This document shows, piece by piece, positions 1 through 64,000 of a stretch of 64,000 nt of DNA. The translations under genes were made by a program, and so were the position numbers. Every line of letters begins with the position of its first letter. Position 1 is the first letter of the stretch. The stretch is from a virus. The stretch spans positions 1-64,000 of the IMG/VR virus record IMGVR_UViG_3300010413_000025; one strand, 5' to 3'. A model generated the notes under the pieces. The model did no database searches and was not told the DNA's origin. It worked only from the letters and a program-made list of their open reading frames with translations.

Positions 1-1408
1 GCAGGGTATTGATCTTGTCCAGTTCCTTTTCGTACACGTACAGGGGGTCGACAGCGGCCTTCAGGGATTCCGCCTGCTGATCCAGCGCCTTCGCCAGCTT
101 CGCCGCCGCCTTCGCTTCAGCGTCCAGTTCCGCCTGCGTCTTGCCGGGCTTACCACCACCGCCGCCGGTATCTTTTGCCTGCTGGGTAGCAGGGGCCGGA
201 AGCCGGGCCGCCTTGTTGTAAATCTTGTCCAGCTTTTCGAATGCGTCAGTCGCGCCAGCCACCAGTTCGTCGTAAGTGTTGGCGAAATTTTCCTTGATTT
301 TGTTCGCTGAATCGCTGAACACCGCGCTGATTGTGTCGGCCGACTGCTGGAATTCGCCGTTCGCAAGCTGCACAATGGCAGCGGTGACGCCGCCGATGGT
401 TTCGCCCAGTACCTTAAAGTTTTCCCATGCAAGCTTGATCGGTGCAGTGACCAGATTCCACGCCTGCCCCAGAATGACAAGCGCGGTCGACATGACCTTG
501 ACGCCAGACGACAGTTCGTCGGTCGGCTTCAGGGTGTCGAACATCACGTGGCCCAGTTCGTCGATGAAATCGGTGATTTTGCCGATGACTTGTGTCACGC
601 GGGCGCCCACGCCCGACGTTTCAGACATTTTTCCGATGAACCGCGTGAAACTATTCCCCAGTTTCGTGAACGACTGACCCAGCGTTACGTCGGTTTTCGC
701 AAACTGCACGTCCAGCTGCGCGCCGCCCTTCAGGATAGCGTCGAAAAATTCCTTACTGGTAACCTTGCCTTTAACGACCAGATTTCGCAGCTTGCCGACG
801 GAACCACCTGCGGCATCCAGACCGCGCGCGGCGGCCTGCGCCAACGGAAACGCGCCTTCCAGAATACTGTTGAATTCTTCGGCCCGAACGATGCCGGACG
901 AAAACGCCTGCGACAGCTGCCGCAGTGCGCCGGACGCTTCCTGCGCGGACGTGCCGCCTACGGCCAGCGCCTTGCCGGTGGTTTCGACCAGCTTGTACAG
1001 TTGTTCCTGCGACGCGCCCAGTTCCTTGGCCGCGATAGACGCTTTCGAGAATAGGCCCACAGTCGCTTCCAGCGGCGTGCGGGTCTTCTGGGAAATTGCA
1101 AACAGCCGTTCCTGCGCGCTGGCCAGTTCGGCGGTGCTGCTGGTGACGACCTTCAGCTGGTTCGTCAGGCCCTGATATTCGTTTACGGTCTTGACCAGTT
1201 CCCTGACGCCGAAGGCCGCTGCCAGCGGCAGCGCGACCGCTTTCAGCTGGGACATGGCCAGCGACAGGGCTTTGGACTTTTTGGCGGCCTTGTCAAAGCC
1301 TGTCCCGGCCTTGTCGGACGCCTGCCGGATACTATCCAGCGAACGAACGACGACCTGCGCCCCACGCTGCGCAGGTTGCCCGTCTATGACAACTTCAAGT
1401 TCCGCCAT
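1..1408 (-). CDS. Tape measure protein, N-terminal 469 residues (runs off left edge)
   Basis: Translation from the ATG at 1408 (MAELEVVIDGQPAQRG) stays open to the window edge, so the C-terminal part is missing. The visible part is Ala/Gln/Ser-rich and largely helical, with phrases such as RLFAISQKTRTPLEATVG and ASGALRQLSQAFSSG that are typical of the tape-measure domain of siphoviruses. The protein would set tail length and act during DNA ejection. The gene overlaps the end of the preceding tail-chaperone fusion by 14 nt, the usual order G, GT, tape measure. The family call rests on composition, order and motif feel; no search was run. Confidence 0.85.
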   Translation of the reverse strand, partial: MAELEVVIDGQPAQRGAQVVVRSLDSIRQASDKAGTGFDKAAKKSKALSLAMSQLKAVALPLAAAFGVRELVKTVNEYQGLTNQLKVVTSSTAELASAQERLFAISQKTRTPLEATVGLFSKASIAAKELGASQEQLYKLVETTGKALAVGGTSAQEASGALRQLSQAFSSGIVRAEEFNSILEGAFPLAQAAARGLDAAGGSVGKLRNLVVKGKVTSKEFFDAILKGGAQLDVQFAKTDVTLGQSFTKLGNSFTRFIGKMSETSGVGARVTQVIGKITDFIDELGHVMFDTLKPTDELSSGVKVMSTALVILGQAWNLVTAPIKLAWENFKVLGETIGGVTAAIVQLANGEFQQSADTISAVFSDSANKIKENFANTYDELVAGATDAFEKLDKIYNKAARLPAPATQQAKDTGGGGGKPGKTQAELDAEAKAAAKLAKALDQQAESLKAAVDPLYVYEKELDKINTL

Positions 1409-2110
1409 TTTCCGCCCGCCAGTTCATGTAATGGCCATCTAAGACACTGACTAGACGGGTGAATTCGTCCATGTCGTCGTCCGTGAAGCCGTGAATCGTA
1501 GCGTAGGCCAGCATTTCACTGAACTGAATCCCCAGTGGCGCACCGAAAGTCCATGTGCGCGTTCTGTCAAGTGCCACGAACCCGTTCCAGTATTCTACCA
1601 GATGCGGGGGAATCGTGGGCCGCTTGCGCAGGGCAGTCGGCATCCTGCCAGTTTTGGCATAAACCTTTTCGAACGCGCCAAGCTTGGGACCGTATTCAAG
1701 GTTCCAAGTCAGGGCGCCTATTAGTTTTTTTCGTCTTCCTCGGCCTTGACCGACCGGTATGTTTCCATATTCCCGGCGATTTCCTGCACCAGCGCACTGA
1801 AATCGGGAATCGACAGGTATTCCACGGCTTTTTCCACGCTGTACGGCACGGGTTCGCCGCCTTCGGTCAGGCCGTCCCAGTTCAGCAGGATGGTCCGGGC
1901 CATGATCGCGTTCACGATGTCTTCGGCCAGACCGTCGTCCATAGTGCCGGACTCGACCTGTCGCTTGTAGGGCTTCATCGCTTCGCGCAGGGCCGCCTTG
2001 TGGGCCGGGTTATACAGCCGGGCGACCAGAAGCTTCGTGCCCTTTCCGATGTCGACCCAGACGCCGTTTGATTCCAGACTTTTGTCAGTTTTGAAATGTG
2101 AAATGTCCAT
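1395..2110 (-). CDS. Tail assembly chaperone GT-type fusion made by programmed -1 frameshift
   Basis: The upstream chaperone frame ends ...GAC GAA AAA AAC TAA at 1721. The heptamer A AAA AAC sits in the correct phase for a -1 slip. After slipping, reading continues CTA ATA GGC GCC ... (LIGALTWNLEYGPKLGAFEK) without a stop for 27 codons into the 82-codon frame that ends at 1395 (PTIPPHLVEYWNGFVALDRT). The product would be about 238 residues. An equivalent slip, just before the tape measure gene, makes the lambda gpG-T chaperone. The 82-codon frame has no convincing ribosome-binding site of its own, so it is best read as the T-like domain. Confidence 0.85.
1721..2110 (-). CDS. Tail assembly chaperone, G-type (unshifted product)
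   Basis: A 129-residue acidic protein (MDISHFKTDKSLESNGVWV) that ends in a charged tail, SVKAEEDEKN. It lies between the tail tube and tape measure genes, the normal place for the G-type chaperone that coats the tape measure during tail assembly. A Shine-Dalgarno sequence AGGAAG precedes the ATG. Its last codons contain the slippery heptamer that yields the longer fusion. A TTGACA hexamer at 2185-2190 (minus strand) may serve as the -35 of a promoter for this and the tape measure gene, because a terminator isolates it from the tail tube gene upstream. Confidence 0.8.
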   Translation of the reverse strand: MDISHFKTDKSLESNGVWVDIGKGTKLLVARLYNPAHKAALREAMKPYKRQVESGTMDDGLAEDIVNAIMARTILLNWDGLTEGGEPVPYSVEKAVEYLSIPDFSALVQEIAGNMETYRSVKAEEDEKN

Positions 2111-2218
2111 TCGGGCTTCCTGATATACGGTTGAAAAGATAATTCTACACTATCCGGCGAAGCGTATCTGCGACCCGGGGACCCTGTCAAATCATTAACG
2201 AAAAACAGAAAAAATTTG

Positions 2219-2247
2219 TTGTAATGCGCTAAAGGTTCCTGTAGGAT
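2219..2247 (+). promoter_or_regulatory. Sigma70-like promoter of the plus-strand cassette (early promoter family)
   Basis: TTGTAA, 17-nt spacer, TAGGAT. The spacer contains GCTAAAGGTTCCTG and the -10 is followed by GGTCGTTAAGG. The same spacer and downstream sequence recur at minus-strand promoters between 28 and 46.6 kb. It is the only copy on the plus strand and lies 43 nt before the first plus-strand gene. Confidence 0.75.
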
Positions 2248-2289
2248 GGTCGTTAAGGTAGTCAGAAAGATACAGAAAGGGGAAACAAA

Positions 2290-2487
2290 ATGGCACAGCA
2301 GATCGAAGTAAGCTTTCGCAAGGTTTTCGTTCAGGGCCTTTTGGGCGGTTTGGAAATAGACGAAACCATGCGGTTCGTGAACTGGGATGCGGCCTGCCAG
2401 TGGGCTGGCGGTGCGACGATGAACTTGAACTGCGACTATGTGATAACTGAAATGCACGGCCCGAACGGCGAAGTCGCGCACTTTTAA
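2290..2487 (+). CDS. Hypothetical small protein, first gene of the plus-strand cassette
   Basis: A 65-residue protein (MAQQIEVSFRKVFVQGLLGG) preceded by the ribosome-binding site AGAAAGGGGAAAC, the one used by the early minus-strand operons. It has no recognised domain; one Trp-rich patch reads NWDAACQWAGGATMN. It lies on the opposite strand from all neighbouring virion genes and has its own early-type promoter, so it is probably an accessory early gene inserted between tail genes. Function unknown. Confidence 0.7.
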   Translation: MAQQIEVSFRKVFVQGLLGGLEIDETMRFVNWDAACQWAGGATMNLNCDYVITEMHGPNGEVAHF

Positions 2488-2498
2488 GGGGAACGAAA

Positions 2499-2705
2499 AT
2501 GTTTGATGATTATATTGATCCGTATCAGGAACACCTAGACTTTCATTATTCGACCGACGCCGAATGGGATCAGGCCGAAGCTTATGAAAAGGGTGAACAG
2601 CGCCCGGACGAAGCGTGGATTTGCACCAGCCGCGACGCATGGCACGCGAACCCCTTCTACACCGGCCCGGCGGTTCCCCATCCGGAAATGGTCGACTACG
2701 AATGA
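2499..2705 (+). CDS. Hypothetical acidic protein, second gene of the plus-strand cassette
   Basis: A 68-residue, acidic, aromatic-rich protein (MFDDYIDPYQEHLDFHYSTD) with a clear AAGGGGAACGAAA ribosome-binding region. It starts 11 nt after the previous stop and overlaps the next gene by ATGA. No recognised family. The net negative charge would suit a decoy or inhibitor role, but nothing in the sequence shows this. Confidence 0.65.
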   Translation: MFDDYIDPYQEHLDFHYSTDAEWDQAEAYEKGEQRPDEAWICTSRDAWHANPFYTGPAVPHPEMVDYE

Positions 2706-2863
2706 AACCCGGGGACGAAGTGGTTTGGTATAAATCAGACCGTCACGGCGGCAAGTACGCCGTCTGTGGCGTGTTCGTCGGGTACGCGGGCAAGGCGTCC
2801 GCCCAGATACAGATCGGCGACAGGGCCTTTACTGTGCGCCTGCGGTCCCTTCGCGCAAAATAA
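2702..2863 (+). CDS. Hypothetical small basic protein, third gene of the plus-strand cassette
   Basis: A 53-residue protein (MKPGDEVVWYKSDRHGGKYA) starting at an ATG that overlaps the preceding TGA, so it is probably translationally coupled. The pattern of a Gly turn, VVWY, GVFVGYAG and FTVRLRSLRAK suggests a small beta-barrel fold of SH3/KOW type. That is a guess from strand pattern only. It ends at the terminator hairpin shared with the convergent tail-tube operon. Confidence 0.55.
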   Translation: MKPGDEVVWYKSDRHGGKYAVCGVFVGYAGKASAQIQIGDRAFTVRLRSLRAK

Positions 2864-2885
2864 AAAGGCCCCCATTGCGGGGGCC
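2862..2885 (-). terminator. Intrinsic terminator after the tail tube gene
   Basis: Perfect 7-bp GGCCCCC/GGGGGCC stem (2867-2873 with 2879-2885) and a 5-nt loop. On the minus strand it is followed by TTTTTATTTT. It lies 22 nt past the tail tube stop codon and separates that gene from the convergent plus-strand cassette. Confidence 0.85.
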
Positions 2886-2907
2886 GGTTGCGGGGGACAG
2901 GGGGAAA

Positions 2908-4113
2908 TTACGCAGCGAATCGGTTGATCGCCATCATGAAGCCGCTGGTCGCGTCGCGCTTGGCTTCGAAGTTCAGCGAAGTCAGCACATCCTGATCGTT
3001 GCCACCTGCGACGACTTCGCCACTGGTGAACTTGACCGCCGGGAAGTCGAACAGGTAGCTGTTGCCACCCAGCGTCGCCCGGAAGGACACCGAAACGGTG
3101 CTGAAATTCAGGTACTTTTCGAACAGCGTCCGATCCCTGAAATACGCTTCAAGCGTGCCACTGACATTCGTCCGGCCGATGCCGATCCCGCCCAGTGCGA
3201 CGGAACCGATGCACGGCTGGTCGCGAAGGTTGTTTTCGACAGTGAACTGCACGTTCGTGAAACATGCGGCGGTATCGCTGACCGGAAGGCCGTCCACCAG
3301 AATGTCGGTGATATTGTCGACCGCGTTCATCACATCCGCCACGGACACAGCCTGCGTGCCTGCGGCAGCGACCGACGCACTGGACGCCGTCAGGTCCTTG
3401 CCTTGGAACGTGAACGAACCGCCGATGATCGCGCCCGGCGCCACGGTCAGTTCCATGGAACCGACACGCATCCCGGTGTAAAGCTGGTATTCCAGCGGCG
3501 ACAGGTCGCTGAACAGCTTTTCAATGGTGAAGGACTTCCGCGTGGTGCCGTTCTTGATGTAGGTCCCTTTCAGGGTACCCACGCCAGTGATCGTTTCGGC
3601 ACTGGGCGGGGCCGGGGTAACCGTCAGGGTATGCGGCGAACCGGTGCCCTTTGCGGTTACCTTGTAGTACCCGTCGTTCGTCGGGGATGCCGTCGAACCA
3701 CCCATTTGCAAGAACTGACCGACAGCCACATTCCGCAGTGGGTCCGGGGAACCACCCGACACGATCAGCGTCGCGGTGTTGTTCAGCGGGGACGGCAGCA
3801 CAATCTGGATCGTCAGACCGGTTTCGTTTACTGCGGTGGAAAAGTCGTCGTAAAGCCCGCCTGCCAGCAGTGCATCGTGCGAACCGTAGGACAATTCAAT
3901 GCCCACGTCGCCACCTGCGCCGACCTGCGTGCGAACAATGTCGGAAACCTGCCGGTCACTCCGGATTTCTTCCGACTGCGTGGTTTGGATGTTCTGGGTC
4001 AGGGATTCGTTTGTGAAGCGAAGTTCATTGATCACATCCGGGCTATTGTCCGGCGTGACGCCCCACTGCGTTTCCTCGACATAGAACAGTTGTACAGAAC
4101 TAGAATCAGACAT
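2908..4113 (-). CDS. Major tail tube protein
   Basis: 401 residues, beta-rich and Gly/Thr/Ser-rich (MSDSSSVQLFYVEETQWGV ... TSGFMMAINRFAA). The N-terminal phrase FYVEETQWGVTP and the NELRFTNESL segment are typical of siphoviral tail tube subunits. It has a strong GGGAG ribosome-binding site, one of the few GAG trinucleotides kept in the genome, and a dedicated terminator, both fitting high late expression. Neighbours are tail completion and neck genes upstream and chaperone genes downstream. The length exceeds the shortest tube proteins, which suggests an extra surface domain around residues 110-200. Confidence 0.85.
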   Translation of the reverse strand: MSDSSSVQLFYVEETQWGVTPDNSPDVINELRFTNESLTQNIQTTQSEEIRSDRQVSDIVRTQVGAGGDVGIELSYGSHDALLAGGLYDDFSTAVNETGLTIQIVLPSPLNNTATLIVSGGSPDPLRNVAVGQFLQMGGSTASPTNDGYYKVTAKGTGSPHTLTVTPAPPSAETITGVGTLKGTYIKNGTTRKSFTIEKLFSDLSPLEYQLYTGMRVGSMELTVAPGAIIGGSFTFQGKDLTASSASVAAAGTQAVSVADVMNAVDNITDILVDGLPVSDTAACFTNVQFTVENNLRDQPCIGSVALGGIGIGRTNVSGTLEAYFRDRTLFEKYLNFSTVSVSFRATLGGNSYLFDFPAVKFTSGEVVAGGNDQDVLTSLNFEAKRDATSGFMMAINRFAA

Positions 4114-4143
4114 TTAGCTGCACTCCCTGTTGCAGTGAAAACA

Positions 4144-4569
4144 TTATGGTGTAGGGTTCAAAACAAGGCTGTCCGACTGGAAAGGTGTCGAACAGTTCCA
4201 TTGCACCCATGCACCTGTCACACCGACGCGATTCAAAGCCGTTCCCCGGAAGATCACGCCGCTTACTGTTCGCCCTTCGAAAATGTCGGTGACGCTGTCC
4301 GCCAGTTCCCGGGCTACACCGTCCCCACTCCCGGCGGGGACAAAAATCTGGACTTCCACCAGTCCGATGCGGCGAAACCGCCTGTACTTGCCCATGCCGA
4401 CCTGACGCTGGTCGCCGGACAGTACGTGCAGCACCACGTACGGTTCGTTTTCCGGCGGCGTGAACCCGTCTACATCGCCGAAAGTGTATGTTGCGGGAAC
4501 CGGACTGGACGCCGTCCACTGCGCTTCGAATCGTTCCCGAATTGTCTGTGCGTCCGATGCGTATCCCAT
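4144..4569 (-). CDS. Tail terminator / tail completion protein
   Basis: 141 residues (MGYASDAQTIRERFEAQWTA). The layout of an N-terminal helix, PYVVLHVLSG, an RRIGLVEVQIFVP strand and a VSGVIFRGT strand resembles the DUF4128/gpU-like tail terminators that cap the tube and join it to the head. It lies between the HK97 gp10-like neck gene and the tail tube gene, the expected place. Assignment is by position and fold pattern. Confidence 0.65.
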   Translation of the reverse strand: MGYASDAQTIRERFEAQWTASSPVPATYTFGDVDGFTPPENEPYVVLHVLSGDQRQVGMGKYRRFRRIGLVEVQIFVPAGSGDGVARELADSVTDIFEGRTVSGVIFRGTALNRVGVTGAWVQWNCSTPFQSDSLVLNPTP

Positions 4570-4605
4570 GTCGAATTGTCCCTTTTTCGCGCGAAAACCG
4601 CAAGT

Positions 4606-5037
4606 TTACGGAAACTGCGACTGAACTTCCGCGACGGTTAGCTTGACCATGCCCTGCGGCGCCTGTCCGCTGTGCCCATTTTCCAGCGCCACGATATATT
4701 CCACGTTGTTATAGATCACGATGGTGGAACCCAGCTTGACGCTCGACAGTTTCCCCAGCCCGGCCGCGATAGCCGCCGACGAACTGGCGTCTAAGTGCGC
4801 TTCCGCTTCGCCGGACGGGTCCAGCAGTTCCACGGTACCGCCGCCAGCCGCGCCGACTGCGACCTGCCAGTTCCCCCGGGCGCGCCCCGTATCGACGGGG
4901 GTTTTCTCGACGACGCCGGTCAGGACTTGCAGCGCGACTTTTTTCAGCAGCTTGATCCCTTCAGCTTCGGTCAGCTTTTCGAAATCCTTCAGCTGGACCT
5001 TGAACTGGTTCAGGTTCTTGAACTTGGCTTTCATCAT
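4606..5037 (-). CDS. HK97 gp10-like neck protein
   Basis: 143 residues (MMKAKFKNLNQFKVQLKDF). The phrase TGVVEKTPVDTGRARGNW, with its TPVDTG.aRGNW core, is the hallmark of the HK97 gp10-like head-tail joining family. The start overlaps the previous stop as ATGA. It would act at the head-tail interface during assembly. Confidence 0.8.
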   Translation of the reverse strand: MMKAKFKNLNQFKVQLKDFEKLTEAEGIKLLKKVALQVLTGVVEKTPVDTGRARGNWQVAVGAAGGGTVELLDPSGEAEAHLDASSSAAIAAGLGKLSSVKLGSTIVIYNNVEYIVALENGHSGQAPQGMVKLTVAEVQSQFP

Positions 5038-5390
5038 AGCCGCAGCTGCAATTCATAGAACGCAATCACCGTGCCCGCCGACTGGGGCCGGACGCCGACA
5101 ATCTGGTATTCGACCCCGCCATAAATCAGGCGGTCGCCGGTGGCCGGGGACAGGCCCTTGCCCTTGACCAGTGTCGACAGGTCCGTGCTGCGGATCACAT
5201 CGCCGTCGATCCGCCCCTGTTTGAAGGGTTCCGGCGGCGTGGCATAGCAGGCCGTATCCGTGGGCGTTTCGGTGACCTTCCCTGTCGTCGCAGAAAATGC
5301 GCGCGATACCGTCCGCAGCGTGGCCGCCGCGCCGAAATCCTGTATCAGCGTGGTGGCGACCCCTTGAAGGCTGTCCAGCTTCCCGGGCAT
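5034..5390 (-). CDS. Head closure / head-tail adaptor protein
   Basis: 118 residues (MPGKLDSLQGVATTLIQDFG). An N-terminal helix is followed by a beta barrel with GDRLIYGGVEYQIVGVRP, the strand-turn-strand typical of gpFII/SPP1 gp16-like head-closure proteins. It lies between the DnaT-like connector gene and the gp10-like gene. Called by position and pattern. Confidence 0.65.
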   Translation of the reverse strand: MPGKLDSLQGVATTLIQDFGAAATLRTVSRAFSATTGKVTETPTDTACYATPPEPFKQGRIDGDVIRSTDLSTLVKGKGLSPATGDRLIYGGVEYQIVGVRPQSAGTVIAFYELQLRL

Positions 5391-5391
5391 G

Positions 5392-5982
5392 TCAGCGCCT
5401 TGCCAGCGTGCCGACGATGCCGGACGACGGGTTGAAGAACGGCTGAACGCGCTTTTCCGCGTCCCAGTAGTACGTGGTCATGCGGGCATCGCCGCCGTTC
5501 TGCGGTGTCATGTACTCGACTTCCAGCGAACCGGCCTTTTCCCGCTTCGTCTGGCGGCCCAGCGCGCCCTGTAGGCTGCCGCTGATCGCGCCGCTGTCGT
5601 CCATCTGCGCCCGGGCCAGCAGGCACTGGGCGTCGATCACTTCCTGCGGGACCGTATCGGTGCCGATGAAGTACGAATCCGAAAAGTTCAGGGGAACGTC
5701 GGGCTGCGGGGTAAAGAACGGGTCGAAAAAGTCGGGGACCGGGACGCCGTTCCGTGGCCACGGCAGGGGCTGGGTCGCATCGACCAGCGACGCCCGCCAC
5801 TTCAGGCGCCACGCCTGCGTCATGTAGTCGCAGGCCAGCACCAGCACGCGTTCCTTGTCGTTCGTAGCCGCAGCGGCCCATCCGTCGTCGTGCCGGACCA
5901 AAAAATACGCGTCGGCGTCAGCCACCGAAATGAAACTGTTCGCCCCCGCCACAATGCTGCCGTCTTCGACTGTCAATGCCAT
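5392..5982 (-). CDS. DnaT-like head-tail connector protein
   Basis: 196 residues (MALTVEDGSIVAGANSFISV). The opening, a short strand followed by GANSFISVADADAYF, is characteristic of the family labelled putative DnaT-like ssDNA-binding protein. In siphoviruses this family sits in the neck module and is thought to be an adaptor. It starts just downstream of the capsid-associated genes. The DnaT name reflects database history, not a proven DNA-binding role. Confidence 0.75.
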   Translation of the reverse strand: MALTVEDGSIVAGANSFISVADADAYFLVRHDDGWAAAATNDKERVLVLACDYMTQAWRLKWRASLVDATQPLPWPRNGVPVPDFFDPFFTPQPDVPLNFSDSYFIGTDTVPQEVIDAQCLLARAQMDDSGAISGSLQGALGRQTKREKAGSLEVEYMTPQNGGDARMTTYYWDAEKRVQPFFNPSSGIVGTLARR

Positions 5983-6022
5983 GTCCGTGTCCCCGTGTTG
6001 TCCCTTCCGTCGATTTTACGCG

Positions 6023-6418
6023 TCAGCCTAGTTCCACGCAAACCCAGTCGCTGAACCGGTTCAGAATGAAGAACTTGCGGCCCCGCAGGTGCGCCTTGAT
6101 CGCGCCCAGCGGCCCCATGATCCGGGCGCCCGGGACCGGGTCCGGGTAGATGCCCGGAATGTCCCGAAAAATCACGACGGCGCCGTACTGGCCAGCGGGT
6201 CCGGCCTTCAGGGCGACGTTGCCCGGCAGGGTCGGCGGTTTCTTTCTTGCCACCCCTTCAATCATGGGGTGCCGGATAAAGTTCGTTTCGAACAGGTGCG
6301 CGTCGCGCGCCCGGTCCGCTACGAATTCGATTGCTGGATGCCACCCGACCACCGCGACAGGACCGCCCTTGAAGGCGGCCCCGCGCAGGTTCCCGTAAAG
6401 GAAGTCAGGGATTGACAC
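6023..6418 (-). CDS. Hypothetical virion-region protein (GTG start)
   Basis: About 131 residues beginning (V)SIPDFLYGNLRGAAFKGG. The GTG at 6418 was chosen because it overlaps the end of the preceding gene by 14 nt; longer in-frame starts would be buried in that gene. It has several Pro/Gly turns and FFILNRFSDWVCVELG at the C-terminus. No recognised family. It lies between capsid and neck genes, so a small head or connector component is plausible. Confidence 0.55.
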   Translation of the reverse strand: MSIPDFLYGNLRGAAFKGGPVAVVGWHPAIEFVADRARDAHLFETNFIRHPMIEGVARKKPPTLPGNVALKAGPAGQYGAVVIFRDIPGIYPDPVPGARIMGPLGAIKAHLRGRKFFILNRFSDWVCVELG

Positions 6419-6860
6419 CGTCGCCGGTATCGCCTTCGGGATGCCCTTCCGAAAGGCCCGCAGGTCCGTCGGTGTCGGCTTCGTCGGTTCCGTCGGTTCC
6501 GGTGGTTTCGGCCACAGGTTCCTGAACGGGCTGCGGCTTGAGAGTAATTTTTTCAGGTTCTGGTTCGTCATCTTCGGCCACGTCCCCTTCGTCATCGAAA
6601 AACACGATTTCGACGCCGTTGCTTCCGAACTTCTGATACATGGACGCAATCAGCTTCGATTTCGCTGCGCTTTTCTGGATCAGCACCAGCGCGCAGGCTT
6701 CCACGTCGTTTTCATCCGTGAAAAACTGCTGGTCGATCAGGTTGCAGGTGCGATTCTGGTCGCGGATATGGGCGGCGATTCCTTTCGCCAGATCAGCGAA
6801 AGCCGTTTTGAAATACAGTTTCGCCAGTCGTTTGGTGTCTGGTTCTTCGACGTTAAGCAT
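6405..6860 (-). CDS. Hypothetical acidic virion-region protein
   Basis: 151 residues (MLNVEEPDTKRLAKLYFKTA). The N-terminal ~95 residues look folded. The remainder is a Glu/Asp/Pro/Thr-rich tail (EDDEPEPEKITLK, TGTDGTDEADTDG), probably disordered. It uses a GGGAG-type ribosome-binding site like the other virion genes and follows the capsid gene after a terminator. Function unknown; many phages carry a small head-completion or decoration protein here. Confidence 0.6.
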   Translation of the reverse strand: MLNVEEPDTKRLAKLYFKTAFADLAKGIAAHIRDQNRTCNLIDQQFFTDENDVEACALVLIQKSAAKSKLIASMYQKFGSNGVEIVFFDDEGDVAEDDEPEPEKITLKPQPVQEPVAETTGTDGTDEADTDGPAGLSEGHPEGDTGDGVNP

Positions 6861-6887
6861 TCTGTGTTCACTCCCATTTCGTCAATC

Positions 6888-6916
6888 AAAAAGTGCGGCC
6901 GGGGTTGCCCCCGGCC
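6888..6916 (-). terminator. Intrinsic terminator after the major capsid gene
   Basis: Perfect 8-bp GGCCGGGG/CCCCGGCC stem with a TTGC loop, followed on the minus strand by GCAC and then five T. It lies 15 nt past the capsid stop and may lower transcription into the next gene. Confidence 0.8.
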
Positions 6917-6930
6917 ACGGTTCGTTGCTT

Positions 6931-7959
6931 TTAGAAGGACTTGATAACGACACCGGCCAAGTCTTTGACCGAATCCATTACGCTGTCCCAGTTGGTGCTG
7001 GTGGCCAGCGCCGCGTCGGTGGGGTTTACGCCGCCGTTGGTAACGTCCCACTTGAAGCCTTTCACGCCCACGTTGTAGGCATGTTCGCCCTGAAGGCGGG
7101 CAACAAGGTTTTCGTTACCGGTGACGACTTCGCTGTACATCAGCGGGCTTTCGCTGTCTTCCAGCACGCAGGCGCCTTCGACCAGACCCAGCGTCAGGTA
7201 CTGATTGCGCAGCGGCGAATCAGTCTGCTGGATCAGGGCGGCCGAATCGGTGACCAGAACCGGGCGGTTCAGGGTGACCGGGGTCGCGCTTGCGATGTTG
7301 AAGTTCGACAGGCCGTCGATGTTGCGGGTGATCTGATCCTTGACAAGATCGTAATACACCTTGCTGTGCATGACCCACAGGCCGACACGGTTCGCGGCAT
7401 CACCGAACAGCGCCAACGCATTGACAAGGTCGATAGTGTCCAGCGTGGTGGGCGGCGAAGCTTCACCATCGGCAATCAGCGCGGCCTGACCCTGCAAGGC
7501 GGCCTGAATCGAACGCAGACCTGCGTCCAGCTGGTCGACCTGCATTGCTTTCGCAATCTGGCCACCCAGAAGGAAGGACAGCGTCTGGAAATCGGCATTC
7601 ATGCCCAGTTTCTTGAAGCTGTCAATCGTCTGGTCGATAGGACCGATGCGCCGGTTCAGCTTGACGCTGATCAGTTCATCACCAGTCACCGCGCTGGCGG
7701 TCACTGCCGGGTTCGACGGCGAAGTGGAAACCTGCCGACGGTTGATCAGGCTGGACACGTTCTTGAAGAACGATTCCTGATGAAAGTCACCCATCCGCAT
7801 GGCGGTGACCAAACGAATCGTGTTCAGCGACGCGGCGTTGAATGCGTCGGTATTCTGAACAAGCGTTTCGACCATACCGCTGTGGACCAGTTCCGGATAA
7901 ATCAGACCTTCCGGAAGGCGGCCGCTGCCAGCAAAACTTTCGCGAGTACCAGTAGTCAT
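6931..7959 (-). CDS. Major capsid protein
   Basis: 342 residues from the ATG at 7959 (MTTGTRESFAGSGRLPEG); an in-frame TTG three codons upstream is less likely. Typical coat features are DQTIDSFKKLGMNAD, LWVMHSKVYYDLVKDQI and the C-terminal GVKGFKWDVTNGGVNPT ... TNWDSVMDSVKDLAG. It directly follows a scaffold-like gene and is followed by a strong terminator. The AGGGAG ribosome-binding site is one of the rare retained GAG sites. It forms the icosahedral shell. Confidence 0.85.
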   Translation of the reverse strand: MTTGTRESFAGSGRLPEGLIYPELVHSGMVETLVQNTDAFNAASLNTIRLVTAMRMGDFHQESFFKNVSSLINRRQVSTSPSNPAVTASAVTGDELISVKLNRRIGPIDQTIDSFKKLGMNADFQTLSFLLGGQIAKAMQVDQLDAGLRSIQAALQGQAALIADGEASPPTTLDTIDLVNALALFGDAANRVGLWVMHSKVYYDLVKDQITRNIDGLSNFNIASATPVTLNRPVLVTDSAALIQQTDSPLRNQYLTLGLVEGACVLEDSESPLMYSEVVTGNENLVARLQGEHAYNVGVKGFKWDVTNGGVNPTDAALATSTNWDSVMDSVKDLAGVVIKSF

Positions 7960-7994
7960 TGTATGCAAACTCCCTATGCTTGCGGTTCAGTAGG

Positions 7995-8801
7995 TTACAG
8001 GGGCAGGGCCATGAAGGCGTCGTGCCCGTGTTCGTTGATAAATGCGACCTTTTCGTTCGGCTTCATGCTGCCGCGCTTCAGGTCCGAAGGTATCCCACCT
8101 TTGCCGCCTTTACCGCCCTTTTCACCAGCGCCCGGCGGGGTCCCGCCCCCCGAACTTCCGGTACCAAGGAAGGCACCTGCGAAAGTTTCCTGATCGCGCA
8201 AATCCTTCACGTAATCGGAAACAGAAAGGTACTGACCGTCGCCGTTCATGCGCGCGCTGCCTGCGTCATCGACTACGCGGGTCACGAACATGCCGTTGTC
8301 GTCCCTTTCGATCTTCAGCGCCGCCAGAACGTGCGGTTTCAGCAGCGCCGTGTTGCCCTTGTTGTCGGAAATCGCCTGAAGTGCGGCGGTTTCCTTCATC
8401 TGACGGCCGAAGGCGTCCAGCAGATCGCTTTTTTCCTTGTCCCACGCCGACCGATCTTCATTGTGCTTCGTGACCAGCTGATTTTTCAGCGAATCCCATT
8501 CGCCCGCCTTCCGCTGCCGGTCTTCTTCGGCCTTCGCCTGTGCTTCGCGCAGTTCCTTCAGTTCGTCCAGATCGAAACCGCTATACTGTTCCTGAATCTG
8601 GCGAATCTTGCGCTGGGCTTCGCGGGCCGCGTCGCGCTCTTTGTTCAGCGCGCTTTTCAGGCCGCTTACATCCTCGACCTGATCGCTGGGCACGTAACCT
8701 TCCAGTGCCTTCAGTACAAATTTTCCGTCCTTTTCCACGTAGTCTTCACGCAGGCTTTCCGGAACAGAATCCAACGAATCCACGATTGCTTCGATTGCCA
8801 T
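7995..8801 (-). CDS. Capsid scaffold protein
   Basis: 268 residues with a long charged coiled coil (about residues 45-130: ALNKERDAAREAQRKIRQIQ, LREAQAKAEEDRQRKAGEW). A Gly-rich low-complexity tail (GSSGGGTPPGAGEKGGKGG) follows, ending in NEHGHDAFMALPL. This composition immediately upstream of the capsid gene is typical of phage scaffolds that guide procapsid assembly and leave before packaging. Ribosome-binding region AGGGAGTAAAGGA. Confidence 0.85.
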   Translation of the reverse strand: MAIEAIVDSLDSVPESLREDYVEKDGKFVLKALEGYVPSDQVEDVSGLKSALNKERDAAREAQRKIRQIQEQYSGFDLDELKELREAQAKAEEDRQRKAGEWDSLKNQLVTKHNEDRSAWDKEKSDLLDAFGRQMKETAALQAISDNKGNTALLKPHVLAALKIERDDNGMFVTRVVDDAGSARMNGDGQYLSVSDYVKDLRDQETFAGAFLGTGSSGGGTPPGAGEKGGKGGKGGIPSDLKRGSMKPNEKVAFINEHGHDAFMALPL

Positions 8802-8952
8802 AGGTCCTTTACTCCCTAAAGGTAAGTGCGACGCCTGCCGCTAATTAGTGTTCAGACTGATATTGTGGTGGACTCTAAAAATTTTTGCAAGTGCAATTAA
8901 ATTTTAATTCGCTGGACCGCCTTAAAATTTCCCGGCCCGGACTTTAATCCGG

Positions 8953-9135
8953 TCAGGTGGTCACTTCCCCGTCCTTCGCGCCGGGAACTTTCGGCGTGTC
9001 GTCCATGGGCCGCCCGGTTTTTATCGCCCGGGCCATGCCTTCCAGCGCCGCCGCCTGCGTTAAACTGTAAATCGGCGGTTCGTCCCCGAATGCGGCCTTG
9101 TAGTCGGCCCGTAACTGCTGAAAATTTCCGTTCAT
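8953..9135 (-). CDS. Hypothetical 60-residue protein between MuF and scaffold genes
   Basis: MNGNFQQLRADYKAAFGDEP ... KVPGAKDGEVTT. Its ATG overlaps the TGA of the MuF-like gene. It has a short amphipathic N-terminal half and a polar tail. No recognised domain. The 150 nt after it (8802-8952) hold an AT-rich stretch and a weak CCGGA/TCCGG hairpin, possibly an attenuator before the scaffold gene. Confidence 0.6.
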   Translation of the reverse strand: MNGNFQQLRADYKAAFGDEPPIYSLTQAAALEGMARAIKTGRPMDDTPKVPGAKDGEVTT

Positions 9136-10841
9136 TGATAGACACCCTTGTTTTTCAATAAGATTTCGACCTGATCAAGGAACTGGCTGTGTCCCAGTGC
9201 CCGGATCACCTTCGCCCAGCCGCGTTCCCCGCCCAGTATCGCGGTGACGTTCGCAAATCCTTCCGTTGTCCGGAACGCGTAGCCGTTCTTTTTGTAGTAC
9301 GACAGGCTGTGGCCATACCCGATTTCGTTCAAAGTCTGGGCGCCGTACAGGTCCGCAATCGTTCCTTCGATCCCGTTATAGAAGAACCGGCCATTTTCCC
9401 AGACCTGATTCAGGTAGTAGTACGGGTTCTGCGTTTCCAGCGCCACCAGCAGGTGAACCATTTTGTTTCGCATGGCCACGTCGTTGGCTGAATCCATGGC
9501 CGTGGTGCCCATGTGCTTGTAGTGCAGGTCGCGCATTTCCCGGTACGTCAGCCCGTATTCTTTCAGGCGGCTGTCTATCCAGTCAACACCCTTCCCGTCC
9601 CGCACGATTCTTTCCATGTGGCGCCGGAACAGGGCCTGCCCTTCGGCGTACCGCTTGGCGGCTTTCTTGACCGACCGCCCGTCGGCCTGAAACGCCGATT
9701 TCAGCTTGCCCACGTTGCTGATGTAGCCTTTCGACGCCGCATACTGGGCCGGGGTCAGGTGCTTGGTAAAGTCGTTGTCGATATGGTGGCCGTATTCGTG
9801 CCGCCACACGACCTGCGCCCGCAGATCGCCGCGCTTGTAGTCTTCGGTCATGTTGATAAGGTTCCCGCCGCGCCAGTGGTAGGCGCCTTCCTTCGTGCGG
9901 GTGACCTGCGACAGCGGCTTGCCAGCGTCCAGCGCCGGGCCGATGTAGCCGGGCGCATCTTCCCAGCTTTGGGCGTGCCACTTGTTCGCTTCCGCCGGTT
10001 CCTGCGGGTTCTGGTACTTCGGCGGTGGCGGCGCGACCACGGCTGCCGTCCCAGCTGCTGCCGCGCGCTTTTTCTTCGACAATGCCAGAAGTTCTTCCGG
10101 CGACAGCGGCTGGCCCCTGAAGTCCAGCATCTGCTGCAAGGAAATTTTCCCGCTACGCCACAGCCGGGCGCGCACCGGTCCCAGCAGCTTGTCCTGAAAC
10201 GCCGTGCCCTTTTTCTTCAGGAAGGCGTCGAAGGTGGTATCCGCCGGAACTTGCCCGTCCATGCTGGCCCGGGTCGTCGGGGTCAGTTCCTTGAACGGCA
10301 GGCCCAGTTCTTCCCAGCTTTTTAGGATCGGGACCAGCGTCGACCGGCAGTTGAAGTGCCGTGGCGGGCCGCCGTTAAAGGGAAGGGTAGTCGGTGCAAT
10401 GGGGGTGTAGTCGGGCAGCGACCACTGTTTGTTGCTGTAGGCGGCGCAGATCACGGACGTGCGGTTGTCCAGCGTGGAAACTTGCTTGACGCCCTTCACC
10501 ACGTCGTCGTTCGCTTCGAACGTGCGCAGCCGGGCTTCGTTCGTGATCTTGTTCACGGCGGTGCGGCCCAGTGCTTCGGCGTTGTGCTTGGCGGCCTTCA
10601 TGATGCCGGGGACCTGCGCGCCGTCGATCACGCCGCCGCCGATCCGCTTCCGTAGCTTGTCGATGCCTTCCCCGGCTTCCATGGACTGCCGGACGGTGTC
10701 CATGAACTTGTTGTGCAGGTCAGTTCCTTGCCGCTTCCACCACGTAATAGGCCGGGCGCCCTGCACCAGTACGTCGTCGACTATGACTTTCGCGGTGGTG
10801 GGGTCCAGTTCCTTGCCATTGAAGGGGATTTCCTTCGCCAT
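9132..10841 (-). CDS. MuF-like head morphogenesis protein (C-terminal part) fused to an HExxH metallopeptidase-like domain
   Basis: 569 residues. Residues 1-185 match the second half of the Mu gpF-like minor head protein: GRTAVNKITNEARLRTFEAN, then DNRTSVICAA, then PPRHFNCRSTLVPI. A Pro-rich linker (APPPPKYQNPQEP, about 270-282) leads to a C-terminal domain carrying WRHEYGHHIDN. This places HExxH at 348-352, the signature of zinc metallopeptidases. MuF proteins sit on the inside of the portal and can enter the host with the DNA, and C-terminal effector domains on MuF are known. The N-terminal helical part of the family appears to be encoded separately at 11594-11926. Catalytic activity is inferred from HExxH only. 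Confidence 0.75.
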   Translation of the reverse strand: MAKEIPFNGKELDPTTAKVIVDDVLVQGARPITWWKRQGTDLHNKFMDTVRQSMEAGEGIDKLRKRIGGGVIDGAQVPGIMKAAKHNAEALGRTAVNKITNEARLRTFEANDDVVKGVKQVSTLDNRTSVICAAYSNKQWSLPDYTPIAPTTLPFNGGPPRHFNCRSTLVPILKSWEELGLPFKELTPTTRASMDGQVPADTTFDAFLKKKGTAFQDKLLGPVRARLWRSGKISLQQMLDFRGQPLSPEELLALSKKKRAAAAGTAAVVAPPPPKYQNPQEPAEANKWHAQSWEDAPGYIGPALDAGKPLSQVTRTKEGAYHWRGGNLINMTEDYKRGDLRAQVVWRHEYGHHIDNDFTKHLTPAQYAASKGYISNVGKLKSAFQADGRSVKKAAKRYAEGQALFRRHMERIVRDGKGVDWIDSRLKEYGLTYREMRDLHYKHMGTTAMDSANDVAMRNKMVHLLVALETQNPYYYLNQVWENGRFFYNGIEGTIADLYGAQTLNEIGYGHSLSYYKKNGYAFRTTEGFANVTAILGGERGWAKVIRALGHSQFLDQVEILLKNKGVYQ

Positions 10842-10844
10842 TCA

Positions 10845-11387
10845 TTACGCGCCCGGTTCGTACCACGTCGCCAGAAGGTGCGCGTCCTGCGCCTGCCCGG
10901 AAATATTCTGCAACACCAGCAGATATTCGTTCGCCGGGTCCAGAATCCGTTCATGGTTGAAGTCCAGCGCGGTTCCCCGGGACAGGCCGCCACTGCCGCC
11001 GAATACTGGCAGCCGGGCGCCCCACTGCGTGCCGGTCGACGAAATCGACGGGTCCTGCGTCACGGTCATGCCGGAAGTCTTGCTGGACAGGTCGTTGTGC
11101 TGTTCGGGCGTGATGATCTGGTTCGGGCTGGCCACGGCCCACGTCGGGTTCCGGTACAGCCACACGTGGGAATCGCCGCCGCAGAATCCGGTGTACCGCA
11201 GGTGCGCGGCCCGGCTGGGTTGCAGCAGCATGTACAGGTACCCATTGTTCGCAATGGTCTGGTTTTCGGCCACGGCCGTGAACAGCTTCCCCTTGTGGAT
11301 CATTCCGTGCACGCTGTCCATCGAAAATATCGAACGCGCAATGTCGTCGATTTCCAGTGAGTTGCCGTCCTTGTCGAAAAGTAACAT
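10845..11387 (-). CDS. Hypothetical virion-region protein, possibly structural
   Basis: 180 residues, beta-rich, Trp/Gly-rich (MLLFDKDGNSLEIDDIARSI ... NEYLLVLQNISGQAQ). The C-terminal part resembles a jelly-roll with LVLQNISG and WYEPGA. It lies inside the interval that separates the two halves of the MuF protein. No family recognised; a capsid decoration or portal-proximal protein is possible. Confidence 0.6.
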   Translation of the reverse strand: MLLFDKDGNSLEIDDIARSIFSMDSVHGMIHKGKLFTAVAENQTIANNGYLYMLLQPSRAAHLRYTGFCGGDSHVWLYRNPTWAVASPNQIITPEQHNDLSSKTSGMTVTQDPSISSTGTQWGARLPVFGGSGGLSRGTALDFNHERILDPANEYLLVLQNISGQAQDAHLLATWYEPGA

Positions 11388-11402
11388 GTCCCTGTCCCCC
11401 GG

Positions 11403-11597
11403 TTAGCCGATAGTGATCCGCTTCAGTAGCTTCCGCAGTCGGGAACAGTGCCTGCTGATGTCCGAAAAAATTGCTGCATTGCTGTTCGTCTGGCGCAGCT
11501 TTTCGTACCGGTTGTTCGACGCGTTGCCCACCACGTAGGCCCAGTCGTCCATCGACAGGTCGTCCAGCTGCTGAATCAGTTTGGCGTTTTCCATCAT
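11403..11597 (-). CDS. Hypothetical 64-residue helical protein
   Basis: MMENAKLIQQLDDLSMDDWA ... CSRLRKLLKRITIG, with an acidic first half and a basic last 20 residues. Its ATG overlaps the TGA of the MuF N-terminal-like gene. Function unknown. With the next gene it fills the gap in the split MuF coding region. Confidence 0.6.
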   Translation of the reverse strand: MMENAKLIQQLDDLSMDDWAYVVGNASNNRYEKLRQTNSNAAIFSDISRHCSRLRKLLKRITIG

Positions 11598-11926
11598 GGT
11601 ATGTTTGTTTCCAGTGCGGTGACCACGGCCATGGATTCAACCCCGACCATTTTCATGGACTGTCCACGGGTGATCGTATTCAGATCGGCGTACGCTTGCC
11701 GGATCGCTTCACGACTGGCCTTTTCCAGCTTGGCCAGCCTTCGAATTTGTGCATCCCTGCGCGGCGTCCCTGCCGGGTCGATTTCATCCGCCAATCGCCG
11801 AAGTTCCTTTTCCAGTTCGTCCATGCGCGCCGCTACCTTGCGACGCAGGTCAGCTTCGACCTTTGTCTTTTGTACATCATGTTCGGTCAGGTCGTCAAGT
11901 ATTTGGGTCGCGATATTGTCAGCCAC
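11594..11926 (-). CDS. MuF N-terminal-like helical protein (split head morphogenesis protein)
   Basis: 110 residues from a GTG at 11926 (ADNIATQILDDLTEHDVQKT), with CAGGGGCG as ribosome-binding site. All-helical and charged (RRKVAARMDELEKELRRLAD, LEKASREAIRQAYADLNT), closely resembling the first ~110 residues of Mu gpF-like proteins. It ends VTALETNIP, and the detached second half at 10841 begins MAKEIPFNGKELDP, so the two would join sensibly if the genes between were removed. The start choice is moderately secure. Confidence 0.6.
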   Translation of the reverse strand: MADNIATQILDDLTEHDVQKTKVEADLRRKVAARMDELEKELRRLADEIDPAGTPRRDAQIRRLAKLEKASREAIRQAYADLNTITRGQSMKMVGVESMAVVTALETNIP

Positions 11927-12047
11927 GGTCGGTCGCCCCTGTATGCGGTTCGCGAATAGCATACGCCGCCGGTTTGGGCGGCCGGGGCTTCGGTACCGAA
12001 TTCGGCTTGCCGTTCTTGCTGCCGCTGCATCCACAGCCCATGGTCAT
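11919..12047 (-). CDS. Very small Cys/Pro-rich protein (42 residues)
   Basis: MTMGCGCSGSKNGKPNSVPK ... TGATDRG. Its ATG forms an ATGA overlap with the stop of the preceding gene, and its end overlaps the next start by 8 nt, so it fits the coupling pattern of the operon. A CGC motif is followed by a Pro/Lys-rich tail. Function unknown. Confidence 0.5.
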   Translation of the reverse strand: MTMGCGCSGSKNGKPNSVPKPRPPKPAAYAIREPHTGATDRG

Positions 12048-12247
12048 TTCCCCAGTAGTGATTTCGTTTTGCGTTTGCCGACGCGCGCTGCCAGCGAACC
12101 CGGCTTGCCACTACTATGCGACAAGTTCTTGAAAAACACAACTTGCCGTTCCCGTTTCTGGGCCTGTTTCTTCGTGGGATAGCATCCCAGATCGCGGCCC
12201 GTGGTGCGTGAAACCACGCAGAATTTACTGCCTTTGCGCTTGATCAT
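12044..12247 (-). CDS. Small basic protein downstream of portal
   Basis: 67 residues (MIKRKGSKFCVVSRTTGRDL), rich in Lys/Arg. The N-terminal part, FCVVSRTTGRDLGCYPTKKQAQKR, reads as a small beta-beta-alpha unit often found next to portal genes in phages. The ATG overlaps the portal stop. Exact role unknown. Confidence 0.65.
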   Translation of the reverse strand: MIKRKGSKFCVVSRTTGRDLGCYPTKKQAQKRERQVVFFKNLSHSSGKPGSLAARVGKRKTKSLLGK

Positions 12248-13947
12248 TGCGGTGTCCCTGTATCGGTGGCCGACGGGGTACCGCCCTGTGCGGCCTGATT
12301 AGGGGCCGCCGCTGGCTGCGGCTTCACGGCCCCGGGGTCCCGTGGGGTAACCCCCAGCGGGTGCTGGTGCGGGGGATCGCCAGCCGTGCCCGTGGCATCG
12401 CCGGTCGGTTCCCACTTGTGGCGGTGGCCATCGACAAGGTTCGTCCAGCCATTCGCCTGTAGCACGTGTGTGTGCCCTTCAGCTTCCCCGGTTTCATCAC
12501 CGGCCATATTGCCCTGTTCCAGTTCGGCTTCGGTCAAGCCTTCCCGGTTCGGGGCTTCCAAATCCAGCAGGTCAACTTCCGTTTCTGCGTCGAATTCGTC
12601 CGACAGCAGGCCCCGCCGCTTCATTTCCTCCCAGTACGTCAGCTGGGAAATGTCACCACGCGCCCGCATTTCGCCCAGCGCCTTGATGTCTTCAGCGTCG
12701 CGCATGGTCAGGCTAAAGTCAGTGAATACGGCGACCGTGCCGCCCTGATCTTCGCCCAGACCCAGAAAGACGCCGAAATAATCCAGCATCTTCGCCAGTG
12801 CCTGTTCCAGTTCCCGGGCAAACATGCCCAGCGGGCTGTCGGATTCGGCCTGATCCAGAACGCGCGCGGTGGCCGTTGCCGTGCCGGATTTTCCCTTCAC
12901 CAGCATGTTCAGGCCCATCTGCGACATGCGTGATTCAAGGTCCTGCAAATCCTGCCGCCCGGCTTCGATGCCCTTGCCGTTGTGTTCGACGTACTTCAGG
13001 TCGGACCCGGACTGGCCCTTGATGAACGTAGTCGCGCCGATATTTAGCTTCGTCACGGGGGCTTCGCTGTCGCCCAGTCCAGCGGCGAACAGGATCGGGA
13101 CCCGGGCCACGTGCAGGATGTTTCGCTGGTCGCTGTCCGACTGCCAGTGGGTCACGTTCAGGTCGGCAAGGTCCATCATGGCCGGTTCGGCGGTCATGTA
13201 GCCGGTCTTGTTCGAATAGACGCCGATCAGTGGAATGAAGTCCAGCGCGACGCCCTTCACGGTCACTTCATAGCTGTCGATCAGGACCCAGTCCTGTTTG
13301 CCTTCGCCCACTTCCCGCAGTTCGAACAGGCGGTAAAAGCCCGGTTCCAGTACCCGGATTCGGTGCACTTCGGCCTGTTCAAATTCCCCGGTGTCTTCGT
13401 AGGATTCTTCTGCGATGCGGACCTGCGTCAGGACGCGTTTCCCGTTCCGGACTTCGGTCTTCCAGCCGATCACCTGCGTGGCCGAATAGTTCACGGCGTA
13501 CGGGCGAATGTTGTTCGCCTTTTCTTCGGCAATCGTCGCGTCGGGATTGTTTCGCGGGAAGTCGACCAGAATGTACGACACCCCGTGGTTCAGGGAATCT
13601 TCGCCCAGTTGCTTGGCGAACACGTCCAGATCGGTGCCCTGCCCGTCGATGTTGTCGCGGTACTTTTCGATGCTGGCTGGCACGTCGTCTTTCAGCACGA
13701 CCGGCTGTTTCAGGGGCTTCGCCACCAGCTTTTCGATTGTGTCGCGGTAGTAGTTCGTCAGGACCGACTGTTTCAGGCGCGCGTTGTAGGCGGCTTCGGG
13801 TTCTTCGGTCATGGGCGGCAGGTACTTTTTGCCAGCCTTGCGCATGGCCCGGGTGCCGCCCCACAGTGTGTCGACCATGTTCCAGTTCGGCCGCATTTCG
13901 GCGTACTGGTGGACGGGTACCGCTACGGGATTCGTGTTTTCGGTCAT
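12244..13947 (-). CDS. Portal protein (DUF4055 type)
   Basis: 567 residues (MTENTNPVAVPVHQYAEMRP). The N-terminal region, with NARLKQSVLTNYYRDTIEKL, a KP-rich stretch and HGVSYILVDFP, is typical of DUF4055 portals. The C-terminus is a low-complexity Gly/His/Pro tail (TGTAGDPPHQHPLGVTPRDP). The portal forms the dodecameric DNA channel and packaging motor dock. It follows TerL with a 4-nt overlap; the start has a GGAG ribosome-binding site. Confidence 0.85.
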   Translation of the reverse strand: MTENTNPVAVPVHQYAEMRPNWNMVDTLWGGTRAMRKAGKKYLPPMTEEPEAAYNARLKQSVLTNYYRDTIEKLVAKPLKQPVVLKDDVPASIEKYRDNIDGQGTDLDVFAKQLGEDSLNHGVSYILVDFPRNNPDATIAEEKANNIRPYAVNYSATQVIGWKTEVRNGKRVLTQVRIAEESYEDTGEFEQAEVHRIRVLEPGFYRLFELREVGEGKQDWVLIDSYEVTVKGVALDFIPLIGVYSNKTGYMTAEPAMMDLADLNVTHWQSDSDQRNILHVARVPILFAAGLGDSEAPVTKLNIGATTFIKGQSGSDLKYVEHNGKGIEAGRQDLQDLESRMSQMGLNMLVKGKSGTATATARVLDQAESDSPLGMFARELEQALAKMLDYFGVFLGLGEDQGGTVAVFTDFSLTMRDAEDIKALGEMRARGDISQLTYWEEMKRRGLLSDEFDAETEVDLLDLEAPNREGLTEAELEQGNMAGDETGEAEGHTHVLQANGWTNLVDGHRHKWEPTGDATGTAGDPPHQHPLGVTPRDPGAVKPQPAAAPNQAAQGGTPSATDTGTPQ

Positions 13948-15353
13948 AGGTATAGCAACTCCGATGTCGCGCCGGTCTTGCGAACCGGGAATTCCTTCAC
14001 AATGTAGTAGCCCAGCCCGTCAGACAGGTGGGTAAGCTTCGGGTCGTGTTTCTTGTCGATTTCGCCCGATCCGCCTTCCAGCAGTCGGACGCCTTCAAAA
14101 TCTTTCACTGTCATGGGGGCCGTCACCGGGTCGACCATCATGTGCAGGCTACCATCCCCGCCCTTCAGGCGGCTGTTCATCGCGTTGACCCGGGACCGTT
14201 CGCTGGGGTTAGCCGGGGGAACACGGAAAAATATCCGTTCGGTGCCGAAATGCGCGTACAGGTCGCGCTTTACCAAGTCCCAGTCACTGCCCGATTCGGC
14301 CGATGTCTTGCGGCTGCCGCCTGTCGCGTCGCCGTATATGAAAATCCGGCCTTCGTGCTTGCCCCAGTCGGCGATAAATTTCCGGATCACTGCGGGCGTG
14401 TTGCTGTTGCTTGGAATATGCACTTCGCCGATAACCCCCGTTCCAAATTCCGGCGGCGCTAATACGTTGCCCATCAGCTGTTTGCCGCCTAAATTGATCG
14501 GTGCCAGTCCAGCTTTGCGCAGCGGCAGTTCCATTTCCTGCGCAATGACCGCCGTCCCGGGGTTCACGTTGAAGTCAAGGCACAAAATCAGATCACCTTT
14601 CGGATTATACCTGTCGCGCAGATTTGCGCAATGTGCGTTTTCGTCGAACGGGTAGTACGCCCGGCCTTGGAAGTTCACAAAGCTGGCTTCGTATTCCTGT
14701 TCGAACGACAGCGGGTCCAGTTCCTGCATTGCTGCGGCGATTTCCGCCGGTGGCAGGACCGTGGACGACTTCCACGTGAAGGTGGCCCAGTCTTCAAGTG
14801 TCTGGGCGCGCTTGTAAAGTTCGTAGTAATGGTTCCGGCCTTCGGGCACCCCCGTGAATATGCAGAATCCCATGCGGTCAGATAGCGCCGGGCGGACGTT
14901 TTCCTGCCACGCCTTCGGCTTCATGTTCGCGTATTCGTCAAGAATTCCCCCGTCCCACGGCGTGCCTTCGATACGTTCCGGCTTGTCCATGCCCACGACC
15001 CACAGCGTCGCGCCGTTGATCAGTTCAATGGACAGTTCGGTTTCGGACGGCTTGCGCGCGTACAGCGACGGGTGAACCATCGCCTTTAAGTCCTTCCAGA
15101 ATATGCGTTTTGCCTGATCGCGGGTCGGTGCCCCGAAAAAATAATTCGGCGGTTTGGTGGACGCGGCCCGGATAGCCCGGTGGATCAGCTTCCGTTTTCC
15201 GATTTCGGTCTTCCCCGACCGACGCCCGGCTGGAACGACAATGAATCGCTTTTCACAATGCCAGAACGCGTTCTGGTCTTCGTGATCGCGAAGTTTTTCC
15301 CATCGGTCAGTGAGTAGTGAAGCTGCCACCGGCGGTTGCCCCTTCCATTTCAT
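13944..15353 (-). CDS. terL: Terminase large subunit
   Basis: 469 residues. Walker A PAGRRSGKTE (41-50), Walker B/DE-box GGILDEYANM, and a nuclease-domain strand LCLDFNVNPGTAV, with the late acidic site in THLSDGLGYYI. It is the ATPase/nuclease that packages DNA into the procapsid through the portal. It overlaps the small subunit gene by 47 nt; the ATG at 15353 was kept because N-terminal sequence precedes Walker A by the usual distance. Confidence 0.92.
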   Translation of the reverse strand: MKWKGQPPVAASLLTDRWEKLRDHEDQNAFWHCEKRFIVVPAGRRSGKTEIGKRKLIHRAIRAASTKPPNYFFGAPTRDQAKRIFWKDLKAMVHPSLYARKPSETELSIELINGATLWVVGMDKPERIEGTPWDGGILDEYANMKPKAWQENVRPALSDRMGFCIFTGVPEGRNHYYELYKRAQTLEDWATFTWKSSTVLPPAEIAAAMQELDPLSFEQEYEASFVNFQGRAYYPFDENAHCANLRDRYNPKGDLILCLDFNVNPGTAVIAQEMELPLRKAGLAPINLGGKQLMGNVLAPPEFGTGVIGEVHIPSNSNTPAVIRKFIADWGKHEGRIFIYGDATGGSRKTSAESGSDWDLVKRDLYAHFGTERIFFRVPPANPSERSRVNAMNSRLKGGDGSLHMMVDPVTAPMTVKDFEGVRLLEGGSGEIDKKHDPKLTHLSDGLGYYIVKEFPVRKTGATSELLYL

Positions 15354-15831
15354 CGGCCAGCTGGCGCAGCAGCTTGGCCTTGTCTTCGGCGGTTTCGTTG
15401 TCGCTGTTGTCTTCGAACAGCTTCAGGATTTCCGCCAGCTTATCGTTCGCGCGCTGGGCGTCGTGCAGTTCCAGTTCGATGCCATGCTGCGTCGGCTTTA
15501 TTTTCTTGATGCGCCGCCGCTGCTCCGGGGTCAGGTCGTCGATGTTCTTCAGCTGGAACCAGCCCCCGCCCGCTTCGTCGCCACCGCGCTTAAAATATTC
15601 TGTGATGTCGCCGTTCGCGATTTCCGCATACCGCGCAATGACCCGTTCCCGGGTTTCCATGGCGGTGGTCAGCCCGGCCCGGCGGTCGTGCACCATGATT
15701 TCGTTCACTTCCGGGTCAGCGAACCATTCGGCAGCCGTCGCGTCGTCGATCCCCACGAAGTCGGCAGCTTTCTTCAGGTTCCCAGTCGTCACGACTTGGT
15801 AGGCGAACCGGCGTTTCTGTTCCGTCAGCAT
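15307..15831 (-). CDS. terS: Terminase small subunit
   Basis: 174 residues from the ATG at 15831 (MLTEQKRRFAYQVVTTGNLK). A GTG eight codons upstream lies inside a conserved regulatory repeat and is unlikely. The N-terminal helix-turn-helix (NLKKAADFVGIDDATAAEWF) recognises the packaging site, and the C-terminal half is charged and helical for oligomerisation. It is the first gene of the late head operon. It has GGAAGG as ribosome-binding site, and its start context GCGGGATGCTGAC is shared with the SNF2 helicase gene. Confidence 0.85.
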   Translation of the reverse strand: MLTEQKRRFAYQVVTTGNLKKAADFVGIDDATAAEWFADPEVNEIMVHDRRAGLTTAMETRERVIARYAEIANGDITEYFKRGGDEAGGGWFQLKNIDDLTPEQRRRIKKIKPTQHGIELELHDAQRANDKLAEILKLFEDNSDNETAEDKAKLLRQLADEMEGATAGGSFTTH

Positions 15832-15840
15832 CCCGCAGAC

Positions 15841-16138
15841 CTTCCCTATAAACACGTATACCGGGACATTTTCCAGTTTTGAAACTTGGGGTCAACCCTA
15901 AATTCCTAGCGACACCGTAAGTTAGGGTAACCTGTTGATTTACAGCGGACAATAATTTTAGAGTAAACCCCAAAATATCCAGCCGAACGGAAATACTATT
16001 GCATTCTAGCTGGTATACAAAAGAAAGGATCGTAAGCTGCGGATAAGTAAATAGAAAGGATAGGTCATATACCATATACCTACCCAAATATGAAACCTGC
16101 CCAGATAGGGGACTAATGATTTGACCCTAGTATGCTAG
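15841..16138 (-). promoter_or_regulatory. Regulatory region upstream of the terminase operon (copy 1)
   Basis: About 300 nt of AT-rich, gene-free DNA. It shares three blocks, in the same order, with 53776-54017: ATAAACACGTATACCGGG, then CCTAGCGACA followed by YYGTA, then CCCTAGTAT followed shortly by TTATAGGG. TATACC motifs recur (15857-15862, 16013-16018 inverted, 16066-16080 twice). It would control the head genes. No -35/-10 pair with correct spacing is conserved, so it may be read by a regulated or modified polymerase. Confidence 0.6.
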
Positions 16139-16483
16139 TTATAGGGAAAGTCCTACCCGGTAGGTGTTGTCCACGTCCGTTAAATCGCGATAAATCATAG
16201 ACTTCTGATCGTTTTCCAGCTGCGAAAGCGTACATACTGGGATGTCCAGAAGGGCCGCCGCTTCCCGCTGCGACAGCGCGTGCCGCCTGCGCATCAGCCA
16301 CAGTTCTTCCCCCGGCGATGCCATCACCGGCAGGTACCGATCTTCGATGAACTGGTACGGGGTTAGAATACCGCGTTCGATCAGCCGCACGTGATGCAGC
16401 CCGACCCCGAAAGTCCGGCCCGCTTCCAGTTGCGACAATTTATTTCGACGGCGCCAGATCAGCCAGCGTTCGACCAGCGTCAT
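16139..16483 (-). CDS. Tandem helix-turn-helix regulator (XRE-like)
   Basis: 114 residues with two HTH units in one chain: KLSQLEAGRTFGVGLHHVRL (about 15-34) and ALSQREAAALLDIPVCTLSQ (about 69-88), each preceded by W.(I/M)RRR. It probably binds DNA as a pseudo-dimer. It borders the regulatory region at 15.84-16.14 kb and could regulate it or the related region near 54 kb; this is inferred from position only. Ribosome-binding site AAAGGGGCCGGG. Confidence 0.75.
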   Translation of the reverse strand: MTLVERWLIWRRRNKLSQLEAGRTFGVGLHHVRLIERGILTPYQFIEDRYLPVMASPGEELWLMRRRHALSQREAAALLDIPVCTLSQLENDQKSMIYRDLTDVDNTYRVGLSL

Positions 16484-16653
16484 TCCCGGCCCCTTTGAAA
16501 ATTGATAATGTCAGCCGTTCCCGATGTCCGCTTTTTTGTCCGCTTTGCCGCGAACCGAATCGCCTGATTCGCCTGTGCAAATTCGGCGGTGGCCGCCCGT
16601 AGGCGCGCGCAGGCGTCCCGTAGAATGTCCGCTTGCCGTCGCAGGGCCTTCAT
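16480..16653 (-). CDS. Small basic helical protein (57 residues)
   Basis: MKALRRQADILRDACARLRA ... IINFQRGRE. The start overlaps the previous gene's stop, and the stop overlaps the HTH gene's ATG (ATGA at both ends). Alternating Ala/Arg helix followed by a Lys/Arg patch (AAKRTKKRTSG). Function unknown. Confidence 0.6.
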   Translation of the reverse strand: MKALRRQADILRDACARLRAATAEFAQANQAIRFAAKRTKKRTSGTADIINFQRGRE

Positions 16654-16997
16654 GGGGCCTTGTACCCAGCCAGCGTTCTATAGATCACAGGGCGCCCCAC
16701 AGCCTGCGCAGCTTCGATGCCCAGCATCATTCCCGGGGAAATCCCCCGGTCGGTATACACCACCGTCGCGTCCGCCAGTGCGACATATTCCAGCCCGGCG
16801 TTGATCCCCAGCTGGCGTTCGATCTGTTTCTTGTCGTCCAGCAGTCCCGGCTGGTCGTACAGCAGGTGCGAAGCAAAAGGGGCTTCGCCGTACACAATCA
16901 GGCATTCCCGGCAGCAGGCCCGCGCGTACACGCGGTTCGACTCCCGTTCCTGATCCGTATCCGCCGCTAACGGCGATTCGACCACGACGCGTTTCAT
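16650..16997 (-). CDS. DUF4406/DUF7768-like nucleoside deoxyribosyltransferase-fold protein
   Basis: 115 residues (MKRVVVESPLAADTDQERES). The pattern of strand VVVESPLA, a helix with NRVYARACCRECL, GLEYVALADATVVYTDRGIS and GMMLGIEAAQAVGRPVIY is the Rossmann-like deoxyribosyltransferase fold seen in many phage proteins of this size. Substrate unknown; nucleotide handling is a reasonable guess. GGGGGAC ribosome-binding site. Confidence 0.7.
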   Translation of the reverse strand: MKRVVVESPLAADTDQERESNRVYARACCRECLIVYGEAPFASHLLYDQPGLLDDKKQIERQLGINAGLEYVALADATVVYTDRGISPGMMLGIEAAQAVGRPVIYRTLAGYKAP

Positions 16998-17015
16998 GGC
17001 GTCCCCCTGTCATGT

Positions 17016-17195
17016 TCAGAACACTTCCCGCAGGTCAGCTTCGATGCTGGTTTGAACGTCGACCAGTTCGTGCCCGCCGGAAAGTATTCGTGCCAGTGTC
17101 CATTCCACGTCGATTCGCTTCACCACGACACCCGATGTCCTTGCATAGTTCCGCAGCAGCAGGTCCAGCTGCCGGTGAAAGTCTTTGTCGCTCAT
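17016..17195 (-). CDS. Hypothetical 59-residue protein
   Basis: MSDKDFHRQLDLLLRNYART ... SIEADLREVF. Start overlaps the preceding stop (ATGA). Helical, charged, no recognised domain. Confidence 0.6.
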   Translation of the reverse strand: MSDKDFHRQLDLLLRNYARTSGVVVKRIDVEWTLARILSGGHELVDVQTSIEADLREVF

Positions 17196-17383
17196 TTCGT
17201 CACCTTTTCAATAAACAGGATTCGGCCCGGCGGTATCCAGTACCGGGCGTCGCTTCCCCACGTGTATTCCATGTCTTCGTTCAGCCAGAACCCTTCCGTG
17301 AATCTGTCGAACTGGTCCGCCGTAACGTACTTCCGGACGTAGCCCCACATGAACCAGCACAGGTATTCAGTCGTCGTCGTCAT
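17192..17383 (-). CDS. Hypothetical Trp/Tyr-rich small protein
   Basis: 63 residues from the ATG at 17383 (MTTTTEYLCWFMWGYVRKYV), with CAGGGGCGGC as ribosome-binding site. Many aromatic residues (CWFMWGYVRKYVTADQFDRF, WGSDARYWIPP). An upstream in-frame start would add a basic segment that belongs to another frame and was rejected. Function unknown. Confidence 0.6.
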   Translation of the reverse strand: MTTTTEYLCWFMWGYVRKYVTADQFDRFTEGFWLNEDMEYTWGSDARYWIPPGRILFIEKVTK

Positions 17384-17594
17384 GCTGCCGCCCCTGCGCA
17401 GGTTTGCAGAATCCCCCGGGCATATTCGCCGCGCGTTCTTCCAGCGTCGGCTGCCGCGCGAACGGGTTCTGGTCCCCCGGCCCACGAATAGCCACCCATT
17501 CGTCGCCCTTGTGCGTTTTGCGCCACAGGGTCCCGTCTTCGGTCAGTGCCCACACGTACGCACTGGTCGATTGGAACTGTTTTATCTTCCGCAC
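17367..17594 (-). CDS. Hypothetical protein (GTG start)
   Basis: 75 residues from the GTG at 17594 (VRKIKQFQSTSAYVWALTED). Two beta-like segments (YVWALTEDGTLWRKTHKGDE, WVAIRGPGDQ) precede a polar tail ending HDDDD. It overlaps the genes on both sides by 13-17 nt. No family recognised. Confidence 0.55.
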   Translation of the reverse strand: MRKIKQFQSTSAYVWALTEDGTLWRKTHKGDEWVAIRGPGDQNPFARQPTLEERAANMPGGFCKPAQGRQHDDDD

Positions 17595-17917
17595 AGTTCC
17601 ACCATATAGCCACCAGTCGCCAGATCGTGCGTTTCCTTCGCTTCCAGATCGTATTCGCTGATCGCCGCCAGTATGACCCACGCCGTCGACATGCGCGGCG
17701 AATGGACAGACCGGCCCGAGTACGCGAAAGCCCCGATCAGTGCCCGGCACTGTGCAATCGTCAGGTCGCGTGCTGCCCCCGGCGGCCATGCAAAGAACTG
17801 GTCGGCCCGTAGGGTCCAGCGGCCGTCGCCGTAGGCCATGTAGTTGGCGAATGTCGCTGGCAGGGGATTTCCCAGCCGATCCGACACAGCCCAGTGCATA
17901 CCGTCGCCCGCGTACAT
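17582..17917 (-). CDS. Hypothetical 111-residue protein
   Basis: From the ATG at 17917 (MYAGDGMHWAVSDRLGNPLP). The longer frame upstream is the reverse reading of the SSB-tail gene and was not used. Contains FAWPPGAARDLTIAQCRALI and a C-terminal HDLATGGYMVELCGR. No recognised family. Confidence 0.6.
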   Translation of the reverse strand: MYAGDGMHWAVSDRLGNPLPATFANYMAYGDGRWTLRADQFFAWPPGAARDLTIAQCRALIGAFAYSGRSVHSPRMSTAWVILAAISEYDLEAKETHDLATGGYMVELCGR

Positions 17918-17918
17918 G

Positions 17919-18170
17919 CTAAAACGGAATATCTTCGTCGATGCTGCCAGCAGGCGGCGTCCGGCCGGACGGTGCACCGTCGTCGTCGCGTGGCGCCTTC
18001 AGGCTGACGGAAAAGAACTTGCCGTTCTTGCCTTCCTTCAGCCAGCAGGCCACGTCCAGCAGCTGCCCGTCGGGCGTGCGGACCTGTCCCTTGTAGTCCG
18101 GGTGTTTGTCTTCCTTTTTGTACTGGTTCCGGAAAATTGACCCATTCCCCGGTTTGATTTCGTACGCCAT
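17919..18170 (-). CDS. Small protein with an SSB-like acidic C-terminal tail
   Basis: 83 residues from the ATG at 18170 (MAYEIKPGNGSIFRNQYKKE), with GAAAGGGGCGAAG as ribosome-binding site. The body, HPDYKGQVRTPDGQLLDVAC and KFFSVSLKAP, reads as a small beta barrel. The last residues GSIDEDIPF match the acidic DxDIPF tip by which bacterial SSB proteins recruit partners. It may bind ssDNA or mimic the SSB tail to recruit host repair and replication proteins. The function is inferred from the tail motif. Confidence 0.65.
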   Translation of the reverse strand: MAYEIKPGNGSIFRNQYKKEDKHPDYKGQVRTPDGQLLDVACWLKEGKNGKFFSVSLKAPRDDDGAPSGRTPPAGSIDEDIPF

Positions 18171-18790
18171 CACTTCGCCCCTTTCCAGTCGTCGTATTTG
18201 TGGATGCCCCAGACTATCGCCCGCAGCACCCAAATGAATGAGTAGCTATACCGTTCTGTCCCGCCACCGTCGAAAAAGTCCTGAAACTGGAAAAACTTCC
18301 TGCGTTCCGACGGGCCATACCGAAATTCGAAATCCTGTACAGCGTGATAAGCTTCCCATTCATTGTCGGCCCTGTCCAGCACTGATTCCTTGACTTCCAC
18401 GCGGCATTCGTCGCGGGCGTCCGGGTAGTCGGTGTCTTCCCAGTAGTCGCGAAAATATTGTTCGACACGGTCGCGAAATTCCTTTTCGTCGAATTCCCGG
18501 TACCCGCCGTTCGTCGCCACTGCCTGAAGCTTTTCGCCCCAGTAGCCCGGATTGATTGATTCGTGCCGAAAGAACGTGAACATGTCGCGCACCCGGCTGA
18601 ACACGTATGTTCCCATGTCCCCCGAAATGCACAGGTGCCCCGGCCATGTTGTCAGGTCAAACCAGTAGGTCCCCGACTCCGGTCGCTTGAACCGGATGTG
18701 ACGATATGCGTCGTTGCCGTCCATGATCACTTCGATTCCGTGCGTCGCCACGTCGGCCAGAAACCGGTCCTGATCGGGTTCGTACTTCAC
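18170..18790 (-). CDS. Hypothetical protein (GTG start)
   Basis: 206 residues from the GTG at 18790 (VKYEPDQDRFLADVATHGIE), which overlaps the preceding TGA. Contains WFDLTTWPGHLCISGDMGTYVF followed by acidic helical sequence (DEKEFRDRVEQYFRDYWED) and ends FIWVLRAIVWGIHKYDDWKG. It looks like a soluble phage family of unknown function. Coupled in a long operon of small genes. Confidence 0.7.
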   Translation of the reverse strand: MKYEPDQDRFLADVATHGIEVIMDGNDAYRHIRFKRPESGTYWFDLTTWPGHLCISGDMGTYVFSRVRDMFTFFRHESINPGYWGEKLQAVATNGGYREFDEKEFRDRVEQYFRDYWEDTDYPDARDECRVEVKESVLDRADNEWEAYHAVQDFEFRYGPSERRKFFQFQDFFDGGGTERYSYSFIWVLRAIVWGIHKYDDWKGAK

Positions 18791-19488
18791 AGCAGCGTCG
18801 CCCGGCGCAACCCACGCCACGGGATGATTTTCACGGTCTGCGTGTCCGGTGAAATCGGCGACCGTTCGCTGCTTTGGATTCGCACGTACCGGATGCCAGC
18901 CGACAGGATCACGCCGGATACAGTTCCGCCGACGAATTCGAACCGCATCGGGATTCCCGGGTGTTCGTCCACAAAGTCGAAAATTTCCCCTGCGGCAGCG
19001 TCGGCCGTGCATTCAAACATCACGTCGCCCGGCTTCGGGCCAACTGGTACAAACACGACTTCCCCCGGGCGCATCACTGTCGGCGCGTCGAATTCCAGAT
19101 AGTCACTGATTGACTGATTCGCGGCAGCCACAGCGCGTTTCGCTTCCCCGCTGTCGATCACCACACGGCCGCTTCCGAACAGGTCGACCATCGTCTTCAG
19201 TGCGTCCAGTGCCGAAATGTACCGCGCCCGCATCGCCTCATAGTCGGCCCGCTGTTCCAGCAGTTCGTTGTTCAGTTCCTTGTTCGCGCGTTCCGACATG
19301 GTCAGATTATATTCGGCCGCGTCGTACGCGCTGCGCGAAGTCTGGGCGTCGCGTTCGGCGTTTTCGGCCCGGCGCCGCTGGTCGTAGTAGTCGCGGCGCG
19401 CGCTGTCGCGTTCCTTGCGCGTGATCGCTTCCTGCTTTTTCCAGTCCACTTCGCGGACGTTGTGTGCGTCGGTGTATTCGGTGGTCAT
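18787..19488 (-). CDS. Coiled-coil protein of unknown function
   Basis: 233 residues. The first ~110 form a long coiled coil (DWKKQEAITRKERDSARRDY, AERDAQTSRSAYDAAEYNL, ANKELNNELLEQRADYEAMR). The rest is beta-rich (GEVVFVPVGPKPGDVMFECT, HPGIPMRFEFVGGTVSG). No recognised domain. Confidence 0.65.
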   Translation of the reverse strand: MTTEYTDAHNVREVDWKKQEAITRKERDSARRDYYDQRRRAENAERDAQTSRSAYDAAEYNLTMSERANKELNNELLEQRADYEAMRARYISALDALKTMVDLFGSGRVVIDSGEAKRAVAAANQSISDYLEFDAPTVMRPGEVVFVPVGPKPGDVMFECTADAAAGEIFDFVDEHPGIPMRFEFVGGTVSGVILSAGIRYVRIQSSERSPISPDTQTVKIIPWRGLRRATLL

Positions 19489-19859
19489 GCCTGCGCTTCC
19501 TTATCCTGATTGATGTAGGGATAGTTCGACGGCCGCAGTTCTTCACGGCCAGTCGCCGGGTGTTTGTGACTGGTCTGTTCGCGAATCCGGAAAAATCCTT
19601 TGTACTGCGGATATTTTTCCATGAACCACCGCGCATAGAACGGACGATAGTTGTTGTTCAGAACAAATTCGTCTTCACCGGCAAGCCGCGCCGCGTCGGT
19701 TTCCCAACGAATGCGCTCGAAAATGGCATAGGCCGAATAGTTCTTGAACCCGCGCGCGATGCGGTCGAATGTGAACCGCACGAACATTTTCCAGATTTGC
19801 GGGTGCGCCTTGTTATATTCGTTGGCGGCCTTCAGTAGTTCATCGTATCGGGTAGCCAT
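19485..19859 (-). CDS. Hypothetical 124-residue protein
   Basis: MATRYDELLKAANEYNKAHP. Aromatic-rich helical protein (WKMFVRFTFDRIARGFKNYS, FYARWFMEKYPQYKGFFRIR). Overlaps its neighbours by 1-4 nt. No function recognised. Confidence 0.65.
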   Translation of the reverse strand: MATRYDELLKAANEYNKAHPQIWKMFVRFTFDRIARGFKNYSAYAIFERIRWETDAARLAGEDEFVLNNNYRPFYARWFMEKYPQYKGFFRIREQTSHKHPATGREELRPSNYPYINQDKEAQA

Positions 19860-20212
19860 CAGTCTTCCCCGCAGAAAGAACGAACCAGCTTCAGGGCCTG
19901 TTCGGCATCCCCTAGCATGATTTCGTCAATGGTTCGGCGCATCGTTGTTTCGATGCGGGCTTTGCGTCTTGCGAACGACGGGTGCACCTTCTGTTCGAAC
20001 GGCTTGAAGTCGAATGCGTTCACCACGTCGGTGTAGTTCGAAATTTCCTTGACGGTGCGGCGCATCTTCACCTTTCCCGTGCGCAGCAGTTCGGCCCGGC
20101 GTTGACTGGTCAGCGGTTCGCCCACCGTGCATTCGTCCTTCAGCCGTTTGATCATATTCGCCGCGTGTTCTTCCACGCGGGACACGGCATAATCTTTCTG
20201 TGCCTTGTTCAT
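19859..20212 (-). CDS. Hypothetical 117-residue helical protein
   Basis: MNKAQKDYAVSRVEEHAANM, strongly charged with many Arg/Lys (RRKARIETTMRRTIDEIM), ending SFCGED. GGGGAAC ribosome-binding site. Function unknown. Confidence 0.65.
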   Translation of the reverse strand: MNKAQKDYAVSRVEEHAANMIKRLKDECTVGEPLTSQRRAELLRTGKVKMRRTVKEISNYTDVVNAFDFKPFEQKVHPSFARRKARIETTMRRTIDEIMLGDAEQALKLVRSFCGED

Positions 20213-20223
20213 CGCTGTTCCCC

Positions 20224-20442
20224 TTAGTCAGTGGCAGCGGGCGCCATAGCGGCCCGGCCTTCGTCTTCCGGCAGTTCTACCAGTGCCGGTTCGGGCGCGA
20301 TGTCTTCCACGTACACGCTTGACCCCGATATGTAGGAAATTTCCAGCGCCTTGCCTTCCAGCGCGGTTCCTTTCAGCAGGACCGTCCGCACGTAGTGTTC
20401 GACGGCCTTGTTCATGTCGCTACTATTCAGTTCGATTCGCAT
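20224..20442 (-). CDS. Hypothetical 72-residue acidic protein
   Basis: MRIELNSSDMNKAVEHYVRT from the ATG at 20442, overlapping the previous stop as TGATG. N-terminal half folded, C-terminal tail Glu/Pro/Ala-rich (PEPALVELPEDEGRA). No recognised family. Confidence 0.6.
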   Translation of the reverse strand: MRIELNSSDMNKAVEHYVRTVLLKGTALEGKALEISYISGSSVYVEDIAPEPALVELPEDEGRAAMAPAATD

Positions 20443-20906
20443 CACAGCACCTTTACCAAAAGGCCCAGCCAGTAGAACTTCCCGCCTGTGGTTGTATCCA
20501 GAACGGGACCTGTCAGGCCGTCAATGTCACGACCGGCCGGACAGTGTTCCAGCTGGTCACCTTTACAAATTACAGTGTGGGCCACCCCCAGCGTGCCCTG
20601 TGCAGTCACGATGTACCGCTGGTCGTCCCCGATGTACGCTGCCGCGCTTTTCAGGAATTCGGCCGGGCTTATATCGTCACTTGTGAATGGCATTTCAACG
20701 AACTTCAGGCCCCACACGTCGCCCAGCCACTTGTTCATTCGTGCCAGTGCCGTGGCCGCCTTCGCATCGTCGTCGACGCCGTGCATGACATGCGGGACCT
20801 GCATCGGACAATCAAGGTCCAGCAGACACGCGATACACGTCCGGAAACAGTCGCCCCAGTTGTCGTTTTCGGGGTCGTGTCTGATCATTTGGTGGTGATA
20901 CTTCAT
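20442..20906 (-). CDS. Papain-like cysteine peptidase-fold protein (candidate)
   Basis: 154 residues from the ATG at 20906 (MKYHHQMIRHDPENDNWGDC). NWGDCFRTCIACLLDLD followed by VPHVMHG, and later VAHTVICKGDQLEHC, match a widespread phage/bacterial family with a Cys (GDC), His (VAHTVI) and acidic residue arranged as in C39/papain-like enzymes. Whether it cleaves peptide, isopeptide or amide bonds is unknown. Lies in the early gene run. Confidence 0.6.
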   Translation of the reverse strand: MKYHHQMIRHDPENDNWGDCFRTCIACLLDLDCPMQVPHVMHGVDDDAKAATALARMNKWLGDVWGLKFVEMPFTSDDISPAEFLKSAAAYIGDDQRYIVTAQGTLGVAHTVICKGDQLEHCPAGRDIDGLTGPVLDTTTGGKFYWLGLLVKVL

Positions 20907-21193
20907 GCCAGCCCCTGCCTGATCCGACGCGCGCATTCCCGCTTGCCTTGATGCGGCATGTACTTCGACCGATCCCCGGCGTACTTCAGGCGCCACGTGG
21001 GCCGCATACCCGGAACCGGGACGCCTGTCGTCTTGTCCGTGCGGCCGGTCATGTAGCCGTTCCACTGCGGCTTGTCGGGTGCTTCCCAGTTCGGACCGCG
21101 CTTGCGCTTCGACTTCACGGGTTCAGACCGCATCGACGGCAGCCGCTTGACCAGTGCCAGCGTGACCATGTTCATCAGTTCCGAAATTTTCAT
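20903..21193 (-). CDS. Small basic protein
   Basis: 96 residues (MKISELMNMVTLALVKRLPS), with an amphipathic N-terminal helix followed by a Lys/Arg-rich body (KSKRKRGPNWEAPDKPQWNG). Ribosome-binding site AAAGGG. Nucleic-acid binding is plausible from charge alone. Confidence 0.6.
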   Translation of the reverse strand: MKISELMNMVTLALVKRLPSMRSEPVKSKRKRGPNWEAPDKPQWNGYMTGRTDKTTGVPVPGMRPTWRLKYAGDRSKYMPHQGKRECARRIRQGLA

Positions 21194-21220
21194 GCTTTAC
21201 CCTTTCTGTAGTGTGCGTTC

Positions 21221-21249
21221 AGTTTCCGATCTGGCGGGTGCCCTGTCAA
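21221..21249 (-). promoter_or_regulatory. Candidate sigma70 promoter
   Basis: TTGACA (21244-21249), 17-nt spacer, GAAACT (21221-21226) on the minus strand, 28 nt upstream of the 96-residue gene. The -35 overlaps the stop codon of the nuclease gene, a layout also seen near 51.2 kb. Confidence 0.5.
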
Positions 21250-21671
21250 CACCCTGCCGACAAAATTTTTCCCAGTTCTTCCCAGTCCATGCGCGAAATC
21301 CAGACGCGTGTCGCGATGTCCATCAGTTCGTCTTTCGGCAGCTGCCCGAATTCCTGCGCCTGCCGCCAGTCGAACAGGAAATGATCCCGGCCGATCTGCG
21401 CGAACAGCCACGCGTTCCCAGCCTTGCTTCCCTTTGCCTTCAGGAAATTTTTCTGTTCTGGCGTGTAATGCGGACAGCGAACAATAGTGCCCGGCCGTTT
21501 CGGGTACGCCTTCAGGTACTTTAGTTCCATCCAGCCGTGTTTCCCGCCGCAGCAAAACGACACGTCGGAAACGCCCGGCGTCAGCTTTTCTTCATGCCGG
21601 GTCGCTTCGTCCCAGTGTCGGCCCCGGCCCATGCCCTGCCGTATCTTGTGCCACAGGCTATTTTCAGACAT
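21246..21671 (-). CDS. PD-(D/E)XK / VRR-NUC-like nuclease
   Basis: 141 residues (MSENSLWHKIRQGMGRGRHW). The core ATRHEEKLTPGVSDVSFC then KHGWMELKYLKA gives the E, GxSD and ExK pattern of VRR-NUC/Holliday-resolvase-like enzymes. PEQKNFLKAKG supplies the following Q-containing helix. It probably resolves branched DNA or acts in recombination or host DNA processing. Partner of the replication genes by function, not by position. Confidence 0.75.
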   Translation of the reverse strand: MSENSLWHKIRQGMGRGRHWDEATRHEEKLTPGVSDVSFCCGGKHGWMELKYLKAYPKRPGTIVRCPHYTPEQKNFLKAKGSKAGNAWLFAQIGRDHFLFDWRQAQEFGQLPKDELMDIATRVWISRMDWEELGKILSAGC

Positions 21672-21912
21672 GGCGGCGCGCGGCTTCCACTTCGTCTTCG
21701 GTTTCGACGGGTGCCTTCAGCCACGAAATACGCAGGCTGGCCACCAGCAGGGCAAAGATCACCGTCCGGCCACCAGCTTGGAAACCCAGCTTCCAGTTCC
21801 AGCCACCACCGAACCGCCCCATGAATCCGTCGGCTTTGCGCATTGACAGTTCGACCAGTAGCCGCCCGATGTATGCGCGCTTGCAGAATGAATACGTGCT
21901 GAACCAGTTCAT
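21664..21912 (-). CDS. Hypothetical protein with a hydrophobic segment
   Basis: 82 residues (MNWFSTYSFCKRAYIGRLLV). A Gly/Trp-rich centre (GFMGRFGGGWNWKLGFQAGG) leads to VIFALLVASLRISWL, a possible single membrane segment, then an acidic tail. Function unknown. Confidence 0.6.
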   Translation of the reverse strand: MNWFSTYSFCKRAYIGRLLVELSMRKADGFMGRFGGGWNWKLGFQAGGRTVIFALLVASLRISWLKAPVETEDEVEAARRHV

Positions 21913-22364
21913 CGCATGTTCACCTTTTTGCGCATGATTCGCGCTTCCGCCAGCATCTGCTGGGCGTACTGTTGTTCGGCTTCCCAGTGGTCACCTTTGC
22001 CGGGGAATTTTTTATTCGGTCCGATCACCTGCGCGATGCCCGACTGGATAACGGCCTTCGTGCATTCGACGCACGGGCACGGTTCCCAGTTCAGGTACAT
22101 GCGGGCGCCTTTCAGGCGGATGCCTTGCCGGGCTGCGTTGTATATCGCGTTCCGTTCGGCGTGTTCGACGTACTTGTATTTCACCGGCCGTTCCCAGCGT
22201 GTCACGCTGCCTTCGTCCACGCCCCGGGGAAATCCATTGAAGCCTGTCGACAGCACTTCGTTGTCTTCGCCCACGATCACCGCGCCGACCTTCGTCGACG
22301 GGTCCTTGCTTTTCGTGGACACAAGCTGCGCCATCTTAATAAAGTATTTGTCCCAGCTGTTCAT
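21909..22364 (-). CDS. Deoxycytidylate (dCMP) deaminase
   Basis: 151 residues (MNSWDKYFIKMAQLVSTKSK). It carries the zinc site HAE at 68-70 and PCxxC at 97-101 (PCVEC), as well as the DPSTKVGAVIV and GFNGFPRG segments of the family. It converts dCMP to dUMP, feeding dTMP synthesis. With the dNMP kinase near 55 kb it forms the visible nucleotide-supply module. No thymidylate synthase or base hydroxymethylase was seen. Confidence 0.9.
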   Translation of the reverse strand: MNSWDKYFIKMAQLVSTKSKDPSTKVGAVIVGEDNEVLSTGFNGFPRGVDEGSVTRWERPVKYKYVEHAERNAIYNAARQGIRLKGARMYLNWEPCPCVECTKAVIQSGIAQVIGPNKKFPGKGDHWEAEQQYAQQMLAEARIMRKKVNMR

Positions 22365-22561
22365 CAGTAGTCCCGAATATCAATGTGCAGGTTATGCGGC
22401 GCCGTCCGGCCGTCGGAAACTTCGCGGTACCGGCCTTCGTCGATCTGCGGTCGCCAGTTCGGTGTCCGGGGGTCTTCGCAATCGCGGCGATTCTCGACGC
22501 CCTTCGGATGTCTGGGCCGGTCGTCGTCCAGCATCAGGTTCAGCCAGTGTCCGCTGATCAT
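22364..22561 (-). CDS. Hypothetical 65-residue polar protein
   Basis: MISGHWLNLMLDDDRPRHPK ... HNLHIDIRDY, rich in Arg/Asp/Pro/His. Coupled to both neighbours by overlapping start and stop. No recognised family. Confidence 0.55.
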   Translation of the reverse strand: MISGHWLNLMLDDDRPRHPKGVENRRDCEDPRTPNWRPQIDEGRYREVSDGRTAPHNLHIDIRDY

Positions 22562-22719
22562 AGCCGCTTAACCGCGTTCGCCAAGTGCCACAGTAAGGCG
22601 CCGCCCGGCAGGTATGCGTACGCCGGGGCCGGACGGTCCTTGTCCGGAATCACCGCGAACGCCAGCAGGTCCAGCATCAGCATGATGTACAGCACCGCGA
22701 TGTATGCCAGATATTCCAC
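22558..22719 (-). CDS. Small membrane protein (GTG start)
   Basis: 53 residues from the GTG at 22719 (VEYLAYIAVLYIMLMLDLLA). One clear hydrophobic segment (residues 3-20) and a second weaker one near GGALLWHLANAV. GAAGGTG ribosome-binding site. Function unknown. Confidence 0.6.
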   Translation of the reverse strand: MEYLAYIAVLYIMLMLDLLAFAVIPDKDRPAPAYAYLPGGALLWHLANAVKRL

Positions 22720-22721
22720 GG

Positions 22722-23852
22722 CTACACCTTCGGCAGTGTGACTTCGAACGTCGCTTTGCGGCGGCCTTCGGCCTTCGTCCAGCTGGCGCCCTTGACGTAC
22801 TTCACCCACTTGATCCACGTCGGGAAGTGCTTCACGTCGACCAGATAGACGGCAGCGCCGTTTCGCGTGTACGTGTGTTCCCCGGAATCCGCAATGGGCT
22901 TCGTCAGGTTCAGTTCATCAGCCTTCAGCACGATAGACGAATGGACCACCACGTACGCTTCCTGCCCGGTTGCTTCGTATTCCGTGTGGTCTTCCATCGC
23001 GGGTTCCTTCACCTTGCGCACCTTGCCGTCGACTTCGACCTTGCGGCCGACAATGACCGGGTCGCCGGAACGGTTCAGCTTCTGTCGCTGTCGTGTCACC
23101 TGCGTGAACACTTCGCCGTTCACCAGTGCGATAGGATTTCGGCGCGACAGGGACGACGCGATGTCGTCGAAGTCAATATCCGCCGGGTTCAGTGATTTGA
23201 ATTGCCATGTTTTCATATCGAATTTGCCTTTGTATTGGTCAGCAAAGCGGGCAAGGGTCTTTGTCCCTGCCCCATACATTGCGGCAAGATGCAGCGCCCT
23301 GTCCAGACTTTTTCCCATTTGCCGCGAAGGAACGGTGACGGCGTCCACAATTCGCCGTTCGACTTCCTTCAGGTCTATTTCCATTTTTGGCCCTGCGCGA
23401 ACATCCACGCGCACGCCTTTCGGAATGCTTGCTTCGTCCAGCACAAACCTGTCGCCGCCGCGCCCATCCATGCCGAATTTGCGCGCGACTTCCATCACCT
23501 TTTCCATGGTCAATACGTCGTCGTCCCCGGATTGCTTCAGGCGGCCGGTCACTGTGCCCGCGAAATTGATCCCGTCCCACGGGTTCACCATCATGTGTTC
23601 GGCCATCTTGCGCGACAGTTCTTTGCTTTCCAGCAGCTGCCGCAGTGCGCCGTCGCTGGTAACAGTGGCGCCCTGTACGTCGACCCGTGCATGTGCCCCG
23701 TGCAGAATATCGCACGCTGGTTCGAAACGAACGATCCGGCCCTTGTACCGCTTGCCGTCAGCGTCGACGAATGTCGGCGTTCCGCGCAGGAATGCGCCCC
23801 GCACGCGTTCGAATTCCGGGGTTCCAGCTTTGATTTTTACGGTCATGTCCAT
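22722..23852 (-). CDS. Hypothetical 376-residue protein
   Basis: MDMTVKIKAGTPEFERVRGA. No recognised family. Visible pieces: a beta-rich N-terminus (FVDADGKRYKGRIVRFEPAC), a segment DRALHLAAMYGAGTKTLARF and a Lys/Trp-rich C-terminus (HFPTWIKWVKYVKGASWTKA). One of the largest unassigned early genes; sits between nucleotide-metabolism and SLOG genes. Confidence 0.65.
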   Translation of the reverse strand: MDMTVKIKAGTPEFERVRGAFLRGTPTFVDADGKRYKGRIVRFEPACDILHGAHARVDVQGATVTSDGALRQLLESKELSRKMAEHMMVNPWDGINFAGTVTGRLKQSGDDDVLTMEKVMEVARKFGMDGRGGDRFVLDEASIPKGVRVDVRAGPKMEIDLKEVERRIVDAVTVPSRQMGKSLDRALHLAAMYGAGTKTLARFADQYKGKFDMKTWQFKSLNPADIDFDDIASSLSRRNPIALVNGEVFTQVTRQRQKLNRSGDPVIVGRKVEVDGKVRKVKEPAMEDHTEYEATGQEAYVVVHSSIVLKADELNLTKPIADSGEHTYTRNGAAVYLVDVKHFPTWIKWVKYVKGASWTKAEGRRKATFEVTLPKV

Positions 23853-23856
23853 GGTA

Positions 23857-24030
23857 TCACCTGTGCACTGTGGGCATGTTTACCCGCGCCCGGTCGCAAA
23901 ACGCCTGTCCGGCGGCCTTGTCTGCGCGGTCCTGTTCCCGTTTCGTGTCGTGGTGCGCCTTCGACTGAATTGTGTTGCCGTAGTGGCGCGCCGGTGCGTC
24001 GATCAATAAATTTTTCCAGTGTTTATCCAC
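23857..24030 (-). CDS. Small basic protein (GTG start)
   Basis: 57 residues from the GTG at 24030 (VDKHWKNLLIDAPARHYGNT), with AAGGGGAAG as ribosome-binding site. It is Lys/Arg/His-rich. Overlaps the end of the SLOG-type gene by 8 nt. Function unknown. Confidence 0.5.
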   Translation of the reverse strand: MDKHWKNLLIDAPARHYGNTIQSKAHHDTKREQDRADKAAGQAFCDRARVNMPTVHR

Positions 24031-24445
24031 GTGGTCTTCCCCTTGTCGGTTGTTTAGCCCAGTCCTGCCACACGTGGACTTCCATCCCGCGTCGCAGTGC
24101 TTCGTCAATCATGTGCTTCGTGCCTTTCGATTCACCGTCCCAGAAGGCCAGCAACACGTCGCCCATTTTCGCCATTTCGATGTTGCGCAGGATTCCAGCT
24201 TTCTTCCCGTGCTTGTCCCAGTCTGCGGCCGTTACCGGGAACCGGATAATGCCGAATCCCATGAATGCCGCCCACCGTTCCCCTAGTGTATCGGCACCAC
24301 GCGCGCATCCTGAAATAACATTCACGTCTGGCGTCGATGCCAGTGTACCGTACCACCAGCCCGCTTTGTTGAACAGCAGTTTTTCATTCGTGAATTCACG
24401 CGAACCCGCGATGATCACGTTCGGTCGTTCTAACTTTCTAGCCAT
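24023..24445 (-). CDS. SLOG/DUF2493 (YAcAr)-family protein
   Basis: 140 residues (MARKLERPNVIIAGSREFTN). IIAGSREF, VISGCARGADTLGERWA, FPVTAADWDKHGKKAGILRN and DVLLAFWDGESKGTKHMI are the ordered motifs of the DUF2493/SLOG superfamily, a Rossmann-like fold that binds nucleotides or their derivatives. Phage members occur widely; some relatives act in nucleotide-signal sensing. Ligand here unknown. Confidence 0.8.
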   Translation of the reverse strand: MARKLERPNVIIAGSREFTNEKLLFNKAGWWYGTLASTPDVNVISGCARGADTLGERWAAFMGFGIIRFPVTAADWDKHGKKAGILRNIEMAKMGDVLLAFWDGESKGTKHMIDEALRRGMEVHVWQDWAKQPTRGRPRG

Positions 24446-25047
24446 AAAATTTTACCTTCGAATTTCGGCACGTCGTTGACGTTATCATAAAGTCCCACGG
24501 AAGGGAACACAAAGTTGTCGAACTTCAGGCTGACGGGCGTCCGTACCAGACGGCAGCCGACCAGTCTTTTGCCCGGGTTGTACCACAGGTCGTCGATGTC
24601 GTAGCCGTTCAGCCGGGCCAGTTCCTTGAAGAACAGCGGGTGCGGATACCAGCGGCCGGGGAATCCCTTCGCGACGCCGTGTTTCTTCCAGCCACCGGGG
24701 GCCGGTAGGACGCAGCAGAGGCGCCCGAACGACGGGTGAACCATCTTGTGAATGTTCGCCCACGTTTCGGCCTGACGGTCCTGTACGTGTTCCGTGAACC
24801 CGAAATTCGTCACGATGTCGACCGGAATAATCCGTTCGATGTCCAGCGGCATCGGTTCGCGGATGTCCCACTGCAAAGCCCCGTCCTTCCCGTTGATGTC
24901 CGTCGACAGGTAGTTGCCGCCATGTGACTGGTACCAGTCACGATACAGGCCGGACGAATTCTTTTTGTTGCCCAGTTCCAGAATCCGTAATGCGCGGAAA
25001 TCTTTCGTCCCCAGCGCCCGCAGTTCGTCAATAGGGATTTCAGTCAT
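24430..25047 (-). CDS. SAM-dependent methyltransferase-fold protein
   Basis: 205 residues from the ATG at 25047 (MTEIPIDELRALGTKDFRAL). Motif I-like ILELGNKKNSSG, then YLSTDING (acidic end of strand 2), and VDIVTNFGFTEHV in place of motif IV. This is the class I methyltransferase layout, with a divergent glycine loop. It could methylate a small molecule or be a catalytically altered relative. Target unknown. Confidence 0.65.
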   Translation of the reverse strand: MTEIPIDELRALGTKDFRALRILELGNKKNSSGLYRDWYQSHGGNYLSTDINGKDGALQWDIREPMPLDIERIIPVDIVTNFGFTEHVQDRQAETWANIHKMVHPSFGRLCCVLPAPGGWKKHGVAKGFPGRWYPHPLFFKELARLNGYDIDDLWYNPGKRLVGCRLVRTPVSLKFDNFVFPSVGLYDNVNDVPKFEGKILWLES

Positions 25048-25180
25048 GTGACACCAGCCACGCCAGAAGATAAAAGACACCAGCCACGAATCCGGCCTGT
25101 AGCTGAACCATCGGGTCGAAACCCAGTATGGCCACGCCGCCGAAAAGGCCGCTGAACCACGTCAAAGTTAGTCGGGCCAT
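25040..25180 (-). CDS. Very small membrane protein (46 residues)
   Basis: MARLTLTWFSGLFGGVAILG ... FYLLAWLVSHD, nearly all hydrophobic with two possible membrane segments separated by GFDPMVQ. Its ATG overlaps the TAA of the preceding 32-residue gene and its stop lies within the methyltransferase start. Confidence 0.55.
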   Translation of the reverse strand: MARLTLTWFSGLFGGVAILGFDPMVQLQAGFVAGVFYLLAWLVSHD

Positions 25181-25278
25181 TAGTGGATCAGCCCAGCCAT
25201 GTTTTCGCGAAGGGTCAGCAGGACCTGAATAAAGCCCCAGCCCATGAATGCTACCAGTCCCAAATATATTTTAGTCAT
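25180..25278 (-). CDS. Very small membrane peptide (32 residues)
   Basis: MTKIYLGLVAFMGWGFIQVL ... AGLIH, one membrane segment. It has a good ribosome-binding site (AAAGGTGAAC) and is the first gene after the promoter at 25.3 kb. Function unknown. Confidence 0.55.
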   Translation of the reverse strand: MTKIYLGLVAFMGWGFIQVLLTLRENMAGLIH

Positions 25279-25322
25279 TTCAGTTCACCTTTCTGTAAGT
25301 TGTTTCGTTTGCCTTCCACTAT

Positions 25323-25351
25323 AGTATCGGACAGCCCGGCCAAAAGTTCAA
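25323..25351 (-). promoter_or_regulatory. Candidate sigma70 promoter
   Basis: TTGAAC (25346-25351), 17-nt spacer, GATACT (25323-25328) on the minus strand, 45 nt upstream of the 32-residue membrane peptide gene. Confidence 0.55.
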
Positions 25352-25354
25352 GGA

Positions 25355-25684
25355 TTATTTTGTGACAGCGTTCACGTTTCTGGTCACAAATTCCACGTAC
25401 ATGGTGCACGGCGGTTCACTGCAAGTTCCGCGCCAAAGCTTGACCCACCACTGAAAACTTATGTCCGAATTTCCGGTGACGATGTGGTACGGCAGCCAGC
25501 GGTTTTCGTAGGATTCCAGCGGCCAGACACCTGACCACGTGATGATCGCCCGGCCTTCGTTCGTCTTGCGGTCGACGGTCAGCTTGTGGATGTGCAGCCC
25601 GGCGATGCCGTCGGCGTACGCCGCGTCGATTCCTGCCGCCCCGATAATTATCGCGAATAAGATCGCGCCCAGTGTTCGTTTCAT
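25355..25684 (-). CDS. Secreted protein with signal peptide
   Basis: 109 residues from the ATG at 25684 (MKRTLGAILFAIIIGAAGID). A basic start, hydrophobic core and AAYADG give a likely signal-peptidase I site after AYA. The mature part is beta-like and Trp-rich (WSGVWPLESYENRWLPYHIV) with two cysteines in GTCSEPPCTMYVEF. Probably periplasmic. Superinfection or envelope functions are possible, but nothing specific is seen. Confidence 0.65.
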   Translation of the reverse strand: MKRTLGAILFAIIIGAAGIDAAYADGIAGLHIHKLTVDRKTNEGRAIITWSGVWPLESYENRWLPYHIVTGNSDISFQWWVKLWRGTCSEPPCTMYVEFVTRNVNAVTK

Positions 25685-25869
25685 AGCAAACCTTCCTTCC
25701 TGCATTCAGTCAGATAATGTTCCAGCCTTTCCGCGCCGACGTAGAACATGCACGCCAGCCCGGCCGTTTCCAAATCTTCGTCGTCAGGTACCGGGCCATC
25801 GAACAGCTTCTGGTACAGACAGCGAATTTCCGTTTCAGTCAGTAAGATTTTTCCGTTTTCTCGTTTCAT
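25681..25869 (-). CDS. Hypothetical 62-residue protein
   Basis: MKRENGKILLTETEIRCLYQ ... LTECRKEGLL. Acidic helix-rich small protein, coupled to the secreted-protein gene by ATGA overlap. Function unknown. Confidence 0.6.
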   Translation of the reverse strand: MKRENGKILLTETEIRCLYQKLFDGPVPDDEDLETAGLACMFYVGAERLEHYLTECRKEGLL

Positions 25870-25986
25870 AAAATTTTCCTGCGGATTGACCAGTTACAGG
25901 TTATGAAGGGTCTTGGCTGCGGGCCAGTTTAGCAGACTAGCGCGCCCGGGTACCATCGACCGGCCATTTCAATTCACGTTACCGCT

Positions 25987-26026
25987 ACCTGCGGACGCCG
26001 CAGGTCGCCCGGGAGATAACACCCGG
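25987..26026 (-). other. Pair of strong hairpins in a 171-nt gene-free interval
   Basis: Within 25870-26040: an 8-bp ACCTGCGG/CCGCAGGT hairpin with a 3-nt loop (25987-26005), immediately next to a CCGGG/CCCGG hairpin (26009-26026). No T-run follows on the minus strand. A further 5-bp stem closing a CTGCTAA loop lies at 25925-25941. This may be a structured leader or a small RNA; no known family recognised. Confidence 0.45.
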
Positions 26027-26040
26027 TGCCACCCATTGTA

Positions 26041-26319
26041 TTAGGTTCTAACAAGGTTCGGGAACCGCCCGAACTTCATGTATAGGGTCACTTCGTTTTG
26101 CACGGCCTGCGCGGCTGACTTCACGCTGGGGAACATTCCCAGCAGGGCCAGACGCGTGTCGGGCAGTGCTTCGAATCCGATTGTCCCGTTTTGGGGTTCG
26201 GACATGAACGCCATTGTGAATTCCCCCTGCGCCTTTACGGCCGCAATCAGGGTGCCGTCTTCGTCCCGTAGGGCTAGAAGGTTCGGCGCGCTTGTGGGCT
26301 TCCACAGGTACTTCATCAT
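26041..26319 (-). CDS. Hypothetical 92-residue protein
   Basis: MMKYLWKPTSAPNLLALRDE from the ATG at 26319, overlapping the previous TGA. Alpha/beta pattern with LIAAVKAQGEFTMAF and a C-terminal helix (SVKSAAQAVQNEVTLYMKFG). No recognised family. Confidence 0.6.
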   Translation of the reverse strand: MMKYLWKPTSAPNLLALRDEDGTLIAAVKAQGEFTMAFMSEPQNGTIGFEALPDTRLALLGMFPSVKSAAQAVQNEVTLYMKFGRFPNLVRT

Positions 26320-26513
26320 GACAGCCCCAGATTCGCCCACGTCCGCTTCAGGATTTCGTCGGTCTTCCGACGATAGTCCAGCAGCTGCGTCAGGTAGTCC
26401 TGACCTTCGCCCAAGTGCGGCGGCAGTGCTTCGCGGATTTCAGCCAGCGCCCCGAACATCACGCGATGTTCACGGACGAAATCGTTTCGGTTCTGTTCTG
26501 CGTACTTGTCCAT
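26316..26513 (-). CDS. Hypothetical 65-residue helical protein
   Basis: MDKYAEQNRNDFVREHRVMF ... RTWANLGLS. Helical, charged; in the long early operon. Function unknown. Confidence 0.6.
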   Translation of the reverse strand: MDKYAEQNRNDFVREHRVMFGALAEIREALPPHLGEGQDYLTQLLDYRRKTDEILKRTWANLGLS

Positions 26514-26543
26514 TTTTAGCCCCTGTTCGTGTTTCGTGTACGG

Positions 26544-26768
26544 TTAGTCTTCGTGTACAGTTTCGGATTCAGCCCGCGCCCTGTCAATGGCCTTCTGGCG
26601 GCGTTCCTGCGCGGCGCGTTTGATTGCGGCCAGCTTCCTGTGCGTGTCATTCCACGCGCGGACGAAACTGTTCCGGTCGCCTTCCCGGCAGGGGGACCCG
26701 TCAGGGTACCGCCCTTTCGCCAGATTCCGGTCAAAGGCGCGTTCGGCCCGGGTGCGTTCGACGGCCAT
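26544..26768 (-). CDS. Small basic helical protein
   Basis: 74 residues from the ATG at 26768 (MAVERTRAERAFDRNLAKGR). Contains PDGSPCREGDRNSFVRAW and a long Arg-rich helix (KLAAIKRAAQERRQKAIDRA). The start overlaps the preceding TGA. Function unknown. Confidence 0.6.
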   Translation of the reverse strand: MAVERTRAERAFDRNLAKGRYPDGSPCREGDRNSFVRAWNDTHRKLAAIKRAAQERRQKAIDRARAESETVHED

Positions 26769-27049
26769 CAGTCGACCACCTGCATTTCGCCGTTCCCGAT
26801 GTCCACTGCTACGGACAGATTCGTTTCCAGCCACGCCACGGCGCCACAGTTCAGCGGCTTTTCCGGCTGGTATACGAACGTCGCCACCACTTCCCCGGCG
26901 TCGTTCAGCAGCGCCACACGCTGTCCCACGTTGTTTCCGCGCGATGTCTTCACAGTATACACCGGTTCCGATTTGTCGCCCCGGCGCCTGTTGCGCGCGA
27001 TGTTGTGGCGGTTCACGTGGATTCGCTTTTTCAGATGCCTGATTTTCAT
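26768..27049 (-). CDS. Hypothetical 93-residue protein with basic N-terminus
   Basis: MKIRHLKKRIHVNRHNIARN: 25 strongly basic residues, then a small beta-rich domain (VYTVKTSRGNNVGQRVALLN, VVATFVYQPEKP). The basic head could bind nucleic acid. No family named. Confidence 0.6.
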   Translation of the reverse strand: MKIRHLKKRIHVNRHNIARNRRRGDKSEPVYTVKTSRGNNVGQRVALLNDAGEVVATFVYQPEKPLNCGAVAWLETNLSVAVDIGNGEMQVVD

Positions 27050-27053
27050 AGGT

Positions 27054-27464
27054 TCACCATTTCAGTTCTAAGTTAAATGCCTGACCGAACCATGCGACGC
27101 TGACGTGTTTCGTCAGGTCCAGTTCGGCCGCCACCAGCGGGACAATCCCCGCCGCTTTGCCTTTCACGCGACGCGTGTCGCTGTCGAAAGTATAGCCGGA
27201 AATGATCCCGGCGCCTATCCTGAATCGTTCGCCCAGCGGCAGGAAAAGCGCGCCATAGACGGACGGTTTCTTATAGCTGTTGTACAGCGCGCCGATTCGT
27301 GCGTGTTCGGTCACGTCGTACCCCAGCCCCGGATTGAAGTTGTTCAGGTCGTCCACGTCCCGGCCGCCGGGCAGCTGCACGTGGTACGAAACCGTGTGCA
27401 GGGTCCAGCCTTCGGCGTGTACGTTACCAGCCAGCAGGGCCAGAATCAGGGCTGCGCGCTTCAT
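27054..27464 (-). CDS. Phage-encoded outer-membrane beta-barrel-like protein
   Basis: 136 residues with a signal peptide (MKRAALILALLAGNVHA, cleavage before EG). Amphipathic strands with many Tyr/Gly/Asn follow (NNFNPGLGYDVTEHARIGAL, YGALFLPLGERFRIGAGIIS, GYTFDSDTRR), and it ends in an aromatic residue (FNLELKW), as outer-membrane barrels do. It probably inserts in the host outer membrane, perhaps changing surface receptors or LPS; role inferred. Confidence 0.65.
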   Translation of the reverse strand: MKRAALILALLAGNVHAEGWTLHTVSYHVQLPGGRDVDDLNNFNPGLGYDVTEHARIGALYNSYKKPSVYGALFLPLGERFRIGAGIISGYTFDSDTRRVKGKAAGIVPLVAAELDLTKHVSVAWFGQAFNLELKW

Positions 27465-27715
27465 GCGTCACCCCCGAACAGGTCCATCGGGTCCACGCCA
27501 GTGCGCAGCGTTTCCAGTTCTTCGCAGCGGTTTTCGAACAGACCTTTGTAATGTCCCGCTTGATGCCGCGCGCACTTCAGCTGCGTGTACAGCTTCGCTA
27601 TGATCTGGGCCGGGTCCATGTCCCCGTACTGTTCCGACAGTTCGTCGGCGCCAGCCCGCGACAGCAGTTCGCCTTCGCGGATTTCCAGAATCAGTTTCGT
27701 GGTTTCGGTTGTCAT
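27461..27715 (-). CDS. Hypothetical 84-residue acidic protein
   Basis: MTTETTKLILEIREGELLSR, with helices QIIAKLYTQLKCARHQAGHY and LFENRCEELETL. First gene of its operon, with the standard early ribosome-binding site AGAAAGGGGAAAC. Function unknown. Confidence 0.6.
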   Translation of the reverse strand: MTTETTKLILEIREGELLSRAGADELSEQYGDMDPAQIIAKLYTQLKCARHQAGHYKGLFENRCEELETLRTGVDPMDLFGGDA

Positions 27716-27746
27716 TTCGTTTCCCCTTTCTGTTGTTTAGGTTGTC

Positions 27747-27760
27747 GGCCGTCCGTGGCC
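27747..27760 (-). repeat. Intergenic GGCC hairpin, copy 1
   Basis: GGCC, 6-nt GTCCGT spacer, GGCC (plus-strand reading), 12 nt after the stop of one minus-strand gene and 32 nt before the start of the next. One of seven copies of GGCC-GTCCRT-GGCC between 27.7 and 46.2 kb. Confidence 0.7.
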
Positions 27761-27771
27761 GATCTTTAATT

Positions 27772-28179
27772 TTATTTTACGGTGTAGGGCTTGTTCCAGC
27801 GGCCCACGTTGATGTCGATGTACCACCCGACATGGAAATAGTCGGTCATGATGTCGGACTTGTCGAAGTTGCCCTGCATCATGGCGTCTTTCAGTTCGGT
27901 CAGGAACTGGCGGACTTCGCCGGTGTAGCCCCGGTCGATGTGGTACGTGTTCACGTCAATGTAGCCGTCGGCCAGATTCACTTCGTGGCCCATCATTTCG
28001 GCCTGTTCCTTGCGGACCGCGTTAGCGTTCGCGACGATGTCCAGCTTGCCTTCCTTCAGGTTCACGACCAGCGTGCTGTGGTGGCGAACTGCGATGGTGC
28101 CCTTCATGCCGAATTTTTTCAGAACGGCCTTGATTGCAGGTGCCAGTTCAGCTTTGCGTTCTTGACTCATGTATGCCAT
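27772..28179 (-). CDS. Hypothetical protein, LPD29-like candidate
   Basis: 135 residues from the ATG at 28179 (MAYMSQERKAELAPAIKAVL), with the AGAAAGGGGACAC ribosome-binding site. The core KGTIAVRHHSTLVVNLKEGK ... DIMTDYFHVGWYIDINVGRW resembles a mobile-element/phage family I associate with LPD29-type domains. Biochemical role unknown. Transcribed from the promoter at 28.25 kb. Confidence 0.6.
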   Translation of the reverse strand: MAYMSQERKAELAPAIKAVLKKFGMKGTIAVRHHSTLVVNLKEGKLDIVANANAVRKEQAEMMGHEVNLADGYIDVNTYHIDRGYTGEVRQFLTELKDAMMQGNFDKSDIMTDYFHVGWYIDINVGRWNKPYTVK

Positions 28180-28234
28180 TTTCGTGTCCCCTTTCTGTGG
28201 TCGGTTTGTCGTGCTGTTACTTACCTTAACGACC

Positions 28235-28262
28235 ATTATACAGAAACCTTTAGGCCCTGCAA
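28235..28262 (-). promoter_or_regulatory. Early promoter, family copy at 28.25 kb
   Basis: TTGCAG (28257-28262), 16-nt spacer, perfect TATAAT (28235-28240) on the minus strand. An A/T-rich stretch lies upstream of the -35, and GGTCGTTAAGG follows the -10. Confidence 0.8.
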
Positions 28263-28284
28263 CAAAAAAATTTCATGTATTTGC

Positions 28285-28298
28285 GGCCGTCCGTGGCC
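28285..28298 (-). repeat. Intergenic GGCC hairpin, copy 2
   Basis: GCGGCC-GTCCGT-GGCCGC, here extended to a 6-bp stem, lying between the stop of the 188-residue gene and the next promoter. Confidence 0.7.
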
Positions 28299-28306
28299 GC
28301 CAGTTT

Positions 28307-28873
28307 TTAGTTGCAATCCAAGAACTTAGACAGCAGTTCCTTGTCAGCGCCCTGAACTTTCCGCACCTTGACCATCTTCGCGACGGTCAGCATGTCGGCC
28401 AGTTTCGCTTCGTTCAGGTTCAGATCGGTGGCCTTTTCCAGCGCGGCCCGGATTGCCTTGAACGTGTCGCTGTTTGGGTCCTTGCACTGCGCGCGGAATG
28501 CCAGCTTCGCTTTTGTCTTCACCCGGCGGGCTGCCATGTCGGCGCAGTAGTTGGCGACGCCGTCATGGATGAACGTCCCGTGTGCGCCTTCGTATTCGTT
28601 CAGCGCGGCCCTGTACACGCGGTGCCCCAGCTTTTCCAGTGCCTTGTCGCCGCAGGACGCGTCGACCTTCATCCCGTACCGCTTGGCAAGGTGGCGCAGC
28701 TTCGACACCCAGCCGTCGCCGTCGTTGTAAACCCGGTAGTACGCGTTCTGGAACCGGCGCCAGTCTTCAAGCTTCGGGCGGTTCTTGTCCAGCACCTTGC
28801 CTTCGTGTGGAATGTCGATGTTCAGCAGTTCCACCATCGCTTCGCCAAAATTTGTATGCCAAAAAGAATTCAT
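28307..28873 (-). CDS. Hypothetical 188-residue protein
   Basis: MNSFWHTNFGEAMVELLNID. Helical and Lys/Arg-rich in the C-terminal half (KTKAKLAFRAQCKDPNSDTF, LADMLTVAKMVKVRKVQGAD). Contains WRRFQNAYYRVYNDGDGWVS. No recognised family. Ribosome-binding site GAAAGGG. Confidence 0.65.
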   Translation of the reverse strand: MNSFWHTNFGEAMVELLNIDIPHEGKVLDKNRPKLEDWRRFQNAYYRVYNDGDGWVSKLRHLAKRYGMKVDASCGDKALEKLGHRVYRAALNEYEGAHGTFIHDGVANYCADMAARRVKTKAKLAFRAQCKDPNSDTFKAIRAALEKATDLNLNEAKLADMLTVAKMVKVRKVQGADKELLSKFLDCN

Positions 28874-28898
28874 GTCGTTACCCTTTCGTTTAAGTTGG

Positions 28899-28912
28899 GG
28901 CCGTCCATGGCC
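28899..28912 (-). repeat. Intergenic GGCC hairpin, copy 3
   Basis: GGCC-GTCCAT-GGCC, 19 nt after the stop of a 39-residue gene and 26 nt before the start of the 188-residue gene. Confidence 0.7.
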
Positions 28913-28930
28913 GGGAAATTATCCTGTTGT

Positions 28931-29050
28931 TTAATCGGCCCAGACGTAGTCCGGGTGCGTTGCCAGCGTGATTTCGGTCACTTCCACGCCGTCTTCGTTG
29001 GTGTACATGTTTTCGTACCAGACAGTCCGGGTTATGCAGCAGTAGTTCAT
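28931..29050 (-). CDS. Very small protein (39 residues)
   Basis: MNYCCITRTVWYENMYTNED ... HPDYVWAD. Its ATG overlaps the TGA of the preceding gene. Two adjacent Cys and several aromatic residues. Function unknown. Confidence 0.5.
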   Translation of the reverse strand: MNYCCITRTVWYENMYTNEDGVEVTEITLATHPDYVWAD

Positions 29051-29316
29051 GCCAGCACCTGCACGCGGGCTTCGTCGGTGTAGTCGCTGTCTTCGTCGAA
29101 GATTTCCATCGGCACGTTGACGATCAGGCCGACGCGGTTGTGGTCGCCCAGAAACGTGGCGTCCTTCGTGCAGCGAACGGTCAGGAAGTCAGCAAACCCG
29201 TCGGTGGTGCGGCCTTCCACGACACCTTCGAAGTACATCGGGCGGCGTTCGGGGAACGGCGGATGGTCGAAAGCTTTGATCGTCTGGCCATTCTGGATGT
29301 GTTCGTATTTCAGCAT
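29047..29316 (-). CDS. Hypothetical 89-residue protein
   Basis: MLKYEHIQNGQTIKAFDHPP. Beta-rich (MYFEGVVEGRTTDGFADFLT) with an acidic tail (IFDEDSDYTDEARV). Preceded by an AGAAAGGGGACAC ribosome-binding site and a partly conserved early-promoter leader (29330-29400) with no clear -35/-10 pair. Function unknown. Confidence 0.6.
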   Translation of the reverse strand: MLKYEHIQNGQTIKAFDHPPFPERRPMYFEGVVEGRTTDGFADFLTVRCTKDATFLGDHNRVGLIVNVPMEIFDEDSDYTDEARVQVLA

Positions 29317-29404
29317 TTTCGTGTCCCCTTTCTGGTTTCAGTTGCCTTACAGTATGTTTAACGGCTGGTCGGGCTAATCCTTTAGCCCTATTTCGAAAAA
29401 ATTT

Positions 29405-29728
29405 TTAGAATGTCCAGTTACCGTTTCCGTCGCTTTCGTAGAAGGCTTCGAAGCTTTTCACGTGCGGGTAGTTGGCGCCGATCAGGAAGGGTTTCGCTTC
29501 CAGATTCATGCCGGTCTGGCCGGGCACGATGCGGTCGTTCACCACAGGGTTGTCGACCCAGATCAGGCCCTTTTGCGTCAGCTGGCCCACATAGCCCGCG
29601 TACTGACGGTCGGTCAGGCCCAGCGCCTTGTAGTCGATTTCGTCGGTAAAGCCGAAGTCGCCGCCGTTGTTCATCATGTTGTCAGCCAGCGCCAGCAGTA
29701 CGTTCAGTTCGGTGGTGTTCAGTTTCAT
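29405..29728 (-). CDS. Winged-helix-like small protein
   Basis: 107 residues (MKLNTTELNVLLALADNMMN). The helices ELNVLLALADNMM and YKALGLTDRQYAGYVGQLTQ followed by KGLIWVDNP give a winged HTH pattern. It may be a DNA-binding regulator. First gene behind the promoter at 29.8 kb. Confidence 0.55.
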   Translation of the reverse strand: MKLNTTELNVLLALADNMMNNGGDFGFTDEIDYKALGLTDRQYAGYVGQLTQKGLIWVDNPVVNDRIVPGQTGMNLEAKPFLIGANYPHVKSFEAFYESDGNGNWTF

Positions 29729-29776
29729 TTCGTTTCCCCTTTCTGGTTTCGGTCGGTGTTACTTAACTTAACGACC

Positions 29777-29805
29777 ACAGTACAGGAAACTTTAGGGCAT
29801 TGCAA
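29777..29805 (-). promoter_or_regulatory. Early promoter, family copy at 29.79 kb
   Basis: TTGCAA (29800-29805), 17-nt spacer with CTAAAGTTTCCTG, TACTGT (29777-29782), then GGTCGTTAAGTTAAG and a CGACC that can pair with the GGTCG. Confidence 0.8.
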
Positions 29806-29917
29806 CAAAATTTTTCTGTTGCACCGAATGCAGGGCGGTCGGGGTCGGCGGCGGGTCGGGAATGGGCAGGATGTCGCCGCACCCCGCCACGATCAGAATT
29901 GCCAGCAGGGCGCCCAT
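29792..29917 (-). CDS. Very small lipoprotein candidate (41 residues)
   Basis: MGALLAILIVAGCGDILPIP ... VQQKNFVAMP. A lipobox IVAGC and a Pro-rich mature part recall small lysis or envelope lipoproteins. The ATG overlaps the preceding TGA, but the 3' end overlaps the -35 of the next promoter. That could mean it is a chance reading frame. Confidence 0.5.
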   Translation of the reverse strand: MGALLAILIVAGCGDILPIPDPPPTPTALHSVQQKNFVAMP

Positions 29918-30228
29918 CAGTGGCGCGTGGGCGGGTTTTCGAACCCGGGCGGCGTGTCGGTCCCGGTGTCCTTGATGTCGCCCCAGTCCATCCCCTGCGC
30001 GGCGTGCGCGATAGCCTGAAGTTGTTCGAACAGGTCGGGGTCGGCGAATGCCTTCGCGATGCCTTCCAGCAGATACGCGTGCGGCGGCTGTTCTTCGCTG
30101 TCATCGACCGGGTACAGGGCCATCACGCCCACTTCGCCGTCAGCTGCGACCGTCAGGGCCGTTTCCTGCCGGTCTTGATCCAGCATGACGCCCACCTTGC
30201 CACCATCAAATTCAACCATCTTCGCCAT
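29917..30228 (-). CDS. Hypothetical 103-residue acidic protein
   Basis: MAKMVEFDGGKVGVMLDQDR from the ATG at 30228, with CTGGGGGAAC as ribosome-binding site. N-terminal beta strands, then ALYPVDDSEEQPPHAYLLEG and a Pro/Thr-rich tail. Last sizeable gene of the operon that begins with the transferase cluster. Function unknown. Confidence 0.6.
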   Translation of the reverse strand: MAKMVEFDGGKVGVMLDQDRQETALTVAADGEVGVMALYPVDDSEEQPPHAYLLEGIAKAFADPDLFEQLQAIAHAAQGMDWGDIKDTGTDTPPGFENPPTRH

Positions 30229-30229
30229 G

Positions 30230-30943
30230 TCAGTTCCCCCAGTTTTCGCGTACCCACGGGTCGGGCACTTCGTGCGGGTCCGGCTTGCCGTGGAACACGA
30301 CCACGCGCGCGTCCTTCGGCAGGCCCTTTCCCCGGCAGTGGTACTTGTAGGACACCACAAACCGGCGTTCGAAATTGGCTATGCTGTCCCGCAGTATGCG
30401 CCAGATCGCGCACTGGTCGCCGTGAAGCTTCGCCATGGCGCGTTCATCGTTCGCTTCGAATGTCCGGAACAGCCTGTGAATGTCCGGGTCCGTTACGTCG
30501 AACAGCATCGCGGACGAATTGTGCGCGCAGTGCGCCTTGTTGGGCGAAAAGTTTTCGACCATGATCAGGGGCTGGTCAGCCACTGCCCGAACAATCGGGT
30601 CCAGTGAACCGGTCAGGACCACGTCAAGGTCCAGATACAGCGTTTTCCCGCCGGGCATAATTTCCGGGTTGAACATGTTGAACTTTTGCCACCATGTGCC
30701 CCATTCGTTCATCGGCAGGATTCGCGTCACGCCGTCCGGAACTTCGTCGTCGGTGATGCAAAACATGTCCCAGCGAACTGTCGCGGGCATACAGCAGGCC
30801 ACAGAATCGCGCAGCCGGGCGACATACTTCGGGGAATACTTCGGCCCCCACTTCACGCAAACGACGTTCACGTGGTAGGGCTGCGGCCCCTGTTCGGCCC
30901 AGATCGGCGGGTTAAGGTTCGGCAGCGTCAGGTCCATGATCAT
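30230..30943 (-). CDS. Glycosyltransferase, GT8-like (copy 1)
   Basis: 237 residues. N-terminal strand NVVCVKWGPKYS, then TLYLDLDVVLTGSLDPI with DLD at 105-107, the metal-binding DxD of GT-A enzymes. Later motifs are WRILRD, and VVVFHGKPDPHE near the C-terminus (HGK.KP as in GT8). It should transfer a sugar from a nucleotide-sugar. Acceptor unknown; candidate acceptors are modified DNA bases, host LPS or virion proteins. Overlaps the FkbM gene by ATGA. Confidence 0.8.
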   Translation of the reverse strand: MIMDLTLPNLNPPIWAEQGPQPYHVNVVCVKWGPKYSPKYVARLRDSVACCMPATVRWDMFCITDDEVPDGVTRILPMNEWGTWWQKFNMFNPEIMPGGKTLYLDLDVVLTGSLDPIVRAVADQPLIMVENFSPNKAHCAHNSSAMLFDVTDPDIHRLFRTFEANDERAMAKLHGDQCAIWRILRDSIANFERRFVVSYKYHCRGKGLPKDARVVVFHGKPDPHEVPDPWVRENWGN

Positions 30944-31623
30944 TTCCCCGGGACAAAGATCAGGTCGCGGTGAATCGACGCGTGCAGCTTGTAGCCCATC
31001 ACGTCGACCAGCCAGCGTTCGGATGCGCCCACGCGGTGCCCGGTTTCCCGGTCCTGCGGCAGCGCCTTTTCTTCGATCATAATCACGGGCTGGTTCGTTT
31101 CGATCAGTTTCCGCGCACCCTTCAGTGCCTTCAGTTCCAGTCCTTCGATGTCCAGCTGGATCAGGCCCACGGGTCCCACGATGTCGCCAGACGCCACCAA
31201 ATCGTCCAGTCGGTATACGGGGACCTTTTCAGCGCCCGGACTTGGGATGCCTTCCTTCACTTCCTTGATGTAGTAGGCGCCAGCGTTCGAAATTTCACTG
31301 GGCGGCAGCTTCACTTCGCCGTAGCCCATGTGATCAGACAGCGCGCCACGGATCGGCGTCACGTTCGTGCGGTCTTCCAGATTCGTGGACAGGCACGCGA
31401 AGTTTTCGCGGTCGGGTTCGAACGTGTACACGTGGTGGAATTCTTTCGACATGACCCACGGCCACACGCCCATGGCCCCGCCCGCCTGAATGGCGACCGA
31501 TGCGCCCGGTTCTGCGACTGCGTCCATGGCCACGTTCAGGTCGTTAATCCAGCTGTTGACCTGTATCAGTTTCGTGTCTTCCTGATTCCAGCGCCACGAT
31601 TTGCCTAAAAATGAAATCATCAT
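30940..31623 (-). CDS. FkbM-family methyltransferase
   Basis: 227 residues. SVAIQAGGAMGVWPWVMSKE in motif I, VYTFEPDRENFACLSTNL in motif II, and PVGLIQLDIEGLELKALKGA with the LDIEG signature of FkbM enzymes, followed by PVIMIEEK. These enzymes O-methylate sugars and related groups, which fits the adjacent glycosyltransferase. Confidence 0.85.
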   Translation of the reverse strand: MMISFLGKSWRWNQEDTKLIQVNSWINDLNVAMDAVAEPGASVAIQAGGAMGVWPWVMSKEFHHVYTFEPDRENFACLSTNLEDRTNVTPIRGALSDHMGYGEVKLPPSEISNAGAYYIKEVKEGIPSPGAEKVPVYRLDDLVASGDIVGPVGLIQLDIEGLELKALKGARKLIETNQPVIMIEEKALPQDRETGHRVGASERWLVDVMGYKLHASIHRDLIFVPGK

Positions 31624-32273
31624 AATATTTCGTCCAGTTCTGCGGTTTCGAAAAAGTCCAGCGCCGAATCCGGCGTGCAGTTGATTATACGCACCCCTAG
31701 CGCGTCCGTGTCAATGGTCCGGAATACTTTCAGCAGGCCGGTGAATTCGCCGTTCGGCCCCACCTTCGGCCAGTGTTGCAGGGCCTTCGGATATTCGCCG
31801 AAATAGTGGCGCCCCTGCCCCGCCTTGTGCTTCGCCCGGTCATAGCCCGGCAGGTAGCGCATGTCGTAGCCGATCAGGATGAAATTCCGGGCGCCGTAGT
31901 GGTAGGCCAAATTCAGGATTTGAAACCCGGACGCATGGCCGTAGTGGATGTAGCCGGGGTCGGTCGAAAAACTGTCGCCCCACTTGCCCGGAATGTAGTT
32001 GATCCCGTAGCGGTCGGCCGTTGCCTTGTCCCACGTCCACTTGTCAGCCTTCGAATCACGCAGGGCCGCGCTGTCCTTGTAGTGGTCCCACCATTCGATG
32101 TTGCAGGCCATGTGCACGTCCAGCGGCGTTACCATAACAGCATTGTTCACCCCGAACACCCGGCACTGGTTCTGCTGCCGCGCGTAGCGCACGCGTTCCA
32201 GCTGTTCGACGGTAAGGGAAGGGCCGGTGCCGATGATCACGGCCGGATAGTCAGCGAAATTTTTGAAGGGCAT
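31620..32273 (-). CDS. DUF115-like protein (paralogue A)
   Basis: 217 residues. AVIIGTGPSLTVEQLERVRY, then VFGVNNAVMVTPLDVHMACN, then YIHYGHASGFQILNLAYHYG and FILIGYDMRYLPG. The GTGPSL strand-loop-helix and the GYDMR strand resemble the DUF115/Maf-type glycosyltransferase-like proteins. It shares all four segments with the next gene, so the two arose by duplication. Confidence 0.7.
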   Translation of the reverse strand: MPFKNFADYPAVIIGTGPSLTVEQLERVRYARQQNQCRVFGVNNAVMVTPLDVHMACNIEWWDHYKDSAALRDSKADKWTWDKATADRYGINYIPGKWGDSFSTDPGYIHYGHASGFQILNLAYHYGARNFILIGYDMRYLPGYDRAKHKAGQGRHYFGEYPKALQHWPKVGPNGEFTGLLKVFRTIDTDALGVRIINCTPDSALDFFETAELDEIL

Positions 32274-33075
32274 CTGTCAGACTCATTTTAGGGAACATGT
32301 TCAGCGCCGTGTTCGGCGTCGCGTTGACGATTTCAATCCCGTAGTCTTCGGGCTTTATCGTCGCATAATTTTGAACGAATCCGGTGTATCCACCGTTCCG
32401 CGCCAGTCCTTCAGGATGATCACCGAAAAAATGCTTTTTGTTGTTCACCACGCGCATGTTGTAGCCGCACAAAATAATTCGGTTAATCCCGAACAGGTAG
32501 GCCAGATTTATAAGCTGGTAGCCGCTGTTGTTTCCGAAATGGATCAGGTCCTGCTTTCTCGACAGTCCCTTTGCCCCGCAGCCTTTGATCCGCCGCAGGC
32601 CCGGGAACTGCGATTGCGGCATGTTCGGTTCCTGCGTCCACATTCCATGCGTGGTTTCGTATTCGCGGATATGTTCGAAGTGTTTCCGCCACCATGCGAA
32701 ATCGCAGGCATAGTGGACGTTCAAGTACGGCGCGATGCGATAGGCGTCATTGCACCCGAACAGGTAAAGTTCCTGCGTCAGCCGGGCGGCCATGATTTCG
32801 TCCATAACTTCGGGGGTCAGGCCGGGGCCGGTCGCCATCAGGACGGCCGCCTTGCCTTCGAAATCCCGGGGAATGGTTTCCGGCTTGATGGGGTCCGGCG
32901 GTGGGCTGCGCCTGTGCTGTCCGCGAACGCCAGCGGCCTGACGGGGCTGTGCCTTCGCGGGAAGGTCCTTGATCAGGGAAACAGGCCCGGGCGCCGCAGA
33001 CGGCCCCAGCTTCGGCCGCAGGTGGCGGTCTTCCGCTGTAGCACGAATATTTTTCAGTCGCTGCAAGCGAATCAA
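32251..33075 (-). CDS. DUF115-like protein (paralogue B)
   Basis: 274 residues. A basic/Pro-rich N-terminal extension (about 1-72) precedes AVLMATGPGLTPEVMDEIMA, LFGCNDAYRIAPYLNVHYAC, IHFGNNSGYQLINLAYLFG and IILCGYNMR, each aligning with paralogue A. Sugar- or nucleotide-sugar-dependent transfer is inferred from relatives and from neighbouring transferases. Lies directly downstream of DNA polymerase with a 4-nt overlap. Confidence 0.7.
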   Translation of the reverse strand: MIRLQRLKNIRATAEDRHLRPKLGPSAAPGPVSLIKDLPAKAQPRQAAGVRGQHRRSPPPDPIKPETIPRDFEGKAAVLMATGPGLTPEVMDEIMAARLTQELYLFGCNDAYRIAPYLNVHYACDFAWWRKHFEHIREYETTHGMWTQEPNMPQSQFPGLRRIKGCGAKGLSRKQDLIHFGNNSGYQLINLAYLFGINRIILCGYNMRVVNNKKHFFGDHPEGLARNGGYTGFVQNYATIKPEDYGIEIVNATPNTALNMFPKMSLTDALQKFR

Positions 33076-35018
33076 TGTGCTTCCGCCCAGTTCGCGCCGT
33101 GGTCGCTGCTGACCAGCAGGGGAACCCGCAGCTGGTACACGTCTTTCATCATTCTGGCCGCTTCAGCGTGCGCCTGAACGGCTTGCGGGGTTTGGGGGAC
33201 CGACCAGTTCAGTTCGTCGTGAACGGTCAGCAGCGGCGGCCCCATGAAGTCACACACGCCAGATTCCCAGATATTGACCATTGCAAGTTTCATCAGATCG
33301 GCCGCGCTTCCCTGCATTAGTGCGTTCAGGGCTGCGTACCCGAACGCCCGTTTCACGCCATGTTTACCCCACGCCAGCACCGCGTCGTCGTACAGCAGCG
33401 GGGTCGGCTTGTTGTCCTTGTAATTATACCCGAATTTTCCATAGTCGCGCGGTTCCCACAGATCGAACCGGCGGCGGCGCCCCAGCAGGGTCATGATGTA
33501 GCCCCGATTTTCGGCCACCCGGGACACATTCCGCATCAGTGCCTTGATGAACGGCAGCCGGGCGTGGTACATCGCAAAAATTTCTTCGGCTTTTTCGCGG
33601 GTTACGCCCAGCTGACGGGCCAGCTTTTCGATGCCCATCCCGTAGCCCAGCCCAAAATTGATATTTTTCGCCGGTTTGCGGTCGATCCCGGTTATGCTGG
33701 CGACGTAGTCGTGGAAATCGGTCGTCGGGTCTTCCCTGTATGCCCGCTGCGTAGCTTCGGCCGACTTTCCGGTGCCGTAGTGGACCAGTTCGCGGAATTC
33801 GATCTGCGACCAGTCGTCGCTGTACCAGACTTCGTCCGGTTCCGGAATAAACATGGACCGCATCAGCGGCCCCAGTTCTTCGTCCCGGGCAGGGATGTTT
33901 TGCAGGTTCGGGTTCGATGAACTGAATCGGCCGGAAACCGTCCCGTTGCTGTCGGTCTTCAGCTGGTGGAATTGCGTATGCACCCGGCCGTCGACGGCGT
34001 TTCCCAGCACCGCCCCCTGAATGAACGTGGTCACGGTCTTGTCATACTTGCGCGCTTCGACCAGCTTCCGCAGTCGCGGGTCTTCGTGCTTTTCCAGCCA
34101 CAGCGCCGTGAAGGATGGTTTCTTTGTCTTCGCGGTCAGGGGGTATTCGATGCCGGACCTGTCGCACATTTTCGCGACCTGTTCCGCGTTCCAAATATCC
34201 GGAATGCCGATGTCCTTACAGATTTGAATTTTCCGTGCGGTCAGGTCGTCCGTCGCGCGCTGCGCGTTCGCTTCGTCGACTTTGACGCCACGGCGCCGCA
34301 TGGACAGCATCATAGGCATAAGCCGTTTTTCAATGTCCCAGACGCGCCCTAGTTCCTGTTCTTCGATGATCGCCAGCTGTTTGCGAATAATCTGCTGCGG
34401 CAGTGTCACGTCGGCGATTGCATACGGCGCCGCTATTTCCGGCGGGCACCGATAGATATTTTTCCGCTGATCCCGTTCCTTGCCATAGGTCCGGTTCAGC
34501 CAGTCTTCCATGTCGGATTTTTCCTTGCCGATGCCCAGATACTTGAACGACTGCCGGTCCAGCGAAAAACTGTGCTGGTTTTCGTCAATCAGCGGTTCCG
34601 CAATCTGGATGTCGAAATATGGCCCCGGGACCTGCACGCCTTCTTCCCACAGGTAGTCCAGATCGTACAGCAGGTTCGCGCCGATCTTCGGGACGCCTTT
34701 CAGGCATAGATTCCGCTGTGCCCATGCCATAACGTGTTCGCGCAGGTAGCCGACGCCGTTCGGATTGTATTCAAGGTCGTGCCGTATCGGCAGGTAAAAG
34801 GCTGCGTCTTCGGTGGCCACGGAAATTCCGACGATATAGCCGCCAGTTCGCACGCCGGGTCCCTTTGTCTTCAGGTCCGGATCATACGTTTCGGTGTCAA
34901 TGGTCAGTTCTTTGGCCGCTGCCAGATTGAAATCATTCAGCGACTGGAATCGCAGCTTGTTCGTCCACTCCCGATATTTTTCGGGGATTTCCTGATACCG
35001 GGGATGCTTAAACGCCAT
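33072..35018 (-). CDS. DNA polymerase I (family A) with 3'-5' exonuclease domain
   Basis: 648 residues. Exonuclease motif LTIDTETYD (38-46). Polymerase motif A YSDDWSQIEFR, motif B RKPAKNINFGLGYG, motif C LLTVHDELNW, plus GRFSSSNPNLQNIP. No 5' nuclease domain is present. It is the replicative polymerase of the phage. It is followed by two DUF115-like genes and preceded by a helicase gene that it overlaps by 11 nt, so modification and replication genes share an operon. Confidence 0.93.
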   Translation of the reverse strand: MAFKHPRYQEIPEKYREWTNKLRFQSLNDFNLAAAKELTIDTETYDPDLKTKGPGVRTGGYIVGISVATEDAAFYLPIRHDLEYNPNGVGYLREHVMAWAQRNLCLKGVPKIGANLLYDLDYLWEEGVQVPGPYFDIQIAEPLIDENQHSFSLDRQSFKYLGIGKEKSDMEDWLNRTYGKERDQRKNIYRCPPEIAAPYAIADVTLPQQIIRKQLAIIEEQELGRVWDIEKRLMPMMLSMRRRGVKVDEANAQRATDDLTARKIQICKDIGIPDIWNAEQVAKMCDRSGIEYPLTAKTKKPSFTALWLEKHEDPRLRKLVEARKYDKTVTTFIQGAVLGNAVDGRVHTQFHQLKTDSNGTVSGRFSSSNPNLQNIPARDEELGPLMRSMFIPEPDEVWYSDDWSQIEFRELVHYGTGKSAEATQRAYREDPTTDFHDYVASITGIDRKPAKNINFGLGYGMGIEKLARQLGVTREKAEEIFAMYHARLPFIKALMRNVSRVAENRGYIMTLLGRRRRFDLWEPRDYGKFGYNYKDNKPTPLLYDDAVLAWGKHGVKRAFGYAALNALMQGSAADLMKLAMVNIWESGVCDFMGPPLLTVHDELNWSVPQTPQAVQAHAEAARMMKDVYQLRVPLLVSSDHGANWAEAH

Positions 35019-36345
35019 TTTTTAACCTGCCCGCGCCGGGAACGATAATGGTTAGGTATTCTGTCGCACGGCTGGCGGCCGTGTAAAGCCATCGTCGCCA
35101 CTGCGCCGCGCCAACGACGCCCGGCTTGTCTGCGTACACAATCACGTGTGGCCATTGCGAACCCTGCGACTTGTGCCCTGTCATCGAATAGACAAAGTCG
35201 GCCCGCATCCCATCCACGTGGTCGTCGAACGGTTCGTGCGTGTCGGGGTCAAGGTTCGCGTCGATCCGCGCGCAGTGAAACAGCTTGCGGTTCACCTGAA
35301 CATGCGGCAGCAGGTACCCCCTGTCGATGTCTTGCAGGTCGTATGTCCCGTCCGCGTGTTCGGCCATGACCTTATAAACGAACCCGTTCCTGAATCGCCG
35401 CTGGCGTCCTTCGAATCGGTCCTGATATTGTTTATAGCAGCGGATCAGGTCGCCCACTGCCGGTTCCTTGTTCGGGGAAAAATAGTCGTTGAACTTGCGC
35501 ACGTCGCTGACCTTGTACGCAATCACGGCGTCGTGGTTCGGGTTCAGGGAATTTTCCGCGTAGTAGTCTTCGACTTCGCCGCCGACGATCTTATACGTGG
35601 TCCCCTTGCCGACGCGCGGGACGGACCCGTTCTTGCGGATCAGGTGCAGTAGTTCCAGAAGTTCGCGGTCCTTCTGGCGGCATATTTCGTTCAGGGTGTA
35701 ATCCATGGTCGTGAAAAACGGCGTGCCCTGCACTGGCGGCAGCTGGCCGTGGTCCCCGATGAAAACCACCGGGACCCCTTGCGCCAGAATGTGTTCGGCG
35801 TGTTCTTCAGTCATCATGCTGGATTCGTCGATAATGACCCCGCGCACGTGCCGCTTGTTTCCGCTTTCGTCTTCAGCGTCTTCGTCGTCTTCGCGCGGTC
35901 CGAACATCAGCGGGTAGCGCGCGTCCAGTCGGCGAAGTTCGGTTTCCTTCTGTTCGCGCAGCTGGCGCAGCACGGTCAGGTCGGCTTTCTTCATCTTCCC
36001 GGCTTCGGCCTTGAACTTGTCGACGATCTTTTGTTTTTCGTCCTTGTATTCGTCTTCGTTCGAACGGGACGGAATCAAAAAAACGCTGTGGTACGTCGCC
36101 ACGTCGGTTTGCATTTCCTGCCCCAGCCGCTTGGCTGCGACCCATGTCGGCGCCGCGATAATGCACTGGTTCTTGAACGCGGTCGCAATCACTGACGTTT
36201 TACCAGTTCCAGCCAGTCCGCCCACGCGAATAAATCGCCTGTTCTGGTAGTGCCGCTTTTCCAGAAACGTGTCGATAAATTCCAGCGCGCCCAGCTGCTG
36301 TTCCTTTAGCTTGAACGGGAACATGTCTTGAAATTTATTTGTCAT
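35008..36345 (-). CDS. SF1B DNA helicase, RecD2/Dda-like
   Basis: 445 residues. Walker A GGLAGTGKTSV, motif II VIIDESSMM, motif III FIGDHGQLPPV, motif V SMTGHKSQGSQW and motif VI YTAASRATEYL. A charged insertion lies around 110-160. Dda-type helicases act in origin opening and fork remodelling. Immediately upstream of the polymerase gene. Confidence 0.9.
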   Translation of the reverse strand: MTNKFQDMFPFKLKEQQLGALEFIDTFLEKRHYQNRRFIRVGGLAGTGKTSVIATAFKNQCIIAAPTWVAAKRLGQEMQTDVATYHSVFLIPSRSNEDEYKDEKQKIVDKFKAEAGKMKKADLTVLRQLREQKETELRRLDARYPLMFGPREDDEDAEDESGNKRHVRGVIIDESSMMTEEHAEHILAQGVPVVFIGDHGQLPPVQGTPFFTTMDYTLNEICRQKDRELLELLHLIRKNGSVPRVGKGTTYKIVGGEVEDYYAENSLNPNHDAVIAYKVSDVRKFNDYFSPNKEPAVGDLIRCYKQYQDRFEGRQRRFRNGFVYKVMAEHADGTYDLQDIDRGYLLPHVQVNRKLFHCARIDANLDPDTHEPFDDHVDGMRADFVYSMTGHKSQGSQWPHVIVYADKPGVVGAAQWRRWLYTAASRATEYLTIIVPGAGRLKNGV

Positions 36346-36493
36346 CTTTTAGCCTTTTCAGTTCTTCGCGTAGTTGTCGCACACGTTCCACTTGCATTCG
36401 GTATACCTTGCCCAGATACCCGCCGCCTTCCATCAGGCATTCGTGCGCCTTCAGCAGTCGGGCCTTTTCGTCGTCATCGTCGTTCGTCGTCAT
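36335..36493 (-). CDS. Small charged coiled-coil protein (52 residues)
   Basis: MTTNDDDDEKARLLKAHECL ... LREELKRLKDDK. Acidic start, then an Arg/Leu helix. It overlaps the helicase start by 11 nt. Function unknown. Confidence 0.55.
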   Translation of the reverse strand: MTTNDDDDEKARLLKAHECLMEGGGYLGKVYRMQVERVRQLREELKRLKDDK

Positions 36494-36602
36494 CTGGTGT
36501 CCCCGGGCACGGCTTGCGCGCCGCCTTCCGGGTCGCCTTGTTCTTCAGCAGGATCAGTCCGCATTTGCGGCAAACTGGCCAGCTGAAAATTTTAGTCGTC
36601 AC
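36474..36602 (-). CDS. Very small Cys-containing basic protein (GTG start)
   Basis: 42 residues: MTTKIFSWPVCRKCGLILLK ... PDDDERR. A CRKCG knuckle and one later Cys hint at metal binding. The ribosome-binding site is weak; support comes from overlaps with both neighbours. Confidence 0.4.
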   Translation of the reverse strand: MTTKIFSWPVCRKCGLILLKNKATRKAARKPCPGTPDDDERR

Positions 36603-37404
36603 AAACGTGTGTCGGTGCATTGAATTCAGCCAGTCGTGGCCCGCGCATAGGATTAAGCCGTTCCCAAAAGTACCCGCTTTCGATTTCCCGTGTAAAGTAT
36701 TGGCAGTGCGCCAAGTACCGGAACAGCTGCATTCGGTCAGGTGTCAGCGTTTCCGCGATGGTCTTTCCCGCTACTGCGTGGGCCGGGTTGCCTTCGTCGA
36801 AGGAAATCACCGGCACGCCGCCCATCAGGGCGTCAACCGCCACCGTCGAATTCAGGACAGCGGCTGCGCGCGCCTGTCGCAGGTGCGTGGCCAGTGGGAC
36901 CCGCTGCCCGTGGTTCGGATGCGGCCGGAACATCACAGGTTCGGCGACCGTTCCCTTCACGTAGTCGTACCATTCGCCGGGCGTCGCGTACCTGCCGCAG
37001 CGGCCCAGATCAGCCTGCCCGCACAGCAGCAGATACCGGCCTTCCTTGCGCCACGGTTTCACGTCCTTGACCGGGTCGATGAACAGGCGCAGACGATCTT
37101 CGGCCGGGTCGTCGACGCAAAAGGTCCCGCGCCCGTTGAACCCGTTCCACGAAATCGCGACCACGTCGTGCACGTGCTGGGGGTCTTTCGTGATCAGGAC
37201 CCGGTTCACCATGATGTAATCGCCGCCGTCCCGTTCGATATTTTTCCAGTAATTAGGGCCAAACAGCACCGCCACTTCGGATTCGCGGCGGGCCTTGTTC
37301 GAAACCGACGCGAAAATTCCGTGCTTTGCGAATCCGCGCCGAAAAAATTCAGTATAGCGTTTTTGCCATGCAATCGCTTTATTTGCGTGGATTGTCACAT
37401 TCAT
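36592..37404 (-). CDS. GT-B/capsule-synthesis-like glycosyltransferase candidate
   Basis: 270 residues (MNVTIHANKAIAWQKRYTEF). RQARAAAVLNSTVAVDALMG followed by GVPVISFDEGNPAH is the pattern of KpsC/KpsS-type and GT-B enzymes, a helix before the nucleotide-sugar site with S/T at the loop. FRPHPNHGQR fits the preceding P.HP motif. Catalytic role and donor unknown. Confidence 0.65.
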   Translation of the reverse strand: MNVTIHANKAIAWQKRYTEFFRRGFAKHGIFASVSNKARRESEVAVLFGPNYWKNIERDGGDYIMVNRVLITKDPQHVHDVVAISWNGFNGRGTFCVDDPAEDRLRLFIDPVKDVKPWRKEGRYLLLCGQADLGRCGRYATPGEWYDYVKGTVAEPVMFRPHPNHGQRVPLATHLRQARAAAVLNSTVAVDALMGGVPVISFDEGNPAHAVAGKTIAETLTPDRMQLFRYLAHCQYFTREIESGYFWERLNPMRGPRLAEFNAPTHVCDD

Positions 37405-37982
37405 GCGTTCACCGCTTCGTTGTAATAAGTCCAGAACAGTTCGACCGCTTCACCGTCAGGGTGTTGCTTGTACGGGTGCCCGGGTATCGGATGCCACGGC
37501 TGCCGATCCAGATCGCTGTAGTGGATCAGCTTCGTGTCTGGAAATACTTTGTCGATCACGTTCCACTGTCCGGGGATGCTTGGCTGCATGAATGACCGCA
37601 GCGCACTTCGAATCTGATCCTTTTTCTGCGACTGAATTCTTTCCGGTACCAGCCAGTCGAACCGGCTGCAATCAATCACAGACACGTCGTCACGCATCGG
37701 GGTCGTACACCACGTGCCCGGCGTTTTATACGACCATAATTCGGCGATGTCGCCCAGCACCAGCATGTCCACGTCCAGATAAATAGCATAGCCTTCGAAT
37801 CCACAAATCCACGGAATCAGGAAACGGTGATTCGTAAACCCGGTGCACCCTGATTTCCAGCCCGGCCGCATGAAATTAACCTGCACGTCCGGCGTCGACG
37901 AATTCTTTCGAATCGAATGTGCCAGCGCCTTTTCAGCCTTGCCGTGAATGTCGCTATCGGTGCCCACGAAAACCCTGATCAT
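37401..37982 (-). CDS. Glycosyltransferase, GT8-like (copy 2)
   Basis: 193 residues from the ATG at 37982 (MIRVFVGTDSDIHGKAEKAL). AIYLDVDMLVLGDIAELW with DVD at 70-72, SGCTGFTNHRFLIPWICG before it, and KLIHYSDLDRQPWHPIPGHP at the C-terminus. A GT-A fold sugar transferase like the one at 30.2 kb, but only distantly similar in sequence. Coupled to its neighbours. Confidence 0.8.
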   Translation of the reverse strand: MIRVFVGTDSDIHGKAEKALAHSIRKNSSTPDVQVNFMRPGWKSGCTGFTNHRFLIPWICGFEGYAIYLDVDMLVLGDIAELWSYKTPGTWCTTPMRDDVSVIDCSRFDWLVPERIQSQKKDQIRSALRSFMQPSIPGQWNVIDKVFPDTKLIHYSDLDRQPWHPIPGHPYKQHPDGEAVELFWTYYNEAVNA

Positions 37983-38176
37983 TGCGCGTCCCCCCGTCGT
38001 AGAATGTACCGAACGCAGCGAACCGGGCACTTGCACCGGCCGCCGCCACCGTCGCAGATTTCGATTGCCAGTGCGCGGGCTTTCTGCGGTTCTGTTATTC
38101 GGTCTTCATTGATCCACACGTGCGTTTCAGTATTGAACGGCGCGTGGTAGTGATAAATTGGCAGGCGTTCAGTCAT
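37979..38176 (-). CDS. Small protein with a Cys cluster
   Basis: 65 residues (MTERLPIYHYHAPFNTETHV) with CDGGGGRCKCPVRC, four cysteines within 14 residues, suggesting a zinc or iron-sulfur knuckle. Lies between the GT8-like and Mom-like genes and overlaps both, so it may belong to the same pathway. Confidence 0.6.
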   Translation of the reverse strand: MTERLPIYHYHAPFNTETHVWINEDRITEPQKARALAIEICDGGGGRCKCPVRCVRYILRRGDAQ

Positions 38177-38904
38177 GTGCTGCCCCTTTTTGGGTAGTCT
38201 AATGGCGGATATTTCAGGGCTTTTAGTAGCACCCGTCGTTCGCGTTTATCGCCGCCGTAAAAGTTGCAATACTTGTGTCGGACTGGTTCCTTGTCGCGCT
38301 TCCATCCTAACCCGGCCCAGTAGTCCCAGTCCAGTGGTTCACCTGTGTTTTTGCGTCGTCGGCGCCAGCTGCGACTGCTGACCTTTTTCCCTGTTTCGTC
38401 CCAGTATCTGAACCGACTTGGATTCTTTCCACGGCCCGGGCTACCGCCCAAATAGTGCCAGTTGCAGGCTTGATAAATCGTGCCGATTTCCCCAGCTTCC
38501 ACGTCGCTGTACGCGTAAAAAATGCGCCACCCGTAGTCGTCGGCCGCCATTTTACACGCGTTCGCTACCAGAAAACTTCCAGCGTGCGGATGTGCATAAT
38601 GAACGCAGGCGCCGCGTTCCAGACAAATCGCTTTTGTTCTGTTTTCTTTTCCGCATAGATTGGCAGCCAGTGATCCGCCGCCGTTTCCGAACACGGCTAC
38701 GCCCAGCAGTTCGTGGCCGGGGGAAAACAGGCCATAACATGCGCGGACTATAGACGGCATTGTTCCCAGCCATTCGTAAACGAAAATCACGCTTTCGGCC
38801 TGTTCCCGCGTTATCTGTTCGACGAAACAACCGGCCAGTGGAATCACTGGCCGGTCATCCTTCGCCGCAATTTCATCCCTGATTTTGCGCTGGTGGCATT
38901 TCAT
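38173..38904 (-). CDS. Mom-like DNA modification protein
   Basis: 243 residues from the ATG at 38904. The GNAT-like core matches the phage Mom family: LLGVAVFGNGGG (about 67-78), ICLERGACVHYAHPHAGSFL (93-112), then YAYSDVEAGEIGTIYQACNW (130-149) and HYLGGSPGR. Mu Mom converts adenine to an acetamido-adenine and protects DNA from restriction. The last ~80 residues are Arg/Lys-rich (SSRSWRRRRKNTG), suitable for DNA contact. It sits next to a ParB-like gene, an association seen in other phages. The exact modification here is unknown. Confidence 0.75.
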   Translation of the reverse strand: MKCHQRKIRDEIAAKDDRPVIPLAGCFVEQITREQAESVIFVYEWLGTMPSIVRACYGLFSPGHELLGVAVFGNGGGSLAANLCGKENRTKAICLERGACVHYAHPHAGSFLVANACKMAADDYGWRIFYAYSDVEAGEIGTIYQACNWHYLGGSPGRGKNPSRFRYWDETGKKVSSRSWRRRRKNTGEPLDWDYWAGLGWKRDKEPVRHKYCNFYGGDKRERRVLLKALKYPPLDYPKRGST

Positions 38905-39896
38905 TGTGCTAACGGGACCCGCTTCAGTTTGCGGACGTTGCTGTTGAATGTCGCCTGCGTGACTTCCTTCCCTGCCCGTGCGTAATTCCACGCGACAATG
39001 TAGGCTTTCATCAGTTCGCGAACATAGTCACGGTGCCGCCCTTTTGCGATAGCGCGCTGGTTTCTATCTTCCCGATGTTCTTCGGATTTAGCCTTAGACG
39101 CAGCGGCGTAGTCCCTAGCATACCGGAAACATGTGTTCGGACGATTGTCGTCTGTGGCCATCCAGTTGGCTACAATGTCGGTAAGTTTCGGGTCTATTTT
39201 GGTCCATTCGTACAGCAAAAACACCACTGCCGAATAAGGTCCGTTCCCGGTCTGACGATAGCGCAAGGCCGCGTCGTGGTACTTTTCACGGGTAGCCGGA
39301 AGATCATTGAACGACGCACGAATTGCGTCAGCAATATTTCCTTCCGATTCGCGCAGTCCCGCTTCCGGATTAGTCAGCGGGTCGCCAGTCAAGCCACGGC
39401 GCCACAGGTACCGACCAGTGCGTGCAAGGTCAGACGTGTACGTTTGCCAGCCGCCCTTGTTCCCCTGATCTTCGATGTACAAAATGTCCTTAACATCGCG
39501 TGAATTGCCTTGGTCAAAGTGCCGGAATGCGGCGTATGGAACATCGAATACAGCCCAAAATGATTGGGCCTTGCCAGCTTTGATAACAGCTTCCAGCCTG
39601 TGCTGCCCGTCGATCAGTATCTGCTTTCCGTCCAATATGCTGAATTTCAGCAGTTCGAATGTATCAGTGAACCACCGACCTTCGCGGATGTCATTCGCAT
39701 ACGTCGCGATACTTGCCCGTGCTTCTGCGCGATTATAAAACCCGGCTTCCGCTGTTTCCTTGAGTATTTTTTCAGCTTGTTCCGGTGTAATAACTACAGT
39801 AAGGATCGTTCGCCTTTCACCGGCAGGTTTCAGGTCGTACGAATTGCCCCGACTGATAGGGGTCACGTTGTTAATAGGATTTATTTTGTCTTTCAT
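38901..39896 (-). CDS. ParB-like DGQHR-domain protein
   Basis: 331 residues from the ATG at 39896 (MKDKINPINNVTPISRGNSY), with a GGGAG ribosome-binding site, a rare retained GAG. KQILIDGQHRLEAVIKAGK (DGQHR at 96-100) is the ParB/DndB-type nucleotide-binding core. The C-terminal part is helical. In phage modification clusters such proteins are partners or regulators of DNA-modifying enzymes, and this gene overlaps the Mom-like gene as ATGA. Confidence 0.75.
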   Translation of the reverse strand: MKDKINPINNVTPISRGNSYDLKPAGERRTILTVVITPEQAEKILKETAEAGFYNRAEARASIATYANDIREGRWFTDTFELLKFSILDGKQILIDGQHRLEAVIKAGKAQSFWAVFDVPYAAFRHFDQGNSRDVKDILYIEDQGNKGGWQTYTSDLARTGRYLWRRGLTGDPLTNPEAGLRESEGNIADAIRASFNDLPATREKYHDAALRYRQTGNGPYSAVVFLLYEWTKIDPKLTDIVANWMATDDNRPNTCFRYARDYAAASKAKSEEHREDRNQRAIAKGRHRDYVRELMKAYIVAWNYARAGKEVTQATFNSNVRKLKRVPLAQ

Positions 39897-39993
39897 CGTC
39901 AGCACTCCCGTGGTTTGACGTATTACAATATGGGCATTTATGACTGTGCGGATTCGCTGCGTCTAGCCCGGTTTATCCCTTTCGGGGAATTCT

Positions 39994-40566
39994 TTAGCGC
40001 CTTATCGCGCCTTTCGTTTTTTCTTCGTCGAACATCACGCCGCAGTATTCCAAAGCTTCGCGAATCTGCGTGAAGTCTCCCTGAATCAGTCGGTCGGTGT
40101 CAACCCAGACGCCGCCGTATTGCTGGTGCAGGATTTTCATTTGCAGGTACCGCCATTCGGCCGCCTTGCGCGCCATTTCCGGGTCGGCGTTTCGTCGCTT
40201 GTCGCAGATTGATTTCACCACGGCTTCGGGGTCGCGAACTATGAACACATTGAACGGATTCAGCGGACGGAATACATGGAAATATTCGATTCCGGTTTTC
40301 ATCATCCACGGCCTGTCGCTGGGGGTTACCCCCTGAATATCGCGAAGGCACGGTGGAACATTCGGTTCGTCGATAGCTGGCAGGGTGCAGAATGGCAGGC
40401 CGAAATACTGTTTCAGAATCGCCTTGATCTGCTGATTTTCGAACGTGTCATACCCGGCGGACTGCTGCTGCCGGTTTCCCCAGTACAGGCCGTGCGCGGC
40501 GAATATTGCTGCCACCATGCTAGATCGGCTGCGGCTTGTCATCCATAGCAAAATCGGGCTGTGCAT
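39994..40566 (-). CDS. Sulfotransferase-like P-loop protein
   Basis: 190 residues (MHSPILLWMTSRSRSSMVAA). The N-terminal strand-loop-helix ILLWMTSRSRSSMVAAIF corresponds to the PAPS 5'-phosphosulfate loop, and VFIVRDPEAVVKSICDKRRN to the 3'-phosphate-binding R..P...S segment. ATG at 40566 kept because GGGGGGAC precedes it and the strand would otherwise be lost. It would transfer sulfate to a sugar or other hydroxyl. Substrate unknown. Confidence 0.7.
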   Translation of the reverse strand: MHSPILLWMTSRSRSSMVAAIFAAHGLYWGNRQQQSAGYDTFENQQIKAILKQYFGLPFCTLPAIDEPNVPPCLRDIQGVTPSDRPWMMKTGIEYFHVFRPLNPFNVFIVRDPEAVVKSICDKRRNADPEMARKAAEWRYLQMKILHQQYGGVWVDTDRLIQGDFTQIREALEYCGVMFDEEKTKGAIRR

Positions 40567-40852
40567 CGGGTCCCCCCATGTGCGCTATTTGATTGTCCAG
40601 CTGTAACTGTGTGTCCTGAAACAGCTGCATGAAAGTGTCGGCAAATACTGGCAAGGTCAGGCGGCCCTGTCCAGTCTTCGACTGTACCTGCGTCATCAGG
40701 ACGGCCAGTACGTCGACAGCCCCTGCCAGATAGTCCAGCCGCCGAATGTGGTAGTCGTCCGAATCCATGGGCGCCCCGTCCATTTGCGACGTTATGTGCC
40801 GATCCCATGCTTCGGCCAGTGTTTCCATTATCGGTCCGGTTGTCGCTGTCAT
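40520..40852 (-). CDS. Hypothetical 110-residue helical protein
   Basis: MTATTGPIMETLAEAWDRHI. Helical (RRLDYLAGAVDVLAVLMTQV, FADTFMQLFQDTQLQLDNQI) with a polar tail. Starts the operon that leads into the sulfotransferase gene, overlapping it by 47 nt. Function unknown. Confidence 0.55.
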   Translation of the reverse strand: MTATTGPIMETLAEAWDRHITSQMDGAPMDSDDYHIRRLDYLAGAVDVLAVLMTQVQSKTGQGRLTLPVFADTFMQLFQDTQLQLDNQIAHMGGPDAQPDFAMDDKPQPI

Positions 40853-40891
40853 GTTATAAAATCCCCGGAAAATATAACCTTTAAGGTATAA

Positions 40892-40911
40892 GCCCGGGTT
40901 CCATCCCGGGC
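40892..40911 (-). terminator. Hairpin terminator candidate before the modification operon
   Basis: Perfect 7-bp GCCCGGG/CCCGGGC stem with a TTCCAT loop. On the minus strand it is followed by TTATACC, a weak T-run; on the plus strand TTTT follows after three nt. A second 6-bp GGCGCC hairpin lies at 41008-41025, right after the upstream gene's stop. The rest of 40853-41033 shows no gene. Confidence 0.5.
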
Positions 40912-41033
40912 CGATTTTAGTTAGGTTTCTGATCGGTTAGCTATTCATTCAAAGCCCCCCTGCGTGTAGTTCAACGGTTATTAAGGCAGCCACCCGTTCG
41001 GACAGTAGGCGCCTTCCGTGGCGCCCCTGTCAA

Positions 41034-41783
41034 TTACGCGGCCAGTTCCACCACGCTGTCGGTCAGCAGGTGAAGCTTTTCCGTCTTGCGGACGATGTCC
41101 ACCACGTTCGTGCCCTTCAGGGCTTCGGTCGCGGCGTTGAACATGCGCCACGCCGACCGGCCTGTGCGGGTGAACGAATCGTGGTCGGGCGCGTCCCACT
41201 GCTGGACCAGCTTCGGGAACCGGTGGGCGTTCATGATGCCCTGACGCAGCATTTCGACCATGATGTGTTCGGCTTCGAACGTGGCCAGCTGGCGCGACTT
41301 ATAGGCTTCGAACCGGGTGTTCTGGAATTCCGCCTTGTTCACCATCTGACCGATTGAACCAGCGACGATTTCGGGCAGGTCCAGAAGGATGTTGCCGGAT
41401 TCGCCCGCCGTATGCTTGCGCACGGCCTTGACTTCGCCGCTGAACGACAGGTTGTCGCATACGAACACGCTTGCGCCGATTGCGATGCCAGCCCCGAACC
41501 GCTTCGAATGACTGTTACGCATTCCGACCATCAGGGCGTAGTCCTGCGTCGTCAGGTTTTTGCCTTCGACTTCGAACATGCCGAAATAGTCACGGCCGCC
41601 GTTGTTCAGGCCGTGGACCTGATCGGCGATGGTGAAACCGCGTTCAGCCAGCTTGCTTTCGACCAGATCAACGAAATAGTCGTGGCCTATCGGCTGGTAG
41701 GTCTTCGTCGACGCGGGCAGCGTCGGGTTCGACAGTTCCGAACGATTCACCTTTTTCGAACCACAGTGCAGAATAATAGACAT
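41034..41783 (-). CDS. DUF932-family protein
   Basis: 249 residues (MSIILHCGSKKVNRSELSNP). FGMFEVEGKNLTTQDYALMV, GMRNSHSKRFGAGIAIGASV and FVCDNLSFSG are the ordered segments of the DUF932/phage-plasmid-related family. Role unknown; members are common in phages and plasmids. It is the only gene read directly from the TTGACA-type promoter at 41.8 kb, suggesting high expression. Confidence 0.75.
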   Translation of the reverse strand: MSIILHCGSKKVNRSELSNPTLPASTKTYQPIGHDYFVDLVESKLAERGFTIADQVHGLNNGGRDYFGMFEVEGKNLTTQDYALMVGMRNSHSKRFGAGIAIGASVFVCDNLSFSGEVKAVRKHTAGESGNILLDLPEIVAGSIGQMVNKAEFQNTRFEAYKSRQLATFEAEHIMVEMLRQGIMNAHRFPKLVQQWDAPDHDSFTRTGRSAWRMFNAATEALKGTNVVDIVRKTEKLHLLTDSVVELAA

Positions 41784-41814
41784 GTTGTTTCCCCTTTCTC
41801 AGTTGACGATTTGA

Positions 41815-41844
41815 AGTTTACAGCGGCATTCACGCTGCTGTCAA
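41815..41844 (-). promoter_or_regulatory. Strong sigma70 promoter
   Basis: TTGACA (41839-41844), 18-nt spacer, TAAACT (41815-41820) on the minus strand, 32 nt before the DUF932 gene. Different from the CTAAAGTTTCCTG family. Confidence 0.75.
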
Positions 41845-41877
41845 TAAATTTTTCGGCAGTACCACCGTTTCCTTTAG

Positions 41878-42099
41878 CTAAATCAGGAAAAAATGTTTGT
41901 CGTTGCGAATCTTCACCCAGCGCGATGCGCGGTCCCGACTGTCACCTTCCAGCAGTGAATCCGGCGCCACCAGTGCGTGCTGTCCCTTCGCGAATGCCAC
42001 GTTGTCGACCCGCAGAATGGTCCAAATATCGCCCCATTCCTTGATGATCTGGCGGCCCTTCGCCGTTTTTGCTTCCAGTCGTACAGTGTTCGGTTTCAC
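41878..42099 (-). CDS. Hypothetical 73-residue protein (GTG start)
   Basis: From the GTG at 42099 (VKPNTVRLEAKTAKGRQIIK), with GAAAGGGGAAAAC as ribosome-binding site. Small alpha/beta protein with WGDIWTILRVDNVAFAKGQH and a basic end (SRWVKIRNDKHFFLI). Function unknown. Confidence 0.6.
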   Translation of the reverse strand: MKPNTVRLEAKTAKGRQIIKEWGDIWTILRVDNVAFAKGQHALVAPDSLLEGDSRDRASRWVKIRNDKHFFLI

Positions 42100-42308
42100 G
42101 CGTTTTCCCCTTTCAAAAGTTTTTCGGCGACCGCGCGGCTGATATTGCGCGCGCCGATGCTGAAGTATGCCCGGGTCTTGTCCACGCCGTTTTTCGACCG
42201 CGTGATAAGCTGGCACTCCACGTTTCCGCAGGCTGAATGCTGGCGGTACCCATCGCAATGGATTCCCGGCTGTTTGCGTGCGGCTTCGATCATTTCGGTA
42301 GTATTCAT
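42096..42308 (-). CDS. Hypothetical 70-residue Cys-containing protein
   Basis: MNTTEMIEAARKQPGIHCDG. Contains C and H residues in HCDGYRQHSACGNVECQL, a possible metal site. Standard early ribosome-binding site. Function unknown. Confidence 0.6.
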   Translation of the reverse strand: MNTTEMIEAARKQPGIHCDGYRQHSACGNVECQLITRSKNGVDKTRAYFSIGARNISRAVAEKLLKGENA

Positions 42309-42322
42309 TTCGTTTCCCCTTT

Positions 42323-42336
42323 GGCCGTCCGTGGCC
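42323..42336 (-). repeat. Intergenic GGCC hairpin, copy 4
   Basis: GGCC-GTCCGT-GGCC immediately before the CAAAGGGGAAAC ribosome-binding site of the 70-residue gene, so it is within the leader of that cistron. Confidence 0.7.
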
Positions 42337-42343
42337 GGTCAGT

Positions 42344-42565
42344 TTAGATTTCGGTCCAGCTGTCTTTTTCCAGTTTGACGCCGTCGTTCAGCATTTCCTG
42401 AAGGACCATGGCGTTTTCGGCGGCGTTGCCCGGGCAGCCCCACAGGGCCTTCGCTGCCCACTGGCGCCCCTTGCGGTTCTGGACGACAGTCGCGAACATG
42501 TCGGCGTCGGCATCTTCGAAAATTTCCTGCGCGGGCCGGACGATCACTTTGAATTTCAGTTCCAT
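42344..42565 (-). CDS. Hypothetical 73-residue protein
   Basis: MELKFKVIVRPAQEIFEDAD. Alpha/beta pattern (ADMFATVVQNRKGRQWAAKA). First gene after the promoter at 42.6 kb. Function unknown. Confidence 0.6.
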   Translation of the reverse strand: MELKFKVIVRPAQEIFEDADADMFATVVQNRKGRQWAAKALWGCPGNAAENAMVLQEMLNDGVKLEKDSWTEI

Positions 42566-42607
42566 TTCATTTCCCCTTTCTGGTCGGTGTTACTTAATTT
42601 AGCGACC

Positions 42608-42636
42608 ACCTTACAGGAAACTTTAGCCTGCCGCAA
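42608..42636 (-). promoter_or_regulatory. Early promoter, family copy at 42.62 kb
   Basis: TTGCGG (42631-42636), 17-nt spacer with CTAAAGTTTCCTG, TAAGGT (42608-42613). Downstream TGGTCG and CGACCA form a perfect 6-bp inverted repeat around TAAATTAAG. Confidence 0.8.
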
Positions 42637-42645
42637 CAAATTTTT

Positions 42646-42969
42646 TCACTTTTCCCATACGTCGGTGGTCCCTTCGACCCAGCGGTGGCCGTAGCTGTCC
42701 ACGAATGATACCCGGGCGGTCACGGTCCAGCGCACCGCGTATTCGTCGCGGCTGTATCCCGGTTCTGTGGTGCGAACCATCAGCCCGGCGTTCATCAGGT
42801 CGCCGAATGCCATGCTGCGCGCCCCAGCGACCCACAGGGCGGTCGTCACCGGCTGTTCCAGTGTCAGCGCAAGGATCACGCCCTTTCGCAGCAGACGCGC
42901 GGCCCTGCGCAGGCTGCGGGGGTGTTCCGGGCCGAAGTCGACCCATTCACCGTTCAGGAATGCAATCAT
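42646..42969 (-). CDS. Hypothetical 107-residue protein
   Basis: From the ATG at 42969 (MIAFLNGEWVDFGPEHPRSL). Contains RRAARLLRKGVILALTLEQP and a C-terminal WVEGTTDVWEK. Overlaps the preceding TGA. No family recognised. Confidence 0.6.
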   Translation of the reverse strand: MIAFLNGEWVDFGPEHPRSLRRAARLLRKGVILALTLEQPVTTALWVAGARSMAFGDLMNAGLMVRTTEPGYSRDEYAVRWTVTARVSFVDSYGHRWVEGTTDVWEK

Positions 42970-43214
42970 TTTTTGTCCCCTTCGAAAAACCACAGGGCGT
43001 ATACAGCGCCCTTTGTGTACGTCACGGTGCCCGTGTCGCCCACTTCCACGTCGTGCACCCCATTGAATGAACCGTTCACAAAAATGTGACCTTCACCCGC
43101 GTCGTCCACCGCCCGGGCGTACCCGGCGTAGTGCCGGGGATAGCCCCATTCGTCCTTCCGGGTCTGGTTCGGGACGACTTCGACGATTTCCGCCTTGCGC
43201 GTGGTGCCGATCAC
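42966..43214 (-). CDS. Hypothetical 82-residue beta-rich protein
   Basis: MIGTTRKAEIVEVVPNQTRK. Beta-barrel-like (GEGHIFVNGSFNGVHDVEVG, DTGTVTYTKGAVYALWFF). Function unknown. Confidence 0.6.
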   Translation of the reverse strand: MIGTTRKAEIVEVVPNQTRKDEWGYPRHYAGYARAVDDAGEGHIFVNGSFNGVHDVEVGDTGTVTYTKGAVYALWFFEGDKK

Positions 43215-43498
43215 GACAGCACCTGCACAGGGTAAAGTTCGCGGATTTTGTTCGCCATGGCGAATACGTGCTGGTCGTCGCTATCGCGAACGTGCGACCA
43301 GTCCCACAGCAGGTCGGTCGACAGCCGGGCGCCTTTCAGGTCGCCGAACCCGTTCCCTTCCAGCCGGACTTTCGCCTGCTGCAAATCGTTCAGCAGCGTG
43401 CGGTGCTTCCCCTGATAGTGCAGGAAATCCACCACCAGCTGCCACGCTTCGTCGCGCTTGGTCATGAAGTCTTCCAGTTCTTTCAGTGTGTCGGTCAT
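43211..43498 (-). CDS. Hypothetical 95-residue helical protein
   Basis: MTDTLKELEDFMTKRDEAWQ. Helices with TLLNDLQQAKVRLEG and WDWSHVRDSDDQHVFAMANK. Function unknown. Confidence 0.6.
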   Translation of the reverse strand: MTDTLKELEDFMTKRDEAWQLVVDFLHYQGKHRTLLNDLQQAKVRLEGNGFGDLKGARLSTDLLWDWSHVRDSDDQHVFAMANKIRELYPVQVLS

Positions 43499-43509
43499 GA
43501 TCGTTCCCC

Positions 43510-43713
43510 TTAGTACAGGCCCGCCAGACGGCGGCGTTGCAGTTCGGCGTATGCGTAGTGCATTTCGTCGATGTAGTACCCGGCGTTTTCGCCTTCCGGG
43601 TTCGCTTCCGACGCTTCGCGCGCGTCCTGAATGATGAACCGCAGCTGGTCGATGCTTTTCCGCTTCAGGCCGCGCTGGTAGGCTGCGTGGTCCATTTTTT
43701 TCGCTGTTGCCAT
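43510..43713 (-). CDS. Hypothetical 67-residue protein
   Basis: From the ATG at 43713 (MATAKKMDHAAYQRGLKRKS), with AGAAAGGGGAAAC as ribosome-binding site. Helical with a Tyr-rich end (GYYIDEMHYAYAELQRRRLA). First gene behind the promoter at 43.77 kb. Confidence 0.6.
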   Translation of the reverse strand: MATAKKMDHAAYQRGLKRKSIDQLRFIIQDAREASEANPEGENAGYYIDEMHYAYAELQRRRLAGLY

Positions 43714-43762
43714 GTCGTTTCCCCTTTCTGAATTTCGGCTGGTGTTACTTAACTTAGCGACC

Positions 43763-43791
43763 ACCTTACAGGAACCTTTAGCCCGTTGCAA
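43763..43791 (-). promoter_or_regulatory. Early promoter, family copy at 43.78 kb
   Basis: TTGCAA (43786-43791), 17-nt spacer with CTAAAGGTTCCTG, TAAGGT (43763-43768), then GGTCGCTAAGTTAAG. Confidence 0.85.
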
Positions 43792-43800
43792 CAAATTTTT

Positions 43801-44370
43801 TCAGTTTTCCCACAAATAAACCGCCGACAGCGCCCGCAGGAACAAATCCCGGTGTCCTTCGGTCAGGACTTCCAGCAGCTGCGCCTTTTCGCGCATGTAC
43901 ACCACCGCAAAATTCGGGTCGTACAGCGTTATCGACCGCGTGTTGTCCAGCAGGTCCGCCAGCTTGACCGTCTTCGCCATGGCCGACGCCTGCGCCGTGT
44001 GCGCCCGATCCAGTGCCTTGCGGGCTGCCCGGTTGCCGTCTTCCGGCGTACTAATATCGGTCAGCTGCTGAACCAGCCGGACCATGCTTGACCCCAGCCC
44101 ATGCTGTAACAGGTCAGTAGCGGTCACGTCGGTGTCTTCCAGCACGTCATGCAGGTAGGCCGCGCCTATCATATCCACGTCAGGGAAAACGCCCCCGACA
44201 AGCCGTGCGACAGCCACGGGGTGCGTCACGTAGGGTTCGCCGGTGTACTTGCGCACCTGCCCGGCGTGGGCTTCCACGGCGACCCGCAGGGCGGTGTCCA
44301 GCAGGTCCACCGAACGCGGGGCCACAGTGCAGTGCCATCCGTGGCCGTTCTTCAGTATATCGTCAGTCAT
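43801..44370 (-). CDS. HD-domain (p)ppGpp hydrolase-like enzyme (MESH1/SpoT-HD type)
   Basis: 189 residues from the ATG at 44370. EAHAGQVRKYTGEPYVTHPV (33-52), then AAYLHDVLEDTDV (HD at 74-75, ED at 78-79) and KTVKLADLLDNT. These are the metal-binding H, HD, ED and K..D..N motifs of RelA/SpoT hydrolase domains. No synthetase or ACT domains follow, so it is a stand-alone small alarmone hydrolase. It may remove host (p)ppGpp during infection. Confidence 0.8.
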   Translation of the reverse strand: MTDDILKNGHGWHCTVAPRSVDLLDTALRVAVEAHAGQVRKYTGEPYVTHPVAVARLVGGVFPDVDMIGAAYLHDVLEDTDVTATDLLQHGLGSSMVRLVQQLTDISTPEDGNRAARKALDRAHTAQASAMAKTVKLADLLDNTRSITLYDPNFAVVYMREKAQLLEVLTEGHRDLFLRALSAVYLWEN

Positions 44371-44381
44371 CAGTGTTCCCC

Positions 44382-44669
44382 TTAAATCAGTGCGTCCAGC
44401 GGGCCGCGCTTCATGTCGGCCACCACATTGTGATGGTAGCCGCTGCGGTCCTGATAAAAGCCCCGGCAGTCGTAGCCGTTGTTTCGGCGGCGGTCTTCCT
44501 GCGTGTGGTAGGTCTTCCCACCACAGCGAAAGCAAACCCCGCCCGGGCCTTTCGGCTTGCCGTTTTCCACGTACGTGATGAACTGGCCGGTGCCCGCACA
44601 GCGGCGGCAGTGGTGGTTCCCGGTCACGGTGTAGTCGTTGTCGATCACGCCTATGTTCTGAATTTTCAT
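44382..44669 (-). CDS. DnaJ-type zinc-finger small protein
   Basis: 95 residues from the ATG at 44669 (MKIQNIGVIDNDYTVTGNHH). CRRCAGTGQF and CFRCGGKTYH give two CxxCxG knuckles, as in the DnaJ Cys-rich zinc domain. Probably binds one zinc. Target unknown. Confidence 0.65.
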   Translation of the reverse strand: MKIQNIGVIDNDYTVTGNHHCRRCAGTGQFITYVENGKPKGPGGVCFRCGGKTYHTQEDRRRNNGYDCRGFYQDRSGYHHNVVADMKRGPLDALI

Positions 44670-44680
44670 TTCGGTTCCCC

Positions 44681-44794
44681 TTAGTACAGCGGTTTCATCG
44701 GACGGTTGCGGGCAGCCTTGAATTCGATCCAGAAAATCCCGGCTACTGCGGCGGTTCCGGCTACTACTGCAATCAGTGTCATGAATGTGGTCAT
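44681..44794 (-). CDS. Very small membrane protein (37 residues)
   Basis: MTTFMTLIAVVAGTAAVAGI ... MKPLY. One membrane segment followed by a basic tail. Clear ribosome-binding site AGAAAGGAAAAC. First gene behind the promoter at 44.85 kb. Confidence 0.6.
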   Translation of the reverse strand: MTTFMTLIAVVAGTAAVAGIFWIEFKAARNRPMKPLY

Positions 44795-44841
44795 TTCGTT
44801 TTCCTTTCTGATTTCGTGTGGTCTTACTTAACTTAACGACC

Positions 44842-44870
44842 ACCTTACAGGAAACTTTAGCCCATTACAA
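44842..44870 (-). promoter_or_regulatory. Early promoter, family copy at 44.86 kb
   Basis: TTGTAA (44865-44870), 17-nt spacer with CTAAAGTTTCCTG, TAAGGT (44842-44847). Downstream GTGGTC and GACCAC form a perfect 6-bp inverted repeat around TTAAGTTAAG. Confidence 0.85.
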
Positions 44871-44878
44871 CAAATTTT

Positions 44879-45295
44879 TTACGCTTTGCGGCTGATCTTG
44901 TACATGCAGACGATTCGCTTCCGGCGGTTCTTTGACCAGTCTAGCACTTCGCTTCCGGCCACGGCGCCCAAGTGCCGCGAATAGCTGACAATATAGCGGT
45001 CTGGGAATGCGCCCGGCTTTTCGGTCAGCAGGCGGTTCAGGGTCAGGCCGGTGCGGGCCGGGATTTGCGTCGCGTCGATTCGTTCCCATGTGTAGCCCAA
45101 AGATTCCAGCGCGTCCAGCGTTTGCCAGATAAAGGTCCCGTCCCGGGGCTTGCGGCCCTGACATTCCAGCGCGTAGTGGGCCATTTCGTAGCCTTCGCCA
45201 GTCGCTATCGCCAGCGCCTTTACTGCGCAGTCGTTGCGCTCGAAAAATTCGTTCGATGTTTCCATGACCTTTTCGTAAAGTTCGTAGGGTGTCAT
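44879..45295 (-). CDS. Papain-like cysteine-peptidase-fold protein (candidate, second)
   Basis: 138 residues from the ATG at 45295 (MTPYELYEKVMETSNEFFER). FFERNDCAVKALAIATGEGY carries the NDC(A/T)V.A motif of a broad phage family with a papain-like core. GRKPRDGTF follows, and SYSRHLGAVAG could supply the His. Activity is inferred from these motifs only. Confidence 0.55.
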   Translation of the reverse strand: MTPYELYEKVMETSNEFFERNDCAVKALAIATGEGYEMAHYALECQGRKPRDGTFIWQTLDALESLGYTWERIDATQIPARTGLTLNRLLTEKPGAFPDRYIVSYSRHLGAVAGSEVLDWSKNRRKRIVCMYKISRKA

Positions 45296-45318
45296 CTTTC
45301 TGTACCTTTCTGGTTTGG

Positions 45319-45332
45319 GGCCGTCCATGGCC
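45319..45332 (-). repeat. Intergenic GGCC hairpin, copy 5
   Basis: GGCC-GTCCAT-GGCC between the 123-residue gene's stop and the following cistron. Confidence 0.7.
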
Positions 45333-45344
45333 CGGGGGTTCGTT

Positions 45345-45716
45345 TTAGGCTTCGTGGCGGTCGGCCATCCACTGTTTGTACCCGGCCTGCGTCTGCGGGT
45401 AACCGTCGGCCTTCAGCCACTTTTTGATGTGACTCAGGACGAAACCCTTCGACTGCACGATTTCCAGCGGGGTTTCACCAGCGGCCATGCGGCCCAGATA
45501 TTCTTCGACGGTGAAGTTCTTGCAAAGGAAGGTGATCCACGGACCCTTGCTGCTGGTCGACGCGTACTTGAAGCGGGCAATAAAAGCGGGCTTCGCGATG
45601 CCTTCGCGGGTCGGGTGACAGGGCTGCGTGTAGTATTCAGTCATTTCGCCCTGTTCGCCGTTGTAGGTCAGGTAGCCGCCGTGGTAGCTGAAGTCGTCGC
45701 GGTTGAATTTGGTCAT
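45345..45716 (-). CDS. Hypothetical 123-residue protein
   Basis: MTKFNRDDFSYHGGYLTYNG. Aromatic-rich beta start, then a helical part with FTVEEYLGRMAAGETPLEIV. First gene behind the promoter at 45.78 kb, with the standard early ribosome-binding site. Function unknown. Confidence 0.6.
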   Translation of the reverse strand: MTKFNRDDFSYHGGYLTYNGEQGEMTEYYTQPCHPTREGIAKPAFIARFKYASTSSKGPWITFLCKNFTVEEYLGRMAAGETPLEIVQSKGFVLSHIKKWLKADGYPQTQAGYKQWMADRHEA

Positions 45717-45770
45717 TTCGTTTCCCCTTTCTGATCTGGTTTGTGTTGCCGTTCACTTAACTTAACGGCA

Positions 45771-45799
45771 AGGTTACCGGAACCTTTAGGGCATTACAA
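45771..45799 (-). promoter_or_regulatory. Early promoter, family copy at 45.78 kb
   Basis: TTGTAA (45794-45799), 17-nt spacer with CTAAAGGTTCC, TAACCT (45771-45776). Downstream TTGCCGTT and AACGGCAA form a perfect 8-bp inverted repeat, different in sequence from the GGTCG-type repeats at other copies. Confidence 0.8.
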
Positions 45800-45831
45800 C
45801 AATTTTTTTCGTTTTTACCGAAAAAAGTTTG

Positions 45832-45845
45832 GGCCGTCCGTGGCC
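45832..45845 (-). repeat. Intergenic GGCC hairpin, copy 6
   Basis: GGGCC-GTCCGT-GGCCC, a 5-bp stem between the 84-residue gene's stop and the next promoter. Confidence 0.7.
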
Positions 45846-45854
45846 CGGTTCTTG

Positions 45855-46109
45855 CTACAGCCGGTCGATATTGTCCAGCAGCTTGCGGATCGCAGCCGTT
45901 CGGGCTTCGTCGCGCCGCAGCCAGACGCGTTCCGGCTTGTACCCGACGTGGTCGATGATCACGGCCCGGCCGTCGGAGTAGTATTTGTAGTCGCCGCGTG
46001 CGACACGTGTCACGCGCCCTTCCTTGATCTTCACGCCGCCGTCGCGGGTGTACACCATGACGTACACGGTCGTGCGGGGTTTCAGTTCGTCGAATTCTCT
46101 ACCTTGCAT
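45855..46109 (-). CDS. Hypothetical 84-residue beta-rich protein
   Basis: MQGREFDELKPRTTVYVMVY. Small beta-barrel pattern (KIKEGRVTRVARGDYKYYSD, RAVIIDHVGYKPERVW) with a basic C-terminal helix. Function unknown. Confidence 0.6.
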   Translation of the reverse strand: MQGREFDELKPRTTVYVMVYTRDGGVKIKEGRVTRVARGDYKYYSDGRAVIIDHVGYKPERVWLRRDEARTAAIRKLLDNIDRL

Positions 46110-46130
46110 AGTATCACCTTTCTAGGTTGT

Positions 46131-46144
46131 GGCCGTCCATGGCC
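46131..46144 (-). repeat. Intergenic GGCC hairpin, copy 7
   Basis: GGCC-GTCCAT-GGCC, 7 nt past the stop of the 120-residue gene. Confidence 0.7.
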
Positions 46145-46151
46145 GTCAGGG

Positions 46152-46514
46152 TTAGTTTACGGGGTAGGTCCAGTCCAGCCCGTAGTCGTAACGAAAATGG
46201 TCGTCGTCACGTGCGTGATATTCGTCGGCACTGCGCAGCCAGCGAATCGCGGTTTCCCGGGTGCGGGCGCCCATGGCCACCACGTCGGCCACCAGCTTTT
46301 CGAACTTGGCGGCGTTGCGGGCGAACATTTCGCGTTCGTGCTGTTCCTGCCCGGCGCAGTCGTCGGAAACCTGCTGCGCCAGCACGCGCAGTTCGTCCAT
46401 CGACATGGCGTCGAAGTTCACCCAGCGCGGGCGGATGCCGTGGGCCGACTTGTATTCGTCCCAGATATAGATTTCCAGAAATTCGCGGTCGTTGCAGGTG
46501 CTGAAGTCGTTCAT
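46152..46514 (-). CDS. Hypothetical 120-residue helical protein
   Basis: MNDFSTCNDREFLEIYIWDE. Helical with AQQVSDDCAGQEQHEREMFA and a Tyr/Asp-rich end (DDDHFRYDYGLDWTYPVN). First gene behind the promoter at 46.57 kb. Function unknown. Confidence 0.6.
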   Translation of the reverse strand: MNDFSTCNDREFLEIYIWDEYKSAHGIRPRWVNFDAMSMDELRVLAQQVSDDCAGQEQHEREMFARNAAKFEKLVADVVAMGARTRETAIRWLRSADEYHARDDDHFRYDYGLDWTYPVN

Positions 46515-46556
46515 TTTGTGTCCCCTTTCTGTTGTCGTTCACTTAACTTAACGGCA

Positions 46557-46585
46557 ACTCTACAGGAAACTTTAGCCCACTGCAA
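46557..46585 (-). promoter_or_regulatory. Early promoter, family copy at 46.57 kb
   Basis: TTGCAG (46580-46585), 17-nt spacer with CTAAAGTTTCCTG, TAGAGT (46557-46562). Downstream GTTGCCGTT and AACGACAAC form a near-perfect 9-bp inverted repeat. It overlaps the end of the methyltransferase gene. Confidence 0.8.
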
Positions 46586-47096
46586 CAATTTTTTTCGGTA
46601 GTGACACCAGAACCGTGAATTCCCCGTGCCCGGCTTCGACCATTTCAACCGAATCCCAGCGGTCCATCAGCTTCGAAAACCACCATTCCGGCGGTTTCAC
46701 CAAAATGTGCGTATTCCGGCCGTCCGGCAGGGTTTTATGCGCGTGTCGGGTCGCGATGTTCAGCAGGGCACATTCCCGGGCCAGCTGTTGCAGGTGGTCC
46801 AGCACGTCGTCGATGTATTCCGGTTCGATGTGTTCCAAAACATCGGTACATACGACGATGTCCGCAGGTTCCGGTGCAGTGCAGTGTTTCGGAATGGCCG
46901 GGTCGTACTGATTGATATGGAACGGCAGGGCAGCCGCCAGACGGCCTTTGCCGCAGCCGTAGTCCAGCACGTCGTCCGTGTCGTACTCTGCGCACAGGGT
47001 CGACACTGCGGTGACCCAGCGGGCGCCGCCGGTGCCGTATCCGGGTTTCGTGTTGTGCAGGATTTCGTTTTGCTTGCGATAGTCGTCGCTAATCAT
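46572..47096 (-). CDS. SAM-dependent methyltransferase
   Basis: 174 residues (MISDDYRKQNEILHNTKPGY). Motif I VLDYGCGKGRLAAAL, an acidic strand-2 end in INQYDPAI, and VVCTDVLEHIEPEYIDDVL typical of Methyltransf_11/12 enzymes. Probably small-molecule or sugar directed rather than a DNA methylase (no DPPY/NPPY). Last gene of the replication operon. Substrate unknown. Confidence 0.8.
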   Translation of the reverse strand: MISDDYRKQNEILHNTKPGYGTGGARWVTAVSTLCAEYDTDDVLDYGCGKGRLAAALPFHINQYDPAIPKHCTAPEPADIVVCTDVLEHIEPEYIDDVLDHLQQLARECALLNIATRHAHKTLPDGRNTHILVKPPEWWFSKLMDRWDSVEMVEAGHGEFTVLVSLPKKIVAVG

Positions 47097-48670
47097 GCTA
47101 CTTTTGCCTTTTCGCTGAATTTAGGGAACGGGTACCCGTTCAGGGATTGTTTGTTGCAAATTATCAGGCGCCGACGTGCCCGGGACGCGCCGACATAAAA
47201 AACCCGATGTTCTTCGTCGGCCGCGCGCAGGTTGTGGGCGTACATGCGGTGGGTCTGGCGGGACATGTCCGTTAATAGTAGCACGTTGTCGGCTTCGCCG
47301 CCTTTGACCTTGTGAATCGTTGACAGCGTGACGCGCGGGTTTTTCAGTGATTCACCGTGCCGCCTGACGCGCCGATAATAGTCGACTTTGTGCTGCGGGA
47401 TTTTTTGCAGGATGTCCCACCAGTTCGCCGCCGGATCGGTCAGCAGGGAAAACTGGTCGCGCAGTTCATCGAACGAAAACTGGTCGGTATCTTCGACGTG
47501 TTCCATGCGCGCTTTGCCACCGTAGCCGATGTGTTTCTGCGTCCGCAGCAGGGCGAACAGCTGTTTCGCGCGTAGGCCGGAAATTTGCTTGCCCTGCGCC
47601 AGATTCGCCCACGCATGAATAGCGCCCATTTCGTCCGGCTTTATCACGTCGTAATTGCTGAACTTGATCGGAACGCCTTTGTTCATCAGCCAGCCTTTGA
47701 TTGTGTTCAGGTGGTGTCCGTTACGCGCCAGCACCAGCCAGTCGCCGCCTTCCACAATGTCGACCGCGTACTTCACGTCGGCGATGCGGTACACTTCGCC
47801 TTCGGTCCCATTGTGGGACCAGTCCTTTTCGTACCGTTCGCTGATCCGGTTCGACAGGTGATTTGCGACCATCCACGGCCTGCGCGGCAGCCGGTAGGAC
47901 TTGTTCAGCACCTGTTTTTCGCCGTCAAGGTGCAGGAACTGCTGCACGTCGGCCCCGTTCCATTCGTAAATCGCTTGGTCGTCGTCACCTGCAATGTACA
48001 GTTCTTTCACGTCGCGAAACATCCAGTGAATGAAATCCCACTGGACGGCGGTCAGGTCCTGCGCTTCGTCGATTATCGCCACGTCCACGTCAATGGCCGG
48101 ATATTCCAGATACACGGGTTCAATCATCAGGTCGGTGTAGTCGCGCAGGCCGTAGGTCTTTTTGTACTGATCCAGCGCCACGACCAGCCGCTTCAGTTCC
48201 TTGCCATACCGCCCGATGCTGTACTGCCATTCCAGCTGCGACATGCTGCGAACGTAATCGCGCAGCGTCATTTTCATGTTACGCGCGACGCTGATCACAG
48301 ACAGCAGGTGATTCCCCAGATTGTTAGCGCGCGTTTCGGTCTTGCTGTCCGCGCGTTCGCCGGTCAGGCCCGGCAGCCCGATCAGCTGGCCTATTTCCTT
48401 GTATTGCGGCTTGTACATGTAGTCGTCTTGTTTCATGCCCATGACCATGGACGCCAGCGAATGCAGCGTTTTGAAGTATGGCATGTCTTCGCGTTCGAAC
48501 TTGAACCGATCAATGGCCCGGTCCTGTGCTTCGTGCGCGGCTTTTCGCGTGAACGACACGTACGCGATGCGCTGCGGGGAAATCCCCGAACGCATCTTTT
48601 CGTCGACGATGTTCAGCAGTGTCGTCGTTTTGCCGGTTCCCGGCGGTCCCAGAATGATTCGCTTGCGCAT
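47093..48670 (-). CDS. UvrD/Rep-like SF1A DNA helicase
   Basis: 525 residues from the ATG at 48670 (MRKRIILGPPGTGKTTTLLN). Walker A GPPGTGK, motif Ia YVSFTRKAAHEA, motif II VAIIDEAQDLTAVQW, motif III IAGDDDQAIYEWNGA, late motif KGGEADNVLLL and VGASRARRRLI. It is coupled to the primase gene by TGATG. Probably the fork or repair helicase; no hexameric DnaB-like helicase was seen in the window. Confidence 0.9.
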   Translation of the reverse strand: MRKRIILGPPGTGKTTTLLNIVDEKMRSGISPQRIAYVSFTRKAAHEAQDRAIDRFKFEREDMPYFKTLHSLASMVMGMKQDDYMYKPQYKEIGQLIGLPGLTGERADSKTETRANNLGNHLLSVISVARNMKMTLRDYVRSMSQLEWQYSIGRYGKELKRLVVALDQYKKTYGLRDYTDLMIEPVYLEYPAIDVDVAIIDEAQDLTAVQWDFIHWMFRDVKELYIAGDDDQAIYEWNGADVQQFLHLDGEKQVLNKSYRLPRRPWMVANHLSNRISERYEKDWSHNGTEGEVYRIADVKYAVDIVEGGDWLVLARNGHHLNTIKGWLMNKGVPIKFSNYDVIKPDEMGAIHAWANLAQGKQISGLRAKQLFALLRTQKHIGYGGKARMEHVEDTDQFSFDELRDQFSLLTDPAANWWDILQKIPQHKVDYYRRVRRHGESLKNPRVTLSTIHKVKGGEADNVLLLTDMSRQTHRMYAHNLRAADEEHRVFYVGASRARRRLIICNKQSLNGYPFPKFSEKAKVA

Positions 48671-50241
48671 CAGAATTCCATGCGTTCGTCGACTTGCGGC
48701 ACCGCGCTTTCCGGGTCTTTCGTCACGAAGTCTTCCGGAACCAGCCAGTAGTTCAGCTTTTTGTTGCCGGTAGTGGTCGTTTCTTTCTTTTCGACGCCCA
48801 GATTGTGCAGCTGCTGCCACAGCCCGCTGGCAGTCGTGTTCGGGAACCGCTGCTGCTGAAGATATTTCGAAAAAGCTTCGAAATGGAACAGGAATTTGTT
48901 GTTTTCGAAAAGTACCATTCCGGTCAGTATATCACGCCGCGACTTTGCTTCGGGCGCCGTTTCGATGAAGTCCTTCAGCATAGTGCCCAGACTGGCGGTC
49001 GACGTGTATTCATACGGGATTTCGATCACTTCCCGATTCACAAGCCAGTGCTGAATCATCTGGTCCCACATTGCATTGTTCATTCGCGGCGGCATCTTGT
49101 CCAGAACTTCAAAAACCTTTTCGCGGAATTTCACATTATTGGTCAGTTCAGCCCGCTGAAACTTCACGTCCTGCCCGTTTATCGACATGATGTACTGCGG
49201 CGGTTCGTCAGTAACGACAGCCCCGGCAGCGTTCACCTGCACGATCTTTCGGACGCCTTCAATGTTCCAGTCTTCCCAGACCTGAACTAGACCGCCCATA
49301 ACTCCGAATTCACGGGTCTGGCATAGTGGTTTGTTGCAGACTTCCATGCAGACCGCATCCTTGCACAGATAGCCGTACTCCCGGTCTGTATCCAGTGACT
49401 TGAAGATGGTCGCAGTGATTTCGCGCATGGGCAAGGCCGGGCTGAAGTAGTCGCCGTTCCACTCTATGACCTTGTCCTGCCATTCGTCGGGGTATTTTTT
49501 CTTTGCGTATATGGCGAACTGGAACAGTGCTTTGTTCCGCCCGCCTTCGCCGACGCCATTGTGCGCCATGGTCTGAATGCACGGCGGCCCGTCACTGAAT
49601 GGAATTTCCTGCTGGTGAATTTCCAGCTTGTCGAAATCGGCGGGACTGATCCGCTTGCTTTCCGCGTAGTCCAAGAATTTTTCGAAATCAGCAATCGGCT
49701 TTCCCGCGTCGTCGAATGCGTACCGCTGCGTCATTTCGGCGTCGAAGTACGGGAGGTTTATCCAGTTCCCGACTTCACCGTTCGCGGCGTCTAGCTTTTC
49801 CTGTTTCGGGAAGATTTCGATTTTCGGGTATCCCAGCATCCTAGCCAGTTCGCCCAGCTTCGCGCGAATTTTCGCTGCGTTCGCCGGTTCCGAAAAGAAA
49901 ATGTAAAGGTGGGCGCCGCCAGACTTTGACTTTGCCCAGACGATAGGGAACCCGGACCGCTTTGCATCGGTCACGAATCGTTTCACTGTGGGTTCATCGT
50001 ACACGTCGAAATCAATCGCTGCGAATTCGCACGTGCCGTCGTCGTGGATCGGAACTACGCCCAGACCAGATTTGCCCGTCAGGTGGGCTTCCCATTTTTC
50101 GGTCGTTACAGGTTCGGCGACTGTTTGCGCGCGACCGCCGATCTTTCCGGACTCTTTTTGCAGGTTCCGGTCTTCCCGGTATATACCATGCGCGCGCGTC
50201 AGGCCGCTAAACAGCCGACTGAATCGTTCTATCTTGTCCAT
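48670..50241 (-). CDS. Primase with AEP domain (TOTE-like)
   Basis: 523 residues. AAIDFDVYD (74-82) provides the DxD metal ligands, KSKSGGAHLYIFF (104-116) the sxH motif, and YPKIEIFPKQ the third acidic site of archaeo-eukaryotic primases. EFGVMGGLVQVWED starts a C-terminal domain whose end resembles a winged helix (TTASGLWQQLHNLGV). CKDAVCMEVC suggests a zinc knuckle mid-protein. It should prime DNA synthesis for the family A polymerase. Confidence 0.8.
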   Translation of the reverse strand: MDKIERFSRLFSGLTRAHGIYREDRNLQKESGKIGGRAQTVAEPVTTEKWEAHLTGKSGLGVVPIHDDGTCEFAAIDFDVYDEPTVKRFVTDAKRSGFPIVWAKSKSGGAHLYIFFSEPANAAKIRAKLGELARMLGYPKIEIFPKQEKLDAANGEVGNWINLPYFDAEMTQRYAFDDAGKPIADFEKFLDYAESKRISPADFDKLEIHQQEIPFSDGPPCIQTMAHNGVGEGGRNKALFQFAIYAKKKYPDEWQDKVIEWNGDYFSPALPMREITATIFKSLDTDREYGYLCKDAVCMEVCNKPLCQTREFGVMGGLVQVWEDWNIEGVRKIVQVNAAGAVVTDEPPQYIMSINGQDVKFQRAELTNNVKFREKVFEVLDKMPPRMNNAMWDQMIQHWLVNREVIEIPYEYTSTASLGTMLKDFIETAPEAKSRRDILTGMVLFENNKFLFHFEAFSKYLQQQRFPNTTASGLWQQLHNLGVEKKETTTTGNKKLNYWLVPEDFVTKDPESAVPQVDERMEF

Positions 50242-50261
50242 TCATTGCACCCGTAGAAAGT

Positions 50262-50284
50262 GTGGCCGGGATTGCCCCGGCCAC
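50262..50284 (-). terminator. Hairpin, probable attenuating terminator
   Basis: GTGGCCGGG/CCCGGCCAC, 9-bp stem, between the ssDNA-binding candidate and the primase. The minus-strand T-run is short (CTTTCT), so read-through is likely. Confidence 0.5.
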
Positions 50285-50302
50285 CATCAAGCTTCCAGTT
50301 GC

Positions 50303-51112
50303 TTAATACTCGGGTTTTCCTTCCACCGTTGTACCACCTTCGGCGTCGTCCCCGCCGTTCAGTGATTCGGTCGCTTCCTTGACTTCGCCCGCGCGGATTC
50401 TGTTGTGGAAATCCACGGCCGCGTCGAACAGGTTCTGATCCTCGACCAGTCCCGAATAGTTGATGTCCCAGCCCCACCAGCTGTTGTCGTCCTTGCTTTC
50501 GCCGACCACGCCGATGCCGTACAGGAACGCCTGCATAAAGCGAATGCCTTTCGACTTTTTCTTTATGTCGATGTCACTGTTCAGTCGCTTGGACTTTTTG
50601 GTTTGGGTCCGTTCCATGGTGATTATTGCCGGTTCATACGTGCCGTCATTGCGGACAATGATCACGTAGTGGTACCGGGTGTCGGACAGCTGATTGCCAT
50701 TCGGCAGGATGTCGCGATTCTTGTCGTCGCGTTCGGTTTCCTTCATCAGTTCCAGACCATCCAGAACACCGTGTTCGGCCACGTAGCCGCCGCCCTGTTC
50801 GCGGGTCTTCCATTCCATGAACGCGCGCCGGTAGTACACCGGGACCAGCTTCAGTTCGTCCTTTTCAAGGTCGAAGATTTCCTGCGTCACAGTGTTGATC
50901 AGCATTCCTTCCTGCGCGCCTTCGATGAAACTGCCACTGGTCTTTTTCACCTGCGGCGATGTACTCTGAAGGATTCGCAGAAAAGGAATCGCGAACGAAT
51001 CAGCGTCGGCCTGTTCAAGGCCCGCGTCTTCGAAATCAGCATACGCGCCGTCTTTCAGGAATGCGGGCAGGCCCGCGTCTTTCTTTGTTGCTACAGCTTT
51101 GCCTGTTGCCAT
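50303..51112 (-). CDS. ssDNA-binding/replication accessory protein candidate
   Basis: 269 residues (MATGKAVATKKDAGLPAFLK). AIPFLRILQSTSPQVKKTSG, then FMEWKTREQGGGYVAEH and YHYVIIVRNDGTYEPAIITM. The C-terminal tail is acidic (GGDDAEGGTTVEGKPEY), a feature of ssDNA-binding proteins such as T7 gp2.5. Location between primase and SNF2 genes supports a replication role. Family identity not certain. Confidence 0.55.
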   Translation of the reverse strand: MATGKAVATKKDAGLPAFLKDGAYADFEDAGLEQADADSFAIPFLRILQSTSPQVKKTSGSFIEGAQEGMLINTVTQEIFDLEKDELKLVPVYYRRAFMEWKTREQGGGYVAEHGVLDGLELMKETERDDKNRDILPNGNQLSDTRYHYVIIVRNDGTYEPAIITMERTQTKKSKRLNSDIDIKKKSKGIRFMQAFLYGIGVVGESKDDNSWWGWDINYSGLVEDQNLFDAAVDFHNRIRAGEVKEATESLNGGDDAEGGTTVEGKPEY

Positions 51113-51177
51113 GTCGTTGCACCTTAGTCGTTTTAACGGTTAGGGGGAAATATGCTGTTCCCCTTCAGCGGTTTCGA

Positions 51178-51207
51178 AAATTACGCCCCCGGGCTGACCC
51201 CTGTCAA
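51178..51207 (-). promoter_or_regulatory. Candidate sigma70 promoter before the ssDNA-binding candidate
   Basis: TTGACA (51202-51207), 18-nt spacer, TAATTT (51178-51183) on the minus strand. The -35 overlaps the stop of the preceding gene, as at 21.2 kb. Confidence 0.5.
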
Positions 51208-51782
51208 CCCTTGCCCTTTTTTCCCTTGCGTTCTTTGGGTAGCACGACTTTCGAAATGTCCAGTCGAAAAATGTTGATAACGTCTTCCGGAATCGGGTCG
51301 TCGGTTTCCAGCTGGGCTTTTGCCCACGCCTTCAGGGTCTGCGGCGGGATGTTTTCCTTCAGGGTGTAATCGAACCCCTGCAATTCCGCGAATTCCACGG
51401 CCACGTCCTTTTCGCTGTCCGAACCCATTCCGAATAGCATAGTGATCTGGTTTTTTATGATGTCGCCATGCCCGTGTTCACGCAGCCACCCGTATGCGGC
51501 TGGTCGATTGTCTTCCTTGATGTTCACGTTAATGTCGTCTGCGATAACGATCTTTGCGCCATTGTCTAGCGCCAGTTCGGTTAATCCGACCGACTTCATC
51601 GCTTCCGGCAAGGTTTCGGTCCGCATCTTCGTGTATTCCGCATTCACGTCTTCCAGCTGTTTTTTCAGGTCCAGCAGACGCTGTTCGATGCGGTATTGCT
51701 GCCGGGCCAGTTCCACGATGTCGGACAATTCCAGTTTCGTGGGTTCATCGGTCCCTTCGGCTTTGCTGTAATCAATGGCCAT
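51204..51782 (-). CDS. Hypothetical 192-residue replication-module protein
   Basis: MAIDYSKAEGTDEPTKLELS. The N-terminal ~65 residues are a coiled coil (RIEQRLLDLKKQLEDVNAEY). A globular part follows (NGAKIVIADDINVNIKEDNR, AYGWLREHGHGDIIKNQ), ending in Lys/Gly. It lies beside the ssDNA-binding candidate and the helicase, so a role in replication or recombination is likely. Family not recognised. Confidence 0.65.
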   Translation of the reverse strand: MAIDYSKAEGTDEPTKLELSDIVELARQQYRIEQRLLDLKKQLEDVNAEYTKMRTETLPEAMKSVGLTELALDNGAKIVIADDINVNIKEDNRPAAYGWLREHGHGDIIKNQITMLFGMGSDSEKDVAVEFAELQGFDYTLKENIPPQTLKAWAKAQLETDDPIPEDVINIFRLDISKVVLPKERKGKKGKG

Positions 51783-51783
51783 T

Positions 51784-52131
51784 TCAGTTCCCCTTCAGGT
51801 CGAATTTCAGGTTCACATAGGCGCGACGTTTCTTGTCCCAGCGCAGGACGTTTACCCTGCCCAGATTGACTTCTGCGGCCAGTGCCATGGACAGCCCGAT
51901 TGCAGCCGGGTCACCGACCGCCAGAATAAAGTCGTCGTCGGTGTATTCCTTCAGCCGCTTGCGCACTTCGTGCACGTCGTTCTGCGTCATGAAGGACACG
52001 CCGGTACCCGGGAACAATGGCGAACTGAATTCACCGAATGTCGCTGCCGGGGAAATATCGACCACCGGGACAAGGCGCCCCGATTCAAGGTCGCGTCGTT
52101 TCGGTATCTGTACCACATACACTTTCGCCAT
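51784..52131 (-). CDS. Hypothetical 115-residue replication-module protein
   Basis: MAKVYVVQIPKRRDLESGRL. Alpha/beta pattern with DDDFILAVGDPAAIGLSMAL and KKRRAYVNLKFDL. It directly follows the SNF2 helicase stop. Unknown role. Confidence 0.6.
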   Translation of the reverse strand: MAKVYVVQIPKRRDLESGRLVPVVDISPAATFGEFSSPLFPGTGVSFMTQNDVHEVRKRLKEYTDDDFILAVGDPAAIGLSMALAAEVNLGRVNVLRWDKKRRAYVNLKFDLKGN

Positions 52132-53628
52132 TTATAGCCACTCCGCTGGTTTATCTTTCGTAATTTCGTCTGCTATGTTCTTTTTTGATCGTAGCGCGTT
52201 AATTATTTTGCTGTCAACCGTCTTTTCCGCTTCGATGTCGATATACGTCACGTTCCGTTTCTGACCGATGCGGTGCGCGCGGTCTTCGCTTTGCAGTCGG
52301 GCTTCCAGCGAAAAATCATTGCTGTAATAAATCATCGTTGTGGCAGCTGTCAGGGTCAGGCCGTAGCCGCCCGAATGCTGCTGACCGACGAAAAACTGGC
52401 AAGTCGGGTCGTTCTGGAACCGGTCTATATTTTCTTCGCGCAGATGACGGTCGACGCCGCCATGGTAGGACACAGCCGCGCCCTTGCCGTACTTTTCTTT
52501 CAGGACGTTTTCGATTGCTTCCAGTTCGGCCCGGAACCGCGCCCAGATAATTATTTTTCCGTCCGGGTTCGCTTCCTCGACGATGTTCAGTAGGGCTTCC
52601 ATTCGCGGGTTTTTCCCGGGAATCGGTTCTGACGGCGCGAATTCGTCGGTCGGCAGGAAACCGCCCAGCACCTGCTGAAGCCGCAGCAGCTTCGTCAGGA
52701 CGTTTTGCACCGTGACTTCCCCTTGTCCCAGTTCGTACAGGGCTTTCGTGCGGATGTCCTTGTACAGCTTTTTCTGTTCGGCGGTCAGTTCCACCGGGTA
52801 GCGTTCGTATATCTTGTCCGGCAGGTCCAGACATTCGTTTTTCGTGATCCGGAAACTGTACGCCTGAATGTTGTCCACCAGTTCGTCCAGATTGCGATAC
52901 GACACCAGTTCTTCGAATTCGCGCGGCTTGCCCGTCTTCGGGTCGATCTGTTTCAGCTGGCGCCGGACCCATTCCGCGTATCGGTGCTTGAACGAATAAA
53001 AATTTTCGTACCCCAGTATGGCCGTGTTCAGGAACGCGAACTGCGCCCACGCATCCATGGGGCCGTTCGTGATTGGGGTCCCGGTCATGATGCGGCGGTA
53101 CTTGGCCCGCTTGCCCAGCCTGATCAGGGTTTTCGTCCGTTTCGACCCCGGCGTTTTTATCACGGTCGATTCGTCGATGATCAGCAGCGTGGGGAACGTG
53201 TTCAGGATGCTGGCCAGATATTTGGCAGCCTTGCCGGTCATGCCCTGCCCGAATGCTTCCACGTTCATGGAAATGATCCGCAGGCTGTTTCCGGCGTCCC
53301 AGATTTTGTCCAGCGCCTGCTGTTCCGGCTTGCGCAGGGTACTGGCCCACACTGCCGCCCGGTATCCGGTCCAGTCGGGCATGTGCGCGGGGACTTCGCG
53401 CAGTATCCAGTTCCGATGCACCCCGTTCGGCGCTATCACGACCACGGCCATGATTTCCCGGCGCGCCCACAGGTGCGCAGCCGTGTCGATGCCGACCTTC
53501 GTCTTGCCAGTTCCCATGCCCATTAGCAGGGCGAAGTCGGTTTTGTCGCGGCTTTTGTGGAACACTTCGCGCTGGTGGTCGAAGGGTTCGGTCTTGTAGT
53601 CATAATCGTGGTGCATTTCGGTCAGCAT
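52132..53628 (-). CDS. SNF2-type (SF2) helicase
   Basis: 498 residues from the ATG at 53628 (MLTEMHHDYDYKTEPFDHQR). Motif I LLMGMGTGKTKV, motif II LIIDESTVIKT (DEST box), RIMTGTPITNGPMDAWAQF, and motif VI QSEDRAHRIGQKRNVTYI. It is the first gene of the replication operon. SNF2-like enzymes are common in phages that encode AEP or family A replication systems; a recombination/remodelling role is likely. The start context GCGGGATGCTGAC is shared with terS. Confidence 0.9.
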   Translation of the reverse strand: MLTEMHHDYDYKTEPFDHQREVFHKSRDKTDFALLMGMGTGKTKVGIDTAAHLWARREIMAVVVIAPNGVHRNWILREVPAHMPDWTGYRAAVWASTLRKPEQQALDKIWDAGNSLRIISMNVEAFGQGMTGKAAKYLASILNTFPTLLIIDESTVIKTPGSKRTKTLIRLGKRAKYRRIMTGTPITNGPMDAWAQFAFLNTAILGYENFYSFKHRYAEWVRRQLKQIDPKTGKPREFEELVSYRNLDELVDNIQAYSFRITKNECLDLPDKIYERYPVELTAEQKKLYKDIRTKALYELGQGEVTVQNVLTKLLRLQQVLGGFLPTDEFAPSEPIPGKNPRMEALLNIVEEANPDGKIIIWARFRAELEAIENVLKEKYGKGAAVSYHGGVDRHLREENIDRFQNDPTCQFFVGQQHSGGYGLTLTAATTMIYYSNDFSLEARLQSEDRAHRIGQKRNVTYIDIEAEKTVDSKIINALRSKKNIADEITKDKPAEWL

Positions 53629-53655
53629 CCCGCCTTTGTGTTCTGTGAATGAATC

Positions 53656-53682
53656 GGGCGCCCGCACACTGGGGGGGCGCCC
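53656..53682 (-). other. Leader hairpin of the SNF2 operon
   Basis: Perfect 8-bp GGGCGCCC/GGGCGCCC stem with an 11-nt C-rich loop. It lies in the leader between the promoter at 53.75 kb and the helicase ATG, followed by GATTCATTC rather than a T-run. It may be an attenuator or an RNA stability element. Confidence 0.55.
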
Positions 53683-53729
53683 GTCCACCGGCCCGCATAC
53701 GCTGACCCCATGGGCTATGCCCGACACTT

Positions 53730-53758
53730 ATTTTCTGGATCGGTCGACCTGCTGTCAA
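53730..53758 (-). promoter_or_regulatory. Sigma70 promoter of the replication operon
   Basis: TTGACA (53753-53758), 17-nt spacer, GAAAAT (53730-53735) on the minus strand, about 100 nt before the SNF2 helicase start. Confidence 0.6.
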
Positions 53759-53775
53759 ACCCCCGGCCCCTGAAC

Positions 53776-54017
53776 TTCCCATATAAACACGTATACCGGG
53801 CAGTTTTCGTTTTTCTTTCAGCAAATCAAAAACTTATTGCCTAGCGACATTGTAGCCTTGACTGTATACCACGTGGTATATCGTAGTATATAGCTTAAAG
53901 TCCTGATCTTGTTGAATAAAACACCTAAATATACCGGGTTCTAGGGTCCTGAAATATTTTGCCCCTGAAATATCACTTTTCGTTTTGCCCCTAGTATCCC
54001 TTTTTATAGGGCAAGTG
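53776..54017 (-). promoter_or_regulatory. Regulatory region upstream of the replication operon (copy 2)
   Basis: AT-rich, gene-free DNA with the same three ordered blocks as 15841-16138: ATAAACACGTATACCGGG (53782-53799), CCTAGCGACA (53840-53849) and CCCTAGTAT followed by TTATAGGG (53989-54012). It also holds a perfect 16-bp palindrome TATACCACGTGGTATA (53865-53880), a second TATACCGGG at 53931-53939 and a direct repeat CCTGAAATAT (two copies within 53948-53974). Candidate operator cluster or replication origin. Confidence 0.65.
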
Positions 54018-54032
54018 TTGCGCCACGACGTT

Positions 54033-54074
54033 AAAAAGCCCCGGCGGCAGCTGGAAGCGTTACCACCACCGGGG
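54033..54074 (-). terminator. Intrinsic terminator of the lysis operon
   Basis: Stem CCCCGGCGG (54039-54047) with CCACCGGGG (54066-54074), one mismatch, followed on the minus strand by CTTTTTAA. It lies just past the Rz1 stop and isolates the replication operon. Confidence 0.8.
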
Positions 54075-54085
54075 AAAAACACGGA

Positions 54086-54370
54086 TTATTCGGCTTTGAT
54101 GTAGTCGCGCAGCGCGCGGTGCTTGCGGCTGCATTCGTTCAGGGCTGCCACGTCGTCGGAATGCGCCCGCAGCACGTCCCTGACAGCTTCTGCGGCTGGC
54201 AGGTCCGGAAGGTCGGCTGGCAGCTGGGAAGGCTCCCTGCACGGCGTCAGGGCTTCCACAGGCTGCGCCCGTGGGATAGGTTCAATCGGCGGCGCCGGTA
54301 CCGTTCCACAGCCGGACAAAGTCAGGCCCGAAAGGGTTACCGCTGCCGCCATCCTTGCAAATTTCGTCAT
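54086..54370 (-). CDS. Rz1-like outer-membrane spanin lipoprotein
   Basis: 94 residues (MTKFARMAAAVTLSGLTLSG). A lipobox LSGC at 18-21 and a Pro-rich segment (TVPAPPIEPIPRAQP) mark an o-spanin. It starts inside the Rz-like gene in another frame and extends beyond it, the overlapping Rz/Rz1 arrangement. It joins the i-spanin across the periplasm and fuses the membranes at lysis. Confidence 0.85.
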   Translation of the reverse strand: MTKFARMAAAVTLSGLTLSGCGTVPAPPIEPIPRAQPVEALTPCREPSQLPADLPDLPAAEAVRDVLRAHSDDVAALNECSRKHRALRDYIKAE

Positions 54371-54683
54371 GGGGCTTCACCACAGCCGCGCCACGCAGGG
54401 CGGCTTCCAGTTCCGTGCGTTGGGTTCGAATCCGTTCCAGATCGGACGACAGGGCTTCAGCGGCGGCCTGATCCCGGGCCTGCTGGTCCCGGTACTTCTG
54501 CATAAATAGTTCGTGCTGCTTCGCGTAATTTTTCGCGATTTCCGCCCTTTCGTGTTCCATCTTCGCCCGGTATCGCCACCCGTTTACCGTCCACCCGGCC
54601 CCGAAAATGAACACCAGCACCGCCACGATTCCGACGACGCGCAGGTTGACTTTGCGGAGTAATGCCAAAAGGGTTAAGTACAT
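54282..54683 (-). CDS. Rz-like inner-membrane spanin
   Basis: 133 residues. One N-terminal membrane segment (VNLRVVGIVAVLVFIFGAGW) is followed by a periplasmic coiled coil (MEHERAEIAKNYAKQHELFM, AEALSSDLERIRTQRTELEA). The 3' part overlaps the Rz1-like gene in a different frame. Partner of the o-spanin. Confidence 0.85.
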   Translation of the reverse strand: MYLTLLALLRKVNLRVVGIVAVLVFIFGAGWTVNGWRYRAKMEHERAEIAKNYAKQHELFMQKYRDQQARDQAAAEALSSDLERIRTQRTELEAALRGAAVVKPHDEICKDGGSGNPFGPDFVRLWNGTGAAD

Positions 54684-54701
54684 AGCACTTTTTCGCCATA
54701 T

Positions 54702-55226
54702 TTAGGGCCACAGGTTATACAGATTTGCAGCTGATTCTGTCAGGTCTTCGATTGTACCACGATTCTGCACGATGTAATCGCAGTACCCGGGGTCCACGCC
54801 AGCTTCGGACGCGTGCCCGGCGTTGTCCATGGCCTGCGGGTCCGGGCGTTCCACGCGGACGATCACGCCGCCGTGTTCCCTGATCCACCGGGCTTCGTTG
54901 TCAAAACGGGCGTCTGGGATGATCAGGTTCGCGTGCTTCAGCACCGCCTGTTCGGCCAGTAACAGCCACAGGTCCGGGTGCACCTTTTCGCGGCCCCATT
55001 CGGTGCCCAGCGTCTGCGCCAGATAGCGCGGCGACTTTCCCAGCCACGGAATCGGGGCTTCCTTCGCTTCCCGGTCGTCCCATACGGACGGGTCCAGATC
55101 AAACGCAAGTTCGATCATTCGCTTGATCGGGTCAGCGAACGAATGCCGCGCATAGCCCCTATCGGTGAAAAATTTCGCAAAAGTGTCTTTACCTGCCCCG
55201 GCTTTGCCAGTTACGCCAACTAACAT
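54702..55226 (-). CDS. Deoxynucleoside monophosphate kinase
   Basis: 174 residues (MLVGVTGKAGAGKDTFAKFF). P-loop GKAGAGKDT, then RHSFADPIKRMIELAFD, SPRYLAQTLGTEWGRE and IIPDARFDNEARWI. These are the motifs of the T4/T5-type dNMP kinases that phosphorylate several dNMPs, including modified ones in some phages. Works with the dCMP deaminase. The start overlaps the HslV-like gene by 38 nt. Confidence 0.85.
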   Translation of the reverse strand: MLVGVTGKAGAGKDTFAKFFTDRGYARHSFADPIKRMIELAFDLDPSVWDDREAKEAPIPWLGKSPRYLAQTLGTEWGREKVHPDLWLLLAEQAVLKHANLIIPDARFDNEARWIREHGGVIVRVERPDPQAMDNAGHASEAGVDPGYCDYIVQNRGTIEDLTESAANLYNLWP

Positions 55227-55677
55227 ATTTTCGCACCCTTTCGTCTTTGTTTAGATTGATCACCGTCAGGCCGTTGCCGGTCCCGGTGTCGTGCTTGGCC
55301 GCTATCTCTACAGCGCGGACCGCGTCCACGCCAGCTTCCATCGCGCCCAGTGCAAAGTCGGCCCCGCTGCCCCACGCTTCGAACTTGTCGAATACAGGCA
55401 TCGGAACCATGTTGCTATCGTAGGCGGTGACCTTCCCCGTGACAAGGTTCAGCACCACCGCTTCAGAATCTTCGTCTAACGACCAGTCGTCGTCCTTGTT
55501 GCTGCCGTTCTTCAGCCATTCACAGAACCGGATACCGGCGGACAGCGACCCGGTGATTGCCACTGCGTAGTCAGTGCCACGCACGCGCCACAGTTTTTCG
55601 CATAGCTTGCGCGCGCCCCCCGCTGTTGCCTGCCTGTCGGTGCACAGGACCCCGTCTTTCCACGCGACTGTTGTCAT
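55189..55677 (-). CDS. Proteasome/HslV-like threonine peptidase
   Basis: 162 residues. After Met removal the chain starts TTVAWKDGVLCTDRQAT. This aligns with HslV TT...DGQAT and provides the N-terminal Thr nucleophile and the conserved Asp; a Lys follows in ARKLCEKLWR. ITGSLSAGIRF and the late GSGADFALGAMEAG then NGLTVINL match the Ntn-hydrolase fold. No HslU-like ATPase is seen nearby. Substrate unknown; processing of virion or host proteins is possible. Confidence 0.75.
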   Translation of the reverse strand: MTTVAWKDGVLCTDRQATAGGARKLCEKLWRVRGTDYAVAITGSLSAGIRFCEWLKNGSNKDDDWSLDEDSEAVVLNLVTGKVTAYDSNMVPMPVFDKFEAWGSGADFALGAMEAGVDAVRAVEIAAKHDTGTGNGLTVINLNKDERVRKYVSWRNWQSRGR

Positions 55678-57215
55678 CGCCGCCAGCGCCCCCCGATAAT
55701 ATGCAGCAGGGTTCGCTTGCCGTTCGCGTAAATCACTGCGTCGGAATGCAGCCAGTTCGACGGCCCCCGGTTGTACTGGACCCGCAGGCGACTGTTCGTG
55801 CCGACCTGCATACAGCCTTCTTCGGTGCCCGGGCCATGGCCGTGGCCGATTATACTTTTGACGCCGATCCGCCGCAGGTTCATGATGCTTCCCCGGGACC
55901 CGTTCGGACCCAGATCGCCGTGCATCCCGGTTTCGATGCCCAGCACCATCAGGGATTCGTCCCGCTTCAGCAGGACTTTATTCACGGTCAGCAGGCGTTC
56001 GGCCCAGTAGTGGAACGGGTCGACCGTCCGGGCGCCCGCGTCGGTCATTTCCGTGTTCCGGACCATTTCCAGCGCGGTTTCCAGATAAAATTCCATGTGC
56101 GACGGGTCCTTTCGCCAGTCGGTTTCCCGAATCCAGCGTTCCAGACCTTCGTTGTGGTTACTGGGGACCATCACGTTTTCGAACCCTGCGCCGTGCTTGT
56201 TCACGAACGCGCAGGTCAGTTCCAGTTCCTTCGGGATGCTGGCCATGCCTGCACGGTGCTTCGCCAGCTTTATAAACGGGTTGTCGCGGTCGTGATGGTT
56301 CTGCGAATAGTGGTCGTACACGTCGTGCCAGATCAGCTTTTTCGGCTTCAGAACGGCCGTGATTGATCCCGGGCCGTTGAATGTAGCCTTGACCACGTCC
56401 GGGTCGATGAACTGCACGTGGGAATCGCCCATGATCAGGGCGGCGGCGGGCGGTGCATCTTCGACCCCGTCCGGCGTGTACTTTTTGTCCAGATCAATGA
56501 ACGTCCCGTTTTGCAGGGCGGAAATCTGGCGCATAAAGAACATGTCGCCGTCGACTTCGACCACCACCGCCCCGATAGTGTGGTGGAATTCGCCGCGCTT
56601 GCCGGTCGCCGTATCGGTGTAATTTTCCACCGTAACAGCACCGGTCGTCGTCATGATTTTGGGAAGCTTGCTTTGCGGGGTCGCAATCGACTTCAGCTGG
56701 ACTTTCGGGTGCGGCAGGATGCCGGACTTGTCGCCGGTGATCGCTTCGAACCCGGTCAGGGGCTGCGTGTTCGTCGGCTGCGTGCGGATGTCACCCAGCA
56801 GGATCAGGTTCCGGTTAATGTCGGCTCGGCTGGAAAACAGGTATTCGTGCAGTTCAGGCGCCCACCAGTCGTCGTCCTGCTGCTTCTGGCCCCAGACGCT
56901 TGTCGGGTTCTTGTACCGTATCGGCACGACCACCAGCTGCGCGCCGTTGTGGGCACAGTAGTTTTCCAGTGTAGCAAGGAATTTTTTATGTACTGGCGTC
57001 GCGTTCTGGGCGGCGGTGAAAACGTAGCGTTCGGCGGGCGGCAGTTTGCCTTCGTATTGTCGGTGGGTCGGTTCCTTGACAGGCTTCGCTTTCGACGGGT
57101 TCGCGGTCGTTTTGCCGCAGGATTTGCAGCGCCATCGGTTCTGGCGCCCCGTTTTGCGTTCCCGCCACCCATCCTTGACTAGCTTCCCCTGTTCACCGCA
57201 GTGCGGACAATACAT
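55674..57215 (-). CDS. Zinc-ribbon plus metallophosphoesterase protein, T5 A1-like
   Basis: 513 residues. The N-terminal zinc ribbon has CPHC at 3-6 and CKSC at 30-33. The C-terminal half carries the calcineurin-like order GDSHVQF (263-269), HDVYDH (297-302), SNHNE (352-356), MHGDLG (431-436) and GHGHG (457-461). The layout recalls the T5 pre-early A1 protein, which is needed for host DNA degradation and DNA transfer. Here it lies beside lysis and peptidase genes, which is unusual for a pre-early gene. Nuclease activity is inferred. Confidence 0.7.
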   Translation of the reverse strand: MYCPHCGEQGKLVKDGWRERKTGRQNRWRCKSCGKTTANPSKAKPVKEPTHRQYEGKLPPAERYVFTAAQNATPVHKKFLATLENYCAHNGAQLVVVPIRYKNPTSVWGQKQQDDDWWAPELHEYLFSSRADINRNLILLGDIRTQPTNTQPLTGFEAITGDKSGILPHPKVQLKSIATPQSKLPKIMTTTGAVTVENYTDTATGKRGEFHHTIGAVVVEVDGDMFFMRQISALQNGTFIDLDKKYTPDGVEDAPPAAALIMGDSHVQFIDPDVVKATFNGPGSITAVLKPKKLIWHDVYDHYSQNHHDRDNPFIKLAKHRAGMASIPKELELTCAFVNKHGAGFENVMVPSNHNEGLERWIRETDWRKDPSHMEFYLETALEMVRNTEMTDAGARTVDPFHYWAERLLTVNKVLLKRDESLMVLGIETGMHGDLGPNGSRGSIMNLRRIGVKSIIGHGHGPGTEEGCMQVGTNSRLRVQYNRGPSNWLHSDAVIYANGKRTLLHIIGGRWRR

Positions 57216-57225
57216 GGCGACCCCT

Positions 57226-57606
57226 TTACTTTTCTTTCAATTCAAGCGCGCGAATCTTTTCCTCTGCGGCTTTCAGCCGGTCTTTCAGTGCCCTGTGTTC
57301 TTCCGTATCCGTGGCCTTGTGCGCGTCCACCTGCTGTTGCAGGAAATCAATCTGCTGATCCCGCAGGCGCAGGTCCTGCGTCGCAGTTTCTGTCTTGTAC
57401 TGCGAACTGGCGGCCGCTGTCAAGGCGTCGCGCATCTGGCCCATTTGGGAAGTCATGGTGGCAGCCCACCACGCCCCGGACACCGTCACGCCTATGACCC
57501 AGATCAAAAAGGAAAACGACACAGCCGGGCGAACCCGTTCCTGTTTCGTGTGCAGTTCTTTCCAGATTTGGTCTAGTTCCTGTTTCACTTCATCCAGATC
57601 AGCCAT
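57226..57606 (-). CDS. Membrane protein with coiled coil
   Basis: 126 residues from the ATG at 57606 (MADLDEVKQELDQIWKELHT). One membrane segment (SFSFLIWVIGVTVSGAWWAA) is followed by a coiled coil (LRLRDQQIDFLQQQVDAHKA, ALKDRLKAAEEKIRALELKE). It overlaps the holin candidate. It may be a second holin/antiholin or an i-spanin-like helper of the lysis cassette. Confidence 0.6.
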   Translation of the reverse strand: MADLDEVKQELDQIWKELHTKQERVRPAVSFSFLIWVIGVTVSGAWWAATMTSQMGQMRDALTAAASSQYKTETATQDLRLRDQQIDFLQQQVDAHKATDTEEHRALKDRLKAAEEKIRALELKEK

Positions 57607-57817
57607 TGTCGCTTCCACCACCCCTTCGCCATTTGAACAGGGCGACGGCGGCTGCCGGAACGCCCACTACAGTTCCCAGTGCACTGACGACGGCCGCATT
57701 GATCAGCGAAATGTCATCGAACACGCGAAAAACGACCCACGTCAGAAGGCCATAGGTCCAAATCACTAGGATAGCGGACAGCAGCTTGTACTTTTCCATG
57801 TACTCTATGATGTTCAT
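57599..57817 (-). CDS. Holin candidate
   Basis: 72 residues with two membrane segments (LLSAILVIWTYGLLTWVVF and INAAVVSALGTVVGVPAAAV), a charged N-terminus and a basic C-terminal tail FKWRRGGGSDNG. Next to the endolysin gene. Size, topology and location are those of class II holins that trigger lysis. Confidence 0.75.
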   Translation of the reverse strand: MNIIEYMEKYKLLSAILVIWTYGLLTWVVFRVFDDISLINAAVVSALGTVVGVPAAAVALFKWRRGGGSDNG

Positions 57818-57818
57818 A

Positions 57819-58358
57819 TCAGAAAACCGCGCGCCGGAACCACCCTAGTTCAAACACCCGCAGATCGGGCTTGCTAGTCATTATACCTTCGTAAAAATTT
57901 TTCTGCATTTCGCGAAGGGTGATCAGCACCGCCCAGTCGACTTTTTCCAGTGCATTCAGGGCCGCGATGGTCTTCGGACCCACCACCCCGTCGTCGGTGC
58001 ACGGGTGCCCGTTCGCGGTCATGGATCGCTGGGCAAGCTTCCATGCTTGTTTACTGCCCATATTTACAGCCATATCGAATATTTTCGTCGCAAGTAGCTG
58101 ACTTTTAACGTCGCGGAAACGGTTCGGTGTCCAGAATGCGGCTTCATACACCTGCAAAGCCATCGGCCGGGTCATGGCCGCGATGTCGTCCGCGTCCACA
58201 TCGCCGTCGCCGTCAAAATCGCCCAGCAGGTCGCCCCGCTTTTGCAGGTAGCGAAGCGAAATGCCGTACTTCGTGGCGCCGCCCGGGTCCCGTTTGTTGT
58301 TCACGTACCCGCCTTCATGTTCCAGAATATGCGGAATTGCTAAATTGAAATTTGCCAT
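57819..58358 (-). CDS. Endolysin, GH108 N-acetylmuramidase type, with an EF-hand-like loop
   Basis: 179 residues. HEGGYVNNKRDPGGATKYGI (14-33) is the GH108 signature with the catalytic Glu at 15. The C-terminal part (NGHPCTDDGVVGPKTIAALN) is the peptidoglycan-binding type 3 domain. Between them lies DFDGDGDVDADDI (47-59), a perfect calcium-binding loop of the EF-hand/dockerin type. It cleaves the glycan backbone at lysis. No signal peptide is seen, so it needs the holin. Confidence 0.88.
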   Translation of the reverse strand: MANFNLAIPHILEHEGGYVNNKRDPGGATKYGISLRYLQKRGDLLGDFDGDGDVDADDIAAMTRPMALQVYEAAFWTPNRFRDVKSQLLATKIFDMAVNMGSKQAWKLAQRSMTANGHPCTDDGVVGPKTIAALNALEKVDWAVLITLREMQKNFYEGIMTSKPDLRVFELGWFRRAVF

Positions 58359-58369
58359 GCCGTGTACCT

Positions 58370-61300
58370 TTATTCAGCCGTCGGAACGGTGCTTGTGAAT
58401 GGTTCCATAACGCCCCACGCGTACAGTTCGCCGGTGGTGGTGTCTTGTATCCTGAAAAAGATCGGTCGACCCACCCGGTGAAAATGCAGGATATTTACGT
58501 GGTGCCCAGCCCAGTTCGACGGGCTGCCGTTCTGCAAATTGTTGAAAATATATTGCGAATCTGGGGACGACAGGGAATAGTCGTGCACCAGCTGCGCAGG
58601 GGACCCATCATCGGACAGAATAAATAGCTTGCCCTGATCACCTGACCCCGTGCCTTCGTCGAACTGTGCGCCTACCGCGAACTTCAGTGTCAGGTTCGGG
58701 ATCACCTGCGGACTTCCGGGCGAACCGGCCTTGAACACTTCAATGCCCGGCGACACGACTGTGCCGTACGGGATGCGACCCAAATATTTGTCTGGGGCAT
58801 AGTCGGCGTCACTTACTAGCTGGAATTCATGAATGCACGCGTCGCGCGATTCCTGCCCCGGGCTGGTCAGGCGATGTTTCGCTAATATTTCGATGCGAAG
58901 CTGGGCGCCATTAGGCTGTAGAACCATCGCCATTAGATCATTAGGCGGAATGTTCTTGAGATAGTTGGTCGGATCATCGGCCGGGGTTTCATATTCATAG
59001 ATGAAATTCGGGCTGCCGATGTTCGGGCTTGAAATGTCGTACATGCGGATTATATAGGACAATCCGTCGCCTGCGTCGGTGGTGCCGGGATTGAACGTGG
59101 TCCCGTCGCTGTTTTCACCCTTCACAGATTTTTGCGCGCCTAGTGTCCGCCAGTTCCGGCGTGTCCATGACACCTGCATATAGGACGACGTGGCGTACAG
59201 CGGCACCGATTTATTGTATCTACTGCTGCCTATTGTAATTTCATTCGGGCATAGCGGCGCGTTTACACGAAAGCCGTCATGGATTCGTGTCACGTTCGTG
59301 ATGGTGGCCGATCCCACGCCCAGCGCCCCGCTTTCCTGCGTCGACGGGCATATTTTCGCGGCCACGTAGAAGTTGTTCGTAAATTGTTCGGACGAAATGC
59401 TGGCGCCGCCAAAAGATACGAACCAGACCAGCGAACCAGCGGGCCAGTCCTGCACGCGGGAATCAAGGGCGCCGCGCCAGCAATCGAACAGCCTAATGCC
59501 GGTAACTAGCGGGGACCCACCGACGCTTTCTACTGCCTGCGTGTACAGTATGAATTCACCAAAATCGCGCAGTTGATCCGGTGAATTCACAGTGGGCGGC
59601 GTTATGTATACCAGTGACAGCAGGTCGTCAATTTCACTTTCCGATAAGGCGTCCGCGTCGATCAAATCAGCCAGTGATTCACCGGGAAGCGGGTCCACAT
59701 CATAATCGCCAGCCCCCTGCGTCGCGACGCTTCCGCTTAACGGGCCGGGCAAGGCTGACCGCAGCTGCCCCACCAGAACGAAGTTCGGATTCGTGCCGTT
59801 GTTTATGAATGTGCCAGTGATCGCACCGGACGCCGACGTTGCTTCATGCGTGTAAAGGTCGTATTCGTCGCCAGCGCCACCGGTAAGACGCGGCAAGGCT
59901 GTGATGCGCGGCGTTTTGTCCGGATTGTCCGGGTCTTGCAGCTGCATCAGTCGCGGCGTTTCGAATATCACTTGGTCTTCCGGGTCTTCGGCAGTAACTG
60001 TCTGCGTCGGTGCCGACCAGCTGCTGTCGATAGGGTCGTGGAAACTGGCCGCCTGCGTGGTGAACACGTCTTCAACTGCGTCGATGGTGATTTTGTTATT
60101 CAGTAGTTCGCCGTAATTGACGCGCGTCGCGCGCATCAGCAGGTCGGTGATGCCGTACAAGTCCCACGACAGCAGGAACAGGTCGCCCGGCTTGATGGTG
60201 TACAGTTCGCGGTTCACTGTCAGGGTAGCTTTCGCCAGCGGCGTGGCCAGATTGCGCAGGTCCCGCCATGCGATGTAATTCGCAAGCGCGGCGTTCTTGA
60301 CGCCCATAAAATTTTCGGTAACAGTGATGGGCGCGCCCTGAATGATTTTGTTCGCCATGTCCTGCGCCAGCCCGTAGCTTGTCGCGTAGTTCTTGCCGGG
60401 GTCAGCGTACTGAACCCGAACAATGTTTTTCGTTTCGGACCACGATCCACGGCTGAATTCGACTTTCTTGCAGTTGGTTTCGTCGATTGACAGCAAAGAC
60501 GACAGCGGGCTGGGAATATCCGCTTCGCGGATCAGTTTGAACGTGTACTGGCCGGTCGTGATGTCGCGCTGAAGAACGCCGTCGCACTGCCGTTCGATTT
60601 CCTGAATGATCTGTTCAGTTTTTTTCGGGTTATCCAGCAGCGCGGAAAATCCGTTTCCTTCCGCCGCCAGCGTAGCGCCCACAGCGGCCAGTGTCGTGGT
60701 GTCGATGTCGCCAGTCGACCGGGCCAGACCCCATTCGGTGTTCGTCAGGATTTCATACAGGACGTTCATCGGGTTCGCGTCAAAGTTATTTATCAGCGCA
60801 TCAGCGCCCAACGATAGGCCGTCGGGAATGCGGCGAACCACGAACTTGAACGGACGCAGCGACGGACTGTTGCCGATGTAAATTTGTTCCGCTACAAGGT
60901 ACGCCGTCCCGCGATATGCGGGCAGGATGTCAGGGGAAAACGTCACGGCCCCTTCCAGATAGGTGCTTTTCACCTGCGTGCTACTGCCGGGAAACATGGT
61001 AAACGTGCCACTGATTCCGCCACTGTCCTGACCGAACAGGGTCGGTTCGTTGACTGTCACTGACCCGCTTGCGACCGCTGACAATGGGGACGTATCGTAA
61101 ATAGATTCGTCGTCGACAAGAATTTGCATCAGGCCGTCGTCGGCGCCAGTCATCGGACCACGGCAAAACGCGAACTGAATCCCGACGTAGTATTTATAGC
61201 CGACCGTGACTTTCTTCGATGAAAACATGCCGGTTTTGATCTTTTCGCGAATGCGTTCCGTGCGCAGATCACCGTACCAGATAATATTCGGCGCCGACAG

Positions 61301-61465
61301 CTGGACCGTTCCCCACAGTAGTGGGACCACGCGCCCTTCAGTGGCGGTCGGAAAATTGAAATCGCCCAGTCCTGACGGCCGGGCGTTTTCGACTTCGGGT
61401 TTCGGTGCGAACAGTTCGGAAAGAATGAACGACGCGACCCAGATCGCTAGATATACCCAAAACAT
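58370..61465 (-). CDS. Tail tip attachment / host-specificity protein (gpJ-like)
   Basis: 1031 residues, the largest gene in the window. The hydrophobic N-terminus MFWVYLAIWVASFILSELFA and the RVVPLLWGTVQLSAPNIIWY segment are typical of the Phage-tail_3/gpJ-like tip proteins. The middle is beta-rich, and the C-terminus (about 640-1031) is likely the receptor-binding, variable part. It follows the BR0599-type gene as in GTA-like tail tips. Directly upstream of the lysis genes. Confidence 0.85.
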   Translation of the reverse strand: MFWVYLAIWVASFILSELFAPKPEVENARPSGLGDFNFPTATEGRVVPLLWGTVQLSAPNIIWYGDLRTERIREKIKTGMFSSKKVTVGYKYYVGIQFAFCRGPMTGADDGLMQILVDDESIYDTSPLSAVASGSVTVNEPTLFGQDSGGISGTFTMFPGSSTQVKSTYLEGAVTFSPDILPAYRGTAYLVAEQIYIGNSPSLRPFKFVVRRIPDGLSLGADALINNFDANPMNVLYEILTNTEWGLARSTGDIDTTTLAAVGATLAAEGNGFSALLDNPKKTEQIIQEIERQCDGVLQRDITTGQYTFKLIREADIPSPLSSLLSIDETNCKKVEFSRGSWSETKNIVRVQYADPGKNYATSYGLAQDMANKIIQGAPITVTENFMGVKNAALANYIAWRDLRNLATPLAKATLTVNRELYTIKPGDLFLLSWDLYGITDLLMRATRVNYGELLNNKITIDAVEDVFTTQAASFHDPIDSSWSAPTQTVTAEDPEDQVIFETPRLMQLQDPDNPDKTPRITALPRLTGGAGDEYDLYTHEATSASGAITGTFINNGTNPNFVLVGQLRSALPGPLSGSVATQGAGDYDVDPLPGESLADLIDADALSESEIDDLLSLVYITPPTVNSPDQLRDFGEFILYTQAVESVGGSPLVTGIRLFDCWRGALDSRVQDWPAGSLVWFVSFGGASISSEQFTNNFYVAAKICPSTQESGALGVGSATITNVTRIHDGFRVNAPLCPNEITIGSSRYNKSVPLYATSSYMQVSWTRRNWRTLGAQKSVKGENSDGTTFNPGTTDAGDGLSYIIRMYDISSPNIGSPNFIYEYETPADDPTNYLKNIPPNDLMAMVLQPNGAQLRIEILAKHRLTSPGQESRDACIHEFQLVSDADYAPDKYLGRIPYGTVVSPGIEVFKAGSPGSPQVIPNLTLKFAVGAQFDEGTGSGDQGKLFILSDDGSPAQLVHDYSLSSPDSQYIFNNLQNGSPSNWAGHHVNILHFHRVGRPIFFRIQDTTTGELYAWGVMEPFTSTVPTAE

Positions 61466-61467
61466 TT

Positions 61468-62289
61468 TTATTCCTTCGTCAGCTGTTGTTTGTTGAACGG
61501 GTTAATCGACGGCACGAACGGAAACCCGCCATAATTTAGCACATTATTGAACTTCTGCGCGCAGGTAGTCACGGAATGATCGCACCCCTGATACGCGTAC
61601 AGGGTGCCACCAGACACGTTTTGCTTGAACGGGTACAGGATGCGAACCTGCGTCCCTGACTGGTCGATGATCAAGCGCGATTCCGATCCGTCCGGCAGCG
61701 AAACATACCCACCGATGAACGGGGACCCGGTAGTTGGCAGCGCCTGAATGGTCAGCAACACGTCATCGGTTACGCCTAGCACCTTTCCGCTGTGCAGGTA
61801 GGACCCTTCAGACAGGCCGCAGCCGCTGTCGTACAGAATATGGTTGCACAACCCCTGAAAACTGAACCGTGGCATTTCCCGGGTGAACAGTTCGTTGTTC
61901 GGTATGCACCGCAATTCGCAGATTTCGTCCTTGAATGCGACACTGGCCACGTATCCCGCGAACATGATAATCGACGCGGTGGCCGGGACCGAATTCGGCT
62001 GGATGCGGTACACGGTCACGTTCATGATGTACGACGGTTGCACGGCGATGAAGTTCGTCGCAATTACGTCGTCGGTGGGAATCTTGATGGTGATCGAAGT
62101 CGACTTTTGTTCCTTCGCTTCCTGATATGCCGTGCGCTTTATGGCCACCGGCGTGTAGTCGACACCGCTGTATGTCACGGTCCCTTCGGAACTGGTCCGA
62201 CGGTAGGTCGTCCCCGAAATCTGGAATTCGTACAGTTCAATCGGGCGCGAATCTTCTATGCTGACTTCAAGCTGGTCTAAGGTACTCAT
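61468..62289 (-). CDS. Tail tip protein, BR0599/DUF2163 family
   Basis: 273 residues. The C-terminal GCDHSVTTCAQKFNN followed by NYGGFPFVPSINP is the hallmark of the BR0599 family, with paired cysteines near CDH and TCAQKF. CNHILYDSGCGL provides another conserved Cys pair. It forms the distal tail/hub in GTA-like siphovirus tails. It overlaps the next upstream gene by ATGA. Confidence 0.88.
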   Translation of the reverse strand: MSTLDQLEVSIEDSRPIELYEFQISGTTYRRTSSEGTVTYSGVDYTPVAIKRTAYQEAKEQKSTSITIKIPTDDVIATNFIAVQPSYIMNVTVYRIQPNSVPATASIIMFAGYVASVAFKDEICELRCIPNNELFTREMPRFSFQGLCNHILYDSGCGLSEGSYLHSGKVLGVTDDVLLTIQALPTTGSPFIGGYVSLPDGSESRLIIDQSGTQVRILYPFKQNVSGGTLYAYQGCDHSVTTCAQKFNNVLNYGGFPFVPSINPFNKQQLTKE

Positions 62290-64000
62290 ACGTCATACGC
62301 CCCGCTAACCGGTACATTTATTTCGCTGTCGATCTGGTCGCCCATTAGATCGGTCCATTTATGTAACAGGTCCACGGTATCGCTGTCAAATCGCGACTTG
62401 ATCATGAACTGAATCGACAGGACGTTTGCGGCGGTGAAGTCCATCGGAAAGGTCGGCGAAACAGACAGCCGTTCCACATCGGTGGATACTTCAGTGCTGG
62501 AAACGATGTCTAAAAACATGTAAGTCTGACCGTCTTCCCAGTTGTGCGGACTGCCAATAGGAAACGGGCTGGCGACCGACGGCATGTTGTTCGGGTCAAA
62601 CTGTATCACGATGGTGGTGTACGGTTCGCGCGACTTCATGAACTGCGTGTACCCGACGTTTGTCACGTCTATGGACCCTGACCCGACACTGACGGCGGCC
62701 TGCAATTCCAAATCCTTGCCGAAAGTCGGCAAATAAAACGACGTTTGCTTGCCGTGCAGTGCATACAGCAGGTTCCGCACTTCCCAGCTTTTTTGTGCCG
62801 TTTCCACGTTCCAGCGTTTTTCGCTGGTGGGCGTCGACCTGTCTTCGGTGGACGACTGTGCAATTTCGCCGGTATCGCCGTCGATTCTGGTGATCTTTTT
62901 CCGGAAGTTTTCCCGAATTTCGTTGTCCATAAAGTTCAGGTCGTCGATCACAGTGCGGCCATTCCACGATTTGAACGCCGTCGCGTCTTCGGTAGCGCGC
63001 GCATCGTTGTCGACAGACAGGAACGACATTGTCACTTTTTGCTGTCCAGCTGGCAGGCGGGATCGCGCCACGCCATCGCTGACCACGCCCGGGACCACAG
63101 GGACCAGCACCGCCTGCCCGGCTGTATACGCGTTCTGAATGCCCGACGTGAACGTGACCTGCGCCGGGGACGCCGACACCGCGCTGATTTCCAGTGTGTC
63201 GGCAGTGCGATTCCCGTCCGCGTCGTATGCAATCAGAACCGCCAGACCGCCAACGCGGAATTCAGCAAAATCCGTCGACGTGATCGAAACCACCGTGTCA
63301 CTGATCACCGCATTAGCCGTCAGTAGTCGCGCATCCCACCACATCGGAACGCCGAAAACACGGCTGTGCCAGTCGAAAATAAACGAATTGAATTCATTCC
63401 GATCATAATCGCGCGGCAGTAGTGCTTCGAATTCGATTTGCTGACGTGGAAACCGGCGAAGTGCCACGCGCTGTTCAGTGCCGTCGGCCGCCTTCATAAT
63501 GTCGGTTTTCCATACCAGCCGTTCTTTGACGCTGCCAGTCGGCGAAAAACCGTACAAAATTATGCGCGTTCCGGTGATCGGAACGCTGACGCTAGTCGTG
63601 TCAAAGGCGAAGTCCAGTGTCCCGTTGATCGTAGGCGGACCCGACGGGGAAATTTGAACACTTACCACAAAAGACGTTTGCGCCACAATAGTTTTCGGTA
63701 AAGTGGGCAGGTTCAGGATAGTGATACCGCCGCCAGCATTGTTCGTGAATGTCGTCCATGTGCGGTCGTCAGTGCGGTAGGCACTGTACAGTTCAAGGTC
63801 CTTCAGAATGTTCGACACGACGTTGCCCAAGTCTAGCCGCTGCGGCTTAACGTGAATTCGTTCGAACCAGTCGAATCCGATCCCCTGCCCGTCGTATGGC
63901 GCCTTGCCTATATTCTTTTCGCGGGCGTGGCGGTTCCCCCGCTGCGTATTCGCAAACACGTCGACGATGTTCTGCGCACGAAGTTGTGTCGGCCGAAATA
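62286..64000 (-). CDS. Distal tail protein (5' end outside the window)
   Basis: The frame is open from the right edge (FRPTQLRAQNIVDVFANTQR is the first readable segment) to the stop at 62286, so the true start lies beyond 64000; the GTG at 63959 is probably internal. 571 codons are visible. Beta-rich, with SFIFDWHSRVFGVPMWWDAR and LLYALHGKQTSFYLPTF, a pattern of GTA ORFG12-like/DUF2460-type distal tail proteins. Position before the BR0599 gene supports this. Confidence 0.7.
   Translation of the reverse strand, partial: FRPTQLRAQNIVDVFANTQRGNRHAREKNIGKAPYDGQGIGFDWFERIHVKPQRLDLGNVVSNILKDLELYSAYRTDDRTWTTFTNNAGGGITILNLPTLPKTIVAQTSFVVSVQISPSGPPTINGTLDFAFDTTSVSVPITGTRIILYGFSPTGSVKERLVWKTDIMKAADGTEQRVALRRFPRQQIEFEALLPRDYDRNEFNSFIFDWHSRVFGVPMWWDARLLTANAVISDTVVSITSTDFAEFRVGGLAVLIAYDADGNRTADTLEISAVSASPAQVTFTSGIQNAYTAGQAVLVPVVPGVVSDGVARSRLPAGQQKVTMSFLSVDNDARATEDATAFKSWNGRTVIDDLNFMDNEIRENFRKKITRIDGDTGEIAQSSTEDRSTPTSEKRWNVETAQKSWEVRNLLYALHGKQTSFYLPTFGKDLELQAAVSVGSGSIDVTNVGYTQFMKSREPYTTIVIQFDPNNMPSVASPFPIGSPHNWEDGQTYMFLDIVSSTEVSTDVERLSVSPTFPMDFTAANVLSIQFMIKSRFDSDTVDLLHKWTDLMGDQIDSEINVPVSGAYDV

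Follow-up and report, generated by a model that had tools for sequence, protein, structure and literature searches.

Genome-wide depletion of the trinucleotide GAG/CTC in a phage family and its possible origin in a host defense

The stretch of DNA analyzed here (the window) comprises positions 1 to 64,000 of a 67,191-bp IMG/VR phage record from an uncultured bacterial virus. On its minus strand lie genes for the major capsid protein (6931..7959), on which we based a family tree for mapping GAG depletion, and for an SNF2-type helicase (52132..53727), which provided a second family tree onto which both depletion and the presence of A1 were mapped. The same strand encodes a 513-aa A1-like protein (55674..57215; PHROG 1745, “DNA transfer protein”), a homolog of T5 A1, and, within the distal tail module (g100-g104), a tail protein (58370..61465) that was used as a query for relatives. 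Superimposed on these genes is a feature spanning the entire window (1..64000): according to counts, simulation, and phase analysis, GAG/CTC is depleted on either strand, whatever the codon phase, and outside coding DNA as well.

The plus strand contains 16 GAG and 53 CTC, and this exact total of 69 sites shows that the figure of about 60 in a first-pass annotation was essentially right. Its uniform expectation agrees with ours (~2,000), and the depletion also holds when 3-mers are counted against a Markov expectation, the check suggested at that stage: a dinucleotide model predicts 1,594 sites, placing GAG/CTC far below expectation with an observed/expected ratio (O/E) of 0.043, and simulated sequences contain 1,593 ± 40 (z = −38). 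No other 3-mer in the window comes close to this depletion, the runner-up being CAA/TTG at 0.63, while GAA/TTC and CAG/CTG lie above expectation. The segment from 30.0 to 31.0 kb, singled out earlier as free of the motif, falls within a larger gap that runs from 28,168 to 32,282. Across 8-kb bins along the window, the surviving sites show no significant regional heterogeneity (p = 0.27). Most survivors are GAGT/ACTC, as the annotation had observed (39 of 69), with an O/E of 0.12 for GAGT versus 0.02–0.03 for GAGA, GAGC, and GAGG.

The loss had been described as extending to every codon position and to non-coding DNA, and hence as something other than a codon preference; phase, non-coding, and shuffling data all bear this out. 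In codon phases 0, 1, and 2, sense GAG has O/E values of 0.055, 0.061, and 0.065, and sense CTC of 0.016, 0.010, and 0.040, respectively. Non-coding DNA holds 15 GAG/CTC on both strands against 153.5 expected. Sites that span two codons number 22, where shuffling of synonymous codons predicts 584 ± 19. Codon choice depends on context: the Gly codon GGA is used in 2 of 566 cases when the next base is G versus 165 of 987 elsewhere, and Ser is encoded by TCN in 6 of 243 cases following C versus 594 of 709 elsewhere. The relevant dipeptides nonetheless occur at normal frequency (996 vs 1,017 expected). GAA and CTG are simply synonymous alternatives to the lost codons. GAG is kept upstream of only 7 of 105 predicted starts, where AAGG (46), AGGG (37), and GGGA (36) serve as ribosome-binding-site words in its place; a surviving example is the site at 8802..8819 on the minus strand, in which CTCCC at 8812-8816 reads GGGAG. 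Because both strands, every phase, and non-coding DNA are hit and the loss is synonymous, these data show that purifying selection against GAG/CTC in this phage family acts on double-stranded DNA, and that the motif has been removed via synonymous and codon-pair changes and re-spelled ribosome-binding sites. An mRNA-level cause (RegB- or MazF-like) was discarded, as sense CTC is depleted at least as much as sense GAG.

The window phage also lacks CCWGG (0 vs 120 expected) and 20 palindromic hexamers, each expected 4–47 times (e.g., GCCGGC, 0/47, and CCGCGG, 0/26, observed/expected). Some interrupted palindromes are absent as well, among them CGAN8TCG (0/39) and GACN6GTC (0/26). Other palindromes are at or above expectation (CAGCTG, 74/73; GAATTC, 48/36). 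The combined loss of CCWGG and hexamers is a signature of restriction avoidance. CCWGG is absent or almost so in the strongly depleted members of the family, whose long genomes are missing many palindromic hexamers, and non-depleted long genomes do not show this pattern. Over 32 family loci, the O/E values of GAG and CCWGG correlate with a rho of 0.70, a value not phylogenetically corrected. The two forms of avoidance are partly separable: in capsid clade D, CCWGG is mostly 0 but GAG only reaches 0.64–0.85, and loci L133 and L134 combine normal CCWGG with GAG at ~0.6.

Depleted lineages differ in strength in a graded manner, with O/E values from 0.04 to 0.69 and removal of ~70% to 96% of GAG in the window phage and several relatives. 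In terms of a simple equilibrium model, each site would carry a scaled cost S of ~3.2 in the window phage, compared with ~1.1 in weaker members. In the family trees, strong depletion falls in two separately branching clades with a non-depleted clade between them, a pattern that could also stem from one gain and one loss. A sister clade and outgroups are not depleted (O/E 0.82–0.97); capsid clade C is at 0.85–0.93 and the relatives G001, G035, G023, and G029 are at 0.90–0.97. The annotation had proposed a comparison with related phages and with unrelated DNA; non-depleted family members and unrelated phages range from ~0.7 to 1.35. Two apparent parallels were set aside: in RcCronus (GAG O/E 0.35) the sense strands and phases are asymmetric and context-dependent, so that it is not clearly the same phenomenon, and the GAG deficit of CM1 and XacN1 resides chiefly in codon phase 0, indicating codon usage. 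Comparison of the family genomes identified no nuclease-sized gene present in all depleted and no non-depleted genomes, a result in favor of a host cause; the tail protein is common to both depleted clades and also occurs in some non-depleted phages. A search for capsid homologs that might link the family to a host returned no close relative in 754 sampled genomes from two proteobacterial classes.

The A1-like protein features an N-terminal zinc ribbon (C3, C6, C30, C33) followed by a predicted calcineurin-like metallophosphoesterase core, with invariant A1 residues at G263-D264, H266, D298, N353-H354, H432, H458, and H460. An AlphaFold model from 11 sequences (pLDDT 77, pTM 0.78; a 5-sequence model with pLDDT 37 was set aside) has Vps29 as its best, though weak, PDB match (E 2e-3), and A1 also matches viral metallophosphoesterases (E ~1e-6). 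The predicted fold and conserved residues are consistent with no more than a metallophosphoesterase, and A1 is a candidate for a phage-side cause of the depletion. T5 A1 is required for host DNA degradation (PMC13250531), and according to a 2021 paper nuclease activity of A1 had not been reported (PMC8541194). A note in the T5 record likewise lists A1 as needed in host DNA degradation. Avoidance of CCWGG was also considered as an effect of A1 and rejected: of the 18 phages or groups that bear A1, 11 show it, but these are scattered on the A1 tree, and the pattern matches ordinary restriction avoidance.

The first-pass annotation had proposed an A1-like phage nuclease as one possible cause of the depletion. 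A GAG-reading zinc-ribbon metallophosphoesterase would then degrade host DNA at GAG, and phage DNA free of GAG would thereby be self-protected. The essential role of the T5 protein in host DNA degradation (PMC13250531) speaks for this scheme, and the predicted fold, metal-site-like residues, and zinc ribbon would suit a DNA-cutting enzyme. Within the family, moreover, zinc-ribbon A1 tracks depletion closely, with one exception: it is found in both depleted clades (window, G004/G008, G006, G002, G003, and L183/L184) and is missing from the non-depleted G001, L185, and L190. The correlation stands, but A1 is not strictly necessary, as the 64-kb G028 is depleted over its whole length (0.27) without it. 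The genes flanking A1 in relatives are present in G028, which may have lost A1 recently. Nor is A1 sufficient: L114, a Parvibaculum phage or prophage locus encoding phage tail sheath and capsid genes, carries a zinc-ribbon A1 of 51% identity, yet its GAG O/E is 0.88. Other A1-bearing phages have values of 0.69–1.06 or a codon-usage effect only (CM1, XacN1), and the protein was without reported nuclease activity in 2021 (PMC8541194). We have therefore dropped A1 as a simple cause and regard a self-protecting A1 nuclease as unlikely.

A need intrinsic to the phage, whose own replication, recombination, or packaging enzyme would nick or stall at GAG with no host defense involved, accords with a graded and additive cost confined to one family and with replication genes that are common throughout it. 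However, G001, G035, and G023 possess homologous polymerase, helicases, primase, and terminase and yet are not depleted, and depletion co-varies with restriction-site avoidance; we consider such a need improbable. Mutation of GAG/CTC by a deaminase, base-modifying enzyme, or polymerase, also raised by the annotation, could draw on the excess of GAA/TTC and CAG/CTG and on the dCMP deaminase that the phage encodes. A one-position mutator should nevertheless spare GAG in protein-altering phases, whereas the phases are equally depleted; codon choice follows context with dipeptides unchanged, and an excess of GAA and CTG is also expected of synonymous alternatives. Mutational bias is contradicted by the equal phases and normal dipeptide frequencies and has very little probability. 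We give still less credence to avoidance of GAG as a type I-E-like CRISPR PAM. GAG is among the E. coli type I-E interference PAMs (PMC4246573), but other members of that set are not depleted here (AAG, 1.20; AGG, 1.04; ATG, 0.92), PAM depletion in published data is slight (PMC4246573), and CRISPR works via individual spacers, from which a purge of ~1,500 sites would not be expected.

Among known systems, loss of CCWGG and many hexamers in the same genome as GAG recalls classic restriction-site avoidance, and the synonymous loss of sites resembles that of type II palindromes and CCWGG in lineages under restriction pressure. Unlike in those cases, the target here is 3 bp long and asymmetric, and its loss is graded and incomplete, with 69 sites left. 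To our knowledge, no type II enzyme has GAG as its target, and GAG is shorter than nearly every known restriction site. Phosphorothioate systems use 3-bp motifs (C*CA, C*AG), with just 10–15% of sites modified, and SspFGH damages phage DNA that lacks the modification (PMC8092258, PMC11931770). Ssp and Dnd defenses (C*CA, C*AG, G*AGC/G*CTC) share with the present case motifs of 3–4 bp, and they combine dispersed partial modification with damage to unmodified phage DNA. They differ in that our literature search found no published system with GAG as its target, the nearest motifs being G*AGC/G*CTC and C*AG, and in that the present case is known from phage genomes alone. The chlorovirus nicking enzymes Nt.CviQXI (R/AG) and Nt.CviPII (/CCD) have 3-bp recognition, and RAG includes GAG (PMC7019647). 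These enzymes are encoded by algal viruses, and the joint avoidance of GAG and AAG that goes with RAG nicking is not seen, AAG being over-represented (1.20). T5, whose A1 has its homolog in the window, is itself without GAG depletion (0.90).

We favor a host-encoded, GAG-dependent, DNA-damaging defense in which every site adds a small cost and from which phages escape by site loss, at a probability of about 0.48. Of the three classes of cause in the annotation, host nuclease or restriction is the best supported, because a DNA-level synonymous purge, with context-chosen codons and normal dipeptides, affects two separate clades split by a non-depleted one and is accompanied by avoidance of CCWGG and palindromes (rho 0.70); its CRISPR-PAM version is unlikely. 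Hosts of the depleted lineages would impose the cost through damage at or near GAG that is improbable at any one site but adds up over the ~1,600 sites that could exist. Among known styles of mechanism, the best fit may be a system of phosphorothioate type (Ssp/Dnd-like) or one that nicks DNA, in either case with a target of 3 bp. The phage, with no evident protective modification, would escape by losing sites, as for CCWGG and many 6-bp palindromes. Against a host defense stand the partial separability of GAG and CCWGG avoidance in capsid clade D and L133/L134, and the association of A1 with depletion, broken by a single exception; a host cause by itself leaves this association unexplained. 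The more specific proposal, that an undescribed defense targeting just the 3-bp GAG, additively and with low per-site probability, drove a purge of up to 96% that included ribosome-binding sites, is somewhat more tentative.

Motif avoidance is of a known kind, and avoidance of a 3-bp target this strongly appears to be new. Targets this short approach the minimum on which self/non-self discrimination can rest: a host would have to shield roughly one site in every 32 bp. Silent recoding lets the phage escape even though it means giving up Glu GAG, Leu CTC, and the Shine-Dalgarno core that is normally used. The depleted family and its non-depleted relatives form a natural experiment through which the system might be tracked down, and its discovery could provide a new DNA-recognition enzyme with a short target.

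The window carries 69 occurrences of GAG or its complement CTC against 1,594 expected under a dinucleotide model (1,593 ± 40 in Markov simulations); all remaining 3-mers have observed/expected ratios (O/E) of at least 0.63. Sense GAG is depleted in each codon phase (O/E 0.055, 0.061, and 0.065), as is sense CTC (0.016, 0.010, and 0.040), and non-coding DNA holds 15 sites where 153.5 are expected. A second gene-finding rule gives 0.03–0.06 across all six strand/phase classes. GAGT accounts for 39 of the 69 survivors, with an O/E of 0.12 versus 0.02–0.03 for other contexts, and its excess persists in genes away from start sites (0.093 versus 0.013–0.031). The first-pass annotation had described a near-total loss in every phase and in non-coding DNA, with mostly GAGT/ACTC surviving, and these counts bear it out.

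The loss reflects selection acting on the DNA. Codon choice in the window varies with the adjacent codon exactly as GAG/CTC avoidance requires: GGA encodes 2 of 566 glycines before G versus 165 of 987 before other bases, and TCN encodes 6 of 243 serines after C versus 594 of 709 after other bases. The affected dipeptides remain near expectation (996 versus 1,017). When synonymous codons are shuffled with proteins and codon usage held fixed, 584 ± 19 codon-spanning sites arise, compared to 22 in the phage. Ribosome-binding sites are also re-spelled, with GAG upstream of 7 of the 105 predicted starts, GAGG upstream of none, and AAGG (46), AGGG (37), and GGGA (36) common instead. The mutational bias proposed earlier is contradicted here: if a mutator changed one position, GAG should survive in the phases where that change alters the protein, yet no phase escapes. 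Under an RNA-level cause sense CTC should survive, but it is depleted too.

The window, positions 1–64,000 of a 67,191-bp IMG/VR record, is from a tailed phage with no close cultured relative. Nearly all of its 105 predicted genes are on the minus strand (89% coding), and family matches identify a DUF4055-type portal, a Mu F-like head protein, a Terminase_6N large terminase, and tail proteins; a family A DNA polymerase, an AEP-type primase, and SNF2 and UvrD helicases; and a GH108 endolysin and a spanin. The closest portal matches, from Bordetella, Xanthomonas, and Pseudomonas phages, are ~40% identical, and a host search with capsid homologs across 754 sampled genomes returned distant homologs only. 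Glycosyltransferase-like (PHROG 1962), FkbM methyltransferase, and MptE-like genes cluster at 30230–32838; they could serve DNA or surface modification and are also kept in non-depleted relatives.

Among relatives retrieved through tail, primase, A1, and capsid proteins, GAG depletion is a graded trait, though most are fragments and O/E is rough for contigs below 6 kb. Values are 0.04–0.06 in the window, G005, G004, G008, G015, and L131; 0.14 in G006; 0.24–0.34 in G002, G003, G007, G025, G026, G028, L183, and L184; 0.40–0.69 in G018, G021, L133, L134, and L136; and 0.82–0.97 in G001, G035, G023, G029, L137, L141, L143–L146, L185, and L190. On the capsid tree, strong depletion occurs in clade A (the window and its kin, support 100/98) and clade B (G028/L142 and kin, 100/99), but not in clade C, which joins clade B at 89/91. 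Either depletion thus arose two or more times, or it arose once and clade C later lost it. The helicase tree agrees, placing G028 and L183/L184 (0.24–0.27) as sister to L185/L190 (0.87–0.95) with supports of 97–99%.

A phage-side cause proposed earlier is the A1-like protein (55674–57215, minus strand), which matches PHROG 1745 and T5 A1 homologs and adjoins an HslV-family peptidase homolog (55189–55677, PHROG 1040) kept in several depleted clade A members. T5 requires A1 to degrade host DNA (PMC13250531), and no nuclease activity of A1 had been reported as of 2021 (PMC8541194). The window protein has invariant residues of metallophosphoesterase type and an N-terminal zinc ribbon; most other A1 proteins compared have different N-termini. 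Its AlphaFold model (pLDDT 77, pTM 0.78) resembles viral calcineurin-like phosphoesterases (E about 1e-6) and, weakly, the metallophosphoesterase-fold protein Vps29 (E 2e-3). The zinc-ribbon form occurs in depleted members of clades A and B and was not found in the non-depleted G001, L185, and L190; its absence is firm only where a contig is long (G028, G001) or covers the A1 position. However, G028 is depleted along all 64 kb yet lacks A1, and L114, a phage or prophage locus in a Parvibaculum assembly with tail sheath and capsid genes, encodes a 51%-identical zinc-ribbon A1 at a GAG O/E of 0.88. We therefore do not accept this predicted metallophosphoesterase as the explanation; it stays alive as an unlikely one, because the loss of A1 from G028 could be recent and selection on a prophage may differ. 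Other genes linking G028 to depleted phages and missing from non-depleted ones are only structural-gene pieces or small fragments (ORFs of 82–114 aa, 1–2 matches each), and the tail module g100–g104 common to depleted clades also occurs in phages without depletion, G009 and L199 among them. Since no phage gene fits the pattern, an outside, host-side cause is the simplest reading.

Such a host system would only rarely damage the DNA at any one copy of a common motif, which suits a cost that is slight for each site and adds up across about 1,600 possible sites. Under mutation-selection balance, O/E would correspond to an S = −ln(O/E) of ~3.2 for the window phage and ~1.1 for its relatives G002/G003, a modest cost per site in contrast to CCWGG (0 of ~120 expected). 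The nearest known style of mechanism is that of phosphorothioate systems, whose C*CA and C*AG motifs span 3 bp with only 10–15% of sites modified, and whose SspFGH damages phage DNA that lacks the modification (PMC8092258, PMC11931770). A G*AGC/G*CTC phosphorothioate motif is known, but GAGA and GAGG are depleted here as much as GAGC. Virus-encoded chlorovirus nicking enzymes have 3-bp targets, R/AG and /CCD (PMC7019647), but R/AG includes AAG, which the window does not avoid. No described system with a GAG target was found in the literature covered, which was chiefly open-access.

Other short motifs also deviate. In the whole record (1–67191), CCAA/TTGG occurs 160 times versus 637 expected, most strongly reduced at CCAAY (42/326; CCAAR 118/311); CCAA and GAG O/E correlate across the family (rho 0.80), and CCAA is possibly a second short non-palindromic target. 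AGAAG/CTTCT, merely halved in the window phage, is nearly absent from G004 (L100–L102; 4/50 expected) and G008 (L109–L110; 1/24), which suggests an additional asymmetric restriction target in that sub-lineage. Rhodobacter phage RcCronus (KR935217; L071–L072) lacks or nearly lacks 29 palindromic hexamers expected at least 4 times, with CCWGG at 2/91 and a strand-asymmetric GAG O/E of 0.35; RcRudolph, from the same host strain, does not avoid CCWGG (188/141). Tail-module phages L232–L235, L244, and L247 show the reverse of the window family, with GAG over-represented (1.27–1.35) and AAG depleted (about 0.44–0.54). Four tail-module phages, L226, L230, L216, and L223 (GC 67–68%), have CCAA O/E of 0.00–0.08 and strongly over-represented CCWGG.

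Palindromes are avoided as well. The whole record has not a single copy of at least 20 palindromic hexamers and a dozen interrupted palindromes. The window genome lacks 20 hexamers each expected at least 4 times, including GCCGGC (0/47), CCGCGG (0/26), CGATCG (0/21), CTGCAG (0/20), and GACGTC (0/19), along with the interrupted CGAN8TCG (0/39), CAGN5CTG (0/35), GACN6GTC (0/26), and CCAN5TGG (0/17), the first two of which resemble bipartite restriction targets. Other palindromes, among them CAGCTG (74/73), GCGCGC (85/79), and GAATTC (48/36), match or exceed their expected counts. G028 is similar (CCWGG 0/67, 15 hexamers missing), whereas the non-depleted G001, G035, G023, and G029 have normal CCWGG and one missing hexamer each. 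GAG and CCWGG O/E correlate with rho 0.70 over 32 family loci that are not phylogenetically independent, uncorrected for relatedness. The two are separable: capsid clade D mostly has CCWGG at 0 with GAG at only 0.64–0.85, and L133/L134 show the opposite. Given this shared loss, GAG depletion seems to belong to a lifestyle of restriction avoidance, and the list of missing palindromes could fingerprint the restriction enzymes of the host.
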